Assembly: GCA_037974965.1 (NCBI GenBank)
Contig: JBBPFI010000007.1
Location: 1,488,001 to 1,552,000, forward strand
Source of the DNA: Dacryopinax spathularia
Lineage: Eukaryota; Basidiomycota; Dacrymycetes; Dacrymycetales; Dacrymycetaceae
Direction: 5' to 3'
Length of the DNA stretch: 64,000 nucleotides
Numbering within the stretch: the stretch's first letter is position 1; each line of letters begins with the position of its first letter. The translations under genes and the position numbers were made by a program. Below are positions 1 through 64,000 of the stretch, piece by piece. The notes under the pieces are model-generated. The model was not told the origin of the DNA, searched no databases, and saw only the letters and a program-made list of their open reading frames with translations.

Positions 1-20
1 TTTGGAATCGGTTCGGCTTT

Positions 21-51
<31 letters not shown>

Positions 52-2511
52 CTCTTGTTCTCTGGCTTTCGGGACGGTGATGCCTTCGCCTCCTCCCCCT
101 CGAGGTTCAGGAACCCGCTCAGATGGTTATTGCTCCCCCTCCTCCGAGCGTCACTATTGCTCGTCAACACATAGCTCCGCACTTTCCTTTCCGCCAAGTC
201 CCGTCCAAGCTTCTCCGCGTGCTCGGACGTATTGCAGAAAATGAGGATCTTGCCCCTTTCCGGCCGAGCTTCCTTATCACCCGTTGCTAGGCGATGGCGG
301 CGGGTCTCTTCGGCCCAGATGGAGAGGATCTTATCTGCCACATCGGCAGAACGGTTACCGCTCGTCCAGGCTACGTGTTCTGTCCTCAGTGTGCGGGGAA
401 GACGGTGCAGATTGGGAGAGAGGAGCTGGATCATCTGCGGGTGGAAAGTGGCTAGATGCATGCCAAGGCCGGAGGAGACAGTAGCGGTGGACAGGAGGAG
501 ATTGAACGGTGGGGCGGTGAACGCTTTTGTTGGGTCGGGACCATCGGACTTGGTCACTTTCTGAACGTCTTCTGCGGAGTCTTCTGAATTATTCGTGACC
601 GACTGGCTTTCGATTATGCTGGCGTTCTCCTGTTCGATTTGGCGTTCCTGAGCCTTGGACTCATCGACGGTCAGGCCTAGCGCCTTCTGACGCGCTTCGC
701 GGACGAAATGCAGCAGTGCTCTAGTAGCAGGGCAGAAGTCCTTCCCTACACCCAATATGAGCATCCAACCCTTATTTAAGCGGGGCAGGACATACCAAAC
801 AGCACATCAGCCTCATCCACCACAACCCACTCGACCTTCTCCAGCCCCCTACTCTCCCCAAAGTCCTTCTTAATAACCACATCCCCTTTCTCGTTCAGCT
901 CCTCCTCGACCGAATCCCTCAGCCTGAACATCTCGAGCATCTTCGCCGGCGTACCCACAACGATATCGGCCGGCCGCGTCCCCATCCCATCCGTATGCTC
1001 TTCAAACTCTTCGGGGGAAGCGTTGATATCGAATATATCCTTCGGCCTATGCCTTGGGATAGGGTTTGAGAAACAGACCGTGCGGAGCTTGTCGATATGC
1101 GTGAGCTTTTTGACGACTTTTGCGATTTGCCGGCAGAGCTCATGGGTAGGGGCGAGGATGAGCGCGCGCGGGGAGTTCATCTTCTGCTCGTGCGACTCGT
1201 CCTCAGCCGCAGATTCCTTGGCCTTTAGCTCGGTTTCCTTGAGGTTCTGCAGAACGGGAAGCAGGTAGGCGATCGTCTTCCCCGACCCGGTCTCAGCTGC
1301 TAAGAGGGTCTCGCTGCTCCCCTTCGTCCTGTTGCGCTTATTCGGGCCGCGGGAGGCGAAAAAATAGTCGAGCGAAAGACTCTGGATAGGTGTGGGAGGC
1401 TTGGTGCCGAGGAGCTCGGTGATGGACTCGAGTAGGCCAGGAGAGAGAGGTGGCGAGTAGGCCGAGAATGGACGGGCTATGGGTGCGACTTCGTTTCGTC
1501 CTACAGTGGGAGGCGGCTCCGCTCGGATGGTTGGCCGGTCGACGAACTCGTCGGGTTCCTGACCTCCACGGTGGAAGCTTCTTCCACCACCTGGACCAGG
1601 CCTGTCCCTCGGCGGAGCCCAAGGTGCGCCAGACCTCCGACGATCACCAATGAACCCTTCTCTTCTCCTCTCAAACCCCGGCATTCCCCCATCATGCCTC
1701 CTTGAGAACCCGTCCACAAAGTCGTCCCTTGCCCGCCCACTCGTAGGCGGTCTCAGCCGTTTCAGATCTTGTTCTTTCCTCGGGTCTCTTTCCGCGGGTG
1801 CTGTCGACTCTTCCCTACCTGCGGGGAACCGGATCCGGAACGCCGAATGATGCCTCGGCTCTTCCCCCGCTTCGGGAGGGAAGCGCATTTCTGCACGCTT
1901 GGGCCGGTTGGAACGCAGACCGTAAGCTATTGGTTCTTCATCCGTCTCACGAGGGAACTGCAGTCTCTGCCCTGGGCGAGGGCGATAGGGCAGCAGTCCG
2001 AGCCCTTCCCGGTCTCTCCGGATTAGCTTTTTTGGATTGGCGTTCCGCGAGGAGGACACGGCGCCGCCGCGGCCCTCCCACGGCCGTGACGAGCTATTTG
2101 GCCGACCGCCTCTATCGCCAGAGGGAGCCGACGACCTTGGCTGCGCGGCGCGAGATTTCGACATCAGGTTGCGGCGCTCCGCCTCGGGCATTTTCGCAAG
2201 CTTCGTATCGCCTCTATCCATTGCCGCCTCTGAACAATGTCCTTAGCATACACAGGAGTAGGAAGATGGTAAGACGTACGACGCCACGCCGGTTGCGTTC
2301 CCTTAGGCGTCCGTTTCCCCCCAGCGCCCTTCTTTTTCTTCGGTGGGCCGCGGCTCTTCTTAGGAGCATTTTTCTCCACAGCCGCGCTGGTGTGGAAGGC
2401 AGAGCGGCATGCTTGTGATGGACCAGCCAGAACTGGCCTTGTCACCAGCTTGCTGCCAGAAACACATGTCGAGCCCAGTAGGCCAAACAATGGTCGTAGA
2501 GAGGCCATCAC
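1..2511 (-). CDS. mrh4: MRH4-like mitochondrial DEAD-box RNA helicase (3' end cut by window edge)
   Basis: An ATP-dependent RNA helicase, probably of mitochondria, where MRH4 helps assemble the large ribosomal subunit. The first exon (2511 to about 2290) starts MMASLRPLFGLLGS and is rich in Arg, Ser and Ala with no acid, as in a mitochondrial presequence, then becomes very basic. An intron (GTACGT...TTCAG, about 2240-2290) joins it to the frame beginning QAAMDRGDTKL. Core motifs follow: a Q-motif-like PTPIQS, AAETGSGKT (Walker A), PTHELCRQ, VGTPAKML and VVDEADVLFG. A second intron (GTATGT, near 790) leads into an exon containing ATVSSGLGMHL, a stretch PNLHRLP resembling MRH4, and the start of the second RecA lobe (KILIFCNTSEHAEKLG). 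Motif VI lies beyond the left edge. A generic DEAD-box protein is the alternative; the leader and middle section favour MRH4. Confidence 0.85.
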
Positions 2512-2884
2512 GTCTCCAGACCAAAGGTAGAGAGCGGTCGTCGCACAGTTCAGCAGCTCTGCTCAGGGACCACTTTGTCCAAAAAAGTCGCGCGTCGGAA
2601 ATGTATGACTTTGGACTCCGCCGATCATCGGCCTCGGCAGCAATTGTGCCCTGTTACCGTAAACGCGACACCATAATCAGACGGCCCCGTGCACGGAACC
2701 AGAATGCAGCAAAGGGGCAAGTCAACAAGGAAGAAAAACGGCCAAAAGTGGGACATCACGCTTTCACCTCCCTTTTTTTCTCCTGTTTCTTCTCCGATCC
2801 GAGTGTTCTTCCCTTTGCTCGATTCTGTTTCCTCGCCTGGGTGGTCCTGGTGTATAGTGATTGCGAGGAAAAGGTAAGGATATC
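2512..2884. other. Divergent intergenic region
   Basis: This 373-bp stretch separates the helicase start (minus) from the next gene (plus), so it should hold both promoters. It includes a pyrimidine-rich tract around 2758-2800. No clear TATA box was found and the short open frames across it look like chance. Confidence 0.4.
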
Positions 2885-4416
2885 ATGGATGTCGTCATGG
2901 AGAACCCCGGCCGCACTGGGTACGGCCCCAATTCCGGTATGGACGACGACAAGCCCCGCGATCCGAGCGACGCACGATGGAAGATCCAATCCGTCAGGTA
3001 CACTTTTCCTCCTCCCTCTCCTTCTCCCATCTAATATTCTCCCCGACCGGGGAAAAACAATACAAAGATGGGACGACGCCCTAGTCAACCGACTCCTTAC
3101 CAGCATCCGCGCCAACCCAGACTGGGCGAGCAGTATCGCCCGCGGCGCCTTAACTTCTATCGACCCCGGCAGCTCTAGCCGCGTGAAAGCGCCGTTATCG
3201 AAGACGGACGCGATACGCGAGGTTACGAGAGCGCTGTTCGAGGGCGATCCGGATTATGATCTGGACGACCCGATGGTGCAGCGCAGTTTACTTGTTTCTG
3301 TGCGGAATAAACTGTACAAGTATGTTTCTTTCACATTTTCTCGCTTGAGGCATCATATGAACAAGCTGATTTTTGGAAGATTACAACCCCTGGACGAGCT
3401 CCTCCTACAATCTAACGCGAAATACTCAGAAATCGCTGCTGCGCGGAAAGAAGCCGCCGAAGCCGAAGCCGAGAACTGTAAGTTAGGCCGCCTCGTCTTC
3501 TCTCATCCATGCATGCCAATGACAAAAACATCGAAAAACAGCCCAAGGAATCCGACGCAGCCTCCGCGTGCCCCTCCCTAGAAAGTACGCCGAAGACCTC
3601 GATTCTGACGCCTCCTCTTCCCGTGCCTCGCCGCGCCCCACCCGGTCCGGAAAGGGACAAGCCCTGGCAGCGAAAGGCGGTGTCCCTCGCCGCGCCGCTC
3701 CAGAGCCAGCAATCCGAAAACCGTGGCGTCCTCCCCTCCCTCTCCGAGCACAGCAGCTCGTTACCCCCGCTCGTTCCCCGTCCACTTCCTCCACCGGCCC
3801 CTTGGCCCCGCTAAGGACAGCAACCGAGATCCGCCGTGCATTCTTCGAGAACGAGCGGTCTTACCTCCGCTCGACGCTCGAGCGGCTAACGAAGGAAGCA
3901 GAAGACCGCGAGAAACTAGACGAAGAGCAGATCCGGATCCTCAGGGCTGAGATCGAGCAGCGCGAAAAACAGATGCAGGAGAATAGGAGGATGTACGAGG
4001 AGAAGGCGGCGAAGTTGAGGGAGAAGATCGTTAATGCCGAAGAGGAAATACGGGCTAATACGCCCTTGGCGCCCTTGCCGCCACCGGGGGCGATTGGGCT
4101 GAGGGTGGCGGATGCGCTGCCTCCTTCTTCTGCTTCTGCTTCTGGCTCTGCTCTTTCTTCTGCTCATGCGCCGGCTTCTGCCTCTGGCTTCGGGCTAGGA
4201 CAGGGACTGGGACAGGGAGGGATATCGAGCACGAACAGCAACATAAGCGCCAGCACCGTACCGAGCCGGAACCCAAGCACGAGCTCAGCCGACCAACCCC
4301 AGCCAAATGCGCCTTCCGTCCAACAACAGCAAGCGCAACAACGAGCGGGGACGTTCAGTCCGCCCGTGAACGGATTTTCTGCTCAGCAGGGACAGCAGAC
4401 CGTGCCGACTGTATGA
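2885..4416 (+). CDS. Coiled-coil protein of unknown function
   Basis: I do not recognise this family. The start ATG at 2885 gives MDVVMENPGRTGYGPNSG; an intron (GTACAC...AAAG, about 2998-3068) leads to a helical block with SVRWDDALVNRLLTSIRANP and later DDPMVQRSLLVSVRNKLYK. Two further introns (about 3319-3381 and 3479-3542) keep the frame. The middle is Pro/Ser/Arg-rich, then a long charged coiled coil (about 3835-4060, with ENERSYLRSTLERLTKEA), then a low-complexity Ser/Ala/Gly tail with a Gln-rich run before the stop at 4416. The pattern of a short helical domain, disorder, a coiled coil and a polar tail suggests a scaffold or chromatin-associated protein, but that is inference only. Confidence 0.7.
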
Positions 4417-4959
4417 TCTCTTTTTCTTCCTCACTACATGTGCCCCTCCCTCCCCTTTCCGTACCTTCCATCTCTGTTTCTGTTTTCGATTTCGATTTCC
4501 GTCCTGCGTGACCCCTTCCCCATCCATCCTTCACGTCATGTAAAGCATCATCTAGCATTGCCAATGTGTATCATACGGATTCTTGATTGTAGCCTGTCGT
4601 CCGTGACAACCAGCATTGAGCTGAGGCCTGATGAGCCGTATCGCTCGCCATCGACGGCGACTATGTGCCCAGTGGAATGATGCTCGTGGATTTGATCAGG
4701 CTGAAGTGCGCAAATACGTCAAGTAAATGGGTAGTGTAGTCAGACAACAGGAATTCGAAGGACAAGAAAACCATCGCTGACTCGCGCGAAACGGCAGCCA
4801 GCCAGCAAGCAACGCCAAAACGCCAAACATTCTCACCACCTGCCACACACCCCAAACCTCACACCAACAATGCACACACGCTCAGTCCAAAGCCAAGAAA
4901 GCCCGCCACAAACCAAGCAACCAAGCAAGCAAGAAAGCAAGAAAAAGAGAAAGCAGGAA
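4417..4959. other. Convergent intergenic region
   Basis: This lies between the 3' ends of the coiled-coil gene (plus) and ras (minus). It is C/T-rich at first and then A/C-rich with short CAAGCAAG runs (4896-4945). It probably holds both 3' UTRs. No supported gene was found. Confidence 0.4.
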
Positions 4960-6286
<1,327 letters not shown>

Positions 6287-7476
6287 GCTTCAGAAGTCAA
6301 ACGCCCTCGTCTCCGCTCCCTGTAAGGTATGTCGATAGAGTGCCGCGTTGGATGGGTGGGGAATGTCGGCCAGGCACGCGTCGCGTACGTTACGTTTCGC
6401 ACTAGCGAGAAGTCGCCCGTTTACGAGAACCGACGAAGCTTGTAGCTCTTGCAAGCGAGAAGGGGAAAGCCAAGCCTAAGCTAGAGAGGATGGGTGCCGT
6501 AACCTCCTAACGTAGTAGGTGGCTGGCCCTTCGTGTGGGCGGTCGACTGAGTGAGCGAGGTGGGTGGCAGGCTTGACTGACTGAGGTGGTGGATGGCTGG
6601 TCGCGACGCGTCCTTCTTACTGACAACGACTGAGTACTAGTGCCGGACTTTTACCACTGTCTGGGACGGAGCGGGCGGTCGAGCGGTCCAAGGTCAAAAC
6701 GCGTTGCGTTGCGTTCCTAGCGAACAATAACACGTCCCTCGCCCCCTGGGAATGGGAGTATTCATACTTCGATCATCAATACATCCATCCATCCAGGCCT
6801 CGTCCGATCGCTCACCCCCACCATCCGCCAGGCACTCAGGGCAAAGGGTGGGACGCGGCTAACGCCGTCATTTTGCTCGAGGGTTCGTGCGGAGCCGCCG
6901 GCTTCGCGCGGGCGGGCCGAACGGGACGCGTGGGTTCGATGATGCTCGGAATTCTGGAATTTGTTCGATGGAAGAGTGGTAAACATTCTCTGGACTGCTG
7001 ATGGGATTACTTATATGGGCAAAGAAGGAGATGGAACTGCTGGATTCCTGTGCTAAGCTGAAAAGTGGGAAATATCGTGTAATACATGCGGGATAATGGG
7101 ACATTGCTAGAACGAGAGGGAATGAACGAGTACGGGTGGAGAAAACTCGCGCGCAAGCAGAATATGGGACAAGGAAGGAAGGTGTAGATCGTGGTGGTGG
7201 TGGTGGTCGTGTGATTCCGGAAAAAGGTGGTGATGGTGTGGATATGGGGATGCGGCTCGATATCGAGAGCTGTTGGGACCGTGACGACCGGGCTTGACCG
7301 GGCTCGGGAGAGCCGCCGCAGATCGGAGACAGCGGCAGACTGAACAATATGACAAGCTGTGAAGGCGGTGACGTGTGGCAGGATGACCGTAAGTCCACCA
7401 TGTTGTGCTTTCGTCGAGAGGCGAGAGGCGAGGGGCGTCGGCAGGTGTGCCTTGCGCCGAGGGAGGGGGATGTCAA
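6287..7476. other. Intergenic region between ras and the MYND gene
   Basis: About 1.2 kb separating the ras start (minus) from the 3' end of the MYND-protein gene (minus). It should contain the ras promoter and 5' UTR and the MYND gene's 3' UTR. A 202-codon minus-strand frame (6868-7476) ends right at the upstream stop codon and is Ser/Pro-rich with no domain; I read it as chance. A GGTGGTGGTGGTGGT run occurs near 7190. Confidence 0.4.
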
Positions 7477-10093
7477 CTAGGCCATGCGAAACAGGTTGCC
7501 AGCATTAACGATCCTCACCCCTCCGCGAGGAACAGCCTGAGTGCGAGTCAACGGCGGCTGTTGCTGCGTCGGGCGCTGCGCTCCCCCATTTCCAGGCCCG
7601 CCTCCAGTAGGAGGCACAACATTGATCGTCGGTGCCGGCGTCGGCGCAGGAGTAGGAGCAACAAACGGCGCGCCCATCGGATGACCAGCCGTATCTGGCT
7701 CCGCGGCCGGCACGGCCGTTGTAGGCGTCACTGTGGGCGTCGTGTCGCTCCTCGCCTGCGTACCGGGCGCCGTCGAGCTCCCCTCGCCATTATTGTCTTC
7801 CCGCTGATTGCACCAGAACCTGTGCCCCTCCGCCCACGCGCGGCTCTGACACTCCTTACCGCAGTACTTTGCCTTCCTGCACCGCCTGCATTTTGCGAAC
7901 TCGCGCGGGAACTCTTCCCATCGCCCGCAGGACATGTTCGCGCATTGCCGGATCCCGCCGCGCGACTCGTCCTTCCTGCAGGCATTGCGCATGATCACCC
8001 CTGCCCAGTATTGGATGTCCTTTGGCAGAACGGGGAGGTTCGGCTCGGACGGAGACGGGCGGAAGGTGAACCGCTCGACAAGCGAGAAGACGTTTGTCGA
8101 GGTGGACAAGGGTTTGCGCAGCGGCAGGTTGTGTGTCGGTATGGGTTGAGGGGGTGGATTGGGCACGGTAGGCTTGCTCGGGTTTTCTGAGCCAGATTTG
8201 GACGGCGTCATTTTCTGCGGTCGCCGCGGCTCGTCCACGGTAGTTGCAACCTCGACATCTTCGTTCCCTTCCTGCGGTTTTGGCTCCTCAGTCGGTGGCG
8301 CCGGGTAATAGGGGTCGCGCGGTCTATAGAATGCCTGGCGCACATGTGGGTATTTGCTGAGGTATGCCAGCAGTTGGAGTGCAATCAGCACGTCGTCGTC
8401 GCGATATTTGACAGGTTCCGGCTTGCCTTCGGCATTGATAGTGCTTTGGTTCGTCAAGCTTTCGAGTGTGCGTTGTACGGTTCCACCGCGCGTCATTGGG
8501 TTTGTCGGTGGCTGGGCAAAGTTGCGTTGCGTGACGCGGACATTCGGTAGGTTGAGGAACGCAGCACGAGGCGTCATATCCTCCCATTGACGAGGCACAT
8601 TATTGTCGGTCATAGGCATGGTGATGAGTGGAGTAGGCGTATGTGCACCCGGAGCACCGGGAGGCGCGCCCATAGCCAGATCGTCGTTCTGCTCTAACGC
8701 GACGAAACCTTGAGCGACACCGGCACCTGGTAGGTCCATACCAGGCGAAAGCATCATGTTCATCCCCTCCTCGCCGATGTCAACAATGCCAACAGCACGA
8801 GCATGCTGATCGTCCTCCTGCGTGTTCGTCTCGCCCTCGCTTTCGTCGACAAGCATCGCATCTTCATCGTTATCATTCCGCCTTGACCTTCTCCGTCTGG
8901 TTTCCGGGACCTGTCCCGAACTAAACGGCACGGGATCCCAAGTTGGACGACCAACAACAGTGCCACTCCTATCACGACCGCTAACCGTTACCGATGCAGT
9001 GGGTGTACCGGACCGAACTGGTGTGCTTTCCGCGCTTGTTTCCGTGGAAGCCGCCGAATGCGGACGAGAGTCCGGGCGCGGCTCCGAGCTAGGTCGAATC
9101 AGTCGCAAAGACGACGGTCGGTGTCCCGCTGCGAGAGGAATCGGGCGAATTGGTTCCTCTGGAACAGTCGATGCATCGGCCATCTCCTCGTCACCGTCAG
9201 CATCAGCACTGCTCCCACCCTCATCACCGCTCGTCATCGCGCTGTGACTGCCCGCACTGGTTGGCTCTTCGGCCAGAGCGGCGTGGAACATGTTGGCAGC
9301 AGCCGGCGCAGTGCCGTTGGTTGATGGGCTCGGACTGAACAAAAGTCCACCTTGTTGAGCTGGCTGACTGGTCACCGTCACGACGGAGGGATATATCGGA
9401 CGCCCGGCGACGATCTGGTTGTGGATAGCCAGTCTGAGCTCCCTAGCCTGAATCTCCCGTTCGCGCAGCGCTCTCCGCGCCTGCCGCTGCTCGCGCGTCT
9501 CCCGAGGTGCTCCACTGCCTGTTGGGCTCGGCCCGATGGCAAAACCCTTGCTCTTTAACCACGTTTCCAAAACGCTGGCAACGACGTCCAGCATGCCGGC
9601 CTGAACAACTCGCGACCGAATAGTTTCCGATCCTCGTACACCGATGTTGACGACGCATTGGAAGGCCAGGCTAAACTGGTACGTCTTCGCACGATCAACG
9701 TTGGGACCGGAAGCCGCAGTCAATACGGGCTGGCCAGGTTTGCGCTCTTGACCATCGAGCGATGACGGGGTGAGGTGGTAGATTTGCAGACCTGGGGACG
9801 GAGCGACGGGGTTTGCGCAGTATTGTCGAAGAAGGCGGACGAGACGTTCCAGCCCGCCATCAAGCGTGAGGATTTCGCGTATTCGGGGAGATGTGGAGGT
9901 CAGATAGGTGAGATGGGTCAAGGAGTTGAGAAGGGGTAAAGCGGCGTTAGTGTCGAGTGCTATAACAAAGGCAGTCAGCCATATTGCGAAACAGGTATTG
10001 TTAGGTAGGCGTACCTCTGCGGTCATAGAGCTGCGATGTGATGCATACACAAGCTCGGTTCTGTGACGGGAACGAGAAGTTGCTCTCGCGCAT
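7477..10093 (-). CDS. mub1: MUB1/samB-type MYND zinc-finger protein
   Basis: MUB1/samB works with the E3 ligase UBR2 in proteasome control in yeast and affects polarity and morphogenesis in filamentous fungi. The start at 10093 gives MRESNFSFPSQNRACVCITS, the conserved family N-terminus; an intron (GTACGC...TTATAG, about 9962-10020) joins YDRR to ALDTNAALPLLNSLTHL. An armadillo-like helical region follows, then a long disordered acidic/Ser-rich middle. The MYND finger (about 7795-7935) reads CANMSCGRWEEFPREFAKCR, then CRKAKYCGKECQSRAW and HRFWC, giving the Cys/His ligands. The tail is Pro/Gln/Thr-rich and ends at 7477. Length (about 850 residues) is longer than yeast MUB1 because of the disordered middle, which is usual in basidiomycetes. 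Confidence 0.9.
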
Positions 10094-11482
10094 TCTCGAT
10101 ATCTATGGATACAGCAAAGATTGGGCGCGACAGTCGATAGATGTCGATATATGAATGTGAAGGGCCGCGTATGCTGACAGATGAAGCGCTGAGTGTCGTT
10201 TGGTGCTCGTCAACGACGTCCCGAGGTCGCGTGCCAGAGACAACGAGGCTGACTAAGACGACTAGCTCGCACCTCAACCCACTTAACAGTCAATGCTGAA
10301 ATAGCTTACCTGTGTAGTGCGGGCGGTATGCTCGCTGTCCAGACTGTTGACAGAGGTCGAAGGGACGATGGACAGCGAGGAGCGAAGGTGAAGGGTGACA
10401 GACGGTAGGAGGGGACAGGTCGCCAATGATGGCGGAAACAAACCCGACGCTTGGGGCTGTGAGTGCGGCCTTAGCCGGGCGTCAAGTCCACAAGACAGCC
10501 AGCTCGCCTCTTTGTCTCTTACCTTGCCTACGCCTCACTTACAAGCCTCAATCAAGCTGTATGCTTGCTCTTTAGCTCGGGAGATCTACGACAATCTTGG
10601 CTGAGGTTGAGTTAGCGACTTCCAACTGCCGTCGATTCGGCCTCTTCTCTTCTACCGTGGGATCACACGGTCGCGCCACGCAGCCAATCTTAAACTGCAG
10701 CGCAGTGCACCCTCATTTTCAGCCGGTCACAGCCAGCTCCCTCTACCAAAACTAGTGGCGTCATTATCCTACTTTTGTGACTACCTGATCCACTTGGAAG
10801 CTGGAGCCGTTCAAGTGTCTGGTGTAACACATCCGCTTCACTTTGTCCAACAAAGCGCACAAACACTTGCGCAGGCGTGAGGTTTCAGCATCCATGATGA
10901 TCGTAGATATGCGACAGTTTCCCATCTCAAATATTACCTGTGTCCGGTCAGGTGAATATATGTGTTATTCTCTACGATCCATGATGATGGTTAAAGACAT
11001 TGCGAGCCATTTACGTAGGTCCGGAACTGTCCGTGACGGTCATCTATCCGTGAGCCGAATGTAGCAGGCTTGGCAATTGCTGGCAGCAATCCGAGGTTGG
11101 CAGCGGGTGTTTCCACCTCGCGGAAGTTCATCCTGTTCGGCCAACCCGCTGCGATCAATGCTACGGAAGACAGAGGAACGGGTTCCGCTTGCATGCTCGG
11201 CGATTTTCTACTTTCAGTCAATCACGAAGCGAAAGAAGACGTAAACAACTCGCGTCCACAATGGCGACTACCAAAAGCGGTAACGTCGTGTTCGTGCATC
11301 ATGGAACTTGCATCTGCATCAGCGTCCCTTGATGGCTGCAGACGCTTCTATCGGCTGGCGGGCCGGCACATGTCGAAGCCCATAACAACTGAGCACATCG
11401 CAGTATTCCAGCTTCTTATCGTCCTCGACTTGACCTCATGTTCCTCCTGTTACTGCGTACTACTTAATCCTCTCTCGCTTGC
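10094..11482. other. Divergent intergenic region with probable 5' UTR intron
   Basis: About 1.4 kb between the MYND gene (minus) and the methyltransferase gene (plus). A consensus minus-strand donor (CACAG then GTAAGC, exon edge near 10310) suggests that the MYND transcript has a leader intron. Open frames across 11070-11696 lack domain content. No tRNA was found by eye. Confidence 0.4.
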
Positions 11483-13394
11483 ATGGCGGCGACGCAGATG
11501 CCTAATGTCGCCCTTCATGCCATGTCCCCGTCAATGTCGACCGCAGAAATCCAGTACGAGCAACGTCGCCCACCATCACGGCCAGAAACTCCAACACAAG
11601 GTGTCGCCGCTTCCTCGCATGAACTGTACATGCACCAGTCCCCTAGCCAGGCGACACTGCATACACCCGGTGTGGAGCAACTCGGAGCGCATTTAGCCTT
11701 GCAACGTGACGATGAAGCCGAAGATAGCCGCACTAACACCGCCGATACTGCTTCCGAGAGCGGGCACACGGATCTCGAAAGCGCACCTTCAATCTACTCG
11801 TACAGAAGCTCAAGAGACGGTTTATTCATGAAGGTCGAAACGCACGGACGTCTAGTGAACGGGCAGACAGAGGTGAGCCGACTGAGTCAAGTCGAGTTGC
11901 GAGTATCAATGCCTAGCGAAATTGAATAGCTGTACGCGTTGCCTGCCGACGAGGAAGAACATGCGGTAAGACATTCTTCTCTCCTCAAAAGGCGCTAAGG
12001 CTCATCCCTCCGTTATTCAGCGCCTCGATACCCAACATGTGATGCTCCAAGCTGCATTAGGCGGCTATTTATACCCTGATCCTCCGCGCGTGGAAGCAGC
12101 TCTAGCTCCGATCCCAGATCGCCCAAGACAGATCCTGGACGTTGGCAGCGGTGCGGGAGTATGGACAATTCAGATGGCTTATGAATACCCGCACGCGGAG
12201 GTTGTCGGGGTTGATCTAGTTTTACCAGCTGGGCAAGTTTTATCTCATAACCGCATAGCGGCTTCTGAGACACATTTGACGATAGGGATCGGAAGGTTCC
12301 CGACAATTGTCGCTTCGAAGCTGACGATGTCACACTCGGAATGTCGCACTATCATTCAACATTCGATTTGGTGCACTGTCGCGCTATCTCCCATGGTGTA
12401 AGCTATGTTGATCGCTAGCATGGCCGGCGGTGATTGACACGACACCAATAGATTCCCGATATGGAAGCATTCGTGGACGATATAGCGGATACGCTGAGGC
12501 CTGGCGGTGTCATCATCTTCGTAGATGGCATGATGCAGCTTTTCCGGGAAGATAAGTCCCTGATGGACGCATCGGAGTCATACTTCCAGAAGATCCTCTT
12601 CCACTCATACAGCGCGCTAAAGTCGCGAGGATCCGGCGTCGACACTTGCCTTGTCCTGCGCGGGATGCTTGAGAGGAACCCGAAGCTGAAGAACCATGGC
12701 TACAAGGAGATCTTTGTGCCGATCGGAACGTGGTACGACGGGGACGGATCGTTGGAAGATCGGCGAAGGTGGCACGAAATGGGTGAACTGCTAAGGCACG
12801 ATTGCCATGGTTTCGCAAACGCTCTTCGGCCGCTTCTGCTCAGTGAGGGCTACAAGCAGGAATGGGTCGACGAATGGATCGCCGAGGCCCACAAGGAGCT
12901 TGATGAGAACGGGGTAAGTACTTGTTGGGAAGCGCGACGGAATGTCCGGCTCACGTTATCATCCATAGATTCGAGGTTGGGCGGTCTGGGTCTATTTCTG
13001 GGCAGATCGGGAGGATCATGACATCGCCCCAATGAACCCCCCTCCATCGCCCCGGGAACGAGCTACGACCGACGCTACCGAAGAGTATGATGGAGTGGAC
13101 GAGCTCGCCTCCAAGTTGTCCGAGACCCATGTTGACGCTCTGGACGAGCCAGGACCAGAGCAGAAGAAGACACGCGCGGATCTTGTTCAGCTGTGGCTCG
13201 GGAATAAGACAGATGATGAAGATGAGCACGAACCCGAAGCTGCGGGGCAACACGAGGCTGAGCATGACCTGAGCACGGTGCCTTCTAGCGCTGTTAGTGA
13301 AAGGGGCTCAGCGGTGTCTGGATTGCCGCCTGCAAAGCCGGCCAGTGAGGAGGAGAAGGAAGAACGCGCTCCTATCTTTGCGCATGCGGTGTGA
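11483..13394 (+). CDS. LaeA-like SAM-dependent methyltransferase
   Basis: A class I methyltransferase of the fungal LaeA/TAM-like type, a group that includes regulators of secondary metabolism and many of unknown substrate. The start at 11483 (MAATQMPNVALHA) is followed by a disordered Ser/Thr-rich region. The catalytic fold starts with LDTQHVMLQAALGGYLYPDP and continues with motif I ILDVGSGAGVWTIQMA and the acidic end of strand 2 in VVGVDL. After an intron come FDLVHCRAISHG and DIADTLRPGGVIIFVDG. Then a C-terminal segment IRGWAVWVYFWADREDHD and a disordered acidic tail. Introns sit near 11875-11930, 11968-12020, 12218-12290, 12400-12450 and 12915-12968. Substrate cannot be read from the sequence; a velvet-complex role is only possible, since the family is large in basidiomycetes. 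Confidence 0.85.
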
Positions 13395-13806
13395 CGCGCG
13401 TCATGCCGTCACCCTTGATTTGATCTGGAGCGGGAATATTGTTTTGAGTTTCACAATCCCGACCAAACAACAACGCGAGTAGACAATGCCTTGAGTAGTT
13501 GATGTATTTTCTTGATCGCTGGTGACAGAGCAGTGTTGGTTGATAATAGTAACGAATGTCCAGCGATTGTCCTTACAATAAGGCCATTGTCGCATTGGTG
13601 GAGCGCGAGGACGGAAGGCGCGTTGCTGGGGCGTTTTGCACGGGACCAAGTCATCTCTCGTGAAAAACGGAATCAAATGCTGTGCGTCCGGGTTTTTGAC
13701 ACCACGCCCCCGTCCAGCTGTTCGCCTCACTTTTGTACCACCATCATCCACCCCCTCCTCGTACGGGCCTCCCTGCTGCGCTTCGATAACACCGCAAATA
13801 TCGACG

Positions 13807-13813
13807 TATAAAA
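13807..13813 (+). promoter_or_regulatory. TATA-box candidate
   Basis: TATAAAA stands 94 bp upstream of the ATG at 13907, a normal distance for a fungal gene with a short leader. The rest of the intergenic region (13395-13806) shows nothing else I can support. Confidence 0.5.
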
Positions 13814-13906
13814 CAGCAAGGACTCAAAAGAAAAGAGGACGACGATACTTATAACCCCGTGCCGGCTCGTCACCGTGCACATTTCGGGTTCGACGACGCC
13901 GACCGA

Positions 13907-15192
13907 ATGGCAGTTGCTGTCGCCAGTGCAGTGCCGTTCCCTTGTTCTGACTCACCCGCCGAGTATCGCGCTCCTCTGGCCTTTTCCGCCTTTCCCGCCC
14001 CGCCCGTGCGCGTGAGGAGAGATTCAGGCGTTATGGTTGCCCCTGCCGCGTTCTCTGTTCATAGGACGCAGGGCAGCCCGGTCATAGAAATGGACGCGAT
14101 GACAAAATCCGGCGGCGACGAGTCAGTGTCGGAGGAGGGTGTGATGACGTGTGCAGAGACCGAGTCGCTTCCTCCTGTAGCCTCGAGGAAACGCACAATG
14201 CGGGACGAGGATGATGCTGAAGAGCAGGTTGCATCGGAGGAACGGGAAACCAAGAAGGTATGCTCACTTCCCTTCCCGCATGGGTGGGGAGTGTCAGCTA
14301 AACACATCTGTCCCGTCGTCTACAGAGGCGCGTGACGGGTGGTGTCACCTTATTTGATCTCAAGGTCAAACTTGTTATCCCTCCTGTCGAGCCCAAGCCT
14401 GCACCTGTGGTGGAGTTCGAACCGACCGTCGTTGACGAATCCGATACTGCCGAGCTCGACCGTCAGATCAAGCAGATCGAAAAGGACCTCGCCGAAGCAA
14501 TGCAGCAGCTGAAGTCTGCGCCTCGTGCTCCCTCCCCCGAACCTGCTCCGCGCAACAAGCCCGTTCGACCCTCTCCGTTGAAGTCATTCACGGTAACAAA
14601 GCCTGGCATGCAGATCTCTCAGGTTCCAAAGTCTGCTTCTGGATCAGGTGCGACGCGTACTCCAACGGCTCCTGCACCCATCGTTCCTCCGTCCCTTTCC
14701 GTCCCGATTGTCGACAAGGCGACGCGTTCGACAAACGTGGCTCCTTCACCTCCGACAACCCCAGTGCGCCGCTCCCGTAGGCTCAGCTCCCTTCCACCCG
14801 TTGAAGCAAAGCCCCGACGTTGCTCCCCACCGCCGCGCGACAGCCTCTACCGCCAGGCCATCATCAACCGCATGCGCATTGCGAGCAGAGAGGACGACTT
14901 TGGCTCGGCCTGTTTCTCTCCTCCATCGGCCTCCGCCAGTCTTCCTTGCACGTCGAATGAGGATGTGGATATGGAACCTGTCGACACCGACGATCGCGGT
15001 AAGACGCCTGCGCCCGAGCCGGTCGATCCACGTCTCTATCCCCGCCAAGGCTGCTTGAAGCAGATGAAGGCGGAGCATGAACAACGCCGGCGTTCCCGCG
15101 AAATTGACAGCGACCTTCACTGGTTGGCTGCCAAGCTTCAATGGGAGATGGAGATTGCGAAGAAGACTGCCGGTAAGCGACGGCGCGGCTGA
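13907..15192 (+). CDS. Basidiomycete protein of unknown function, probably nuclear
   Basis: Not recognised. The ATG at 13907 starts MAVAVASAVPFPCSDS. One intron (GTATGC...CTACAG, about 14258-14325) joins ETKK to RRVTGGVTLFDLKVKLV, producing a basic KKRR junction. A short coiled coil follows (AELDRQIKQIEKDLAEAMQQ), then a long Pro/Ser-rich linker with SPPTTPVRRSRRLSSLPP, which has several S/T-P sites. The C-terminal block (YPRQGCLKQMKAEHEQRRRS, then LHWLAAKLQWEMEIAKKT) ends in GKRRRG and looks structured. Two basic clusters would suit nuclear import. It could be a transcriptional or cell-cycle target, but nothing beyond composition supports that. Confidence 0.75.
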
Positions 15193-15987
15193 TGCCCGCC
15201 GCCGTCTGCCGTCTTCCTCGTTTTCTTCATTGGTCTCTCTGGTCAGGCCGTTTTCAGGTGCATTCGGGAACACTGTGCCATCTTATTTCGCGAAATCTCT
15301 CTTCCTTCGTGTGCGAGAACCCCACCAATCCTGCTTTTTCAAGCGCCTCACTCCCTCAGTCTCAAACATCGCCTTTTTTTCCTCCTTTTGTTCCTTCTAT
15401 CTCGAAATATTTTGTATCCCTTTGACATCGCACATGCGATCACGCGCTTACCCGTACATGGGTCGATAGCAATGTTGTCGTAGGTTGACTTCGCAACAAT
15501 GATAAAAACAGAAAACCCCAATTGATGGCCCCTCCAAATCCGCTTTTGCGTAAGCAGGAATTTGCGGGAATGCGTCCACGAGGGGAGCAAAGATCTGGCT
15601 CCGCAGCATTTCCTGAATCAGCAAGTACCGACGTTGATGCGGCGTTGGATGATTCGCAGCTCCTGGCAGCCCACTCTTCAAGGATGTGATCCTCAGGCAG
15701 ATCCTGCTTCTCCTCTGAACGCCAGTGGGCGATCAGTCAAGCCCATCTCTGGCCCCATCAGGACGTGGCCGAGGAAGAGGGACGGCCATGGTGTCTTACA
15801 GAACAAGTCGGAATTTGCGGGGTTTGGCCCCGTTCAATTTGGACGATGGAATTCCTTCGATTTCTTCTCTCCCGTCCGACCGACCCCTTACTCCTTGATC
15901 ACCCCGAATTCTCACGCTCTCATCTTGCCTTTTGACGACCATCATCCTCCCAGGAGTTCTCAAATCATACCCTAACGTTTCTCGACC
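15193..15987. other. Intergenic region upstream of BAH-PHD paralogue 1
   Basis: About 0.8 kb with the 3' UTR of the preceding gene (pyrimidine-rich, 15360-15420) and the promoter of the next. No gene is supported here. Confidence 0.4.
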
Positions 15988-17871
15988 ATGCCAGCGCTCA
16001 GAAGCCGAAATCGTCGCTCCCGTATGTTATTACCTCCCGGCGGTTCCCGCGTCCAACTGACATCGGGACAGCCTCCAACGATAGCCGATCCTCAGACGGA
16101 TCTTCCTCATCCAGCCGGCATGCCCCATACTCGAAAGCGTCGACGACAGCGAGTCGGCCAAGAGCCGCGCGGATGACCGCCACCAAACGGCCTCTTACCC
16201 CGGCGCCGCAACCGGAGAAAAGGACGCGAACAACAGCAGGATATTCCGGTCTGCGAGGAGATCTCAAGGAGCAGGGCAGAGTGCCGACTGAACAGGAGCT
16301 TGCGAGGATGAAGAGCGTTGATAGCATCGACTGTTCGCTTGCCATTCGCTTCTGCCTATGGCAATCAGCTGACTGATTGTAGGGAAGACACCTGGAACCG
16401 ACGAGGTCACCACTTATCACGTTGGAGACAAGTAAGGACGTTTCGCCGCTGAACTTCGTCGTCTGAAGATGTCCTTCCTTAGCGTCGTGGTTGTTCCCGC
16501 CAGCAAGGCGATTGGCAAACGCACTCGACATGAGCTGACCGAAGTGGAGCTCTGGCGCGGTCAGATTGTCGAGATCCGGATTCCCCATCCTGGCAGTGTG
16601 GGAGGGAAGGAAAGGCGATCCAAAGACGTATGTCACACTCGCTTGAGGCCGAACGGCAGTCTGACCGTCGTTTGGCTCGGACGTAGGCATGGGCCGTGCT
16701 CGCATGGTATTACTCGCCCCTTACCTACAAGACAATGGGGGCACCCGGGGACTTGAAGGGATAGTAAGTCCGCGTCTCCAGAGTTCCGAGTCGTGTCTCA
16801 AGGCCTGCTAGTCGGAAGAGAGATTTCGGAACCTACGAGCTGGTACCTTTCCATCTGGGTGTACGTCGACAGTACTAAGAGCGTGCCGCAGATTTACACC
16901 CCATCTCATACCGATCCTGTGCATCTTGACACGCTGAATGGTAGCCCCTCCCTCGTTGCAATGCTGATCTCTCACTCAACGGATTTCTTCAGGAACCGAG
17001 GAAGTCTTCAACTACGATGAGGCCGACTACGACCAAGACGACATACCCGTGGACTCCTTTTATACCAGGTGTGAAGCTAAACCTGCAACCTGTGGCGGGC
17101 CTCTTACGGACACTTGACTCGGTATAGATCGGAGTTTGACACGGACAAGAAGACTTGGGTCGTGAGTCACAGTTGATCACCGCTCATCCTGTATTAGTCT
17201 AAAGAAGCTTTAGGAAGGCCCTCCCTCGCGCGAATGTGTAAGGGCGTTTGCTTTCATTCATTCGAACAGGAGGCTGATGATGCAAAGATCTGCAAGGAGA
17301 CCTTCAAACTATACGAGGACGAGGAAATGTACTACTGTCCCCGGCCCGGTTGCCATATATGTGAGATTCGTCTGGCCATCATTCTCGCAAGATTGGCCCT
17401 CTTATAGCTGATACAGGGTATCATCAATCCTGCCTGGAAGAGAAGAACTTCCGCGTGCGCGATCTCAAGCTGACAAAGTTTGCGGACGAATGGGAGACCT
17501 CTTTCGACGAGGACTACCTGGACACGATCAAGGAAGAGGTGCAAAATTTACCCAGGGGCGATACGACCAAGGTCTGCGACCGTCTTGCAAGTTATGCGCG
17601 TCGTCCCATCATCAAAGGCGGAAAATACGGCACGACTGGCAACATCGCTACGACGCTCCGCGCGCGTTGGTTGATCCACAAGGCTCGCCGAGGCGTCAAG
17701 CTGCCCGTCGACTGGAAGGAGTACTGCAAGTATAAACGGCAGGCCTCAGCTTCCTCCACGTCGAAAAAAACAGAGAGGATACGTCGCTCTACCATGCTGC
17801 ATTACGAGCCGGAGACGCAGGGCCCCATGGTGTACTCCTATTTCTGTCCCAAATGTAAGAAGGCGATCTAG
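15988..17871 (+). CDS. BAH-PHD-like protein, tandem paralogue 1
   Basis: First of three tandem related genes. The start at 15988 gives MPALRSRNRRSR; an intron leads to a disordered basic stretch and then the block YSGLRGDLKEQGRVPTEQEL shared by all three. A BAH-like region follows, with VVVVPASKAIG, ELWRGQIVEIR, WYYSPLTY and HTDPVHLDTLNG, then DIPVDSFYTR. After it lies a PHD-type finger split by an intron: CPRPGCHIW, then YHQSCLEEKNF. The C-terminal part (RRPIIKGGKYGTTGNIATTL, then RARWLIHKARRG) ends with a Cys pair in FCPKCKKAI. BAH and PHD modules usually bind nucleosomes or modified histones, so a chromatin reader is likely. About ten short introns make exact borders uncertain. Confidence 0.8.
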
Positions 17872-18317
17872 TGTCATCATTGGTACTCCCTCCTCGCTCT
17901 TCACTGCGAATGTACATATCTATCGCCGTTTCAGTAGCCCATATATCTGTAATCGATCAACTTTCTGACCTTTGCCAATGAGGTGTGAAAAGTGGTGAAA
18001 CCACTGTCAAAGTCCTCCCCCCGGCCCCAAATCCTGAATGCCATATATGTACAGTCGCCGCCTGCCACAATTCTCAGAAATTCCAATGCTTCCGAATGGC
18101 GTCTACCAAAGTGGGAACGGTCCGCGTGTTCTTCTCACGGACTTGCTCTCCACTCTTCACCTTCTTCCTCCTTTTGTCCCTTGTCCCCTTGTTGTACCAC
18201 TATTTGCTGAAGCGCTGCTGGAGTTATCGGGCTTCATCGGAGAGGCGAAACATGGCTAGTAGGCTGCTATAACATCTAAGCTTCCCCGAAAGTGTAACAC
18301 TCACCTGCGCACCAACA

Positions 18318-20223
18318 GTGCTAAGGTCTGCTCCGCGCAAGCGTTCTAGTGAAGATGGACCCCCCACGAAAAGAGCCAAGACTGGCAAGGGTAAAGAAGC
18401 CGCTTCCTCAACACGTTCTCGGGAGAAAGGAGAGAGCGACCCAGACGAAGCCGAGTTCTCCGGTATCAGGGGGGATCTGCAGCACCAGGCTCTTCCGCCA
18501 AGTTCGCGTCACTTCCGATCTATGGAAGTTATACAAGAAGTCCAATGTAAGGATGTGGGTTTGGATTCCGGCTGGCCCTGATGCGACCCATCTCAGGGGG
18601 ACCTCCTGTGGAAGACCAGCCGGTGTACAAGGTCGATCAGGAGTAAGACTTTCTCGCTTGATAAGGCAAACCTACCGACTTGACCACTTTCTCAGCGTCG
18701 TGATTGTACCGAATAGCAAGGACATAACGCACAACAAGAGGAACGCCCGTGCAGAGCTCAAGTGGGAAGACCTATGGTACGGTCGTGTGTTGGAAATTCG
18801 CCGAGATGAGCGCAATTTGGCCGACCAAGAGCCCGATGTGAGTGCATACAGGCACCTTCTATGCGCAACATTCAGTAAACGGACCAGGTCTGGGTCAAAA
18901 TTGCATGGTACTACTCCCCGGCTTGGTTTATGACGGTCAAGGCAAAGGGAGTGTACGTGCGAAGCGTCATCCGGAAGCGATTTTGCTCACGAGCTGGCAG
19001 GAGGCTGAAGGATTTCGGGCCTTTTGAGCTTGTGAGACACTGAAACATTCCTCAATCGCGGACGATCACACTCACTGGCAGCTGCAAGATATATACTCCC
19101 ACACACATTGACATTGTGCATGCTGACACACTCAACGGTTCGGCTCACTTGGTGGACTCGACTGTCTAGTCCAACAACTGACCTGACTGCAGGAATCGAG
19201 AAAATTGTCAAATACCGCGAGGATGACTTCGATGGGGAAGACATACCCCCCAATAACTTCTACGCTAGGTAGGGCCTAAGCTCCCCTATGTTGGCCATTG
19301 CTGACTCGGTCTAGGTGCGAGTATGATACGACGCGTCGGGAGTGGATAGTAAGCAAGAATCTTCTCCTGTTGTACACTCTGCCTCACCCAATTTTTTGGG
19401 CAGACTTCGCCGCCGAAACGGCATTGTGTAAGTTAGCAGCAGACGACTTGAGATGGAACTGATGAGGATCGATCAGACTTGCAAGGAAACCTTCAAGCCA
19501 CATGACAAGCACAAACGCGTCATGCATTACTGCGCAAGACCGGGCTGTCACACCTGTAAGGCCCATGTCGCTGCGCTTTGGCCCTTAGTATTGCTAAGTG
19601 CAAAGTCAGGGTACCATGAAGACTGCTTGAGAGAGGCAAAATATTTCAAGATCAGAGATGACACCTCGTCCTTCGAAAGTCAGTGGGAGATCGCCTTCGA
19701 CGAAAATCGATTCCACACCATTGTGACTGAGGTGGCTGCCCTGCCTCGGCAGTCAGGAAACTATGATGCAGGCCGACAAGGACTCAGCACAACTGTTCTA
19801 AGGTTTGCCGGTCAACCAATCGTGAGGGGAGGGGACTACAGAGCGCGCGGAAATATGGCAGCAGTCCTCCGTGCACGCTGCATACTTCACCGCGCCCTGC
19901 GACGAGCAGCGATGCCGCCTATCGACTGCGATGATTTCATCCAGTATCGCACTCCTCTGGCTGTCGCGACCGAGCCCGCCTCTGAAGACGACACTATTAC
20001 GGACTCGACTCGTGCACCTAGCACGTACGACGATGGAGAGAGCGAGGGGGACATAATTGTGCTGAAAAAGGGGAAAGCGACCAACCGTACGAGCGACCGA
20101 CCCTCGACGTCTAGAGCGGCCGGCGCACGGGTGCCGAGGGTAAGCGGCGCCAGATTTGAGCATATAAGAAGGGGTCCGGGCTATCTTGCTTTTGTGTGTC
20201 CTTCCTGTAGGAAGTATATCTAG
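18318..20223 (+). CDS. BAH-PHD-like protein, tandem paralogue 2
   Basis: Second paralogue, same order of blocks: basic disordered start, FSGIRGDLQHQALPPSSRH, BAH-like VVIVPNSKDITHNKR, WYGRVLEIRRDE and a WYYSP-type turn, then HIDIVHADTLNG and DIPPNNFYARCEYD. The PHD-like part reads CKETFKPHDKHKRVMHYC then ARPGCHT, with YHEDCLREAKYFK after an intron. The C-terminus has QPIVRGGDYRARGNMAAVLR and ends VCPSCRKYI. Compared with paralogue 1 it has an extra acidic/Ser-rich insert before the last Cys pair. The first exon is not fixed: an acceptor precedes 18318, and an ATG at 18096 (MASTK) could be exon 1. Function as for paralogue 1, by inference. Confidence 0.8.
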
Positions 20224-20545
20224 CCTGTAACGGTACTCCACTGGTACTTCATCATTAGGGCAATATGGTGTCAAATATGCATGTAGCCAATGATATCAGG
20301 CGAATTATGAGATCCACCCCAGGGAGAGGCAATATCCTTGGCTTCTTGAGTGAGTCCGTGTATTGGCGGGGTTTCATGCTTCCCGCTCATTCTCAGATAC
20401 TCGGCGGCCAGTAATTGGCGGCGTCTCCGTGCACGGGGAAGCGGGCTACATGATGGATAGCATCATGATTTTCGTCCCAAAATCTCCTTTCTCCGCTACA
20501 AAACGCTATCCAATCTCTGAATTTCCAGGTGGAAGATTTTTATAA

Positions 20546-22335
20546 ATGGGCAAGTACTTCAACTTTCAATTTCTGTACCAGAGAATGACCGCGATAGTAG
20601 GGAAGCGAAAGCGTGGAAACAATGAGGACCCCAAAGGAATCCGGAGCGATCTCAACAGTAACTATGAGGTACCTACTTTGCAAGAAGCAATGGGTATGCC
20701 CGAGAAGCGACATCTGCGACGTAAGTCTTTTCCCTTGCGGGCTAACAGGACTATAAATCGACGTCGTTGGTCAGTCATGCAAGAGGGCCGCGTTGCTCTT
20801 GATATCCGGCCAGGGGATGAGTAAGCCGTGACATTTGAAGTTCTTCAAGTTGTTATGATAATGAATATTTCGTCAGCATCATAATCATCCCCTCCGGACG
20901 GGATAACAACCTGCCGTTGTACCTGGACGAAGTCCAGACGTGGAAAGCCAAAGTGAAGAGCATTCGGAAAGACCAGTGGACAAACGAGGTCAGAGCGTTC
21001 ACTCTTAGGTCCACTCGAGCTGACAACTTGCAAAATAGAGATGGCTCATTGTTGCCTGGTATTACTCCCCAGCTGATTTCGCGGCACTACGTGCGCCGGA
21101 CAGGTGAGTGCAGCCAAGAACCGTGTGCGATTGAGCGCTGATTTGGTTGTGACTCAGCAGGGAGAGCGACTTTGGAACTAAGGAGCTGGTAGGGCTCTTT
21201 GCGGTCATCACAATGCCCGCGATTGCTGACCGCTGCCTAGGTCTACGTTGGTTCCCACCTCGACGTCGTCCATCCGGACACAGTAGACGGTCAGTTCACA
21301 AAGGTCCGCTCAGGCCAGAAGCTGATATAGCAGGGACGCATAAAGGCTACGCGCCGATCGTGCTGTTCGAGGAGGAAGAGCTCGACCATGAAGACATCCC
21401 GGAGGATTCCTTCTATGTCAGGTACGCTTCGCTCCGTCCTTGTCGTCGGCCAGCTGACCTTGGTGTAGAGGAGCGTATCATGATGGGAAGAGAAGATGGG
21501 TGGTATTAGCCTTTCCTCTGGAATTTCTTCCAGTATGTCTGACTTCCCTTTAGAAAAAACGACCGCCCGCGACCTGCGTAAGTGCCTTCGTTGGTCATAG
21601 ACCGCAATTCTCGGATATGTTGACTTGTCTTGTCCGATTCTGGTAGATCTGCAAGCGGCGTTATAAGCCACACGAAGACGGTCTGATGCACCTCTGTCCC
21701 CGTCCGACCTGTCACAAATGTCCGTCTTCCCCTCCTCCTCTGGCCCACTCTCAGGCCCAGAACAGCTGACCCATCCGGTGACCGGTCGGCAAATAGGGTA
21801 CCACACCGCCTGCCTAGAGAAACACAAGCACATCGACTACTTCCTCACTCCCCTAGAGCCCGAACTGCAATACGAGCACTCGCTCGACCTCTCCGACGCC
21901 CACGCCCAGCTAGAGCAGTCAATCCCGCACACGCTCTTCCGGCGCGAGCTGGGGCTGCCGAGAGGTAGTGATCCATACGCTTCTATACCTGAGGATTTGC
22001 TCCAGCTTGCCCGGAGGCCGGTTGTTAGAGGGGGTGAGTATGGCGTGGTGGGGAATGCGGCTGTTGTGTTGAGGGCGAGGGTTGTGGTGCGGAGGGTTGT
22101 GGAGGGGGAGTGCGTGCCGGAGGACTGGTATGAGCTGGTGTGGATGCGGGATGAGGCGGTGGGGGAGGATGATGGGGGGAGGGTGAAAGGGGAGGTGAAG
22201 GAGGAAGATGGGACTGAGGTGGGGAGGAAGAAGAGACAAGTTCCGAGACATCCTATGCCGGACTTCGAACACCGGACGAGCAAGGGCGGGCTGCACATGG
22301 CCTATAAATGTCCCGGGTGCGGGAAGGTGATCTGA
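20546..22335 (+). CDS. BAH-PHD-like protein, tandem paralogue 3
   Basis: Third paralogue. It starts at ATG 20546 (MGKYFNFQFLYQRM) or at the in-frame ATG 20585 (MTAIVGKRKRG), followed by PKGIRSDLNSNYEVPTLQEA. The BAH-like part includes IIIPSGRDNN, VQTWKAKVKSIRKDQ, WYYSPADF and HLDVVHPDTVDG, then DIPEDSFYVR. The PHD-like region (CKRRYKPHEDGLMHLC, then PRPTCHK) continues after an intron with YHTACLEKHKHIDYF. The C-terminus RRPVVRGGEYGVVGNAAVVL is conserved and it ends KCPGCGKVI. It is the most diverged of the three. The same direction and 300-450 bp spacing point to local duplication. Confidence 0.78.
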
Positions 22336-22706
22336 CGGCTGGGGCCTGATGATACTGCATGCTCCTTCTCTGGGTACATTACTTGCGGTAACGACGGGCA
22401 GTATGCGTCGGCGTCGATAGCACCTGCGCGGCAGGAAGGGAAGGAAGGGAAGGGTACTTTTGGGGAGTATACAGCAGCAGTCTGAATCATTACCCGTCTG
22501 GTCATAAAACTGTCGAGCGTAGTCAAGTTGCTCAGCAAAAGAAGGAGGCGTGCGTAAGAAAAGAAAAAGACAGAAACCATCAACCATGTCCACATTCACA
22601 ACCCCACTGCCCCGCTCAGCGCTCCTAGCCACGCGAGCAAACTCGCAAGCTGCTCGCACGCTCGTCGCTCGCGCAACCCTCGCTCGCGCTCGGGCCGCGC
22701 TCACGC
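22336..22706. other. Convergent intergenic region
   Basis: About 370 bp between paralogue 3 (plus) and the DnaJ gene (minus), taken to be both 3' UTRs. Nothing else is visible. Confidence 0.4.
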
Positions 22707-24197
22707 TCACTGATGCCTACACTCCGCCCCCCCTCCCATCCCTCCCCCCTCCCCCTCCTCATCCTCCTCATCCTCGTCCTCCCACCCCTCTTCATCCTCC
22801 ACAAACTCCTCCATCCCACTCTCGACCATCTCGACCTCATCCACCACCCCCCCACCACTCGGCGGGACAATCTCCCCTTTCCTAGGCGGGAGGATCCTTT
22901 CCAGTGTCTGCTTATCCCCAGGGGTGAGGGCGGCCAGCCAGTCAGGGGAAGGCATCTCTATTTCGAACAACACAAACAAGTCCCCTCGAGTTTCGGGCCG
23001 GCGGTAGGCCGGCATCCCCTCGCCCTCAATCCTGAAAACGCTCTGACTCGCCAGTGCCCGTCCAGGCGGACTCCTCAGCCGGATGCCCCTCCCGTCCAGG
23101 TGGGTCAGCGCAACCCGCTCAAACCCGAGCAGCGCTTCGCTCAAAGTGACCCGCACGCTCGTCATAAGGTTCAACCCGTGCAGCTCGAAATTCTCATGCG
23201 GCTTCAAGTGCAGCCTCAGTATGACATCTCCAGGCTGCTGTTGGCCGGGCGCTTGGTCCCCCTCTCCGTGAAGGATAATCCGTTGGCCGTCTCGCGAGCC
23301 TCGCTCGACGTGCGCCACTAGCCGCTTTTTTTCGTGGGTCAGCCGGGTGCCGTGACATTTCTTGCAACGGTCTTTTTCGCGATATTTTTTGCCGAGGCCG
23401 TGGCAGTCTTCGCACATCATGACCGTGCGGGCCATCATTGGACCCATCTAGCGCACACAAGCATCAGCACGCGCTCTCGTCCAGGCTGTGAAATCCCCAA
23501 GAACGAGGACCAAAAAAACGGGAGAAGAAGAGAGGAGGAGAAGGGGAAGAGGCAAGAAGGAGACTCACAGGTCGTAAGACCGACACCTTCCCCCTGCCCT
23601 CACACGTCACACACGTCTTCGGCGTCGCCCCATTCTTCCCTCCAGAGCCTTTACAGTGCCCGCAGCTCCTCGTCCGCTCCACACTCATCGTCACCTCCTT
23701 CCCGCAATACAAGTCCTCAAGCGTAACCTCATAATCGATCTCCTCGTCTTTCCGCCCTCTCCCGCCTCCGCCCATCCCACCGCCGAAGAGATCGCCAGCG
23801 CCGGACATGTCGAACCCGAACCCCATCCCGCCAAACATCTGCGCGAAAAGGTCGTCCGCGCTCATCCCTTCCCCTCCTCCGCGAGAAGAAGACCCGGAAC
23901 CGGAATCGGGCCCGTATCGGTCGTACGCTGCCCGACGCTGAGGGTCGGAGAGGGTCGCGTACGCCGATTGGAGGTCTTGGAAGTCGCTGTGCGCGCTGGG
24001 GGAAGGGTTCTTGTCTGGGTGGAGGGACATAGCCCGCTTTTTGTAGGCGCGCTTGATGTCGTCTAGCGAGTGCGAAGCGCGAGCGTCGCGTCAGTCTTCC
24101 TTTCGGCGGTGCTAGGTGGAGAGGGGGGGAAGGGACGTACCGTCAGAGGCATCGACCGACACGCCGAGAAGCTCATAGTACGCAGTATGGACGACCA
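22707..24197 (-). CDS. Class A J-protein (DNAJA/Ydj1-Xdj1 type)
   Basis: Hsp70 co-chaperone. The J domain is spread over two exons: AYYELLGVSVDASD, then IKRAYKKRAMSLHPDKNPSP carrying the HPD triad. A Gly/Phe-rich region with FAQMFGGMGFGFDMSG follows. The four zinc repeats are CGHCKGSG, CVTCEGRG, CEDCHGLG and CKKCHGTR, with an intron (about 23450-23570) between the second and third. Substrate-binding domains and a long acidic tail end in ECRHQ; the last four residues CRHQ could act as a prenylation box, as in Ydj1, though Gln at the last position is only sometimes accepted. The start is unresolved: the first visible coding exon begins near 24197 in VVHTAYYELLG and no upstream ATG is clear. Cytosol or ER-face location is likely. 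Confidence 0.93.
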
Positions 24198-24844
24198 CTG
24201 CCTCTTGGTCAGCCTCTGCTTGCTTGCTGCACTGAGAACTGAGAGAGACGGGGACTTACTGATTGTTGGAAGTCGTTAATCCACTAAGAAAGAGGGAGGT
24301 ATATGCGCCCGATCAAAGACCAGCAGCCAGTAACTAGTGTAGCAGTAAAGGTTAGGAGAGTCGGAACAGGCAAAGGTCGTTCGGTTGTGAGCCCAGTAGT
24401 CAGTAGTCCCTGATCAAGTAAAGTCAAGTTGACTTCAAGAGCAGCAAAGTGTGAATACCTTCACCTCACCTCACCTCGTCAGCGGCAGCCTTTCTTCAGC
24501 CAACGCGTCCCAACGGACGCTAAAAATGGCCTTTTCACGGGCTTGGCACCCAGAAGCCCAAGGGATGTGGCTGTGCCCACGTTGCTTAGGTAAGCTGATG
24601 ATGCGGAGAGCACGCGAGCTGGCGAATGGACGCGGGTTTATGATGAGGCCCGGTCTGAAGCCGTCCGAGTCGACCGTCTGTGTGTAACGTTGTTATCTGG
24701 GCCGGGGGGGAGCGTGTGCTACGGTGAAGTTGAAAGGGTGTGCTATTCATATCCCCCCGCTCTGATCTCGTATACTTAAAGCCCAACTGTGCGCTGCCTG
24801 ATCAGGGCGAGTGCACCTCCCCACCTAGGACGGGCACTACCAAG
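24198..24844. other. Divergent intergenic region
   Basis: About 650 bp between the DnaJ gene and the M20 peptidase gene. It should contain the DnaJ first exon or leader and both promoters. CACCTCACCTCACCTC (24462-24477) is a short direct repeat. No gene was recognised. Confidence 0.4.
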
Positions 24845-25794
24845 ATGGAGAAACACGCCTCCCTCCTCCCACTCCCCCTCCCTGCCCCGTCTGCGCCGGC
24901 CAAGCGTGCGAGAGGCAGCTGGCGCTGGGGCATACTGGGCGGTCTCCTCCTGATGGGCTTACCACTCTATCACTCTTACCTCCCCCCTCTTCCCAGCTTC
25001 CTCTCCTCCTTGTCCTCGCCCGCAGCAGGGCTGAAAGAAGACACCTGCCTCCAACCTGCTCCTCTCTTCCCCACCTCCCATGCGGATCTGTGGAAGTCCG
25101 CGACCGAGAAGTACAGCGCGCCCGGGTACCTGGCGGAAGCGGCGGAGTACCTAGGCGGGCTGGTAAGGATCGACACTGTCGTCGGTGACAACTGGCTCCC
25201 TCCGGGGCAAGACCCCCGCTGGGAGAAATTCCAAAAAGCGCACGACTGGCTCGAAGCTCATTTCCCGCTCGTGTACGTCTCTTCTCCCCCTTCCCCTTCC
25301 CTGACGTTGGCTCAAGTGGTGCGCAGGTACAAACACCTTACAGTGACGAAAGTGAACACCTATGGCCTGGTGTACACTTTCCCAGGCGAGGACAGGACGC
25401 TCAAGCCCCTCCTCCTAGCCGCGCACCAAGATGTCGTCCCTATCGACCCCATCACAGCCAGCCAATGGCTCCACCCGCCCTTCAGCGGCCTCTATGACGG
25501 GGAATGGATCTGGGGCCGAGGAGCGGGCGACCAGAAATCCGGCCTCGTGGGCATCTTACTTGCGGTCGAAACCTTATTGGAGCTGGGGTTCAGGCCGCGC
25601 AGGGAGCTCGTGCTGGCTTTTGGATTCGATGAGGAGGCTAGTGGCAAGTTCGGGGCGTCGGCTATTGCGCACCATTTATTGGAGAAGTATGGGGAGGACG
25701 GGTTGGCCATGATAGTGGATGAAGGGGGTGGGCTGGCGGAGCAGGGCGGGAGGCTGTTTGCGATGCCTTGTGTGGGCGAGAAGGGGTGCGTTCC

Positions 25795-25842
<48 letters not shown>

Positions 25843-27247
25843 GTTTAGTGAGGGAGGTGTTTGGCTGATACGTGTTTTGGGGGGGTAGGTATGTGGATGT
25901 TAGGATCGAGGTGGAGACGCCTGGGGGACATTCGAGCGTGCCGGAACCGCATACCGTACGTCCTCTTCCCCATCCCATCCCCTTTCCTACACACCTCCCT
26001 CGCTCCTCCCGACCCCCCCCAAAAAAAAACTGATATCCGCCCTCCGCGCGCGCAGGGCCTCGGCTACCTCTCAGCGCTCATAACAACGCTCGAATCCCAC
26101 CCCCCGACCCCCCTCCTAACCCGTTCCAACCCGTACTACGCCCACCTCCTCTGCCAGGCCTCCCACTCCCCCTCCCTGCCCCCCTCCTACGCCTCGGACA
26201 TCCTCCGCTCCCAAACCTCCGACGCCGCGCTCAAAAGGGTCGAGGCTGTGGTGGTGAGGACCAAGCAGGGACGCGCTATGCTGGGGACTACGCAGGCTGC
26301 GGATTTGGTGGGGGGGGGGAGCGTGAAGGTTAATGCGTTGCCGGAGAAGGTGTGGGCGGTGGTGAATCATCGGATTTCTGTCGATAGGTGCGTCTGCCCC
26401 TCCCTCCTCCCTCTCCTCCCTCTTCCCTCTTTTCACCTCATCAAAAACCCAGACAATACTGATCCCGCACAGCTCGGTCAAAGACGTCCAATCTCGCTTC
26501 ATAAGCCTCTTCACCCCCTACGCCCAGCAAAACTCGCTCGCCCTAACCGCCTTCGGACACAATATCACCTCCCCCCCGCCAGGGGGGGAAAGGAACGGGC
26601 ATATAACGCTCTCCCAGGCTTGGACCCCCAGTACGGCGCTTGAGCCTGCGCCGGTGAGCCCGCATAGGAGGGGGGAGAAGGCGTGGGATTTGTTGGCGGG
26701 GAGTATTAGGGCTTGTTGGGATGGGGTTGGGGAGGGGGCGGTGGTTAGTCCTAGTGTGACGGGGGTGCGTCTCTTGCCTTCTCCTTCTCCTTCTTCTTCT
26801 TCTTCTTCTTCTTCTTCTTCTTCTGCTCCTGCTCCTCCTCCTCTTTCTTGTAACTTCTTATTCCTCCGTTCTTTTTGGGTAGCTTACGGACCTGTGCAAC
26901 CGCGAGTCGATGCTGATCGTTCCGTTCGGGGTAGGGAAATACGGACACGCGGTATTACTGGAAGCTCACGCGCGCTATTTATCGGTATGGAGGGATGAAG
27001 GCTTCTGATAGCTATAATGGTGCTCACACTGGTGCGTCCTCCCACCTCCTTCCACCTCCTTCCCACCTCCTTTCCTCGCTTCTATGCCATCCCCTCCACT
27101 GCCTTTCATCCCCTAAAGGGACGTAAGAGGGAGCGCTTGCTGATCTATGTGTGGGCAGTGAACGAAGCGATCCGCGCTACCGGGTTTGTGGACAGGATCA
27201 AGTTCTACACCGCTATCATCCTGAATGCCGATGAGTCGGATCTCTAA
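24845..27247 (+). CDS. cps1: Carboxypeptidase S-like M20 metallopeptidase
   Basis: A vacuolar zinc exopeptidase of the M20/CPS1 family that releases C-terminal residues from peptides. The start at 24845 gives a short basic cytosolic tail and one membrane segment (WGILGGLLLMGLPLYHSYLP), as in the type II anchor of yeast Cps1. The catalytic region shows LLLAAHQDVVPID (metal His and Asp), then WGRGAGDQKSGLVGIL, and FGFDEEASGKFGA with the Glu pair. The dimerisation lobe has VRIEVETPGGHSSVPEPHT. The C-terminus is rebuilt over introns as NTDTRYYWKLTRAIYRY, then NGAHTVNEAIRATGFVDR, ending at 27247. Introns hold unusual low-complexity runs, including 46 T (25796-25841) and a TTC microsatellite near 26790-26822. 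Confidence 0.94.
25796..25841 (+). repeat. T46 homopolymer inside a CPS1 intron
   Basis: Forty-six consecutive T residues lie inside an intron of the peptidase gene, downstream of the exon ending VGEKG and upstream of YVDVRIEVETPGG. Such length is rare in coding-dense fungal DNA and may be a recent poly(T) expansion or partly an assembly artefact. Confidence 0.9.
26787..26822 (+). repeat. TTC microsatellite in a CPS1 intron
   Basis: A run of CTT/TTC units within an intron of the peptidase gene, between the exons around 26750 and 26890. A pyrimidine tract here could serve the 3' splice site. Confidence 0.8.
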
Positions 27248-27717
27248 CCTGAGCCAACCCGGCTGCCCCACAGCAAGTAGAAGGAAGGGTTGAGGGGATG
27301 TATTTAATCTCGTTAGAAGAAGAAGGAGTACAGGGTTGGAAGGAATAGTACACAGCTTTGGAGCAGACGGGTTGTGTACTTGACGACTGATGTCCTCTAT
27401 CTTTGTTGGGAATCGAATGAAGCGGAGGAAATCTATGTGATGCGGGGAATACGGAGCGAAAAGTACGGACATAAAGAGCCTTAAGTAGGCCGACGAAGTG
27501 CTGTAGTGCAGCGTGCAAGACTGTTTGAGCAAGAATGGAGACCGTCTGCAAACGAAGAAGAAGGGGAAACCATTGAAGAAACCGGAGCAATGATGGGATG
27601 ATAACAGAAAACGAATGGTAACTTACTTATACGGCTGTCTTTCAGCAGGTACGAGGCGAGGAGGAGGATGCAGATACTTTGAGAGTTGTGCAGCTTTGAA
27701 CTTGTGTGATCGACGCA
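27248..27717. other. Convergent intergenic region
   Basis: About 470 bp, A-rich, between the peptidase (plus) and F-box gene (minus). It holds two 3' UTRs and no gene that I can see. Confidence 0.4.
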
Positions 27718-29118
27718 TCAGAGTACGACCACGATTGGCGGAGGCTTGATTGGCACCAGTGGGCTACCATCGCTCGACACCGCATACGGTTTGAACTTCA
27801 CGACTTGAGCCGCGGTGAGCATGAGCTTTGGTTTGGCAAAGATCCGGCATGGGGCAGAATGGGGTTTTGTGTGAGAGAAGAACGTGTCGAGGAACCTCTC
27901 CACTCCTCTGCAGTCGCTGAACTTGAGTGAGGAGATAGCTGCTGGGGGCAAGAGATATCTCGTAGTTGCTAGAGCCTCCGACGAGGCCACGCATTGCCCC
28001 TTGAAGTAGACCATTTTGCAATCGATCGTTTCCAGGGGCAACACGTCGATGAAGAACTGGCAGAGTAAGTGGACGTTGACCATCGCGGCTTCAAGAGTGA
28101 GCTTGCGCAGTACAGGCATTCGATTCCTCAGCGGCTCCTCCATTTCTTGCATGAGGTCGTCCATGCCTGTTTCAGCCTGATACCACTCCCAGTCGCCGAG
28201 TGTCCATTCTTCGACTTTTGGAAGACGAAGAGAGGACAGCACTTTAACTGGCCTATCACCGAAGGTCTTCAATGTGCGCACAGAAGGCAACGTATACACC
28301 CGTATCTCGCCGGCGGTTTTGAGTGCACCGGGAGGACTGTTGTGGAAGTCACTCTCAGGCCAACAATCACAATTGGCAAACGTCAAGTCTTCCAAAGCCA
28401 CGCAGCTTTGCAAAGAGCGCAGAAGGCACGTACTACGATTGGGGCTGAATTCGATGCCGACAAGGGAGAGCACGCGTAGGTGAGGAGTGAGCTGGAAGGT
28501 AAATAGACCCGGCGCAAGTATTTGGGCGTTCGTATCCCAGACGAAGTCACCTTCAATGATCAGCTCGTCACATCGCGGATAGACCTTCCGACAGACAGCA
28601 TCAGCAATGAGTTTCAGCTCCGTTTCGTCGCGATCCTCGATCAAACTCGCGACGTCCACAGTGGCTTGTATGGGCAACGACCGAGAACGGTCAGTGAAAG
28701 CTTGTATGCGTGAGAGAAGCGCCTGAGTCCGTATTTGCGGATTGACAGGTATATGCGTCCATAGCTGAGGGATCGTCAGCATAACACTCCTCCATCGTCG
28801 TGTTACGTGGGAGAGCGTGAGAGCACAAGACATCGAGACATAGGCACAAGTCCCATCGCAAGCATACTTGAAGATCATGGAGAGGATCTCGTCAGGAAGC
28901 TTATAGACAGGGGATTTAAGGGCGTCGTGGCAGGCAAGCAATCGTGCGAGAGCAGTGCGCTTCCGCCTTGTCGGGCGGCCCTTCTGGACTTCCTGCATTT
29001 GAGTTCGTAAAATATATGCGTCTGCTTCTGCTCGTGAGGCGAAGTGCATCAAGCTTTCAGCGATTGCAGTGGTCGTCGCCGCATCAGCACGGGTACGGCT
29101 TCGAGTTTGAACAGGCAT
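27718..29118 (-). CDS. F-box protein with LRR-like C-terminal part
   Basis: A probable substrate adaptor of an SCF ubiquitin ligase. It is a single uninterrupted frame of 466 codons, unusual beside its intron-rich neighbours. A basic start (MPVQTRSRTRADAATTT) and a short helix precede the F-box motif YKLPDEILSMIFKYACDGT, then LTLSHVTRRWRSVMLTIPQL and WTHIPV, the usual agaricomycete F-box form. The rest (VLSLVGIEFSP, LEDLTFANCDCWPE, RKLTLEAAMVNVHLLCQFF) follows a leucine-rich strand-turn-helix rhythm. F-box genes form very large families in these fungi, so the target is unknown. Confidence 0.9.
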   Translation of the reverse strand: MPVQTRSRTRADAATTTAIAESLMHFASRAEADAYILRTQMQEVQKGRPTRRKRTALARLLACHDALKSPVYKLPDEILSMIFKYACDGTCAYVSMSCALTLSHVTRRWRSVMLTIPQLWTHIPVNPQIRTQALLSRIQAFTDRSRSLPIQATVDVASLIEDRDETELKLIADAVCRKVYPRCDELIIEGDFVWDTNAQILAPGLFTFQLTPHLRVLSLVGIEFSPNRSTCLLRSLQSCVALEDLTFANCDCWPESDFHNSPPGALKTAGEIRVYTLPSVRTLKTFGDRPVKVLSSLRLPKVEEWTLGDWEWYQAETGMDDLMQEMEEPLRNRMPVLRKLTLEAAMVNVHLLCQFFIDVLPLETIDCKMVYFKGQCVASSEALATTRYLLPPAAISSLKFSDCRGVERFLDTFFSHTKPHSAPCRIFAKPKLMLTAAQVVKFKPYAVSSDGSPLVPIKPPPIVVVL

Positions 29119-29986
29119 GAGACCTTGCCTGCCAGAGTTGTTTCTTTCAGAGTTCTATTCCCGAGCTTATACAGCTTTTGTCGAGTCAACCTTGGTTGCG
29201 AAGTCACCAGAAAGCCTAGTAACGTTTCATCGCAGATGATGATCCGGTTACAAGCGCCCGCCCATTTGTGCTCGAGTCACACTACATTATGTACTTCCGG
29301 AAGCAAGTCTCTCGCACTGCCACTAGACATTCCAGTCCCATAAAGTTGTGTGGGTGCGTGTATGAGGGGTCACTGTGGACAAAATTAGCGCGCTATACCA
29401 TGTGAACCCTTATCAACCGGCAGCACTCGCCTTCTGAACGCCTGCACCCGCTTACACCGTGTGGACCGAGCCGCGTACTTGCAACACCCGCGAACAACCG
29501 GCACAACCTCTGCTCAACTGACGGTTCAACCCTCCTTCAGTTGCTCCACCGGCTGACACTCGGCCAACAACTAACGGTTCCTTGCTGAACCCGTCTCAGC
29601 GTGATTTTATCTCCCGTGTGCACCCGCGAAATCCTGCGGGCTACGTTACACACCTGATATCGCCGGGCAGCTACCGCGCTCACAAACGCCTAAATCACAC
29701 CTCAGCGCAACCCCACTCACCCGGCCCCACCCTCTTTCCCCTGTCTCCCGTGGCACTTCGAACGGCTTCTGCTCGATGATCCGCCTAGTACTCGCTGATG
29801 ATGGACTCATGCTCGCACATTGCCCACGGTTTTGGCAATAACAGCAGGAACCCTGTGTCAGGGGTCCGTCCTGTCACCCCACGACTTCCCCAGTAAGTCC
29901 ATCGCACAACGACCTCTCGCTGACTCTTAAGATTCCCCACCGGAGCAGCCCCTGCTCCTCTTCACTGCCTGCCGCATCGCAATAAG
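29119..29986. other. Gene-poor boundary stretch
   Basis: About 870 bp between the last conserved gene of the left half and the integrase-like element. It is C-rich from about 29400 to 29760 and shows no domain in any frame. It may belong to the mobile element's flank. TGTATGAGGG followed by GTGGACA (29359-29381) resembles 40221-40243. Confidence 0.35.
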
Positions 29987-31980
29987 ATGTCGGGTTCGCC
30001 CGTTCCAACCCTGTCTCCCAACAATGTCGTTAATCGATTGTCCGCCGCTTTCTCCCGTCTATGCGATCGAGTGTCTACTAGCCTTAACTTGGATGTTGGC
30101 AATACCCCTCGTCTGAATGGGACCCGTAGGGAGGTCCTCGAGTATTGGAAAGCCGCCTCTAGAGTAAGTGGATGCCGCTCCTTCCCCTTAGCACCAGGCT
30201 GAGCACTCTTGTAGCTGTATGAGCACTTAACTACCGCTGAGATTGCCTTGCTGGAACGCGACTTTCATCACATGCTGCAAGCCCTCGACGCCGCACATGG
30301 TCAAGAAAATGATCCCATTGCCCGGCAGTATCCTGTCTTCATAACGATGGAGCGCACTGGACGTAGGGGCCGTCCGAAAGCGCTCATTGATCCACAAATC
30401 CTCCACCAACTCGTTGTCGGCCGACGTAAGACCCGTACTGCCCAGCGGCTCAACATCTCAGCTCGAACGCTTCAGCGACGACTGCAATCTACCGGGCTGG
30501 CTTCCGTCAAGCCGCCACCATTCCTTTTTCTTTGAAACGCCAGCGGTCATGTAATTGGCAGGCAGCGGAACCTCCCGTCAACCTCGAATGTGTCAATGAG
30601 CGACCGGCAACTCGATCGCTTAGTCCGTAATTGGCGACATAACCACCCAAACAATGGCCCGGGTATGCTCGCAGGCCATCTGCTGGCTCAAGGCCTCTCG
30701 ATTCCTCGTCTGCGCCTTCGCGCCTCGCTCATTCGCGTGGACCTCCTACCTCGGCTCTTCGAGCGCCGTCAAATCACCCGGCGCCCCTATCATGCCGACG
30801 GGCCAAACAGTGTCTGGCACCATGATGGACATCACCGTGCGCCTCCTGTTCTTCTCGTCTTGGCCAAGCAATGATTGACGCGATCTAGGACTCATTCGCT
30901 GGCGATTTGTGACGCATGGATTTATTGATGGATATTCGCGGTGCATCGTCTCTATAAGGGTCAGCGACAACAATCGAGCATCCACCGTGCTGGACGTCTT
31001 TCATGCCGGCCGTGCCCGCTTTGGGACACCATCTCGCGTTCGAGGGGACCACGGTGGCGAGAACCTACGAGTGGCAGAATGGATGATTGATTTTCGCGGT
31101 CAGGGAAGAGGTTCTTACATTTGGGGTCGGTAAGCCCTTAAAGTGGGCTGGAGTCCATCCCCTTTTGTTCACCCATCTACCTGTCCACAGCTCTGTCCAT
31201 AATACGAGAATCGAGCGACTATGGGTTGACTACAATACCGACGTCACCCAACACTGGGCGGATCTCTTCTATACTCTCGAAGAGCAAGATGGGCTCGATC
31301 CCCTGAACGGAATGCACTTGTGGCTGCTTCATTATATTTTTCTGGACGAGCTGAACGACAACGCAGTGTCCTTCCAGAACCAGTGGAACTTTCATACCAT
31401 GTCGCTTGCAGGGAGCGATCGTTCTGATGACAAACCATTCGACATGTTCGTATGGGGCTGCGTAGACCATGGTGCTCGCGGCATAGACTTGCACTCGGAT
31501 AGACCGCCCATGATGCTCCCTACAGCTCCGCCTGCGAACCCACTAGCCGACGCTCCGCCAACTTCTGTCAATCAGGTCAACTGCCAACCGCCATCCTGCC
31601 CTTATTCGCTAGAACGATTAGCCGACCTCAATGAGAGACTTCACGGCCAGTTCACTCTGCCGGATGCCCACCACCGACGTGCTCGTTGGCGCTTGGCTCT
31701 CTCGGTGTGTAGATCCTTTGGGCAATGTGCAGTGTTCCGTTTTGTTCGTCTGCCATCGCTAATGTTTGCCGCAGGAGTCTCCATCGTTCCCCATCTCGCT
31801 GCCCTGCCCTGCTTTGCCAGACGGTTTAGGCTGTGCCCTGCCGCCTTGAGCAGGATCGGGGTCTTTTGTACGGGAATGACAATACAATTTTCGTTGATTG
31901 AACAGAAAAGCGAGAGCAATACTATTACACACAACCTTCCCCTCAGAATGGTCTTCGTCCGCAATCATGTACCTGCCTAG
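29987..31980 (+). mobile_element. Integrase-core (DDE, rve-like) element remnant
   Basis: A fossil or near-fossil of the integrase-core genes common as single genes in agaricomycetes. Parts seen: an N-terminal helical region (29987-30300), a helix-turn-helix-like segment (about 30360-30500), and a DDE-type core (about 30590-31470) in which the acidic catalytic positions are visible in WHHDGHH, RGDHGGEN and NTRIERLW. Reading passes through several frames; some changes must be introns and some may be decay, so I cannot say if it is whole, though it looks at least partly broken. No terminal repeats were proved. The family could be an IS3EU-like DNA transposon or an integrase from another element class; sequence alone does not decide. 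Confidence 0.6.
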
Positions 31981-32014
31981 GCGTTCCCTCCCCCCGGGAG
32001 TCTCGACGCCAGCT

Positions 32015-33449
32015 CTACGTCGCCGAATCCACCTCGCTCTCCTCCTCTAAGCACCCGAACTATGTATGCATGTTTAGCAGCACAGGGGCGCATCAGTAGC
32101 GCACTCACTCTACACTCTATGTAATTCAGGGCAGGGGTGTCGAGCTTGCGTGGTCCTGGCCGCCTGAACTGTATCGGTATCTGGAGCTGGATGCTGAACA
32201 TTCCCCCTTCATCAATTCGAAGCGAGATTTTGTCCGCGATGCTCGTGGCAGCCTTCGTTTGAATTATGTCCTTAAAGCGAAGGCTACAACCATCAGCATC
32301 ATTGGAACAAACTTCTACAGATCACCTGGCTCAGATAACTCACCTGACCTTGACTGGTTCATCATTGGCGAACTCAGCCACCTCCAGCTCATCATTGGGA
32401 TACTCAATCTGCCAACCACTTTAATACAAATTGTGGGGAGGCGGATGACGAGCGCACCGTCGTCGAGCGACCCGCAGGTCCGTGGCCCCTGATCCTCAGC
32501 ATCGGAACTTCTCTCTGCGACATATTGCGATCCGCCTCCTGCCCTTCCTCACGCCGTTGATTCTCCACACGGCGGGGTCGACAAAGTATCGTGAGTTTCT
32601 CCGTTTTCACATCCATCTGTTTGAGGGTATCGAGGAACCAGTCGGCGCGAAAGATCATACGAACCACCCTTTGAGAACTATCATCAGCTACGGAGCAAAC
32701 GGGCTTGCTCTCTCGCTTACTCGACCTTATCCTGGAAGGGCAAATCCAGCCCGCCTTCCGGCACGCACGTTGATAAGTGACATTCGGTCGTCTGGTTCGA
32801 CCCACTTGCACTAGATATCGCGGGGTCAGGCACGACGCTGCTGATGGGTCCAGACTCACATATATGCGGCCAATTGATGTCCCTCGCCTCGATACACCAT
32901 ATACATGCTGTTTGTATCGAGCCGTGGGTGGTCCTCATCGGGCGAATGCCCACTCTGCACAACCCCCAGAGAGCCATTCCTGGCTGCCGAGCTCCCGCCG
33001 CCAAAGCCACTTAAGGCTGCCAGCAACAACGGTATCTTGATGTCAATTGCATAAGGCTCGTTTTGCTGCGTGGCTTCGTCATATTGACTCTTGAACTCGT
33101 AGGACGCAAACGTATATGAGTGGATGTATGCTCGGGCTGTCTGGCGTGTGAGAATCATGCTGTGTGAACTGAGGCAACCGTCGAACCGCTCACTGAGCTC
33201 CCATTGTCCCCGCATATCATCAAGCCAGCATCTGACATCTCCAACGTGTTGTACTAGAGCATATCGTTAATCAGCGTCGCGTCGAAGGTGATGCCCGACT
33301 TGCGGTTCGACTGAGAAACGGCATAACCGCATGTAATATGTCTGCCAAGGGTTGTACATCCGCCGTCTCGATCACAAGCATCTGGACTACGGTGAGCGCG
33401 GATCGTCGACATTGACAAGGCTTACCGGTTCGGTCGTCCTTGTATCCAT
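32015..33449 (-). CDS. rad1: RAD1 subunit of the 9-1-1 checkpoint clamp
   Basis: RAD1 joins RAD9 and HUS1 in a PCNA-like ring loaded at damaged DNA by RAD17-RFC. The proposed first exon is MDTRTTEP (33449), then an exon with VIETADVQPLADILHAVMPF. The next contains MILTRQTARAYIHSYTFASY and the family signature AIDIKIPLLLAALSGFGGG, then MVYRGEGHQLAAYM. After an intron comes VVRMIFRADWFLDTLKQMDV followed by EKLTILCRP, then IPNDELEVAEFANDEPVKV. The last conserved exon is KAATSIADKISLRIDEGGMF followed by SIQLQIPIQF and ALNYIECR, matching the RAD1 C-terminus. A short acidic final exon (GCLEEESEVDSAT) ends at 32015. Exon borders at the N-terminus are the least sure part. The gene lies 3' to 3' with the integrase remnant and codirectional with rad9. 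Confidence 0.85.
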
Positions 33450-33767
33450 TTTCGATGTCTTATCTGCAAGCAGGAGGTGGTTGAGAAGACGAGATGCGGA
33501 GGCGACGACGCGAGAGCGCGTCGCCTCCTCAAGGCACGTGCCCCCTTGCTCGTCGCCCTGCCATATGATCTCTTGCCGTAACAGACCTCAGCATATGGGA
33601 CCATGCTTCGCGCGCCTCAGGCAAACTCCTCTCCAATCCGGGAGCTAGCTCTATTGCAAGTTTGGCTGATAAAGAGTATTCGTACCGGAAAACACACTTC
33701 AGGCCCAGCCGCTCAGATTAACGGAGGGTACCTTGAAGGAGTACACCATCGTGCGGGCAGTCTCCTA

Positions 33768-34092
33768 GGTAAGGCAGTCTTGGGAGAGGGCGGTTTTAAG
33801 GGAGGGCGCGATCTTGACGGCAGTCTTAGGCATGCGCCGTATTGAGGGAGGGCGGTCTTAGGGGAGGGCAGCGTTGAGGGAGTATGGTATTGAGAGCGGG
33901 CGATCTTGAGGGAGGGCGGTCTTGAGGGAGGGCGGTCTTAGAGGAGGGCAGGGTTGAGGGAGGACGGTGTTAAGGGAGGTCGATTTTGAGAGAGGGCAGT
34001 CTTAGGGGAGGGCAGCGTTGAGGGAGGATGGCCTTGAGGGAGGACGATCTTGAGGGAGGGCGGCGTTGAGGCACGATGGTGTCGAGGGAGGT
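33768..34092. repeat. 16-bp G-rich satellite, block 1
   Basis: A tandem array with a degenerate 16-17 bp unit, consensus GAGGGAGGRCGGTCTT, about 20 copies. It sits about 320 bp upstream of the predicted rad1 start and downstream of rad9. Many units carry TTAGGGG or TTGAGGG, telomere-like, but the period is not 6. Long Pro/Leu/Ser frames on the minus strand come from the repeat itself and are not taken as genes. Confidence 0.95.
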
Positions 34093-34474
34093 GATCTTCG
34101 GATGTTGTGGAGAGAACTGTGGGGTTGGCGAATGAAGCCATTGATACCATATCGTGTCGTCGTGTCGTTGACGAGCGGCCGGTTGCGCGGCAATCTTCGC
34201 AGACATGATCGAGGCCTAATGTCCACTTGATTACACACTTGCTACCGTACAAACCCAGGCTCGTGGTGGTGCATTCAACGTAACGATACAGCATTCTCAA
34301 CCCCTCCAGCATACCACTGTCTGATTAATTGACCTGTCCGCGTTTTCGCTCCGGACCACTGGCATCTCATCGACGAAGGTCGACCGAGTCGAAGCTTTAT
34401 TGCCGTGGTAATTCTCGTTACGGCATCATGTTCGATTTTAGTCGTCCAACAGAGCCTCGATCCGTAGAGGAAGG

Positions 34475-36330
34475 TCAGCACCGGCGGAAGTCAACCCTGT
34501 CGAAACTCACCCAATCGCCATTCCGTGGCGTGGCCTCCCATTCCTCGTCACTCTTCATCAGTGTAGGGGACGCAGTGTGCTGTGGAACTTGGCCTCCGAA
34601 AACTGGTGTGAGAATCTGCCGGTATCAGCACGCTTGAGACTCCGCTTGGTATTACTGGAGGAGGGGCATACCATCTGTCGGTCGCTCATTTGCGAAGAGC
34701 CCACATGTGGGTAACTAGACCTGGGATGATTCGTCTTATCGTTTGGCCTTCCCTGTGTCGACGCTGGTACTGCGCGCAGGTCGCAGCTTGGCGACGGGGG
34801 AGGCCAATACACTGGCGGCCTCGCGATTTGAGATGGCGGCCTCGGCGTCTGCGTTTGAGGCTGATTGGATGAGCTTCGTGAAGGTGTTTGGAACCTTAGC
34901 GCTGGCCCCTTGGGAGCTACCTCCGATGTGGCAGCTCGTTCCCTGTTCGTAGACACCTGAGTCTGCCCGGTTGTCAAAGGCCAGTTGTTCGAAGAGTATA
35001 GGTCACTCACAGAAGCCACCGGAATGCCCTGAGGTACCACATTCTCCTTATCCTCCGCCGCTGTACGACGCCGTTTGCCTTCGTTCGAGGCACCTGACTC
35101 GGAGGCCGAGCGCTTCACGCCCTTCTCTTCATGCAATTTGGTCATACCCAACAAGCACTCAAAGTACCATGATTGCCGACACATCTCAGCGGGCAGGTCG
35201 TCGCTAATCGTCAAGACGCAGGGAACTTCGTCCGGATCCCCGAACTCCCAAATCACGTCGCGGGCGGTACTATTAGCAAGAGACCAAACAGCCTAGTCGC
35301 AACATGAACGCAACGCTCATAGGGTGTGTGTGCTCCTCACCTGCACTTCGCGTAGCGGTACCTGGCAAAGAGGACTGTTCATGGGCGAACGAAACACCAG
35401 ACAATCCTGAGCTTGTACCCGCACGGAGGTGGTGATAAGTTGTTTGCCTGCACGATCAACAGTTAGGAGGATGACGATATAATGAGTTGCGGCCGCTCAC
35501 TCCCGCTGCATTCCAGCGCAAGCTCTTCTTCGGCCGTGCTGAAATCCAGCTTCGCCTCGGGTTCTGAACCAGCTTTCGTGGAAGCCTGCAGCAAAGCTTT
35601 GGCTGCCATCGGTCCGAGCTTGATCATAATCGGCAGGGTCGTACTATCCGCCTCGGGGCGTTGAAACGCATTTGCATCTGGCACGTCCTCAATAGGCAGG
35701 CGTTGGATCACTGCCCCGGCTAGAGGAGCATATATGCGTCAAATTTAGTCTTCTGGCAGGTGAATTCAAGATATTACCCACCTCGCGCGTTCTCGAAGCA
35801 TATATCTAGCCAATATCCTATATCTCCCCTTGCATCCCTCGCATCGTTGACTGGCGGGACGCAGATGCGCATCCTCACGCTGTCGATCGCGAAGGGCATG
35901 TCTCCAGGAGCCATTTTCGCCAACCACGCACGGCCATCGACAGCGAACTCCTCCGCGTCTCCGTCCTTAAGCACGGCTGGGGTACCACTATTGCTTGCCC
36001 CTCCACCCCAGTCATATTGCTCGAAGAAGCTTCTATTGAATACCGCATATGCTTGAGCTGTTTCGCCGAGGTTGATCGTCCGTACACGTATCTACGCAGG
36101 CTTCAGCGATCCATTCGTGTTCAGCGGTGCATCCATCCCTACTCACGGCGTCGTCTGTTGCTGTGAGAATGAACTTGTCTCCAGCGTTTCCGAGTGCCTT
36201 CAAGCATTTGGCGAATGCTTTCGTGACATACTACACTGAGCTTGAGGCATCCAACCACGCATGCGGATACCTTACTTTTGGCGCTCGAGGGGGTCATGAT
36301 GGCTGAGAGCCGGGCGTTGAGTGTTGGCAT
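34475..36330 (-). CDS. rad9: RAD9 subunit of the 9-1-1 checkpoint clamp
   Basis: RAD9 forms the clamp with RAD1 and HUS1; its C-terminal tail recruits TopBP1/Dpb11 to activate ATR. The start at 36330 gives MPTLNARLSAIMTPSSAKSK; then VTKAFAKCLKALGNAGDKFI, an intron, and IRVRTINLGETAQAYAVFNR followed by SFFEQYDWG, the RAD9 N-terminal PCNA-like pattern. Next come a second PCNA-like segment (PFAIDSVRMRICVPPV, IGYWLDICFE) and VPCVLTISDDLPAEMCRQSW. The tail is long and disordered, with a basic EGKRRR signal and several S/T-P sites. After an intron (about 34620-34675) the end reads ILTPVFGGQVPQHTASPTLM then KSDEEWEATPRNGDW, resembling a phospho-tail. It shares a 162-bp divergent upstream region with the PIF1 gene. 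Confidence 0.87.
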
Positions 36331-36492
36331 GGGGGGTGATATGACTAATTTACTACGGTCAGCGGGGGCCGAGAGAGCGATCGTCGGGAGCGAAGAAGGT
36401 TCGATGGACAGGAACGTCCCGCATCAAGTCTCTTCCGTAGATCGGGACATGTCTGCTCCAAAGCTTCTCTTGTTGAACAGCCACCACCCTCT
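36331..36492. promoter_or_regulatory. Bidirectional promoter region of rad9 and pif1
   Basis: Only 162 bp separate the two predicted divergent start codons, so the genes probably share regulatory sequence. No TATA box or named factor site was identified. An unseen first exon on either side would change the spacing. Confidence 0.5.
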
Positions 36493-38449
36493 ATGACGCG
36501 CATACAACCAAACCCGATGAGCTTCCCACAAACCAGCGCCAGTCGGCGACGGTCTCTGCTGCGGGACGCCATCTCTCTACGAGCCGTTCATGCTCAATGG
36601 CCATTGGATCGGACGACTTCTATCCCTACTCCAACGCAGCCTCACCCGATAGCCCATAACCAAGATACGACTCGGGCAGACCAGCCCAGGCTTGCAGACA
36701 GTTACGATGCATCTCAATCTGAGCCGCTCAGTGTCGAGCTCGAACTTTCACCTCAGCAACGCTATCTGCTGAAAATAGTTAGGCAGCGCGCCAATCTCTT
36801 CTTCACTGGTTCAGCGGGTACGCCTCCTATATGCGGTTCATCCCTGGCCTCGACTGAATCCCGCATTTGCATAGGGACTGGGAAATCTCTGACGCTGCGA
36901 AAGATTGTGGACGAGCTCCGGTCCATCCATGGTCCTGACAACGTAGCTCTCACCGCGACCACTGGGTCAGCGGCTTGCCAAATTGCGGGAGTAACCTTTC
37001 ACTCGTTTCTGGGCATTGGACTGGGATACGGTTCTCCAGCGGAGCTTGCCGAAAAGATGACACGTCATCCGTGGCGTTTGCAGCGGTTGCGCAGTACGAG
37101 AGCAATCGTCATAGATGAAGGTGAGTTTGCCACCTCCAAATGTTATCTTACTTGGCTCACCCGTCTACCAAGGCAGTTACCTTGCCGCAGGACTCATGGA
37201 TCGAGTGGACACCGCGCTCCAAGATATCCGCGAGTGCTCATTGCCCTTTGGCGGGCTACAGGCGAGTCACCCAGCTAGCAATTATTACCTGAACCTCAAC
37301 CTGTGTAGGTTGTTTGCACTGCCGATTTCTTCCAGCTGCCGCCCGTGAGCAAAGGTTGCCAAAAAACGCGTCTGGCCTTTCAATCTATGGTCTGGCGTAG
37401 GATCTTCCAACAGCATTCTTATCGCTTGACAACCATTTACCGGCAACAAGAGCCAGGTACGCCACTTCACACCGGAACGGCTATTCATTCTGGTCAACTT
37501 TACTGTAGAATTTGTGGCACTCCTGGAGGATATCCGTCAAGGTCGCGTCACCGATAAATCGACCCGTCTGATCGAGGCGCTTCGCGGCGAAGTACAGTAT
37601 CCCGATGGTATACCCCCGCCAAAACTGTAGGTGCGGCGGTATAGGTTTGGTATGCATGCTTAACGTATCATCGAAGGTTCAATCTGCGCCATCTTGTTCG
37701 AAAGGCAAACGACGCAGCATTAGCCTCTTTGCCTGGCACCAATCACGTGTACGTCGCGCAAGACGTGACGTACAGACGACCGAAAGCAGCTTGAGAACTG
37801 CTGGACGGACTCGTAGTACCTTCCAGCCTGGAGCTCAAGACAGGCGCTGTAGTCATGCTTCTTCACAATTGCCCCGAAGAACCCGGCCTGGGAAATGGAT
37901 CGATGGGTCGTGTTGTGGGTTTTGCGGATCATGCGAGCTCGCTGATCGCTTCCTCCTCGCGAGTCAACGCCCATCGGGGCGTCCAATATCCGATAGTGGA
38001 GTTCACTTTGCCCCTAGGAGGTACACGGACTGTGGTTGTCGTTCCACGCACTTGGAATTTAGAAGATGGCAGGGAGGTGCTCGCGAGACGCACTCAGGTA
38101 AGTTGTTTGCGGATACCGGTTTACTTTGCTGATCTGGTAATCCGTAGGTGCCCCTGACTCTCGCATATGCGATATCAACGCACAAGGCGCAGGGTTTGAC
38201 ACTCGATCGTGCAGTGGTGGACTTGAAAGGTGCATGGGAGCCCGGTAGGCCTTTCGTCGTCCCGCGCAGAAGTATGGGAAGTTCAGACTACCCGCAGGCC
38301 AAGTATATGTCGCATTGTCTCGCGTCCGCAAGCGACAGCGCCTGCAGGTACTCAACTTTGACCCAAGCAAAGTGAAGACACATCCCAAGGTTCACGAGTG
38401 GTATCGATCGATTCCCGAATGTCCCAGCGAACACGCTGGCTTCGTGTAA
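36493..38449 (+). CDS. pif1: PIF1-family ATP-dependent DNA helicase
   Basis: A 5'-to-3' superfamily 1B helicase; PIF1 enzymes unwind G-quadruplexes, act at telomeres and help replication and repair. The start at 36493 gives a short disordered N-terminus. LSPQQRYLLKIVRQRANLFF leads to Walker A, GSAGTGKSLTLRKIV, split by an intron. Motif Ia is VALTATTGSAACQIAGVTFH. Walker B is AIVIDE, then an intron, GSYLAAGLMDRVD and PFGGLQ. An intron with a GC donor (CAG then GCGAGT) joins VVCTADFFQLPPV (motif III). Later: YRLTTIYRQQEP, LLHNCPEEPGLGNGSMGRVV, TLAYAISTHKAQGLTLDRAV and GQVYVALSRVRKRQRLQVL. The end is FDPSKVKTHPKVHEWYRSI. No replication-initiator domain precedes it, so it is not a visible Helitron. 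Motif III has Ala where Gly is usual. Confidence 0.93.
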
Positions 38450-38715
38450 TTGTTTGTCTATCAGTTGTTACTGGTACTATAGCCGGTGCGTATCACTAAA
38501 TAACAATTTAATGATAAGCATCATGTAAGTCCTCATTAAAGGGTCTACTTAGTCCGACACGCGGCGCGGCCTTCGGCACGTTCGGCTCGACCAGTTGGGT
38601 GAAAATGCCTCCGCTCACATCGGTGCGCACGCTGTCTTTCCCGATGGGATGGGTCCGAGACGATCATCAGCTGTCCTGACGATCTCAAACAGCGCCATTG
38701 CCAACCGAGACCGGA

Positions 38716-40187
38716 ATGGCTTCCCCCGCCAGTTGGCAACTGATCCATTCATGGCTCGCGGCAAACAACGCTACGGTTCGTGATACTTCCTCGCTCATGG
38801 CTAGTTCTACAGCGCTAACAATTCGGTAGAACGTACAGACGCTGATGAACGCTCTTCTCGCTCCAACCGGACCGCTCGGAGAGAAAGACTGGGCCCGCCG
38901 CTTGCATGAGGGGTTTACCGGCCCTCATATACAGGACAAAATAAAGTACGTCCGCATCGCTATACCTTGGATGCGCCCCTGGTTGACATACCGTTTCGCA
39001 GCTCTCCTCCTTCGCGGTTTCCGGCTCCATATCGCGAAGTCGCCACTGGCGCTTGCGCCGATGGTATACCCATCAAGCATGGCACAGTCCATCCGAATCC
39101 ACGCAGCCTGTTCGCGGTGCGCATTACCACGGACAACCTAAACTATCGCATTGCTGATGGATGCAACGCCCTGCGTGAGTCCCACCGTACTGCCGCTGCA
39201 GCGGTCACTGACCGCCATAGTCCACCTGCTTCGTGGAGCATTGGGCACTACGTCAGATTGGGCCACTCGCGCCTTGCACTTCGCTTGGCGACACCTCGTG
39301 AAGATTATTTATGGCAACAAGTGGGTTCCGACGGTCGTCAACTCAGTCGCCGTCCAGATCCGCACGGGAAACCCACCGTTTCAACCTTCGACATCGACTC
39401 TGGTACATCTCTCCGGATGCTCCACTCCCGGCGGCTGGGATCTCGACCCCAATATACCGGAGCATCTAAGGAGCCGCGATCATATATGGAAGTGGACCCT
39501 CCAGGAGCATCAGCAAGACGAGATCAGACGGCTCCTCAATGACGCGTCGAGGGACTCAGGCGACGAACTTCTGCGGATCGAAGCCTGGGGTAGAGCCCGA
39601 GGCACCCTACAAGGCGTCGACACTTACACTGGCGGCAATCCCGTCACCATCGGAAACTGCGCGGAGACTTCATTTATTATCTGGTACGGGCTCTGGCTAG
39701 CTCCCAATGCCGGTCCTTGATCTTACTTCATGACAGGATCGCCGTGATTTCTCATTCTCGGCTTCTCAGGAAGAATTATCAAGATCTCACTTTCCGCTTG
39801 ACGACCTTTTTCGGATTCAAAAGCACGTTCAAGTCCCTCGTGAATGAGCTCAGCACGCAGGTGCGGCAGGGGATGCCCGCAAATCAATTGGAGCAGCGGA
39901 TGCAGGCGATCTTCCGAGATGCGCGTGCTCTACAACTCTGCGTTCACCCATGCTGGCGTTGCAAGCTGTGTTTCACTGTCGAAGATACCGTCTGTCCGCC
40001 GTGGATCCTCCACCTGGACTACCTTTATAGCGACGGTACCTGGCAGCTGTTTGCTAAATGGAACTGGTCGGAGGTCATGAACGAATGCAAGGATCGAGCC
40101 TCCACGATACACGACCGCGTCGCGGCGATTGTGGGTCAGGGTAACCCAGGCGCTCGGAGTCGTCTGCGAGTACATGGGAATGTCTAA
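38716..40187 (+). CDS. Unknown protein with a possible cytidine-deaminase-like Cys signature
   Basis: Family not recognised with certainty. The start at 38716 gives MASPASWQLIHSWLAANNAT; introns (about 38776-38829, 38945-39000, 39172-39217, 39684-39737) keep one frame of about 430 codons. Two short motifs stand out: TIGNCAETSFIIW, a CAE box, and about 80 residues later CVHPCWRCKLC, a PCxxC box. In the deaminase superfamily a (H/C)AE followed by PCxxC binds the catalytic zinc. The spacing is longer than usual and no strand pattern was proved, so the assignment is tentative. It could instead be an unrelated zinc-binding protein. It lies 266 bp after the PIF1 gene on the same strand. Confidence 0.4.
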
Positions 40188-40370
40188 GTCGTGCTCGCAA
40201 TCAAAGTCTCATTCGGAGCATGTATGAGGGTACATCGTGGACACCATGCATACCGGAGGGTCTCGCTCATCCCGCGGCACGCACATTCTTAATACAATTT
40301 TGTACGCCAGTTCACTATCAATGACTATGCGCGGTCACCACCCACACCAACCATCCGGCTGATCGCTGAG

Positions 40371-40764
40371 ATGAGCTACAACCTGGACTCGGCGCGACTG
40401 GCCCCGTAAAGCGATGCTTCTTCGCATGCCGCTCTGCTCAATGCTAAGGTCCAAATCCGTCGAATGCTTCCTCCGCTTTGATTGTAAGTCAGCTATAGAG
40501 GCAACTGACAATGAACCAAACCTTTTCCAGCACAGGCCAACAGGCCAAAATGCATAGGTATGGTATGTATCAGTCACAATGGCATGACGCGCCTCTCGGG
40601 GCGGCGGCGGTGGGTTTCCCCATACAATTACCCTCTTTTCTGGTGATCACGAAAACGCCTTTCCCGATAGCAAGATCACCATCACCCTCTTGTGTGCGGA
40701 TCAGGCCGATCTGGAGTGGAGGGCTGCGGGAACCTATCTCAGGAAGCTTAGACAACAAAGGTAA
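40371..40764 (+). CDS. Possible small multi-exon gene
   Basis: Weak support. MSYNLDSARLAP can be spliced (GTAAAG...CTAAG) to SKSVECFLRFD. A downstream frame with SGDHENAFPDSKITITLLCA then DQADLEWRAAGTYLRKL has natural composition and stops near 40764, but I could not find a clean join between the two. No family was recognised. It could be a broken gene or an exon set that I have misread. Confidence 0.25.
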
Positions 40765-41220
40765 CGCTCAATCTCAACATCGGTAGCTACCGTAATTGTG
40801 TGATTGTGTGCAAGGTAGCCACGTAGGAAGTACTGGTGGGGAAGGGAGATCTGGTGTGGTATACTATACTCGTTTGCATGGCAATGACAATATATGAAAC
40901 TGTACATCATTCTCGTATTCTTACTTGAGATGCCCAGATGCTAGCCGCTAAGCATGCACTGCAGTAGCAGAATCATTGCAACCGCGTTGGATACGCCGGA
41001 AATGGCCGAGAGAAGCACCTCCGCAGCCATGCGAGGCTGTGCTTCCTCTGCGTTACACACTCAGGAATGTTGTCCACTATGCGCAGAGCATGGGGCGCGG
41101 AAGAAGCAAGCGGAACAATGAGGTAGATTTGGTGGACACAGTCACATTCCATAAGGGTACTCCGATATTATACAATAACCCAGTCCCGTCGTTGGACCCA
41201 TCTTAACCCTAACTCTGGCC
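40765..41220. other. Intergenic region
   Basis: About 450 bp between the possible small gene (plus) and the 3' end of the large minus-strand gene. No coding pattern or repeat is evident. Confidence 0.35.
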
Positions 41221-43374
41221 CTACCCGAGCGGAGCCTCCAAGGCTATGCCCAAGCGAGCCGCGATTGCCTGGCGCAAATCGAGAGGCGTATCTTGGTTGG
41301 CGACGTGGGCGATGTCGTCCACTAGGGAAGAGTAGACGTGCCAGGCGTCGGGATGCGCGGGCTTGTAGAAGTCTGCCATATGAGCGTCTTTGACTCTCAA
41401 GAGTGTAAGCGCATTCTTCGCATGATGGTCGTCATATCGAAATTCGACATCGAAGGGCCGGATGACTGGCTGGTCATGCGCCCTAGCCACAGGTTGCGCA
41501 GCCTCCGCGTCCGTCATATCGGTGTCGCTATCGCTGTCGTCGACGCCGATGTCTTCGGACATCCTGAGCGCGATATATCGCCATTCTTGCAGTCCTGGGC
41601 GCGCCACCACGGCAATCCAAGTAGAGAAATATGTGTCCGTGTCCATTCCTACTAGGCTGAGGGGTCGCACGACCCCATAACACTGCTGCAATATCATTTG
41701 TGGGCCCTTAGGATTATAGAACCTCTCTTTCTGTACCCGGAGATGAACCGGAGAGCTCCATAGGGCAGGGACACCGTCCATACGGAGTCCGAGCTCAGGG
41801 GAAACCTGTGCCTGTTCGATTACGCCTCCCGCGGCTCGACGAGCATACAGCATGCTCTGCCGAGGAGTCATCAGAATCTAGGGAACGGGCGCGGAGGGAA
41901 CTCTTACCGGGTCTCTGCAAGGCAGAGCGCGGGTGGGACCACGCAGCTTCCACTCCGAGATGTTGGGCGTGGGTTGAGAGGTATTTCTACCAACGATCTC
42001 CTTGCAAATTATTTCTTGCCACAGCGTAGTTTCTAGTTGGCCAACTAGGAGCGTCGCCGTTCGCGCGCCTTCATCAACCTCAATAATCTCCATACGATTG
42101 CAGTGCAGGAGGGTGTTCGCGGTTCCTGCGGCTTTGGCAACATTGCTCTGTTGTATACTGAGCTCGGGGTTTACTGCATAGCGGAAGCCGGTGGGAAATG
42201 GCGGAAGAACGGCCATGGTGACGTAGGTGGTGTTAGTGCCGATCACGTGTCCAATATACCAAAGACTGCGAGCTTGCGGACCAAGACAGATCGCTGAGAT
42301 GGCCCTCGTAGGCTCAATCGGCACGTCAGCCCACCAGGATGGAGCAGCCTTGCTGTCATCCATGCCCGCCTGACAATACAACCGCAGGTCCGTAGACCGT
42401 CTCACGGCGAGGACCTTGCCTGTAGCGGAATGAAACATGGTCTCCCATCCGTGAGAGATACCACCGATGGAGGATTCAAGCACTGGCCGCACACGATTGA
42501 AACAGTTGAGAGGCGCCGCGGGAGAAGTCCAAGGCGCACTCTTGTGCTCGATAGATGCCCGGGTATAGGTCATTAGGAAGCCGTGTTCGTCGTTATGGAG
42601 CACGAGCGCGTCATAGGGCGGTAGATACGTCCCGGATACCGTCCCGTGCTTGCCAACAAATCAATTGCCCGATCTGGAAACTTGCGAATATGCACGTACC
42701 CAAGTGTCCAGATCGATATCCACAAAACGGTCGTCTTCCAGGTTCCTAGAATGGACTCGCGGCATTCCTTCTAGGTCCGCAAAGGTAGCCCACGGGAAAG
42801 CCACGGCGACCGGATTTGCGCTACCATATATTGGGCTGGCGTCGACCGGGTACCCAAACTGGAAGGTTATGCGGTAAGTGATGACTCGGGTGGCCGCCGC
42901 GGAGGGCCGCGGCATGGAGCCGGTGCGCTGCATCTGGATGGTGTGCAGTTTCCACGACACTATCATCAACAGCCCATCCTGCGCCTGCAGACAGACTTGG
43001 GGCCGGCCATACAGCGCCAAAACCTCCCCTTCGCGCCGCTCCTCTGGAAGGGTCCACTGTTGCGGTGTTGGTTCCTCCAGGTAGGCTCGGATGCAGCCGC
43101 TGTCGTCGATAAAGACGTGCCACCGTCCTTCTGAGAGGTAAGAAACCACGTTGGCTTGCAAGCCAGTGTGCTTGGCGGGGCGGATCTCAAGCGCCGTGTA
43201 GAACCGCGGGATGTCTCTGATCCCGGCGGGAGTGGTAACCGGGGGATAGATGGTTGGAGGAGGAGGGGGGGACCAATCCTGTTGTTCTTGGTCCGTGTGG
43301 GGCCTATCCCAGTGACCTGGGTAGTAGCCGCCCTGCGGGTCTCGAAGGACAAGTGTACTGTCTGCCATTCTCAA
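41221..43374 (-). CDS. Unknown protein of about 690 residues
   Basis: Not recognised. It starts at 43374 (MRMADSTLVLRDPQGGYYPG) and has at least two introns (about 42650-42700 and a 51-nt one near 41860-41910). The N-terminal third is Pro/Gln-rich and then passes into strand-like segments (ANVVSYLSEGRWHVFIDDSG, VLALYGRPQVCLQAQDGLLM). The middle (YDALVLHNDEHGFLMTYTRA, WETMFHSATGKVLAVRRSTD, SLWYIGHVIGTNTTYVTMAV) repeats a strand-turn pattern that would suit a beta-propeller or other all-beta fold. A short Asp/Ser-rich segment (DDSDSDTDMTDAEAA) comes before the end. It is divergent from the next gene across 268 bp. Fold is inference from pattern only. Confidence 0.7.
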
Positions 43375-43642
43375 GTAGAGGCAGGGGGGGGGGGAGAAGG
43401 GTCAGGGCGATCGTTCTGACCATGCCCCTCTGTGTCTGCCCTTTATAATCGCCAGCAGTCGCTCCAAGCCAGTGCGCCATGCGGCTTTGAACATCCGGCA
43501 CGGAAGCAAAGACTCTTGCCGTACTGCGTCACGTTGCGCGCTGTGCCCCTTGCTCCCTGCCTGGTATTGTGCATCAGATCGAACACGAATACTTTTGTTA
43601 AGGCCACTATTCCATCTCGGAGTAGTACACAATTGGTAGCGA
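43375..43642. promoter_or_regulatory. Bidirectional promoter region of two unknown genes
   Basis: The two large unknown genes diverge from this 268-bp stretch. A G-run (GGGGGGGGGG) lies close to the minus-strand start near 43385-43394. No TATA box is clear. Confidence 0.4.
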
Positions 43643-46600
43643 ATGGCTGCTCGTAGCTCATCGGCGCGCTTGCGGAATATTGATCCCAAGATGGCTGGGC
43701 GGTCCGCCGAAACGATCCAGAAGCTCGTTATTGACAAGTTGCACAAACACCTCGAGCCAATATTGAACAAGGTGATCAGTCGAAAAGGATTGTCGCTAAG
43801 ATGCAATAAAGCCCGACCAAACGAGGCATTAGCTGATATCATGGAATGGTCGAGGGTATTGGTACGCACAACCTTCCGGATTTCGGCCGATGCTCACTTC
43901 GCTCGCTTTGGCAGATGCCCGTGGTGAAGCTCTACTTTTGGCTGGGCTTGAGTACTCAGCACCCCATCTGCTTGAAAGAGCACGTCGTTAAGGTTTTAAG
44001 AGCCCAAAATCGCGTGAGCACTTGGAAAAACGTAAGAGTGCAGAAGGGCGACGAGTATTCCATCTCGACCGCATTGCTGCCTGTTGGCTACGAGCAGGGG
44101 AGTGAGGCCTGGCAGGCAGCGACCTCACCAGGAACAGCACCGAACCCCGCTCATCTAATCAGCGTCGAGGGGCAACTCAATCTGCGAGCGGTCTCTGGGC
44201 CAAACGCGAAGCCCATAGTGATCTCTTGGCATCACCGATTGAGGTATTGTTTCGGCTTCTGCTTCAAGGCGCTGCTTGATAGCCTCGGGCCCTGTCCCTC
44301 CCCTTCAGCATGCACGGCTGCCCAGGCGAGACTGCATGTAGAGGAGACACTCTCCCTTTGGGTATGTTCACCGGCTGGAGCGTAACATCTTCATTGACCA
44401 CATGTTCAGAAACATATCGACGCCGCTGTTCAGGACCTTGGTATCGATGAACTGCCTGGCCAGTTGCAGTGGCGATTACTTCAAGATGTTCTCTGTGCTC
44501 GGGACGTTGTATGGGCCTATGGAATCCCGTCAACCTGCACGGTGCTTGGCGCGCCCTTTACTCCGCAGACGTTCCGATACTACGCTCTGGGGCGAGAACC
44601 ATGGATATGGTATAATGCGCCCAAGAGATTGAAAGAGTCAGGTACGCATCCATCTTGGATCGACGACGATGGCGTCCAGCGCGGCCAGTACGTACGTGAT
44701 CAGCTGGATGTGACATTTGGCGAGGACTTGATTCGAAGCGTCGTCCCGGACGCAAGATGGCACCCCGCTGCCGAACGGGCCAGCGTGGACATGTACCTGC
44801 ATCATGTGGCTGATATCTGGGTGAGCCATTTGTAGCTGGGGAGATTAGCAAAAATCTGATGGGGACAGATTTGTTTCCTCATACAGCACTTTGTTGCGAA
44901 CACCCTCCCGTGTGGGGAGACTATCGGCGTGCTCATCACGATGCTCAAGGCACTCAATGCCCTTGTTGTCCCCGAACGTCTCTTAGGGTTGCCCCTGCCT
45001 GTTTCCATCCTGCCTATTGACTGTGTGCCGCTAGCACTGCTTTTACGCTGTCATCCCGCCGTGGAGCTGCAGCCGCGCTCGACATCAGAGCGTGACATGA
45101 AAAAGTACTTACAAAGCATTACACAGGCTTGCAAGCGTCCCAACTTGTATGAGAGCGCGCCACAGCGCAGTCGTCGAGTGCAGAAAGCTTGCCGACGAGT
45201 AGTGAGTGCGTCATCATTCGAATCTGGCTCTCACTGACCTTAACAGAGCCTGTTCTTTGCCATGTTCGATGAGGTTATGTTGGAGCGAATCGGTGACAAG
45301 GATTGGAAGAAAATCATGACTCTCTTGAGAGAGGCTCACACTCTCGCGGCGGAAGGAGATCGTCAGATTGAGTCGGCGCTCCCAAGCGCCACTTGTGTGC
45401 CACTGCGGCATCGTCAGCATCACCAGGTATCGGCGGGAAGATCAGAGGCTACGCAGCTGCGCCTTTTCCAGAATCACGTTCATGTGGCGAACAAGCGTCT
45501 TCAGGACGGGCGGCACGATCAGGTGCTCCCGTCCAAGCAGTGCCTGTCCCAGCAATACCAGCGTCACCATCTACCGACACCCGATCCAGAGCCTCATCAA
45601 ACGGAGACGCATACAGACTCTGCTGAGGGGTGGAATGCCGATCCAGGCTCAGGTTGGGGTACCCCTTTGCCCAGAGATGAACTAACGGCGAGATGTGATC
45701 GGGCCGCTCAGGCCGGTGGCCGTGACTGCGCCACTCCTTCCGCTGATCGACAGGAGCAACGTTCAACGTCACCGGCAGGTCCTGCACAGGGACAATACTC
45801 GCCAACGTCGGCCGCCAACCGACTGCATAGTAACACCACCGACAGAGAGCCGGACCTTACCAATCTGGATGGCAACGCCACCCATGGACAGCCGGTCATG
45901 ACCCCTTCTCGGGATGCGCTCTCCCAGCCTCGCGACCACGTAGAGCGACCAAGTCAGCCCATTGATGGAGTCCCCACCGCTGCCGGTAAACCCAAGCGCC
46001 GCACAAAGGCCAAGAGACCTCTCCCCTCGAGGCGCGATGACGGCGATGACAGCGAGGACACCGTGACGGAACTGGATGGTTCGGAGCTAAGTGATTGGGG
46101 CAGCGGAGAGCAGTTGGGTCCTCCGGAACTCACCACAGAGGACGAGGAGGAGCAACTGCTGGCCACAAGCACGAGCAAACCAGTCTGGAAGTATTGCGAT
46201 GTTACATCAGACCGTCTCCACCGGAGTCACGATTACTATAAGTCAGCCGCCTTTCACTCGCGATATCTCCCGCCCTTCCTCCGGTTAGACCTCCCCCAAT
46301 ATGACGTTGACAAGGGCATAATCAAGGGGCGCAAGTTACGTCCCAAGCCATGCGTATGGTGGCGGGTCACCGCCCCTCGCATTCGCAGGGCGGGGTTGGT
46401 CATTACCCGCTTCCACGAGCGTGAGAAGCGGACAATAGTAAGTGGGTCATACTCGTCCATGTGCGTTGTCAAACCTCACTGCTATTGAACCTCAGATAGC
46501 GCATGGCCAGTATCGATGCCAGCATTGCAGGGGAGCTCGAAAAAGTGCTATAACGGGCAAAGCCCCGAGCCTGCGAATTGAGTCCTGCTGGAGGGTGGAA

Positions 46601-47017
46601 GGCCAGAAGTGTGTCAAGTGCAGTGAGGACGGAGCACCCCGTTGCTTGTTTTGGACCACAGGCATGCAGGGAGGTGCGTACCCACATGTTGCACACAAAT
46701 CCTTCGTCAGTCCATTGACGTCCCTGCATGTAGTACCCGTGCAGGTATACGACGCCGAAGGAGATGATAGCGATTGGGTAACTGTGCCAATGCATGGCGC
46801 CCATCCTCGACCTGAACATGCTGACGCGTGTGTGGACTACTCTTCAATTGAGGATGACGACCCCGCGGAGAAGTTAATCATACCCGACAAGCAGACGTTC
46901 TATCGCAGACAGAACCGGATATTCGGCCTTACGGGTGAACCAAGTAACACGAAGGCGCAGAAACAGGCACGGAGAAAGACCAAGAAGAGGCGGCTGCTCC
47001 GCGCTGGCGGACACTAA
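43643..47017 (+). CDS. Unknown protein of about 1,000 residues with a C-terminal Cys cluster
   Basis: Not recognised. It starts at 43643 (MAARSSSARLRNIDPKMAGR) and has six or more introns with clean GT...AG borders. The N-terminal two-fifths look globular and helical (ETIQKLVIDKLHKHLEPIL, HRLRYCFGFCFKALLDSLGP, REPWIWYNAPKRLKESGTH). A long disordered polar region follows, with a basic cluster (GKPKRRTKAKRPLPSRRDD) and an acidic one (LTTEDEEEQLLA). A conserved-looking block (DYYKSAAFHSRYLPPFLRLD) leads to a cysteine cluster, YRCQHCRG then CWRVEGQKCVKCSEDGAPRC, of pattern CxxC...Cx6CxxCx7C that could bind zinc. The tail is basic (RRKTKKRRLLR), suggesting the nucleus. It sits 3' to 3' with rad17. 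Confidence 0.75.
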
Positions 47018-47212
47018 GCATGGAGGAATGATACAAGGTTGCATGGAGTTCACACTATATTCTTCCGGTTGAGATGGATAGGGACAGGATGGAATTCATA
47101 TTGGACTATGGGGATACAGCAGTAATGCATAGAGGATCTACGTAATACGGACAATGGAATGGACTGAAAGGAGGCTACTGTACATATATGCAGTCCCATG
47201 GGTCCTGCACAA

Positions 47213-49595
47213 TCATTCTTGGACATCTTCGATGTTGTCGTCTTCCAGCCAGCTGGGAGCTACTTCTGCTCCGACTGGGACATCCTCCCGGTCTTGTGCG
47301 GCGGTGGCAACATTTGGATGGATTGACATCAAGTCGTCGGAGAGGAAATCGCCATTCTGGAGGTCTTCGGTAGTATCCCACTCTCGTGGCGCATATGCTG
47401 CATTCCATGGCATAGACGTCAGGTTACCCAATGGAGAAGGCGTAGGACCGCCGGCCTTGGACAATACCCATCCCTGCTCCAGGAGTTCAACATTATCAGG
47501 GCTTTGAGCGACTTCAAGACTCTCGCGGCGCCAATCTTGAAGCCTCTGTTGACCGTCGCTAAGGTCGCGATTATATGTCCACATGTCTGACTTCATCAGC
47601 TTCTGATTGTTGCGAGGGACTGGCGAGGGTAACGCCATCAGGATACCGCGAACGAGAGCATGGAAAGATGTTTCGGGCAGTTGTATGCGTCCGTACTAGG
47701 TTGTGTAAGTGCCGGGTAAACAGGGCTGATGTCATTGCTCACTGTGTCATCTGTGCTGAACCAGTCACTGTAGCTGATGGACTCCGCCAGTGAATCCAGG
47801 TTTTCGAGATCAGTGCAGAAAAGGGGATAATTGGCGTGACAATATGACAAGAGTAGAATGAGGTCCACAGGCGACTGGTTAAACAACTCCTGCCACCATA
47901 ATCAGACGCGCCGTGTATATGTCATGCATGTTGAATACGCATACATTGACGTCCACCTTGGAAGGACGGCGCTCGAAAGCCGCGAGATGGGGAGGAAGCT
48001 CCGTGCGCTCGTCGCGGACCAGATTTGACCTTGGGTCCGACGGGTCATCGCCGTCTCCTGCAGGTCACTCGATGTCAGAACTCACGAAGCATCGGTGGAG
48101 GGGCGCTACGTACGTTTGTTGTACATGAGCCGGCCAATCATGTGGAACAGCTTAATGGCCTGGTCCTGCCGCGTGAGACCGGCCATTCTGACGCCAATGA
48201 GTATACTGGATCATCATCGGCTCAATATGGACTTACACCGTTCTGACCTCCTCTGTCATCTTTGTTCGACCTTGGGGGAGATTACGGAGGCACATAACCT
48301 GGAGGGCATGGACCGCATTGCGCATATCACCTAGTGAGCCTTCGATCGCCACGTCTACCGGCAGTTGGTAGGTACGATAGTCCTTGTGGGGCGCGGCCTG
48401 ACTCAAGATGCGCAAGAGAGCGGGACGCATCAAGGTCGGTGCGATGGGGTTGAACCTTGGAAAGCTCAGTACAAAATGTAAGAGAATAGAGTGGAACGTA
48501 CTCGATAATGGTCACGCCCGGGCTGTCTAGCAGCTTCCGCCCGAGCATCTGTCTGATGTCCGGGGCTTGAGACCTATCCGCAGCCTCCATTTCCATCCCT
48601 CTCCATCCATCGTCACTCACGATCAAGATTGCCGGCGGCGCCATGGTATCCAGCACAAGCGTTTGTAGCGCGCTCTGGAACGCTTCAAGGACAGCGGAAT
48701 GCGCTACATTTGGCAAATCTTCCAGCAGAATAGCACGATGGCGGATGATGCCTGGGGTGGATCCACGTTCGCGGGCTACTTGGGACAAGGTGTGCTCGGT
48801 CCGTGTGAGGAAGGCTTTGAACTTGCGCGAAATGGATTCTGTGAAAACGGTGCGAAAGTCTGAGCTGAAGGATAGAGCCAGGATTACAGCCTACACACCT
48901 TGATCGTCAATATTACCGTCGGTGTGCCACTCAAGCAGTTGCATATTCATGTCCCTGGCGAGCATGCGGACCGTAGCAGTCTTCCCGGCTCCAGCAGGAC
49001 CAGTTAGGACGAGGAGTTTCTGAAAGATAACACTTTAAGCGCATGGGTGAGTATTGGTGAGCTGACACTCACCCCGGGCTGGCAGCGACTTCTCTCGGAA
49101 CGCTCAACCGCCGTCCGCAGCCAGCGAGCCACGTCTTCTACCTTGCGCTTGTGCACGGCCAAGTCCTCCTTGCGTGAGCGCCGCAAGAGTCAACCCTCAC
49201 CCTAATCGCCTTGGTAGATTGCTTACTGTTCTGCGTGGCCCAAACCGATCAATCCATTGCATCCCGTCTAGTCAGCGCGAAGCGTCAAATTCCAGACATC
49301 GAGTGCATGACCGCACGGAGTACGAACCATCTGCAAGCTGTGGTGTGGTAGCCGAGCCTGCGGAGGATGTCGGTATTATCGCATGCGCGTTTCTCCCGCT
49401 TGCAGCGCGCTGAGTGTCCGGTATAGAGAACCGGCGCTATTGACCAAGCTCGTCGACGTCCATCCAGAGCAGATTGAGGCGCATATATGCGTACCATGGA
49501 GAGGGGACGAAGAGATCTTGCCGATTGAGTTGTTGGCGGTCCATTTCCGAGCTGCACATGTCTAGCTTTGCCGGCTTGTCCTCCCCCTTTCCCAT
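47213..49595 (-). CDS. rad17: RAD17 checkpoint clamp loader
   Basis: RAD17 replaces RFC1 in the clamp loader that puts the 9-1-1 ring on RPA-coated junctions. The proposed start (49595) gives MGKGEDKPAKLDM, then NLLWMD. After introns comes DLAVHKRKVEDVARWLRTAV, then the Walker A exon KLLVLTGPAGAGKTATVRML with MQLLEWHTDGNIDDQ. AILLEDLPNVAHSAVLEAFQ holds the RAD17-type Walker B (LEDLPN), followed by PPAILIVSDDG and RKLLDSPGVTIIE. Then LMRPALLRILSQAA, GSLGDMRNAVHALQV, and the family-specific TRQDQAIKLFHMIGRLMYNK. The lid and collar part has VDLILLLSYCHANYPLFCTD and LDSLAESISYSDWFSTDD. An acidic tail (WLEDDNIEDVQE) ends at 47213. N-terminal exon borders are uncertain. Confidence 0.9.
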
Positions 49596-49847
49596 GAGAG
49601 GGGCCACTCGATGCTCGGGAAGGCATACTAAGAAGTACCGTGTTCGACTATGTGGGTACTTGGACGAGCAGCAGTGAAAACAGAGACTTGCCAGTTGCTG
49701 GGTTGAGTGCAAGAGATGTGTGGCGACGAACGCGTCGCGCGAGTCTCCGAAAGGAGGGGCAGACCGGCCCGCGGTCACGTGTGCCTGATAATCTGGAAAC
49801 GATGTGGTCCACGCTTAGGTGGTTCCTAGTTCGGAGTATAGTGTATA

Positions 49848-51090
49848 GACGGAGGACAGTGTTGAGGGAGGGAGGTGTTGAGGGAGGTCGATGTTGAGGG
49901 AGGTCGATCCAGAGGGAGGGCAGTCTTAGGGGAAGGCCGTATTGATTGGGAGCAGTCTTATAAGAGGGCGGCGTTAGGGGAGGGCGGCGTTGAGGGGGGA
50001 CGAATTTGAGGGAGGACGATCTTAAGCAGGGTCGAGTTTGAGGGAGGACGTTATTGAGGGAGGACGATCTTGAGGGAGGGCTGTCTTGAAGGAGGGCACA
50101 CCGTTGAGGGAGCATGGTCTTGAGGGAGGACGGTGTTAACGGAGGTCCATCTTGAGGGAGGGCAGTCTTGGGGGAGGGCAGCGGCGTTGAGGGGGGACGA
50201 GTTTGAGGGAGGACGATCTTAAGCAGGGTCGAGTTTGAGGGAGGACATTATTGAGGGAGGACGATCTTGAGGGAGGGCTGTCTTGAAGGAGGGCACACCG
50301 TTGAGGGAGGATGGTCTTGAGGGAGGACGGTGTTAACGGAGGTCCATCTTGAGGGAGGGCAGTCTTGGGGGAGGGCAGCGTTGAGGGAGGATGGTCTTGA
50401 GGGAGGACGGTGTTAAGGGAGGTCCATCTTGAGGGAGGGCAGTCTTGGGGGAGGGCGGCGTTGAGGGAGGACAATATTGACGACGGGCGGTCTTGGAGGA
50501 CGGTCTTGAGGGAGGATGGTCTTGAGGGAGGGCACACCATTGAGGGAGGATGGTCTTGAGGGAGGACGGTGTTAAGGGAGGTCGATCTTGAGGTTGAGGG
50601 AGGGCGGTCTTAAGGGAGGGCAGCGTTGAGGGAGGGCAGTCTTGGGGGAGGGCGGCGTTGAGGGAGGACGATAGTGACGGCGGGCGATCTTGGAGGGCGG
50701 TCTTGAGGGAGGTCGGTCTTGAGGGAGGGCACACCATTGAGGGAGGATGGTCTTGAGGGAGGACGGTGTTAAGGGAGGTCGATCTTGAGGTTGAGGGAGG
50801 GCAGTCTTAAGGGAGGGCAGCGTTGAGGGAGGGCAGACTTAGGGGAGGGCAGCGTTGAGGGAGGACAATAGTGACGGCGGGCGATCTTGGAGGGCGGTCT
50901 TGAGGGAGGTCGGTCTTGAGGGAGGGCACACCAGTGAGGGAGGATGGTGTTAAGGGAGGGCAGGTTGAGGGAGGCCGTGTTGATGGAGGGCAGTCTTAGG
51001 GAGGTCGAACTTGAGGGATGACGCTGTCGACGGCGAACGGCGCTGAGGGAGCTCGATCTTGAAGGAGGGCCTTGTAGAGGGAGGGGGAGT
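49848..51090. repeat. 16-bp G-rich satellite, block 2, with higher-order repeats
   Basis: The same unit as block 1 (GAGGGAGGRCGGTCTT) fills about 1.24 kb, some 250 bp upstream of the predicted rad17 start. Inside it a longer period of about 196-198 bp shows: GGACGATCTTAAGCAGGGTCG occurs near 50015 and again near 50213, and GGAGGTCGATCTTGAGGTTG near 50577 and 50773. The right end decays into irregular copies (50940-51090). Long minus-strand Pro/Leu/Ser frames are products of the repeat. Confidence 0.95.
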
Positions 51091-51347
51091 TTGAGGAAGT
51101 AGATGGTGAGGCGACGCCATGCACTCTTTTTTGCCAGGCGGAAGGGAGCAGGTTCGCGGAATTAAGGAAGGATATGTGTGATGATTCCAGATAGGTTACC
51201 TAGCATCCTCCCAGGAATTACAAAACTATTCCAACAGGAAGAGTAATACAAGATCTATGGCTGGTGGCCGTGATTGACAGAGGATGCCACGCCCGTGCAA
51301 GGATTGAGAACAGGGTGGATAAACGAAGCGATGTGGAAAGAGCGAGA

Positions 51348-54097
51348 TCATGGATCTCCCTGACGAGACCGACGAGCGCCGGGACGACGAGCACGCGAGC
51401 GAGGACCATATTGGGGAAAGTGTTTCTTGATTGCGTTTTCCACCTTCTCAATCGGCCACCGTTTCGCGTACAACGCGAAGTCTTCTTCCGTTGTTACAAG
51501 ACCCGCCTGAACCGGAGCGACAATCTCCTCCCTAACCGAGTCGGAGGCGAAAAGGAAGCCGACAATTCCGAGCACTTGAACGGCGTCGTATTTCTCCTTA
51601 TCCTCCCCTACCGGGTGGGCATTAGCGAGGATAGCCTTGTCTCGGAAGAAAAGACGGCGTTTCTCCTGCCAGAGCAATTCCCAGCGATTGAGCATCCCGA
51701 ATCGATTGGAGTAGGTGGACCGGCTGAATGCTTTACCACGAAGAAGTTCATTGAACCATGCGCAAACGTGTTCCGGTGTCAATTCTTTCGACCAGCCACC
51801 GGCAGTATCTACCGCCCGATGCCTCGTCTTCGAGTTGGACAAGACCATATCGAGGGCCTCAAAAACCTCGGCATACGCTTGCGTGTGAAGCTTCATTCGC
51901 AATAGTCCCCGAACCTGGGAAGGTCGAGGAGAGCGTTCATCAATGCGGGGGGTTATATCGGGGCAAATCGACTCCAGATACGCCCGGACGAGCGGAAAGT
52001 CTTCAGCATATTGTATGCGAGCGAATGGGTTTTCGGTTTTGGGTCTGGAAACCGGAACGATAGCAGAAGGACGCTCGGCACGCATCGGCACCACGCGATG
52101 GCGAAGTACCGGGCTGGAACGATCGGAAGATCCCATAGTGACCCCTGATCCGTGCAAGACGGTGGAAGGGTCGACTGTAATGAAATCCGCGCTAGTTTCG
52201 GAGCCCTCTTGCTCGCCATCGGCCGTAAGCTCGGGAGTAGACGCGAGGAGCTCCTCGAGGCCATCGACCTCATTGTCACTAGACCTTTCAGACCCTCGGT
52301 GGTGGGAACGAGGCACAGACGGCAAGGCCGTTGTCACATGCAGGGTTGCACCTGGCAACGGTGCTGGCGGACCTTCGACCACGTCCACTGAGCAGTCGAT
52401 GAGGTAGAAGCAGTATGCTCGCGGGAGAGTCTCAGGCATTACGGCCGGGCTGGTGGAGCGCTGAACCTGCTCCAGAAAGGTCGAGTATCGGATGTCAGAA
52501 GTGTTGATTGCGGGGATGGGGGTGTTGACCGGGTTGCCGCTGGGATACAGGAGTTCCGCCAGAGGCCCAAGGGAGACATAGGCGGAGCCAGTCTGCGTAA
52601 AGGATCGGTTGACATCGGACAGTGACGGAAGCGAGCATGCTGCTAGTTCGAACGACTGGTATTCTTCATCAAGAAACTGCTGGAACTTATGCGCACGGTG
52701 TCCAGAGTTGCCAGGGGGGGCAGGAAGGAAGAGATGAGGTACAAGCAGTCCCGCAGGCGGAGAATGTGGCAATACGGGCAACTTGACGTTCGGTCGCATT
52801 ACCACCTCCACCTGTGATCTTCCACGCCTGCATAGGAGCAGCCAGGCGGTGCATTGAGGCGAAAGGGTTGGAACGGAAACCGCGATGGTTTGAGTGGAAT
52901 CGTCATGATATTCGTTGTGCGTTCCGTCAGACTCTCTATGCGAAGAATTAGCTTCGTCATTCGAAGCTGAAGATGCACGTACACGTGGGCGAGATTGGAC
53001 CCGGTAGTGTCGCTTCCCTCTATTGCCTGGTACAACCCGTCGTTTGAAGGTGAGGACGGGACAGACCGGCTGCAGGCAGGGTCAGTGGGGCCGGGATTAC
53101 AGCGAACATCCTACACGAACCTGGGTCGGGGCTGGAAGAAAGAATTTTCGAGCTCGCGAGTAGGAATGGGTTCCGTGGATCGGCGACTGCCACCATCGTC
53201 AAGGAGAGGCAGGGACAGATCGCTCTCGTACACGTGCCTCGGCGAGAGCTCGATGGCCTGTTGGTTTGGGTCGCGGGATGTAGGGGTTGACGTTGCAGAT
53301 CGACGACTGCTGACGGGGTGAGTGGGCAGAGCATAGCTGCACGGAATGCTGATGCACGCACCTCGGGGAGAGCTGAATGAGGTGCCGGTTTGGGTTGTGA
53401 GACGTAGGGGTTGATGCCGCAGAATGATGACTGCCAGCTTTAGTTAATGAAATGAATATACAGAGGATGGTGATGCACATGCCTCGGCGAGGGCTCGGGA
53501 AGCCTCGAGTCAAGGGGTGTTAGAGTAGATGTTGCAGAAGGACGACCGCTGCCGAAGTTGATAAGATGAACGTCAGAAACGCTCCTACACGTACCTCGGC
53601 GAGAGTTGCATAGGCTGCCAATTCGGTTCGCGAGACAAAGGAGCCATTTCTGCTGGCACTGTGTTCGACAGGCGTGCAAGGGGGACGGATCGTCGAGTCA
53701 AGCGGTCTGCCACATACGTATGGCTGAGATCTGGAACAGGGCCGTTAGAGCGGAGCAGTCTGGCCATGTTGAGAACGCAGAGCCTGGATGGCGAGTACAA
53801 TGATGGACTGTAGAGTCCGTCCGCTAAACGACGCGAGAGGGCCACGACAGCCAGAAGGGTTGGCAGGGCGAGCTGTTCGTCCACGGAGGCAGAGTCACGT
53901 GTCATAGGCTGAATGTCCAGTATACTCACCTCTATTAAGTAGCTACTGAGGTTTCCGTGCATTGACTGCCCGTTCTGCCAATCGGGCTTGAAATAGCTAG
54001 ACTTGCTTCCAGGCATACCCAAAGACAGAATCTCGACTTGCGAGGAGCTTAACTGAATCGTCTGGAAGTGGAAGGCGATGCTATGCCCACGGAGCAT
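51348..54097 (-). CDS. Unknown protein with tandem mini-exon repeats
   Basis: Not recognised. A candidate start is 54097 (MLRGHSIAFHFQTIQLSSSQ), with a block SYFKPDWQNGQSMHGNLSSY and then LALPTLLAVVALSRRLADGL after an intron. From 53660 down to 53100 the gene runs through tandem mini-exons of 66, 69 and 72 nt with the same phase, encoding repeats such as SRRSATSTPTSRDPNQQAIE followed by LSPS. A leucine-rich helix (VYVHLQLRMTKLILRIESLT) follows. The large 3' exon (about 52690-51348) has FQQFLDEEYQSFELAACSLP, a disordered middle, and a helical C-terminal domain (FPLVRAYLESICPDITP, VRGLLRMKLHTQAYAEVFEA, CAWFNELLRGKAFSRS) with a basic Arg-rich end. S/T-P density suggests kinase regulation. Confidence 0.7.
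53110..53620 (-). repeat. Tandem array of about 115-125 bp units, each holding one mini-exon
   Basis: Four diverged units, each an intron plus a short exon ending CTCTCNCCGAG before a GT or GC donor (GTACGT, GCATGT, GTGCGT, GCACGT). Exon lengths of 66, 69 and 72 nt are all multiples of three and all in phase 2, so each can be skipped or duplicated without frame change. Confidence 0.8.
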
Positions 54098-54240
54098 ACG
54101 GGAGCTCAGAGGTTCACCCCAATTTATTGGACGCGAGGCATCCTTCTCCTACATGGACATCAATAAGTGACAACCGCAAACTCGACCGAATAGTAATCTC
54201 TCATGTGATATAAAACAGCGGTTGTCCTGACAGGGTTGAA

Positions 54241-55675
54241 CTAGCTAAGGGGCGAGAGCTTGGTGTTGAACCATACATTGAGGTCTTGTTTCAGAGCGTG
54301 GATGAGTTCGCGGAGCCGGGCAAGGGGCATGGATGGGTTCTGCCACGCCTCACCGAGCTCAACCACGTCCGAAAGGACGCAAAGTTCGGTATCTCTGGAG
54401 ATCCTCTCATCAGTGAGCAGGCTTCGAATGATCCGACGAGCGAACGCAGGGTGCTGGCAGAGTCGTTCATTCCATGCATGCAGTGTGCGCGGGTCGGAGA
54501 GGTGGCGATCCTCATCGCTGTCGTTTGTGGGATGGTCAGGTGCGCCAATGGAGTGAGATCCGCTGCGATGGCTCGCCGAAGATGACGACTGTATTTGTAT
54601 ATATCACCTGATCTCCATTCCAGATGGGCTGAAGCGGCAACTTACTACAGACGACGCTCTGTGAAAGGCTGCGTCCTCCCATGAAACGGCGGCCTGACGG
54701 TCCCGCGGGGTATACGTCGCCTCGGGAGCAGCCAAGAAAGTAGCTGAGTTGACACTGGCCGGGGAAGGCGGAGTAGGGGGAATATTGCAAGCGTTCTTAT
54801 TTGCCAGAAGGGAGGCATCCATGCCCTAGAAAGACTAAGTAAGACTAGTGATTGGGGCACACAGGACGCACATACATGCTCGTTTCCATGGTGTCCGTCC
54901 TCGTCATCCTCTTCCATGTCCTCATCGCTTTCGTGTTCATGATCTGCGAGAAGGGTCGGATCGATGCGGTTATCCTGTAGGCGGGCGTGAGTATCATTGA
55001 ATGGCGCATATACAAAGCGCATACAATCGCATTGGCGGTTGCTTCGTCCTCGTCCACCTCGTCTTCGTCCACCTCCCGATTTGACTTGTATTGATGGTCC
55101 TCCTCAGATAAAGAGCCGTCTTTCTCGTGGAAACCAGAGTCGCCTTTGCATGCAGTCGATTCCTTTGGCAGCACGCCAATGGCCGCAGTTGTCGACCGCA
55201 GGGAGTAAGGTTCCCGAGCGGATACATGACGGCCACGGCGGGAGGAGCTCGCACCGACCAATGAGAAAGCGCCTACTGCCTGAGAGCTGCTACGACTGCC
55301 TTCAGCCTCCAGAGCCTTGATAGTGCGCAGCTTGTAGACCGCGGGAAAGAAGACTTCCTTCTGACTGAAGTAGCCGTCCCAATCCCCTCGAGTGACCAGC
55401 TCGTATCGAGGATTGACTATGGGAATCGCTTTCTTACCGTTCTTGTGACTACCCAGACTCGTTCGGTTATGGATATCATCCACGGAGTTGCTACGAGACC
55501 CGTCGTTCTGCCGTCTGCCAGCTGCCTTCTTCTTCGCGGCAGCCTTCCTCTTCGCTTCAGTTTCGCAGTGATGTTGCAGTAGCCACTCGTCCCTGCGACC
55601 CTCTGCTACAGCCTTCTGATATGCAGCTTCGTATGCCTCCCACTCGTCATCTTTCTGCTGAATGGTCTTGGGCAT
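54241..55675 (-). CDS. Unknown acidic protein
   Basis: Not recognised. The start at 55675 gives MPKTIQQKDDEWEAYEAAYQ, a helical charged segment with a Lys/Ala-rich run (KRKAAAKKKAAGRRQN). Next comes a conserved-looking block (IVNPRYELVTRGDWDGYFSQ then KEVFFPAVYKLRTIKALEAE), then a Ser-rich linker and acidic stretches (REVDEDEVDEDEATAN, ESDEDMEEDDEDG). After introns near 54990, 54850 and 54640 the last exon shows HAWNERLCQHPAFARRIIRS, RDTELCVLSDVVELGEAWQN and LRELIHALKQDLNVWFNTKL, clearly structured, ending at 54241. Acidic patches beside helical ends suit a histone or DNA-protein adaptor, but that is guesswork. Confidence 0.65.
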
Positions 55676-55901
55676 CGTGGACAAGGCGGTTTGGATGTGT
55701 GTAGTCCAGCGAAGAAGTGAAGTCCGCGTCCGCGAGCGCTTATACGGAGTAATGAACTGTCGGAGCTTGAAGTGGAAGCAATGACATGCTTGTTTGGACA
55801 TGCACCCAGACGGCATTCCACCGTCGGGTCGGATCGGTTCCACGGAGTAGCCTGTTCTGATGGGTCCCAATCAGTCCAACAGCAGATAATCGTGTGCAAA
55901 G

Positions 55902-56341
55902 ATGATCCTTCCGACCAGTAATTGTACACACTACGTGTCTAGTTGTGCTCCGTTGCTCAAACACCGAAGGTCCCTAGCTTGTAGGATGTGCGTGGCACTC
56001 CAACGATATTCTCCCGCGCATGAGCCATCTTTGTATTATTCGATATATGCTCAAAATGCTAAGTTATCAGCCATTGAACCATGCCTACTCCCCATACCTC
56101 TGGTGAGCAAGGTAAGCTCGTATGCGTGCTCCTCAGTTCCTGCAGTGGTCCCTCTTCAGCTCACACGTCCGAGCGAGGCGGAGGTTGTGGCCGGCTTCGA
56201 CCGGTGATTCACGTCGATGTTGAGTCCAGTGACCCATACTGTGTGTTAAGTTGCCAGGGATTGGACTGCGCACGAGCACTGGTGGAGAACGACGAATGCA
56301 TCGTCATTCACATTTTATACCAACAACAGAATACTGAATAA
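55902..56341 (+). CDS. Possible short gene
   Basis: Weak support. A frame with SLYYSIYAQNAKLSAIEPCL then LPIPL can be spliced (GTGAGC...CTGCAG) to VVPLQLTRPSEAEVVAGFD. Several alternative joins are possible and no family was recognised. The rest of the 55676-56396 interval shows nothing else. Confidence 0.25.
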
Positions 56342-56396
56342 GTAGCGCGATTTTATCTCCTGACGAGCTCACTACCTTGTCGGCCGTTATGGGATC

Positions 56397-57658
56397 TCAC
56401 GCGCCCCGTATTCCATCCACCAATATGTGGCGCGCAGTTCCTCTCACTTCAGCCGAGAAGCGGTTCCAGAAAAGAAGGCGGTCCGGAGGTGAAGCACTGA
56501 GGAACTTGTCTCGGATGGAATGATAGAACTGGCGATATGGGAAAGCTGAACGATGGCAGTTACTTTCGTCGGGCGCTTCTCGATTCACAGCCGCGATTAA
56601 CTGTAGCGGACTGAGGCTAGACAACCGTGAATAACAAGGAGTCAACTCACCAGCGCCCCCACGTACAAGATACTCGATATTCTGGAGTGATCATCCGGCA
56701 GGTGCAGGCGACTGTTCACCGGGCGGAAGATGAGGGCGTAAAACTACCGAATTGTTCAGGCATGGTCAGCGAGAGAAAAGAGTGCTACATACAACCACCA
56801 CCAACTGGCTTTGTAACAGCCCTGAAAATGGAAGCTGGTCGTGCCTCCGCCAACGATGATATAGCAGCGCCGGCCAGCGCGCGGAAGGCTGTTCGAAAAC
56901 TGAATCATCGGTAGCTGTCGTAGCAAGTAGCGGTGGGGGTTGCAGCATGGGTAGAAGTGACGCTATTGCGTCGTCTCCATCATCCATGGAGGGTGCAACC
57001 AACCGTACAACCGATTGGAGGACGTGACGAACATAGCGCAAGTCGCTTGGAAGAATGCGATTGTATCCATCTTTAACCTAGCAAAAATATGTGAAAGGTT
57101 AACGTGGTGCAACGGGAGACGCGTCGAAACCCAACGTACTTGGGTATACACGATGCTGTACACAGCAGGTCCCATGAACACTGCCAGGAGAAGGAGGCGG
57201 TCGAGATCCGGCGTGTGTGCGCACAGCGCGTCAAGGTCGTGGTCGACTTCAACAGCCGCCTCGATGGCCTCCCTTTCCCACCGAGAATGGATTGGGAGGA
57301 TAGGAGGCTTGTGCACCGTTAAGAGTCTCTTGTAGCGGCGCCGAATGAATTCGTCAACATCCAAGTAGAGGCTTTCGAAACGGCGAATGCGGGCACCAAC
57401 GCTACCAAATTCTCCCAAGAAGACTCTCTCTCTACAGAGTGCAATATATGAACTGAGGAAGAGCTCATCGAGCAGCAAGCGTCGCACCTTTGGGCTCCAG
57501 TAAGAAGACCTTCCAGCTGTTGATCGTTCATATCGACCTCGGGGGCGAGGTTTGCGGCTCTTGGTTAGAGTCAGAGAGTGTATGGTCACGGCAGAGAGAA
57601 AGGGAAGGCTTCCTCTCTCCTCAACCCAAGCATTTGCTTGCCATGAAGGAGAAGCCAT
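56397..57658 (-). CDS. Unknown helical protein
   Basis: Not recognised. Candidate start 57658 (MASPSWQANAWVEERGSLPF). A basic region (SRKPRPRGRYERSTAGRSS) leads to a helical domain (VRRLLLDELFLSSYIALCRE, RIRRFESLYLDVDEFIRRRY, LDRLLLLAVFMGPAVYSIVY). An intron (GTACGT...GCTAG, about 57075-57138) joins it to KDGYNRILPSDLRYVRHVLQ then SVVRLVAPSMDD. After one or two more introns the end reads LSPLQLIAAVNREAPDESNC and FYHSIRDKFLSASPPDRLLF, stopping at 56397. The hydrophobic stretch LLLLAVFMGPAVYSIVY is too short and interrupted to be called a membrane segment with confidence. Confidence 0.6.
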
Positions 57659-58110
57659 GTTCGTGGAATTGCAGAAATGCGTCTGGGATTGTTCTCAACA
57701 TCAAGGGCATAATGACATGCCAGTGCGACGCGTCCGCCGCTGGGATGCCTCAACCCCTGCACACACCTGCGCACACCCGGATACACCGCACAACTCTGTC
57801 TCTCCAACCGTTGACACCATGGACAACCTACTTTCAACTCTAAGCACCCTGTTCCCCCGTCTCTAAACCCAGATACATCGGGCAGACAACCGCTACCACC
57901 GAGAGATACCCGCGTTCCCCCAAGGAACCCTATACACCTGTCGCTTGGACGACTCTTCTCATCTTCGCATCCGCCCCATCAACTCAGAACGTCGTGCTTC
58001 CTGGGAACATGTATTCTGCGGCAGGGAGACCGCTCGGTCTCCTGACCGCTGCCTGCTCGTTTCGTATTGCGGCCATCCAGAACCGCTCTCTACACGGTGC
58101 TGCATGCAGC
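57659..58110. other. Divergent intergenic region
   Basis: About 450 bp, C-rich near 57740-57860, between the unknown helical gene (minus) and the RPA3-like gene (plus). An open frame upstream of ATG 58111 could extend the RPA3-like protein to 57994, but without family support. Confidence 0.35.
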
Positions 58111-58781
58111 ATGGAGCACGACAATCTCGTCCCCCTCTCTGAAGATGACAGCAGCGAGTACGCGACACCGACAGACCTAGCTATCACAGACGATGAGCTG
58201 AGCAACCATGGATCGGGGGCGACTGAGGCTCATGCCGGGGTGAGGCAGACGAAGGTGGATTGGGCCCAGCCTCGCGCGCGAGTGAATGGACGGTGGCTCG
58301 AGCACTTCCTCGGCAAGCGCGTCACGCTAACCTGTAGAATCGAGGAGAAGGCAGGTTATCTATTGGAGTATCGTTATGACATCTAACATGAGCTTTGATG
58401 CTAGATATCCGGTGGCCAGTTGTCCGTGTCCTGTACGGATGGGAGGATTGTCCTGGTCGATTTAAATGAAGTACGCCTGCCCAATGATTCTCTCTGTCAG
58501 CTCCTACTGACCGCTCCTAGTTTGCTGGACTTGCACTCAGAGGACCGTTCCTCGAGCTTATCGTTGAGGTAACGAATGTTGACCGTGTCAAGCTCTTACA
58601 TTCGCCCTGCGAGATGGGTGACAGCCTCGGTGCGACCTCCCTGCAATCGATTGCGATGATCCTCAAACTTTGAGCCTTAGATTTTGCGCTCATCAACGAC
58701 CTCTACGAACTAATGTTTCGGTACAGCACTCCTTTCATCGACCCGGCCGAGTTAGCTGGATCACAGGAGACGTCTTCGTGA
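58111..58781 (+). CDS. rpa3: RPA3-like OB-fold protein (replication protein A 14-kDa subunit)
   Basis: RPA3 is the smallest subunit of the single-strand DNA binding trimer that signals to RAD17 and ATR. From ATG 58111 (MEHDNLVPLSEDDSSEY) an acidic tail of about 60 residues precedes the OB fold: RVNGRWLEHFLGKRVTLTCR then IEEK; an intron with a GC donor (AAG then GCAGGT); ISGGQLSVSCTDGRIVLVDL; an intron; FAGLALRGPFLELIVEVTNV with DRVKLLHSPCEMGDSL; an intron; and DFALINDLYELMFRY. The order strand-turn-strand, then a GDxLD-like motif and C-terminal helix is that of RPA3, whose helix packs in the trimer core. The acidic N-terminal extension is unusual. Ten1, a CST subunit of related fold, is the main alternative. 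Confidence 0.75.
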
Positions 58782-59022
58782 GGAGCCGGAGTGGTATGCC
58801 AATTGATGACGCCACGTAGAGACATTTGGTAGTCGATATCTGTGCTGAGCTCCTTTCAATACGTCACTTGCACGAAGATTCGAGTGCATGACTGGAATTT
58901 ATGATAAGCGCGTCGAACCATAGAGATCGTGCTTGGGCGCACTGGGTGTTTCCAGAGAGTTTCGTCTTTGGAAGGCGGGCAGACAGTGATTCCTACGGCA
59001 TCAAGCATATCGACCTATTCTA

Positions 59023-59616
59023 CTACAGAGACGAGCTACGACTAGGACAGGGCAGAACTGCACTACAATGTCGGCAACATGGTTGTGAAAGTTGTAGCTC
59101 GTACAGGGCATGTTGCAGCGTTTCTATGTGACGCTGTGAGCGCAGCAGCTCGTCCCGTAATTCGAGAATGGTATTGTCGCGATTGCGAACTAGCTCAAGA
59201 GCAGCCTCGATTTTGGGAGCATGAGGGCGGAACCGAGGCAAGCGCTTCAGAGGTTGTAACCGAGGTAAAGAAAGTCAGCAAGAAATCAACCCGGCCAAGG
59301 GATGAGGCAGAAACTTACCAAAGGAGCATTGGATGCATCGGCTTCTTCGGGGCATGCAGTACCAGCAGGCTCAATGCAGGACTTGGCTTGTAACTTCTTG
59401 AGCTTCTTCTGGTACGATCGGCTCCGTTTTCGCTCGCTTTCGACATTTCTAGATGTCATAGGAGGAAGGAGACATGGATGAGAGCATGAAAGAGCGAGCT
59501 AGAGGAAAGTCCTACTTCCAGTAATACTTTCGATTAGCTTCGCGGTGACGCATAATGCTATCATGTCCTTCTCGCAATGGAGTAGCCGCCTCCTCATCTT
59601 TACGCTTGCGTCCCAT
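59023..59616 (-). CDS. Small basic-helix coiled-coil protein (bZIP-like)
   Basis: Three exons. The start at 59616 gives MGRKRKDEEAATPLREGHDS, then MRHREANRKYYWK, spliced to NVESERKRSRSYQKKLKKLQ: a basic helix of the REAxRxYYxxN type common in agaricomycete proteins. The last exon is a leucine-zipper-like coiled coil (ALELVRNRDNTILELRDELL, RSQRHIETLQHALYELQL) and ends with a cysteine group CCRHC. A DNA-binding bZIP-like factor is possible; the basic region lacks a full bZIP consensus (NxxAAxxCR), so this is tentative. Introns near 59455-59515 and 59265-59315. Confidence 0.6.
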
Positions 59617-59979
59617 GGCAGGAAGTACACAGTTGAGGTCGTGTGGTCGCCAGGGGTAGGGGAAGTCTTCTTCCGGACTGGAACGGAATTGGCCACGACG
59701 AGTATTCCGGATCACCAACGCCGCCTATGGCCCCTCACGCTGTTTATGTGCTGGAGGTTTGCGACCAATCTTACATTTAAACATGTGTTCCGGACGCTGG
59801 CTGCAATTAAGAATACGGGTCAATCGGTAAAGTTTCAACACAAGGGAGGAGGGGACACCGGTTGAGAGGAGTGCGTTGGTCCTACGAAGATGCGTCTAGT
59901 GGTGATGCTGCGAAAGAAGATCTAGTGCACACGGCCGGGTCGAGGTCCATCCCGAGCGCCAATTCGACCTGCAAGCGTT

Positions 59980-60115
59980 GGACTACAGCAAACAGGTGGC
60001 AAAGTAGCTGATATTAGAGCATAATACGAGTACATACTTAGAACGCTGGACTACAGCAAACAGGTGGCAAAGTAGCTGATATTAGAGCATAATACGAGTA
60101 AATACTTAGAACGCT
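59980..60115. repeat. 68-bp direct tandem duplication
   Basis: Units 59980-60047 and 60048-60115 begin GGACTACAGCAAACAGGTGG and appear to differ at a single base. The array ends two bases before the stop codon (60118-60120) of the next minus-strand gene, so it lies in its 3' UTR. The near identity implies a recent event. Confidence 0.95.
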
Positions 60116-60117
60116 GT

Positions 60118-63100
60118 CTAATCTGGCTTATTGAAGTCTTCCGCGCTGCATAGTATATAACCATGAACGACGCGATCAAACGAAGCCGTCTGATCATCCC
60201 ACATGTACTGAGATATATCACTCCCAATATGGATGGTGATCTGGGAGAAGCATGCCCGTACATCGAATTTCGAGTAGGATTGGAGGGCCGCTGTGGATTC
60301 GTCCGTGTGCATGAACAACGAGACCTGCCAAACAAGTCAATAGCAGACAACCCGAGCCGCTCACGGGTACGTACCTGAATCTGTCCATCGCCGATGTTAG
60401 CGAGACCCGTGGCTAGCTTACAGAGGAAGCGTATACGTGTCGACGGATCGCTTACGGAAGCCGCGACATCTTCGGATGAGATATTGAGAAGTGCATAGTA
60501 GGCCGCCAGTGCAGAGGTTTCCGAAGTTGCCGGAGGATGTCCAGGCGTCAACAGATACTGTTCAAAGCGGGCTCTGAAGCGTCTGCGCGACCCACCCCAT
60601 GTGGCATTGTTGCCCCAGTCCAACTTTGTGGAGACAAAGAGCTCCGGTGACCCTGTGGTATCATGCCAGACACCGTAAATAAACGCGGGGAGATTGCGGG
60701 CAGCCTTCGTGGCAAAAAACTTGTAGCGCAGTAAGCAAGAAAACACGTAAGGCGCCCCGAACCCTCTGCTCACTTGAGAAAGTAGACCACAGGCATCCAG
60801 TCCCGCACGAAAGGAAACGAGAATAGGCGAATCGATGACGTTGCTGCCGCCGAAAAGCAAATAGTTGCGCATGTTCTCGAGCAGCGATGATCGGAATGCA
60901 GAAGTCAGGTTCAGCTTGATCTTGGAGCGAATCTGTTCAACGACATCGTCCTAGAACCATGTCAATTAGCACAGTCTTGGGGTAATGGGGAACAACAGAC
61001 GTAGTCCAAAGTCTCAAGGATGTGAAGGACTGAAGGCGAAAGTTCGAGCCCGTCGGGAAGATCGCCGGACCCGTGCAGAAGCTTTTCTAAACAATCAAGG
61101 ATCTCTGCGCTCGCGGAATCGAGGGAACGAATGAAGGAGTTATTCTTGAGGAGACGTATGGCGGTCTGTTCCCCTCCTTTCATGTGGCTCGAGAGGGCAA
61201 AGAAAAGCAAGAAGGGAGACAGGTTCACGGGAGCGGATCCCCAATGAACGAGGGAGACAGCAACAACAGAGCCCCAAGCATGATAATGGGCGAGAAGCGG
61301 GTCGAGTGCACTGGTATAGGGACGGAACGCGCGCCAGCCGGTAGGAGTGATTTGAAAGCAGGTGGGATGTTTCTGAGGAAAGGCAAGAAGAGACTTCAAC
61401 AGCGCAACGCGGCCTGGACCATCACCCTGAGCAACGATTGCTCCTCTGGCAGTTGGCAAGATTGGAGCGGAAGAGCTACATAGATACATCAGCCAATTGG
61501 AGATGGATTGACGGGGTTGAATGAGCTTACATAACAACAGTGAAATGATGGGGGTGGAGTCTAGCAAGAACGGCCTGGAACGCGGCAAAGTTAGCCGTTC
61601 GGTTGTCGACAGAGTTGTTATCCAGTACCGCCCGCGTTACCTTGAGCACCAGAGACCATATATGCAGGCCGACGGCATTGAGTGCGTGACCAGCATGTTC
61701 ATGTCGGCCAGGGAGCATCTGCATGCGAAAGGCGATGGTATGCAGAATATCCGGCATATCGGTATGGAGCTGCTGAGTGAGATTATAATGGGGCAATAGG
61801 TCGCATGCTACCGCCTGCCACTCCTTGAATGGATATACATCCTCCGCTCCTGGCTGCCAGGCTACATCAGGATGATATGAGTCAGCTGCGGAGTCAATCG
61901 TAGTAATTAACACCCACATGGCAAAACGCGAGCAATGGGTCCAGATATAGTCGACTCCGCAATGGACACATTGGGCCGCGCCGGGGTTGGAGAGGTTTTC
62001 GGAGAGTCCCATGTTACTCGAAGTGCCAAGGGTGTAGAAGGAGCGGGTGTCGCCCGCACGGGGGATGACGCAATTTGCGACAAGTCGATAATTTCTTCCA
62101 GGGGAACTGATTGAGTTTGTATGTCCGAGGCGAAAAGGAAATCCAAATCGTGCAGAGGTGGTGTAGTCCAGTCCATGACGCCGGACGAGGAGGGGAGGCC
62201 TGAGGGCGAATGAAGGGAGGCCACGGTGGTCTCGCGGGGGATGGCCTGAAGCGAGCGCGATATGAGCCGAAAATGGTACGTCTGCCCTCACAAAAGCACC
62301 ACTTACTGATGTAGACGAACGGAGCGCGGATGGGGTGGGCGCAGCCTCAAGGGGACGTTGAGGAGTTTGGTGGTTCTGAAAGGTCGTATCGGACAGCGAG
62401 GCCGTTTGGGTGCGCGTTACGCTCGACGCCAGGAGAGGAACCTCTTGGCTCGAAGGGCCATGCGGTGGTGGCACGCTTGACGGCGAGGGATACGCTGCGT
62501 TAAGGAACGAAGGTGGGGAAGGTGCCATGTCGCTGGAGCCGGTGGGTATACGTGCCAGGTAGGAGATCTGAGTGGACGACATGCCATGAGACGCGGGCTC
62601 TGGTATGGCAATTGTAGCAAGCTGTTGGACAGTTTGGAGAGCCGACAAGCGAATGTCACCGACAGTTGCGCTGGATGGGTCGAAGAGGGTTGTAGTTGCA
62701 GTTGCTACGGTATTAGGGTGGCTCTGAAGTGGGTATGGCGTCTCCACCGCGACCAAACATCCATCACCTAAGCAGCGAGCCGGGTTGTGAATAATTGTAG
62801 GATGCTGATGTGAGACATGTTGAAGTACGTAGGAAGCGAAGCAGCGATGGTACCCGTGCGACTCGTTGGGGACCGGTCCTATGATCGAAGCATACCGGGG
62901 TGCTGAAGAAGGACGATGTAAGACCATTTTAGTACAGAAGACCAAAAGTCGGGCTCACCAATAAATATGGCAAGACGCGTACAAAAGAGGTCTCCTTCGT
63001 CGAGCCAGATTGCATAATGCCTGTTGAGTTGGGAACACAGGGGTAGTGCGGGATCGATAACCAGTGCTTTGTAAGGTCCAGGGCCAGTCGCCGCACTGCC

Positions 63101-64000
63101 CATTGTAGTCGGTTTAACAAAATCGTACAACCTTAGAGCCCAGGAATCGGATATCGCAGCGCTCGTGCCTGCGGCCTCGTTGTCGAGACGTTGAGGAAGG
63201 CGAAGTCGGTTAGCCTGAAGCCGGGATACAATTTGAAGGGTGAACTCCTCCACCGTAGAGCGCATGTTCAGTTCCAACTGATGCAAGAGATGATGTTGCA
63301 GGAGTGCTTGTCGCAGCTGAAGGAACTTTTGCCCAGTCACGCCGCGATATCGACATTTCCGACCCACGGGGAACAAGTCGTCACCAGCAAGCTGAAGTGA
63401 AATATTAACAAATGGTGAGCGTGAGTATTGAAGACGCACAGGCGCGGGTAGAACGAAGACGGTGATGTTGCGGATGAGGTTGGCATTGCCAGAAGGGTGA
63501 CCGATGCGTCGCGATACGTCTCGGGCCGCCGCCGATGTGGACGCCTGATGCTGAGAATGCCTCGAGTGTCGCAATCTATCCTCGTTGACGGACGTGTTCT
63601 GGCCGCAACGGTGTCGGGCAATAAACGTGCCCCCAATACGGACATCGGACGCTCCAGCAGTTTGCAGCAAACCAAGTGCATCAGCGGCAGGAAGAATAGG
63701 AGATCTCAGCCGTGGAGCGCGGGGGTGGGAGAAGGCGGGTGCGTCGGGCTGCTCCATGGTAGGCGGAGGCGGAGGAGCGGAATCCGTGGTAGCCGAAGTG
63801 TGCGACGTTAGAGAATCGTACATGTCACCATGAGAGGACCCTGCGGCGCTAATTAGCAGCGAGGACTTGGCAACGATACTTGGACGGGAATAGGACAGGG
63901 ACGAACCATTATGAACGGCGGGGGTGTGATTTTCATACAGATACCCACAGAACGCGCCCTGCTGCACCCAGTTCTCGCAGACCAGACCAGAGTGCCAAGT
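60118..64000 (-). CDS. Large unknown protein (5' end outside the window)
   Basis: Not recognised. At least five exons give over 1,000 residues. The N-terminal visible part has FVNISLQLAGDDLFPVG, YRGVTGQKFLQLRQALLQHH and HYAIWLDEGDLFCTRLAIFI. A long Ser/Pro/Thr-rich disordered region lies at about 62100-62880. The C-terminal half is structured: CVHCGVDYIWTHCSRFAMWV, AEDVYPFKEWQAVACDLLPH, LHTIAFRMQMLPGRHEHAGH, LSPSVLHILETLDYVC, MRNYLLFGGSNVIDSPILVS then FRAGLDACGLL, and VFSCLLRYKFFATKAARNLP. The last exon (60318-60118) ends SFDRVVHGYILCSAEDFNKP then D. CVHC...HC may be a small metal site. A role cannot be named. Confidence 0.6.

Follow-up and report, generated by a model that had tools for sequence, protein, structure and literature searches.

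Where a fork has stalled or a break has been resected, single-stranded DNA becomes coated by RPA, and RAD17, acting with the small subunits of RFC, places the RAD9-RAD1-HUS1 (9-1-1) clamp at the RPA-coated DNA, the clamp then recruiting the ATR activator. Helicases of the PIF1 type work on forks and on G-quadruplex DNA. To our knowledge, linked 9-1-1/RAD17 genes are known from no fungus, and linked RAD1, RAD9 and RAD17 genes were not named among the literature matches listed, with subscription papers outside the scope of that search. In the window, by which we mean the whole 64,000-nucleotide stretch of Dacryopinax spathularia DNA that was analysed, spliced models examined by Pfam and solved-structure searches revealed rad1, rad9, PIF1, rad17 and RPA3, all close together on one contig. 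As in the described clamp and its RAD17-RFC loader, RAD1, RAD9 and RAD17 are recognisable here and RAD17 keeps its ATPase motifs; in contrast to that system, the genes are linked, RAD9 is divergent and an insensitive scan of the window detected no HUS1.

Another point of comparison is provided by Starships, large cargo-carrying fungal transposons which, in the accessible part of PMC12134995, have been reported in Pezizomycotina and are grouped by a tyrosine recombinase. The present locus resembles them in having several genes near an integrase-like gene, but the neighbour here is an rve-type integrase core and element ends were not found within the window. As far as the accessible part of PMC10799480 goes, the transposon-derived helicases treated there have no bearing on this locus.

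Checkpoint-type genes and their support

The five genes lie in the following order within 32015-58781:

32015..33449, minus strand: RAD1, 9-1-1 clamp subunit (342 aa encoded by 9 exons; refined model)
34438..36330, minus strand: RAD9, divergent 9-1-1 clamp subunit (501 aa encoded by 8 exons, with an inferred start codon)
36493..38449, plus strand: PIF1-type helicase (505 aa encoded by 9 exons)
47213..49595, minus strand: RAD17, 9-1-1 clamp loader (603 aa encoded by 11 exons; N-terminus uncertain)
58111..58781, plus strand: RPA3, small RPA subunit (171 aa encoded by 4 exons, with a GC-AG first intron and an inferred start codon)

The first-pass annotation had claimed five checkpoint-type genes within 27 kb, and this was confirmed with Pfam or solved-structure support for each; its interval was also exact, since the stop codons of RAD1 and RPA3 end at 32015 and 58781, respectively. 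It had named beforehand failure in HMM searches as grounds for abandoning the claim; when these were run, four of the five proteins scored above the Pfam curated cut-off and the claim was left standing, with RAD9, 0.6 bits short, drawing independent support from alignment with human RAD9. The five models, which were refined by hand, contain no internal stops, and their introns are 44-87 bp long with GT-AG or GC-AG ends. Gene-finder models at 11-23 kb still run neighbouring genes together.

Among the clamp subunits, RAD1 matched Pfam Rad1 at 124.8 bits (E 4e-36, cut-off 24), with residues 11-303 aligned to positions 3-255 of the 257-position profile, so that the Rad1/Rec1 clamp domain spans the whole protein; seven of its eight introns are GT-AG and one is GC-AG, and it also matched human RAD1 (E 2.8e-6). 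RAD9 is the least well supported of the five identifications. It reached 24.4 bits against Pfam Rad9 (E 2e-5, cut-off 25), covering only positions 1-50 of 253, together with a weak 17.4-bit match to the Rad1 profile, and an earlier, incomplete model gave no PDB match up to E 10. Comparison with human RAD9 yielded the following results: 1) 61 N-terminal residues aligned without gaps, scoring 94 where the best of 300 shuffles reached 57 (z 11.4); 2) the C-terminal clamp part scored 42 where the best of 300 shuffles reached 33 (z 5.5); 3) the whole stretch beyond the N-terminal domain was weaker, 5 of 300 shuffles scoring as high, and the match over the middle part lacked significance; and 4) no significant match was obtained for the phosphorylated tail that binds TopBP1/Dpb11, since 24 of 300 shuffles equalled its score. 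As for HUS1, 19 queries for 16 gene models gave no Hus1 Pfam match, nor did a set of 18 frame translations covering portions of 29.1-64 kb, a scan judged insensitive because it also missed RPA3, which is present there. We surmise that HUS1 and the RFC subunits are encoded elsewhere in the genome.

The P-loop domain of RAD17 matched Pfam Rad17 at 82.5 bits (E 5e-23, cut-off 23.8) and carries both motifs, Walker A GPAGAGKT and EDLPN, while RAD24_helical stayed below its cut-off (26.4 vs. 27 bits). Searches of solved structures recovered the RAD17 part of a RAD1-RAD17 fusion (7z6h chain B, E 5.1e-27) and yeast Rad24 (E 2.3e-13). A tRNA-Thr called by ARAGORN at 47980-48064, overlapping this gene, is probably false because an Rfam search returned no RNA family at gathering thresholds. 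RPA3 matched Pfam Rep_fac-A_3 at 40.3 bits (E 4e-10, cut-off 23.5) over positions 3-105 of 105, placing an OB domain in the protein; the 14 matches that it gave in the PDB up to E 1 include no RPA3.

The helicase has a PIF1 domain (69.9 bits vs. a cut-off of 25.9, for the first model) and shares with the PIF1 family Walker A and C-terminal helicase motifs. The top match of the refined model is a solved ATP-dependent DNA helicase PIF1 (5o6b, E 1.6e-83), as opposed to 7.5e-13 for Helraiser; judged by this comparison, the protein is far nearer to host-type PIF1 than to a Helitron. Pfam gave no match to the Helitron replication domain. The protein differs from the solved PIF1 in that motif II reads DEGSY instead of DEISM and in that it lacks some 100 residues that follow the 2B region there. 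In addition, the intron at 37749-37826 is in doubt and would introduce an in-frame TGA if retained, so the gene may be damaged. A scan of bacterial and archaeal genomes returned one distant bacterial PIF1-like match at 25% identity; neither that scan nor the scans of viral contigs, all able to reach just close relatives, turned up a fungal relative.

Neighbouring genes and minisatellites

Between RAD1 and RPA3 there are five further models of unrecognised function, and two more genes lie just outside the block:

30024..31849, plus strand: integrase-core gene (rva_4), adjoining RAD1 on the left and outside 32015-58781; exon model approximate
33767..34098, plus strand: minisatellite array with 16-bp unit TTGAGGGAGGGCGGTC, located between the end of RAD9 and the start of RAD1
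38716..40187, plus strand: unrecognised gene, 380 aa, from the self-trained gene finder; start and exons uncertain; no Pfam match
41221..43368, minus strand: unrecognised gene, 681 aa, 3 exons, two 51-bp introns; no Pfam match
43691..47017, plus strand: unrecognised gene or genes, 931 aa model; 3' exons uncertain; no Pfam match
49848..51096, plus strand: second array with 16-bp unit TTGAGGGAGGGCGGTC, upstream of RAD17, in the orientation of the first
51348..55675, minus strand: unrecognised gene, 1241 aa model, 9 exons; no Pfam match
56444..57878, minus strand: weak unrecognised model, 356 aa; sub-threshold DUF6698 (Pfam 16.5 bits vs. cut-off 23.7)
60118..63823, minus strand: unrecognised gene, 1090 aa model, outside 32015-58781; no Pfam match

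The integrase-core gene matched Pfam rva_4 at 222 bits (E 6.6e-66). Predicted folds were unusable for the 41221..43368 protein (mean pLDDT 32.0) and for one exon of the 51348..55675 gene (33.6), and NCBIfam gave no match for two proteins from the window. The two arrays contain stretches up to 82% identical to each other. G-quadruplex-like patterns occur in both and elsewhere, amounting to 28 on the plus strand and 13 on the minus strand of the window.

Explanations for the linkage

Under random gene order, linkage of three clamp/loader genes is improbable: the probability of finding three of RAD1, RAD9, HUS1 and RAD17 within 17.6 kb is 3.0e-6, 1.5e-6 and 5.8e-7 for genomes of 35, 50 and 80 Mb, respectively, an estimate that covers the named clamp/loader set only, with RPA3 and PIF1 counting after the fact. 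Allowing for 1000 comparable gene sets, it becomes 0.0006-0.003. The first-pass annotation had offered two explanations, a selected cluster or a mobile paralogue set. The low probability would be in keeping with a checkpoint cluster maintained by selection through co-expression or co-inheritance, with a two-way promoter serving RAD9 and PIF1, whose starts lie head to head and 162 bp apart; RAD9 and RAD1 are also in tandem, all three clamp/loader genes are on the minus strand, and the 16-bp minisatellite is found upstream of RAD1 as well as RAD17. We nevertheless regard a maintained cluster as decidedly unlikely. No 8-mer is common to at least three of four upstream regions, the MluI-box-like ACGCGT shows no enrichment across the window (18 vs. 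14 expected, 12 of 100 shuffles having as many), and the five unrecognised models are interposed between RAD1 and RPA3. Neither the RAD9/PIF1 start region nor the common minisatellite demonstrates co-regulation. The arrays are also possible assembly break points, lying as they do between RAD9 and RAD1 and beside RAD17, and might mark a join of unrelated contigs. A join within an array could detach RAD1 or RPA3 but would not part RAD9, PIF1 and RAD17, because all three lie between the arrays; with local GC near 53-57% on either side of them, we consider such a join very improbable.

Alternatively, the genes may form a divergent second 9-1-1/RAD17 module, that is, linked paralogues possibly moved once by a large element, with the main set elsewhere. 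Several features point in this direction: RAD9 is slightly under its Pfam cut-off, RPA3 and PIF1 look divergent, an integrase-core gene adjoins the block, long genes lack any Pfam match, and the intron density of the five genes (4.6-7.8 per kb of coding sequence) is unlike that of eight left-flank models (0-3.7). Paralogues would also fit a divergent RAD9 and an RPA3 lacking a solved-RPA3 match. Against this, RAD1 and RAD17 are solid family members, PIF1 sides with the host type, and GC3 is mostly flank-like (0.55-0.65 in the five genes vs. 0.59-0.71 in the eight flank models, a large overlap, with PIF1 at 0.55 under the flank range). No inverted repeats framing the block were found within the window, the longest being 35 nt at 74% among the 25 of 34 pairs listed, although the block may pass the window end. 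Moreover, divergence alone does not show paralogy, because in lineages that evolve fast the 9-1-1 clamp is difficult to identify from its sequence, according to the accessible part of PMC9053307. We thus view a second module as unlikely, and we are equally doubtful of the wider proposal of a eukaryotic checkpoint cassette, in which a linked divergent 9-1-1/RAD17 module would be inherited as a block with PIF1 and RPA3, beside or replacing the usual scattered genes.

On balance, we lean towards an ordinary fungal chromosome with genuine RAD1, RAD9, RAD17, PIF1-type and RPA3 genes, mostly apparently working host copies, whose linkage would be a lineage-specific order. We counted in favour of this host-gene reading the homology matches, open frames, intron ends, RAD17 motifs, GC3, and the lack of framing repeats and of a common 8-mer, and against it the improbable linkage, the divergence of RAD9, the missing solved-RPA3 match, intron density, PIF1 GC3, altered motif II, possible stop and the failure to find HUS1. 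Among the features examined, none indicates a joint system or a mobile element. From the homologies, gene order and open spliced frames observed, we infer that the proteins are probably produced and act in the pathway, where, with RPA on single-stranded DNA, RAD17-RFC would load the clamp and the ATR activator would be brought in. Most likely, this pathway does not need the linkage, since the clamp, its loader and RPA all work in trans.

Significance of the linkage

If the linkage were merely drift, the locus would show only that known genes can end up adjacent. Should the linkage instead prove conserved, or the set turn out to be a second copy, the locus would rank among the rare eukaryotic examples of a DNA-damage checkpoint pathway arranged in a gene block, and would offer a ready test of co-inheritance or co-expression of the clamp and loader genes.

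Five named genes and their neighbours

The first-pass annotation had placed RAD1, RAD9, a PIF1-type helicase, RAD17 and RPA3 near one another, an observation that was confirmed by spliced models together with Pfam, PDB and pairwise matches. Models came from a self-trained spliced gene finder, with those of the five named genes then refined by hand; translation starts and several of the splice sites are predictions. Genes in the window are spliced and their introns short, in line with expectation for a basidiomycete; GC is 52-61% per 2-kb step.

Gene models in and around the block
30024-31849, integrase-core gene (Pfam rva_4, E 6.6e-66), adjoining RAD1 on the left
32015-33449, minus, RAD1, nine exons; Pfam Rad1 124.8 bits, nearly whole profile
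34438-36330, minus, probable RAD9; Pfam Rad9 24.4 bits (cut-off 25)
36493-38449, plus, PIF1; solved ATP-dependent DNA helicase PIF1, E 1.6e-83
38716-40187, longer model without Pfam match
41221-43368, longer model without Pfam match
43691-47017, longer model without Pfam match
47213-49595, minus, RAD17, eleven exons; Pfam Rad17 P-loop domain 82.5 bits
51348-55675, longer model without Pfam match
56444-57878, sixth such model, with a sub-threshold Pfam match to DUF6698
58111-58781, plus, RPA3; Pfam 40.3 bits over full profile
60118-63823, longer model without Pfam match

Elsewhere in the window, a related gene occurs in three tandem copies (~16300-21600, spacing ~2.2 kb) with pairwise identities of 37-45% (94/253, 94/254 and 120/266 residues); the single copy scanned gave a sub-threshold PHD_NSD match (16.1 bits, cut-off 23.9). 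A 46-T run at 25796-25841, directly following a predicted exon in the region of what we take to be an M20-peptidase-like gene, may be a weak spot of the assembly. A 68-bp repeat is present twice head-to-tail (59976-60116, 97% identical) where the last gene model ends.

Identity of the clamp, loader and helicase genes

In PDB searches, the RAD1 model matched human RAD1 (E 2.8e-6); the RAD17 model hit chain B of 7z6h in its RAD17 portion at E 5.1e-27, and yeast Rad24 at E 2.3e-13. ARAGORN called a tRNA-Thr antisense to RAD17 (47980-48064), without support in the Rfam scan. RAD9 is the weakest of the five identifications, and an earlier, incomplete model found no match in the PDB. Its N-terminus aligned with human RAD9 over 61 residues without gaps (z 11.4), as did its C-terminal clamp segment (z 5.5), with 0/300 shuffles equalling either score; the whole stretch C-terminal to the N-terminal domain (5/300 shuffles as high) and the tail (24/300) are not convincing alone. 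Based on the two former alignments, we judge the product to be RAD9. Since the 9-1-1 clamp of Microsporidia, believed absent, was detected via structure, as an excerpt of one study reports (PMC9053307), RAD9 divergence alone does not imply a paralogue.

PIF1 looks like a host-type helicase rather than a Helitron part, given E 1.6e-83 to solved PIF1 vs. 7.5e-13 to Helraiser in the PDB comparison; its motif II reads DEGSY. The best splice excises 37749-37826, where read-through in the same frame gives PIF1-like residues around one TGA, so that this segment may be either genuinely intronic or an exon damaged by a nonsense change. An excerpt of another study lists PIF1-like helicases as a contracted family in one mushroom (PMC12411881), hence multi-member, and a PIF1 neighbour thus adds little to the linkage.

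RPA3 itself was not among the 14 PDB matches to its model at E up to 1. HUS1, the remaining clamp subunit, was not found when 16 gene models were searched as 19 protein queries, nor in 18 frame translations (both strands of 38.45-47.2 and 49.6-64 kb, the plus strand of 29.1-34.4 kb and the minus strand of 29.1-32.0 kb). As these translations recovered the integrase and one sub-threshold HTH_8 match and missed RPA3, the latter negative proves little.

Chance, maintenance or a linked module

Under random gene order in a single genome, with genome size, set size and module number assumed, the probability of three of RAD1/RAD9/HUS1/RAD17 within 17.6 kb is 3.0e-6, 1.5e-6 and 5.8e-7 at 35, 50 and 80 Mb, or 0.003, 0.0015 and 0.0006 after multiplying by 1000 comparable four-gene modules. 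For a looser 30-gene fork/checkpoint set in 27 kb, it is 0.007-0.0014 for three and 2.4e-7 to 8.9e-9 for five, RPA3 having entered the count post hoc, after being seen. Weaker-odds linkages would be expected once many genomes are scanned. The most likely reading, one we favor at somewhat better than even, is that these are ordinary genes of the host whose neighbourhood is unusual.

That the genes form a divergent linked module, possibly once mobile like the paralogue set proposed in the first-pass annotation, we consider unlikely. Introns per kb coding are 4.6-7.8 in the five genes vs. 0-3.7 in eight left-flank models; because models lying between the named genes carry 1.0-3.5, we read this as gene-to-gene variation, leaving the odds of the readings as before. 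GC3 overlaps largely (0.55-0.65 vs. 0.59-0.71 in the left flank, PIF1 falling just under), and of the 25 inverted-repeat pairs listed (from 34) none is a long one flanking the block. A 16-bp minisatellite forms two arrays in the same orientation, in the RAD9-RAD1 gap and upstream of RAD17, with stretches up to 82% identical between them and 69/76 of the window's near-matches to its core; we see no reason to take it for more than a local repeat. A maintained cluster is also improbable and ranks after the module. The predicted starts of RAD9 and PIF1 lie 162 bp apart, which allows a common promoter; no 8-mer was common to three of four upstream regions and ACGCGT was not enriched. A misjoin in assembly is very improbable.

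Rec1, the RAD1 counterpart in Ustilago maydis, is dispensable, and cells lacking it are reported to be DNA-damage sensitive (PMC4573213); this shows the role of a basidiomycete clamp subunit and is silent on gene order.
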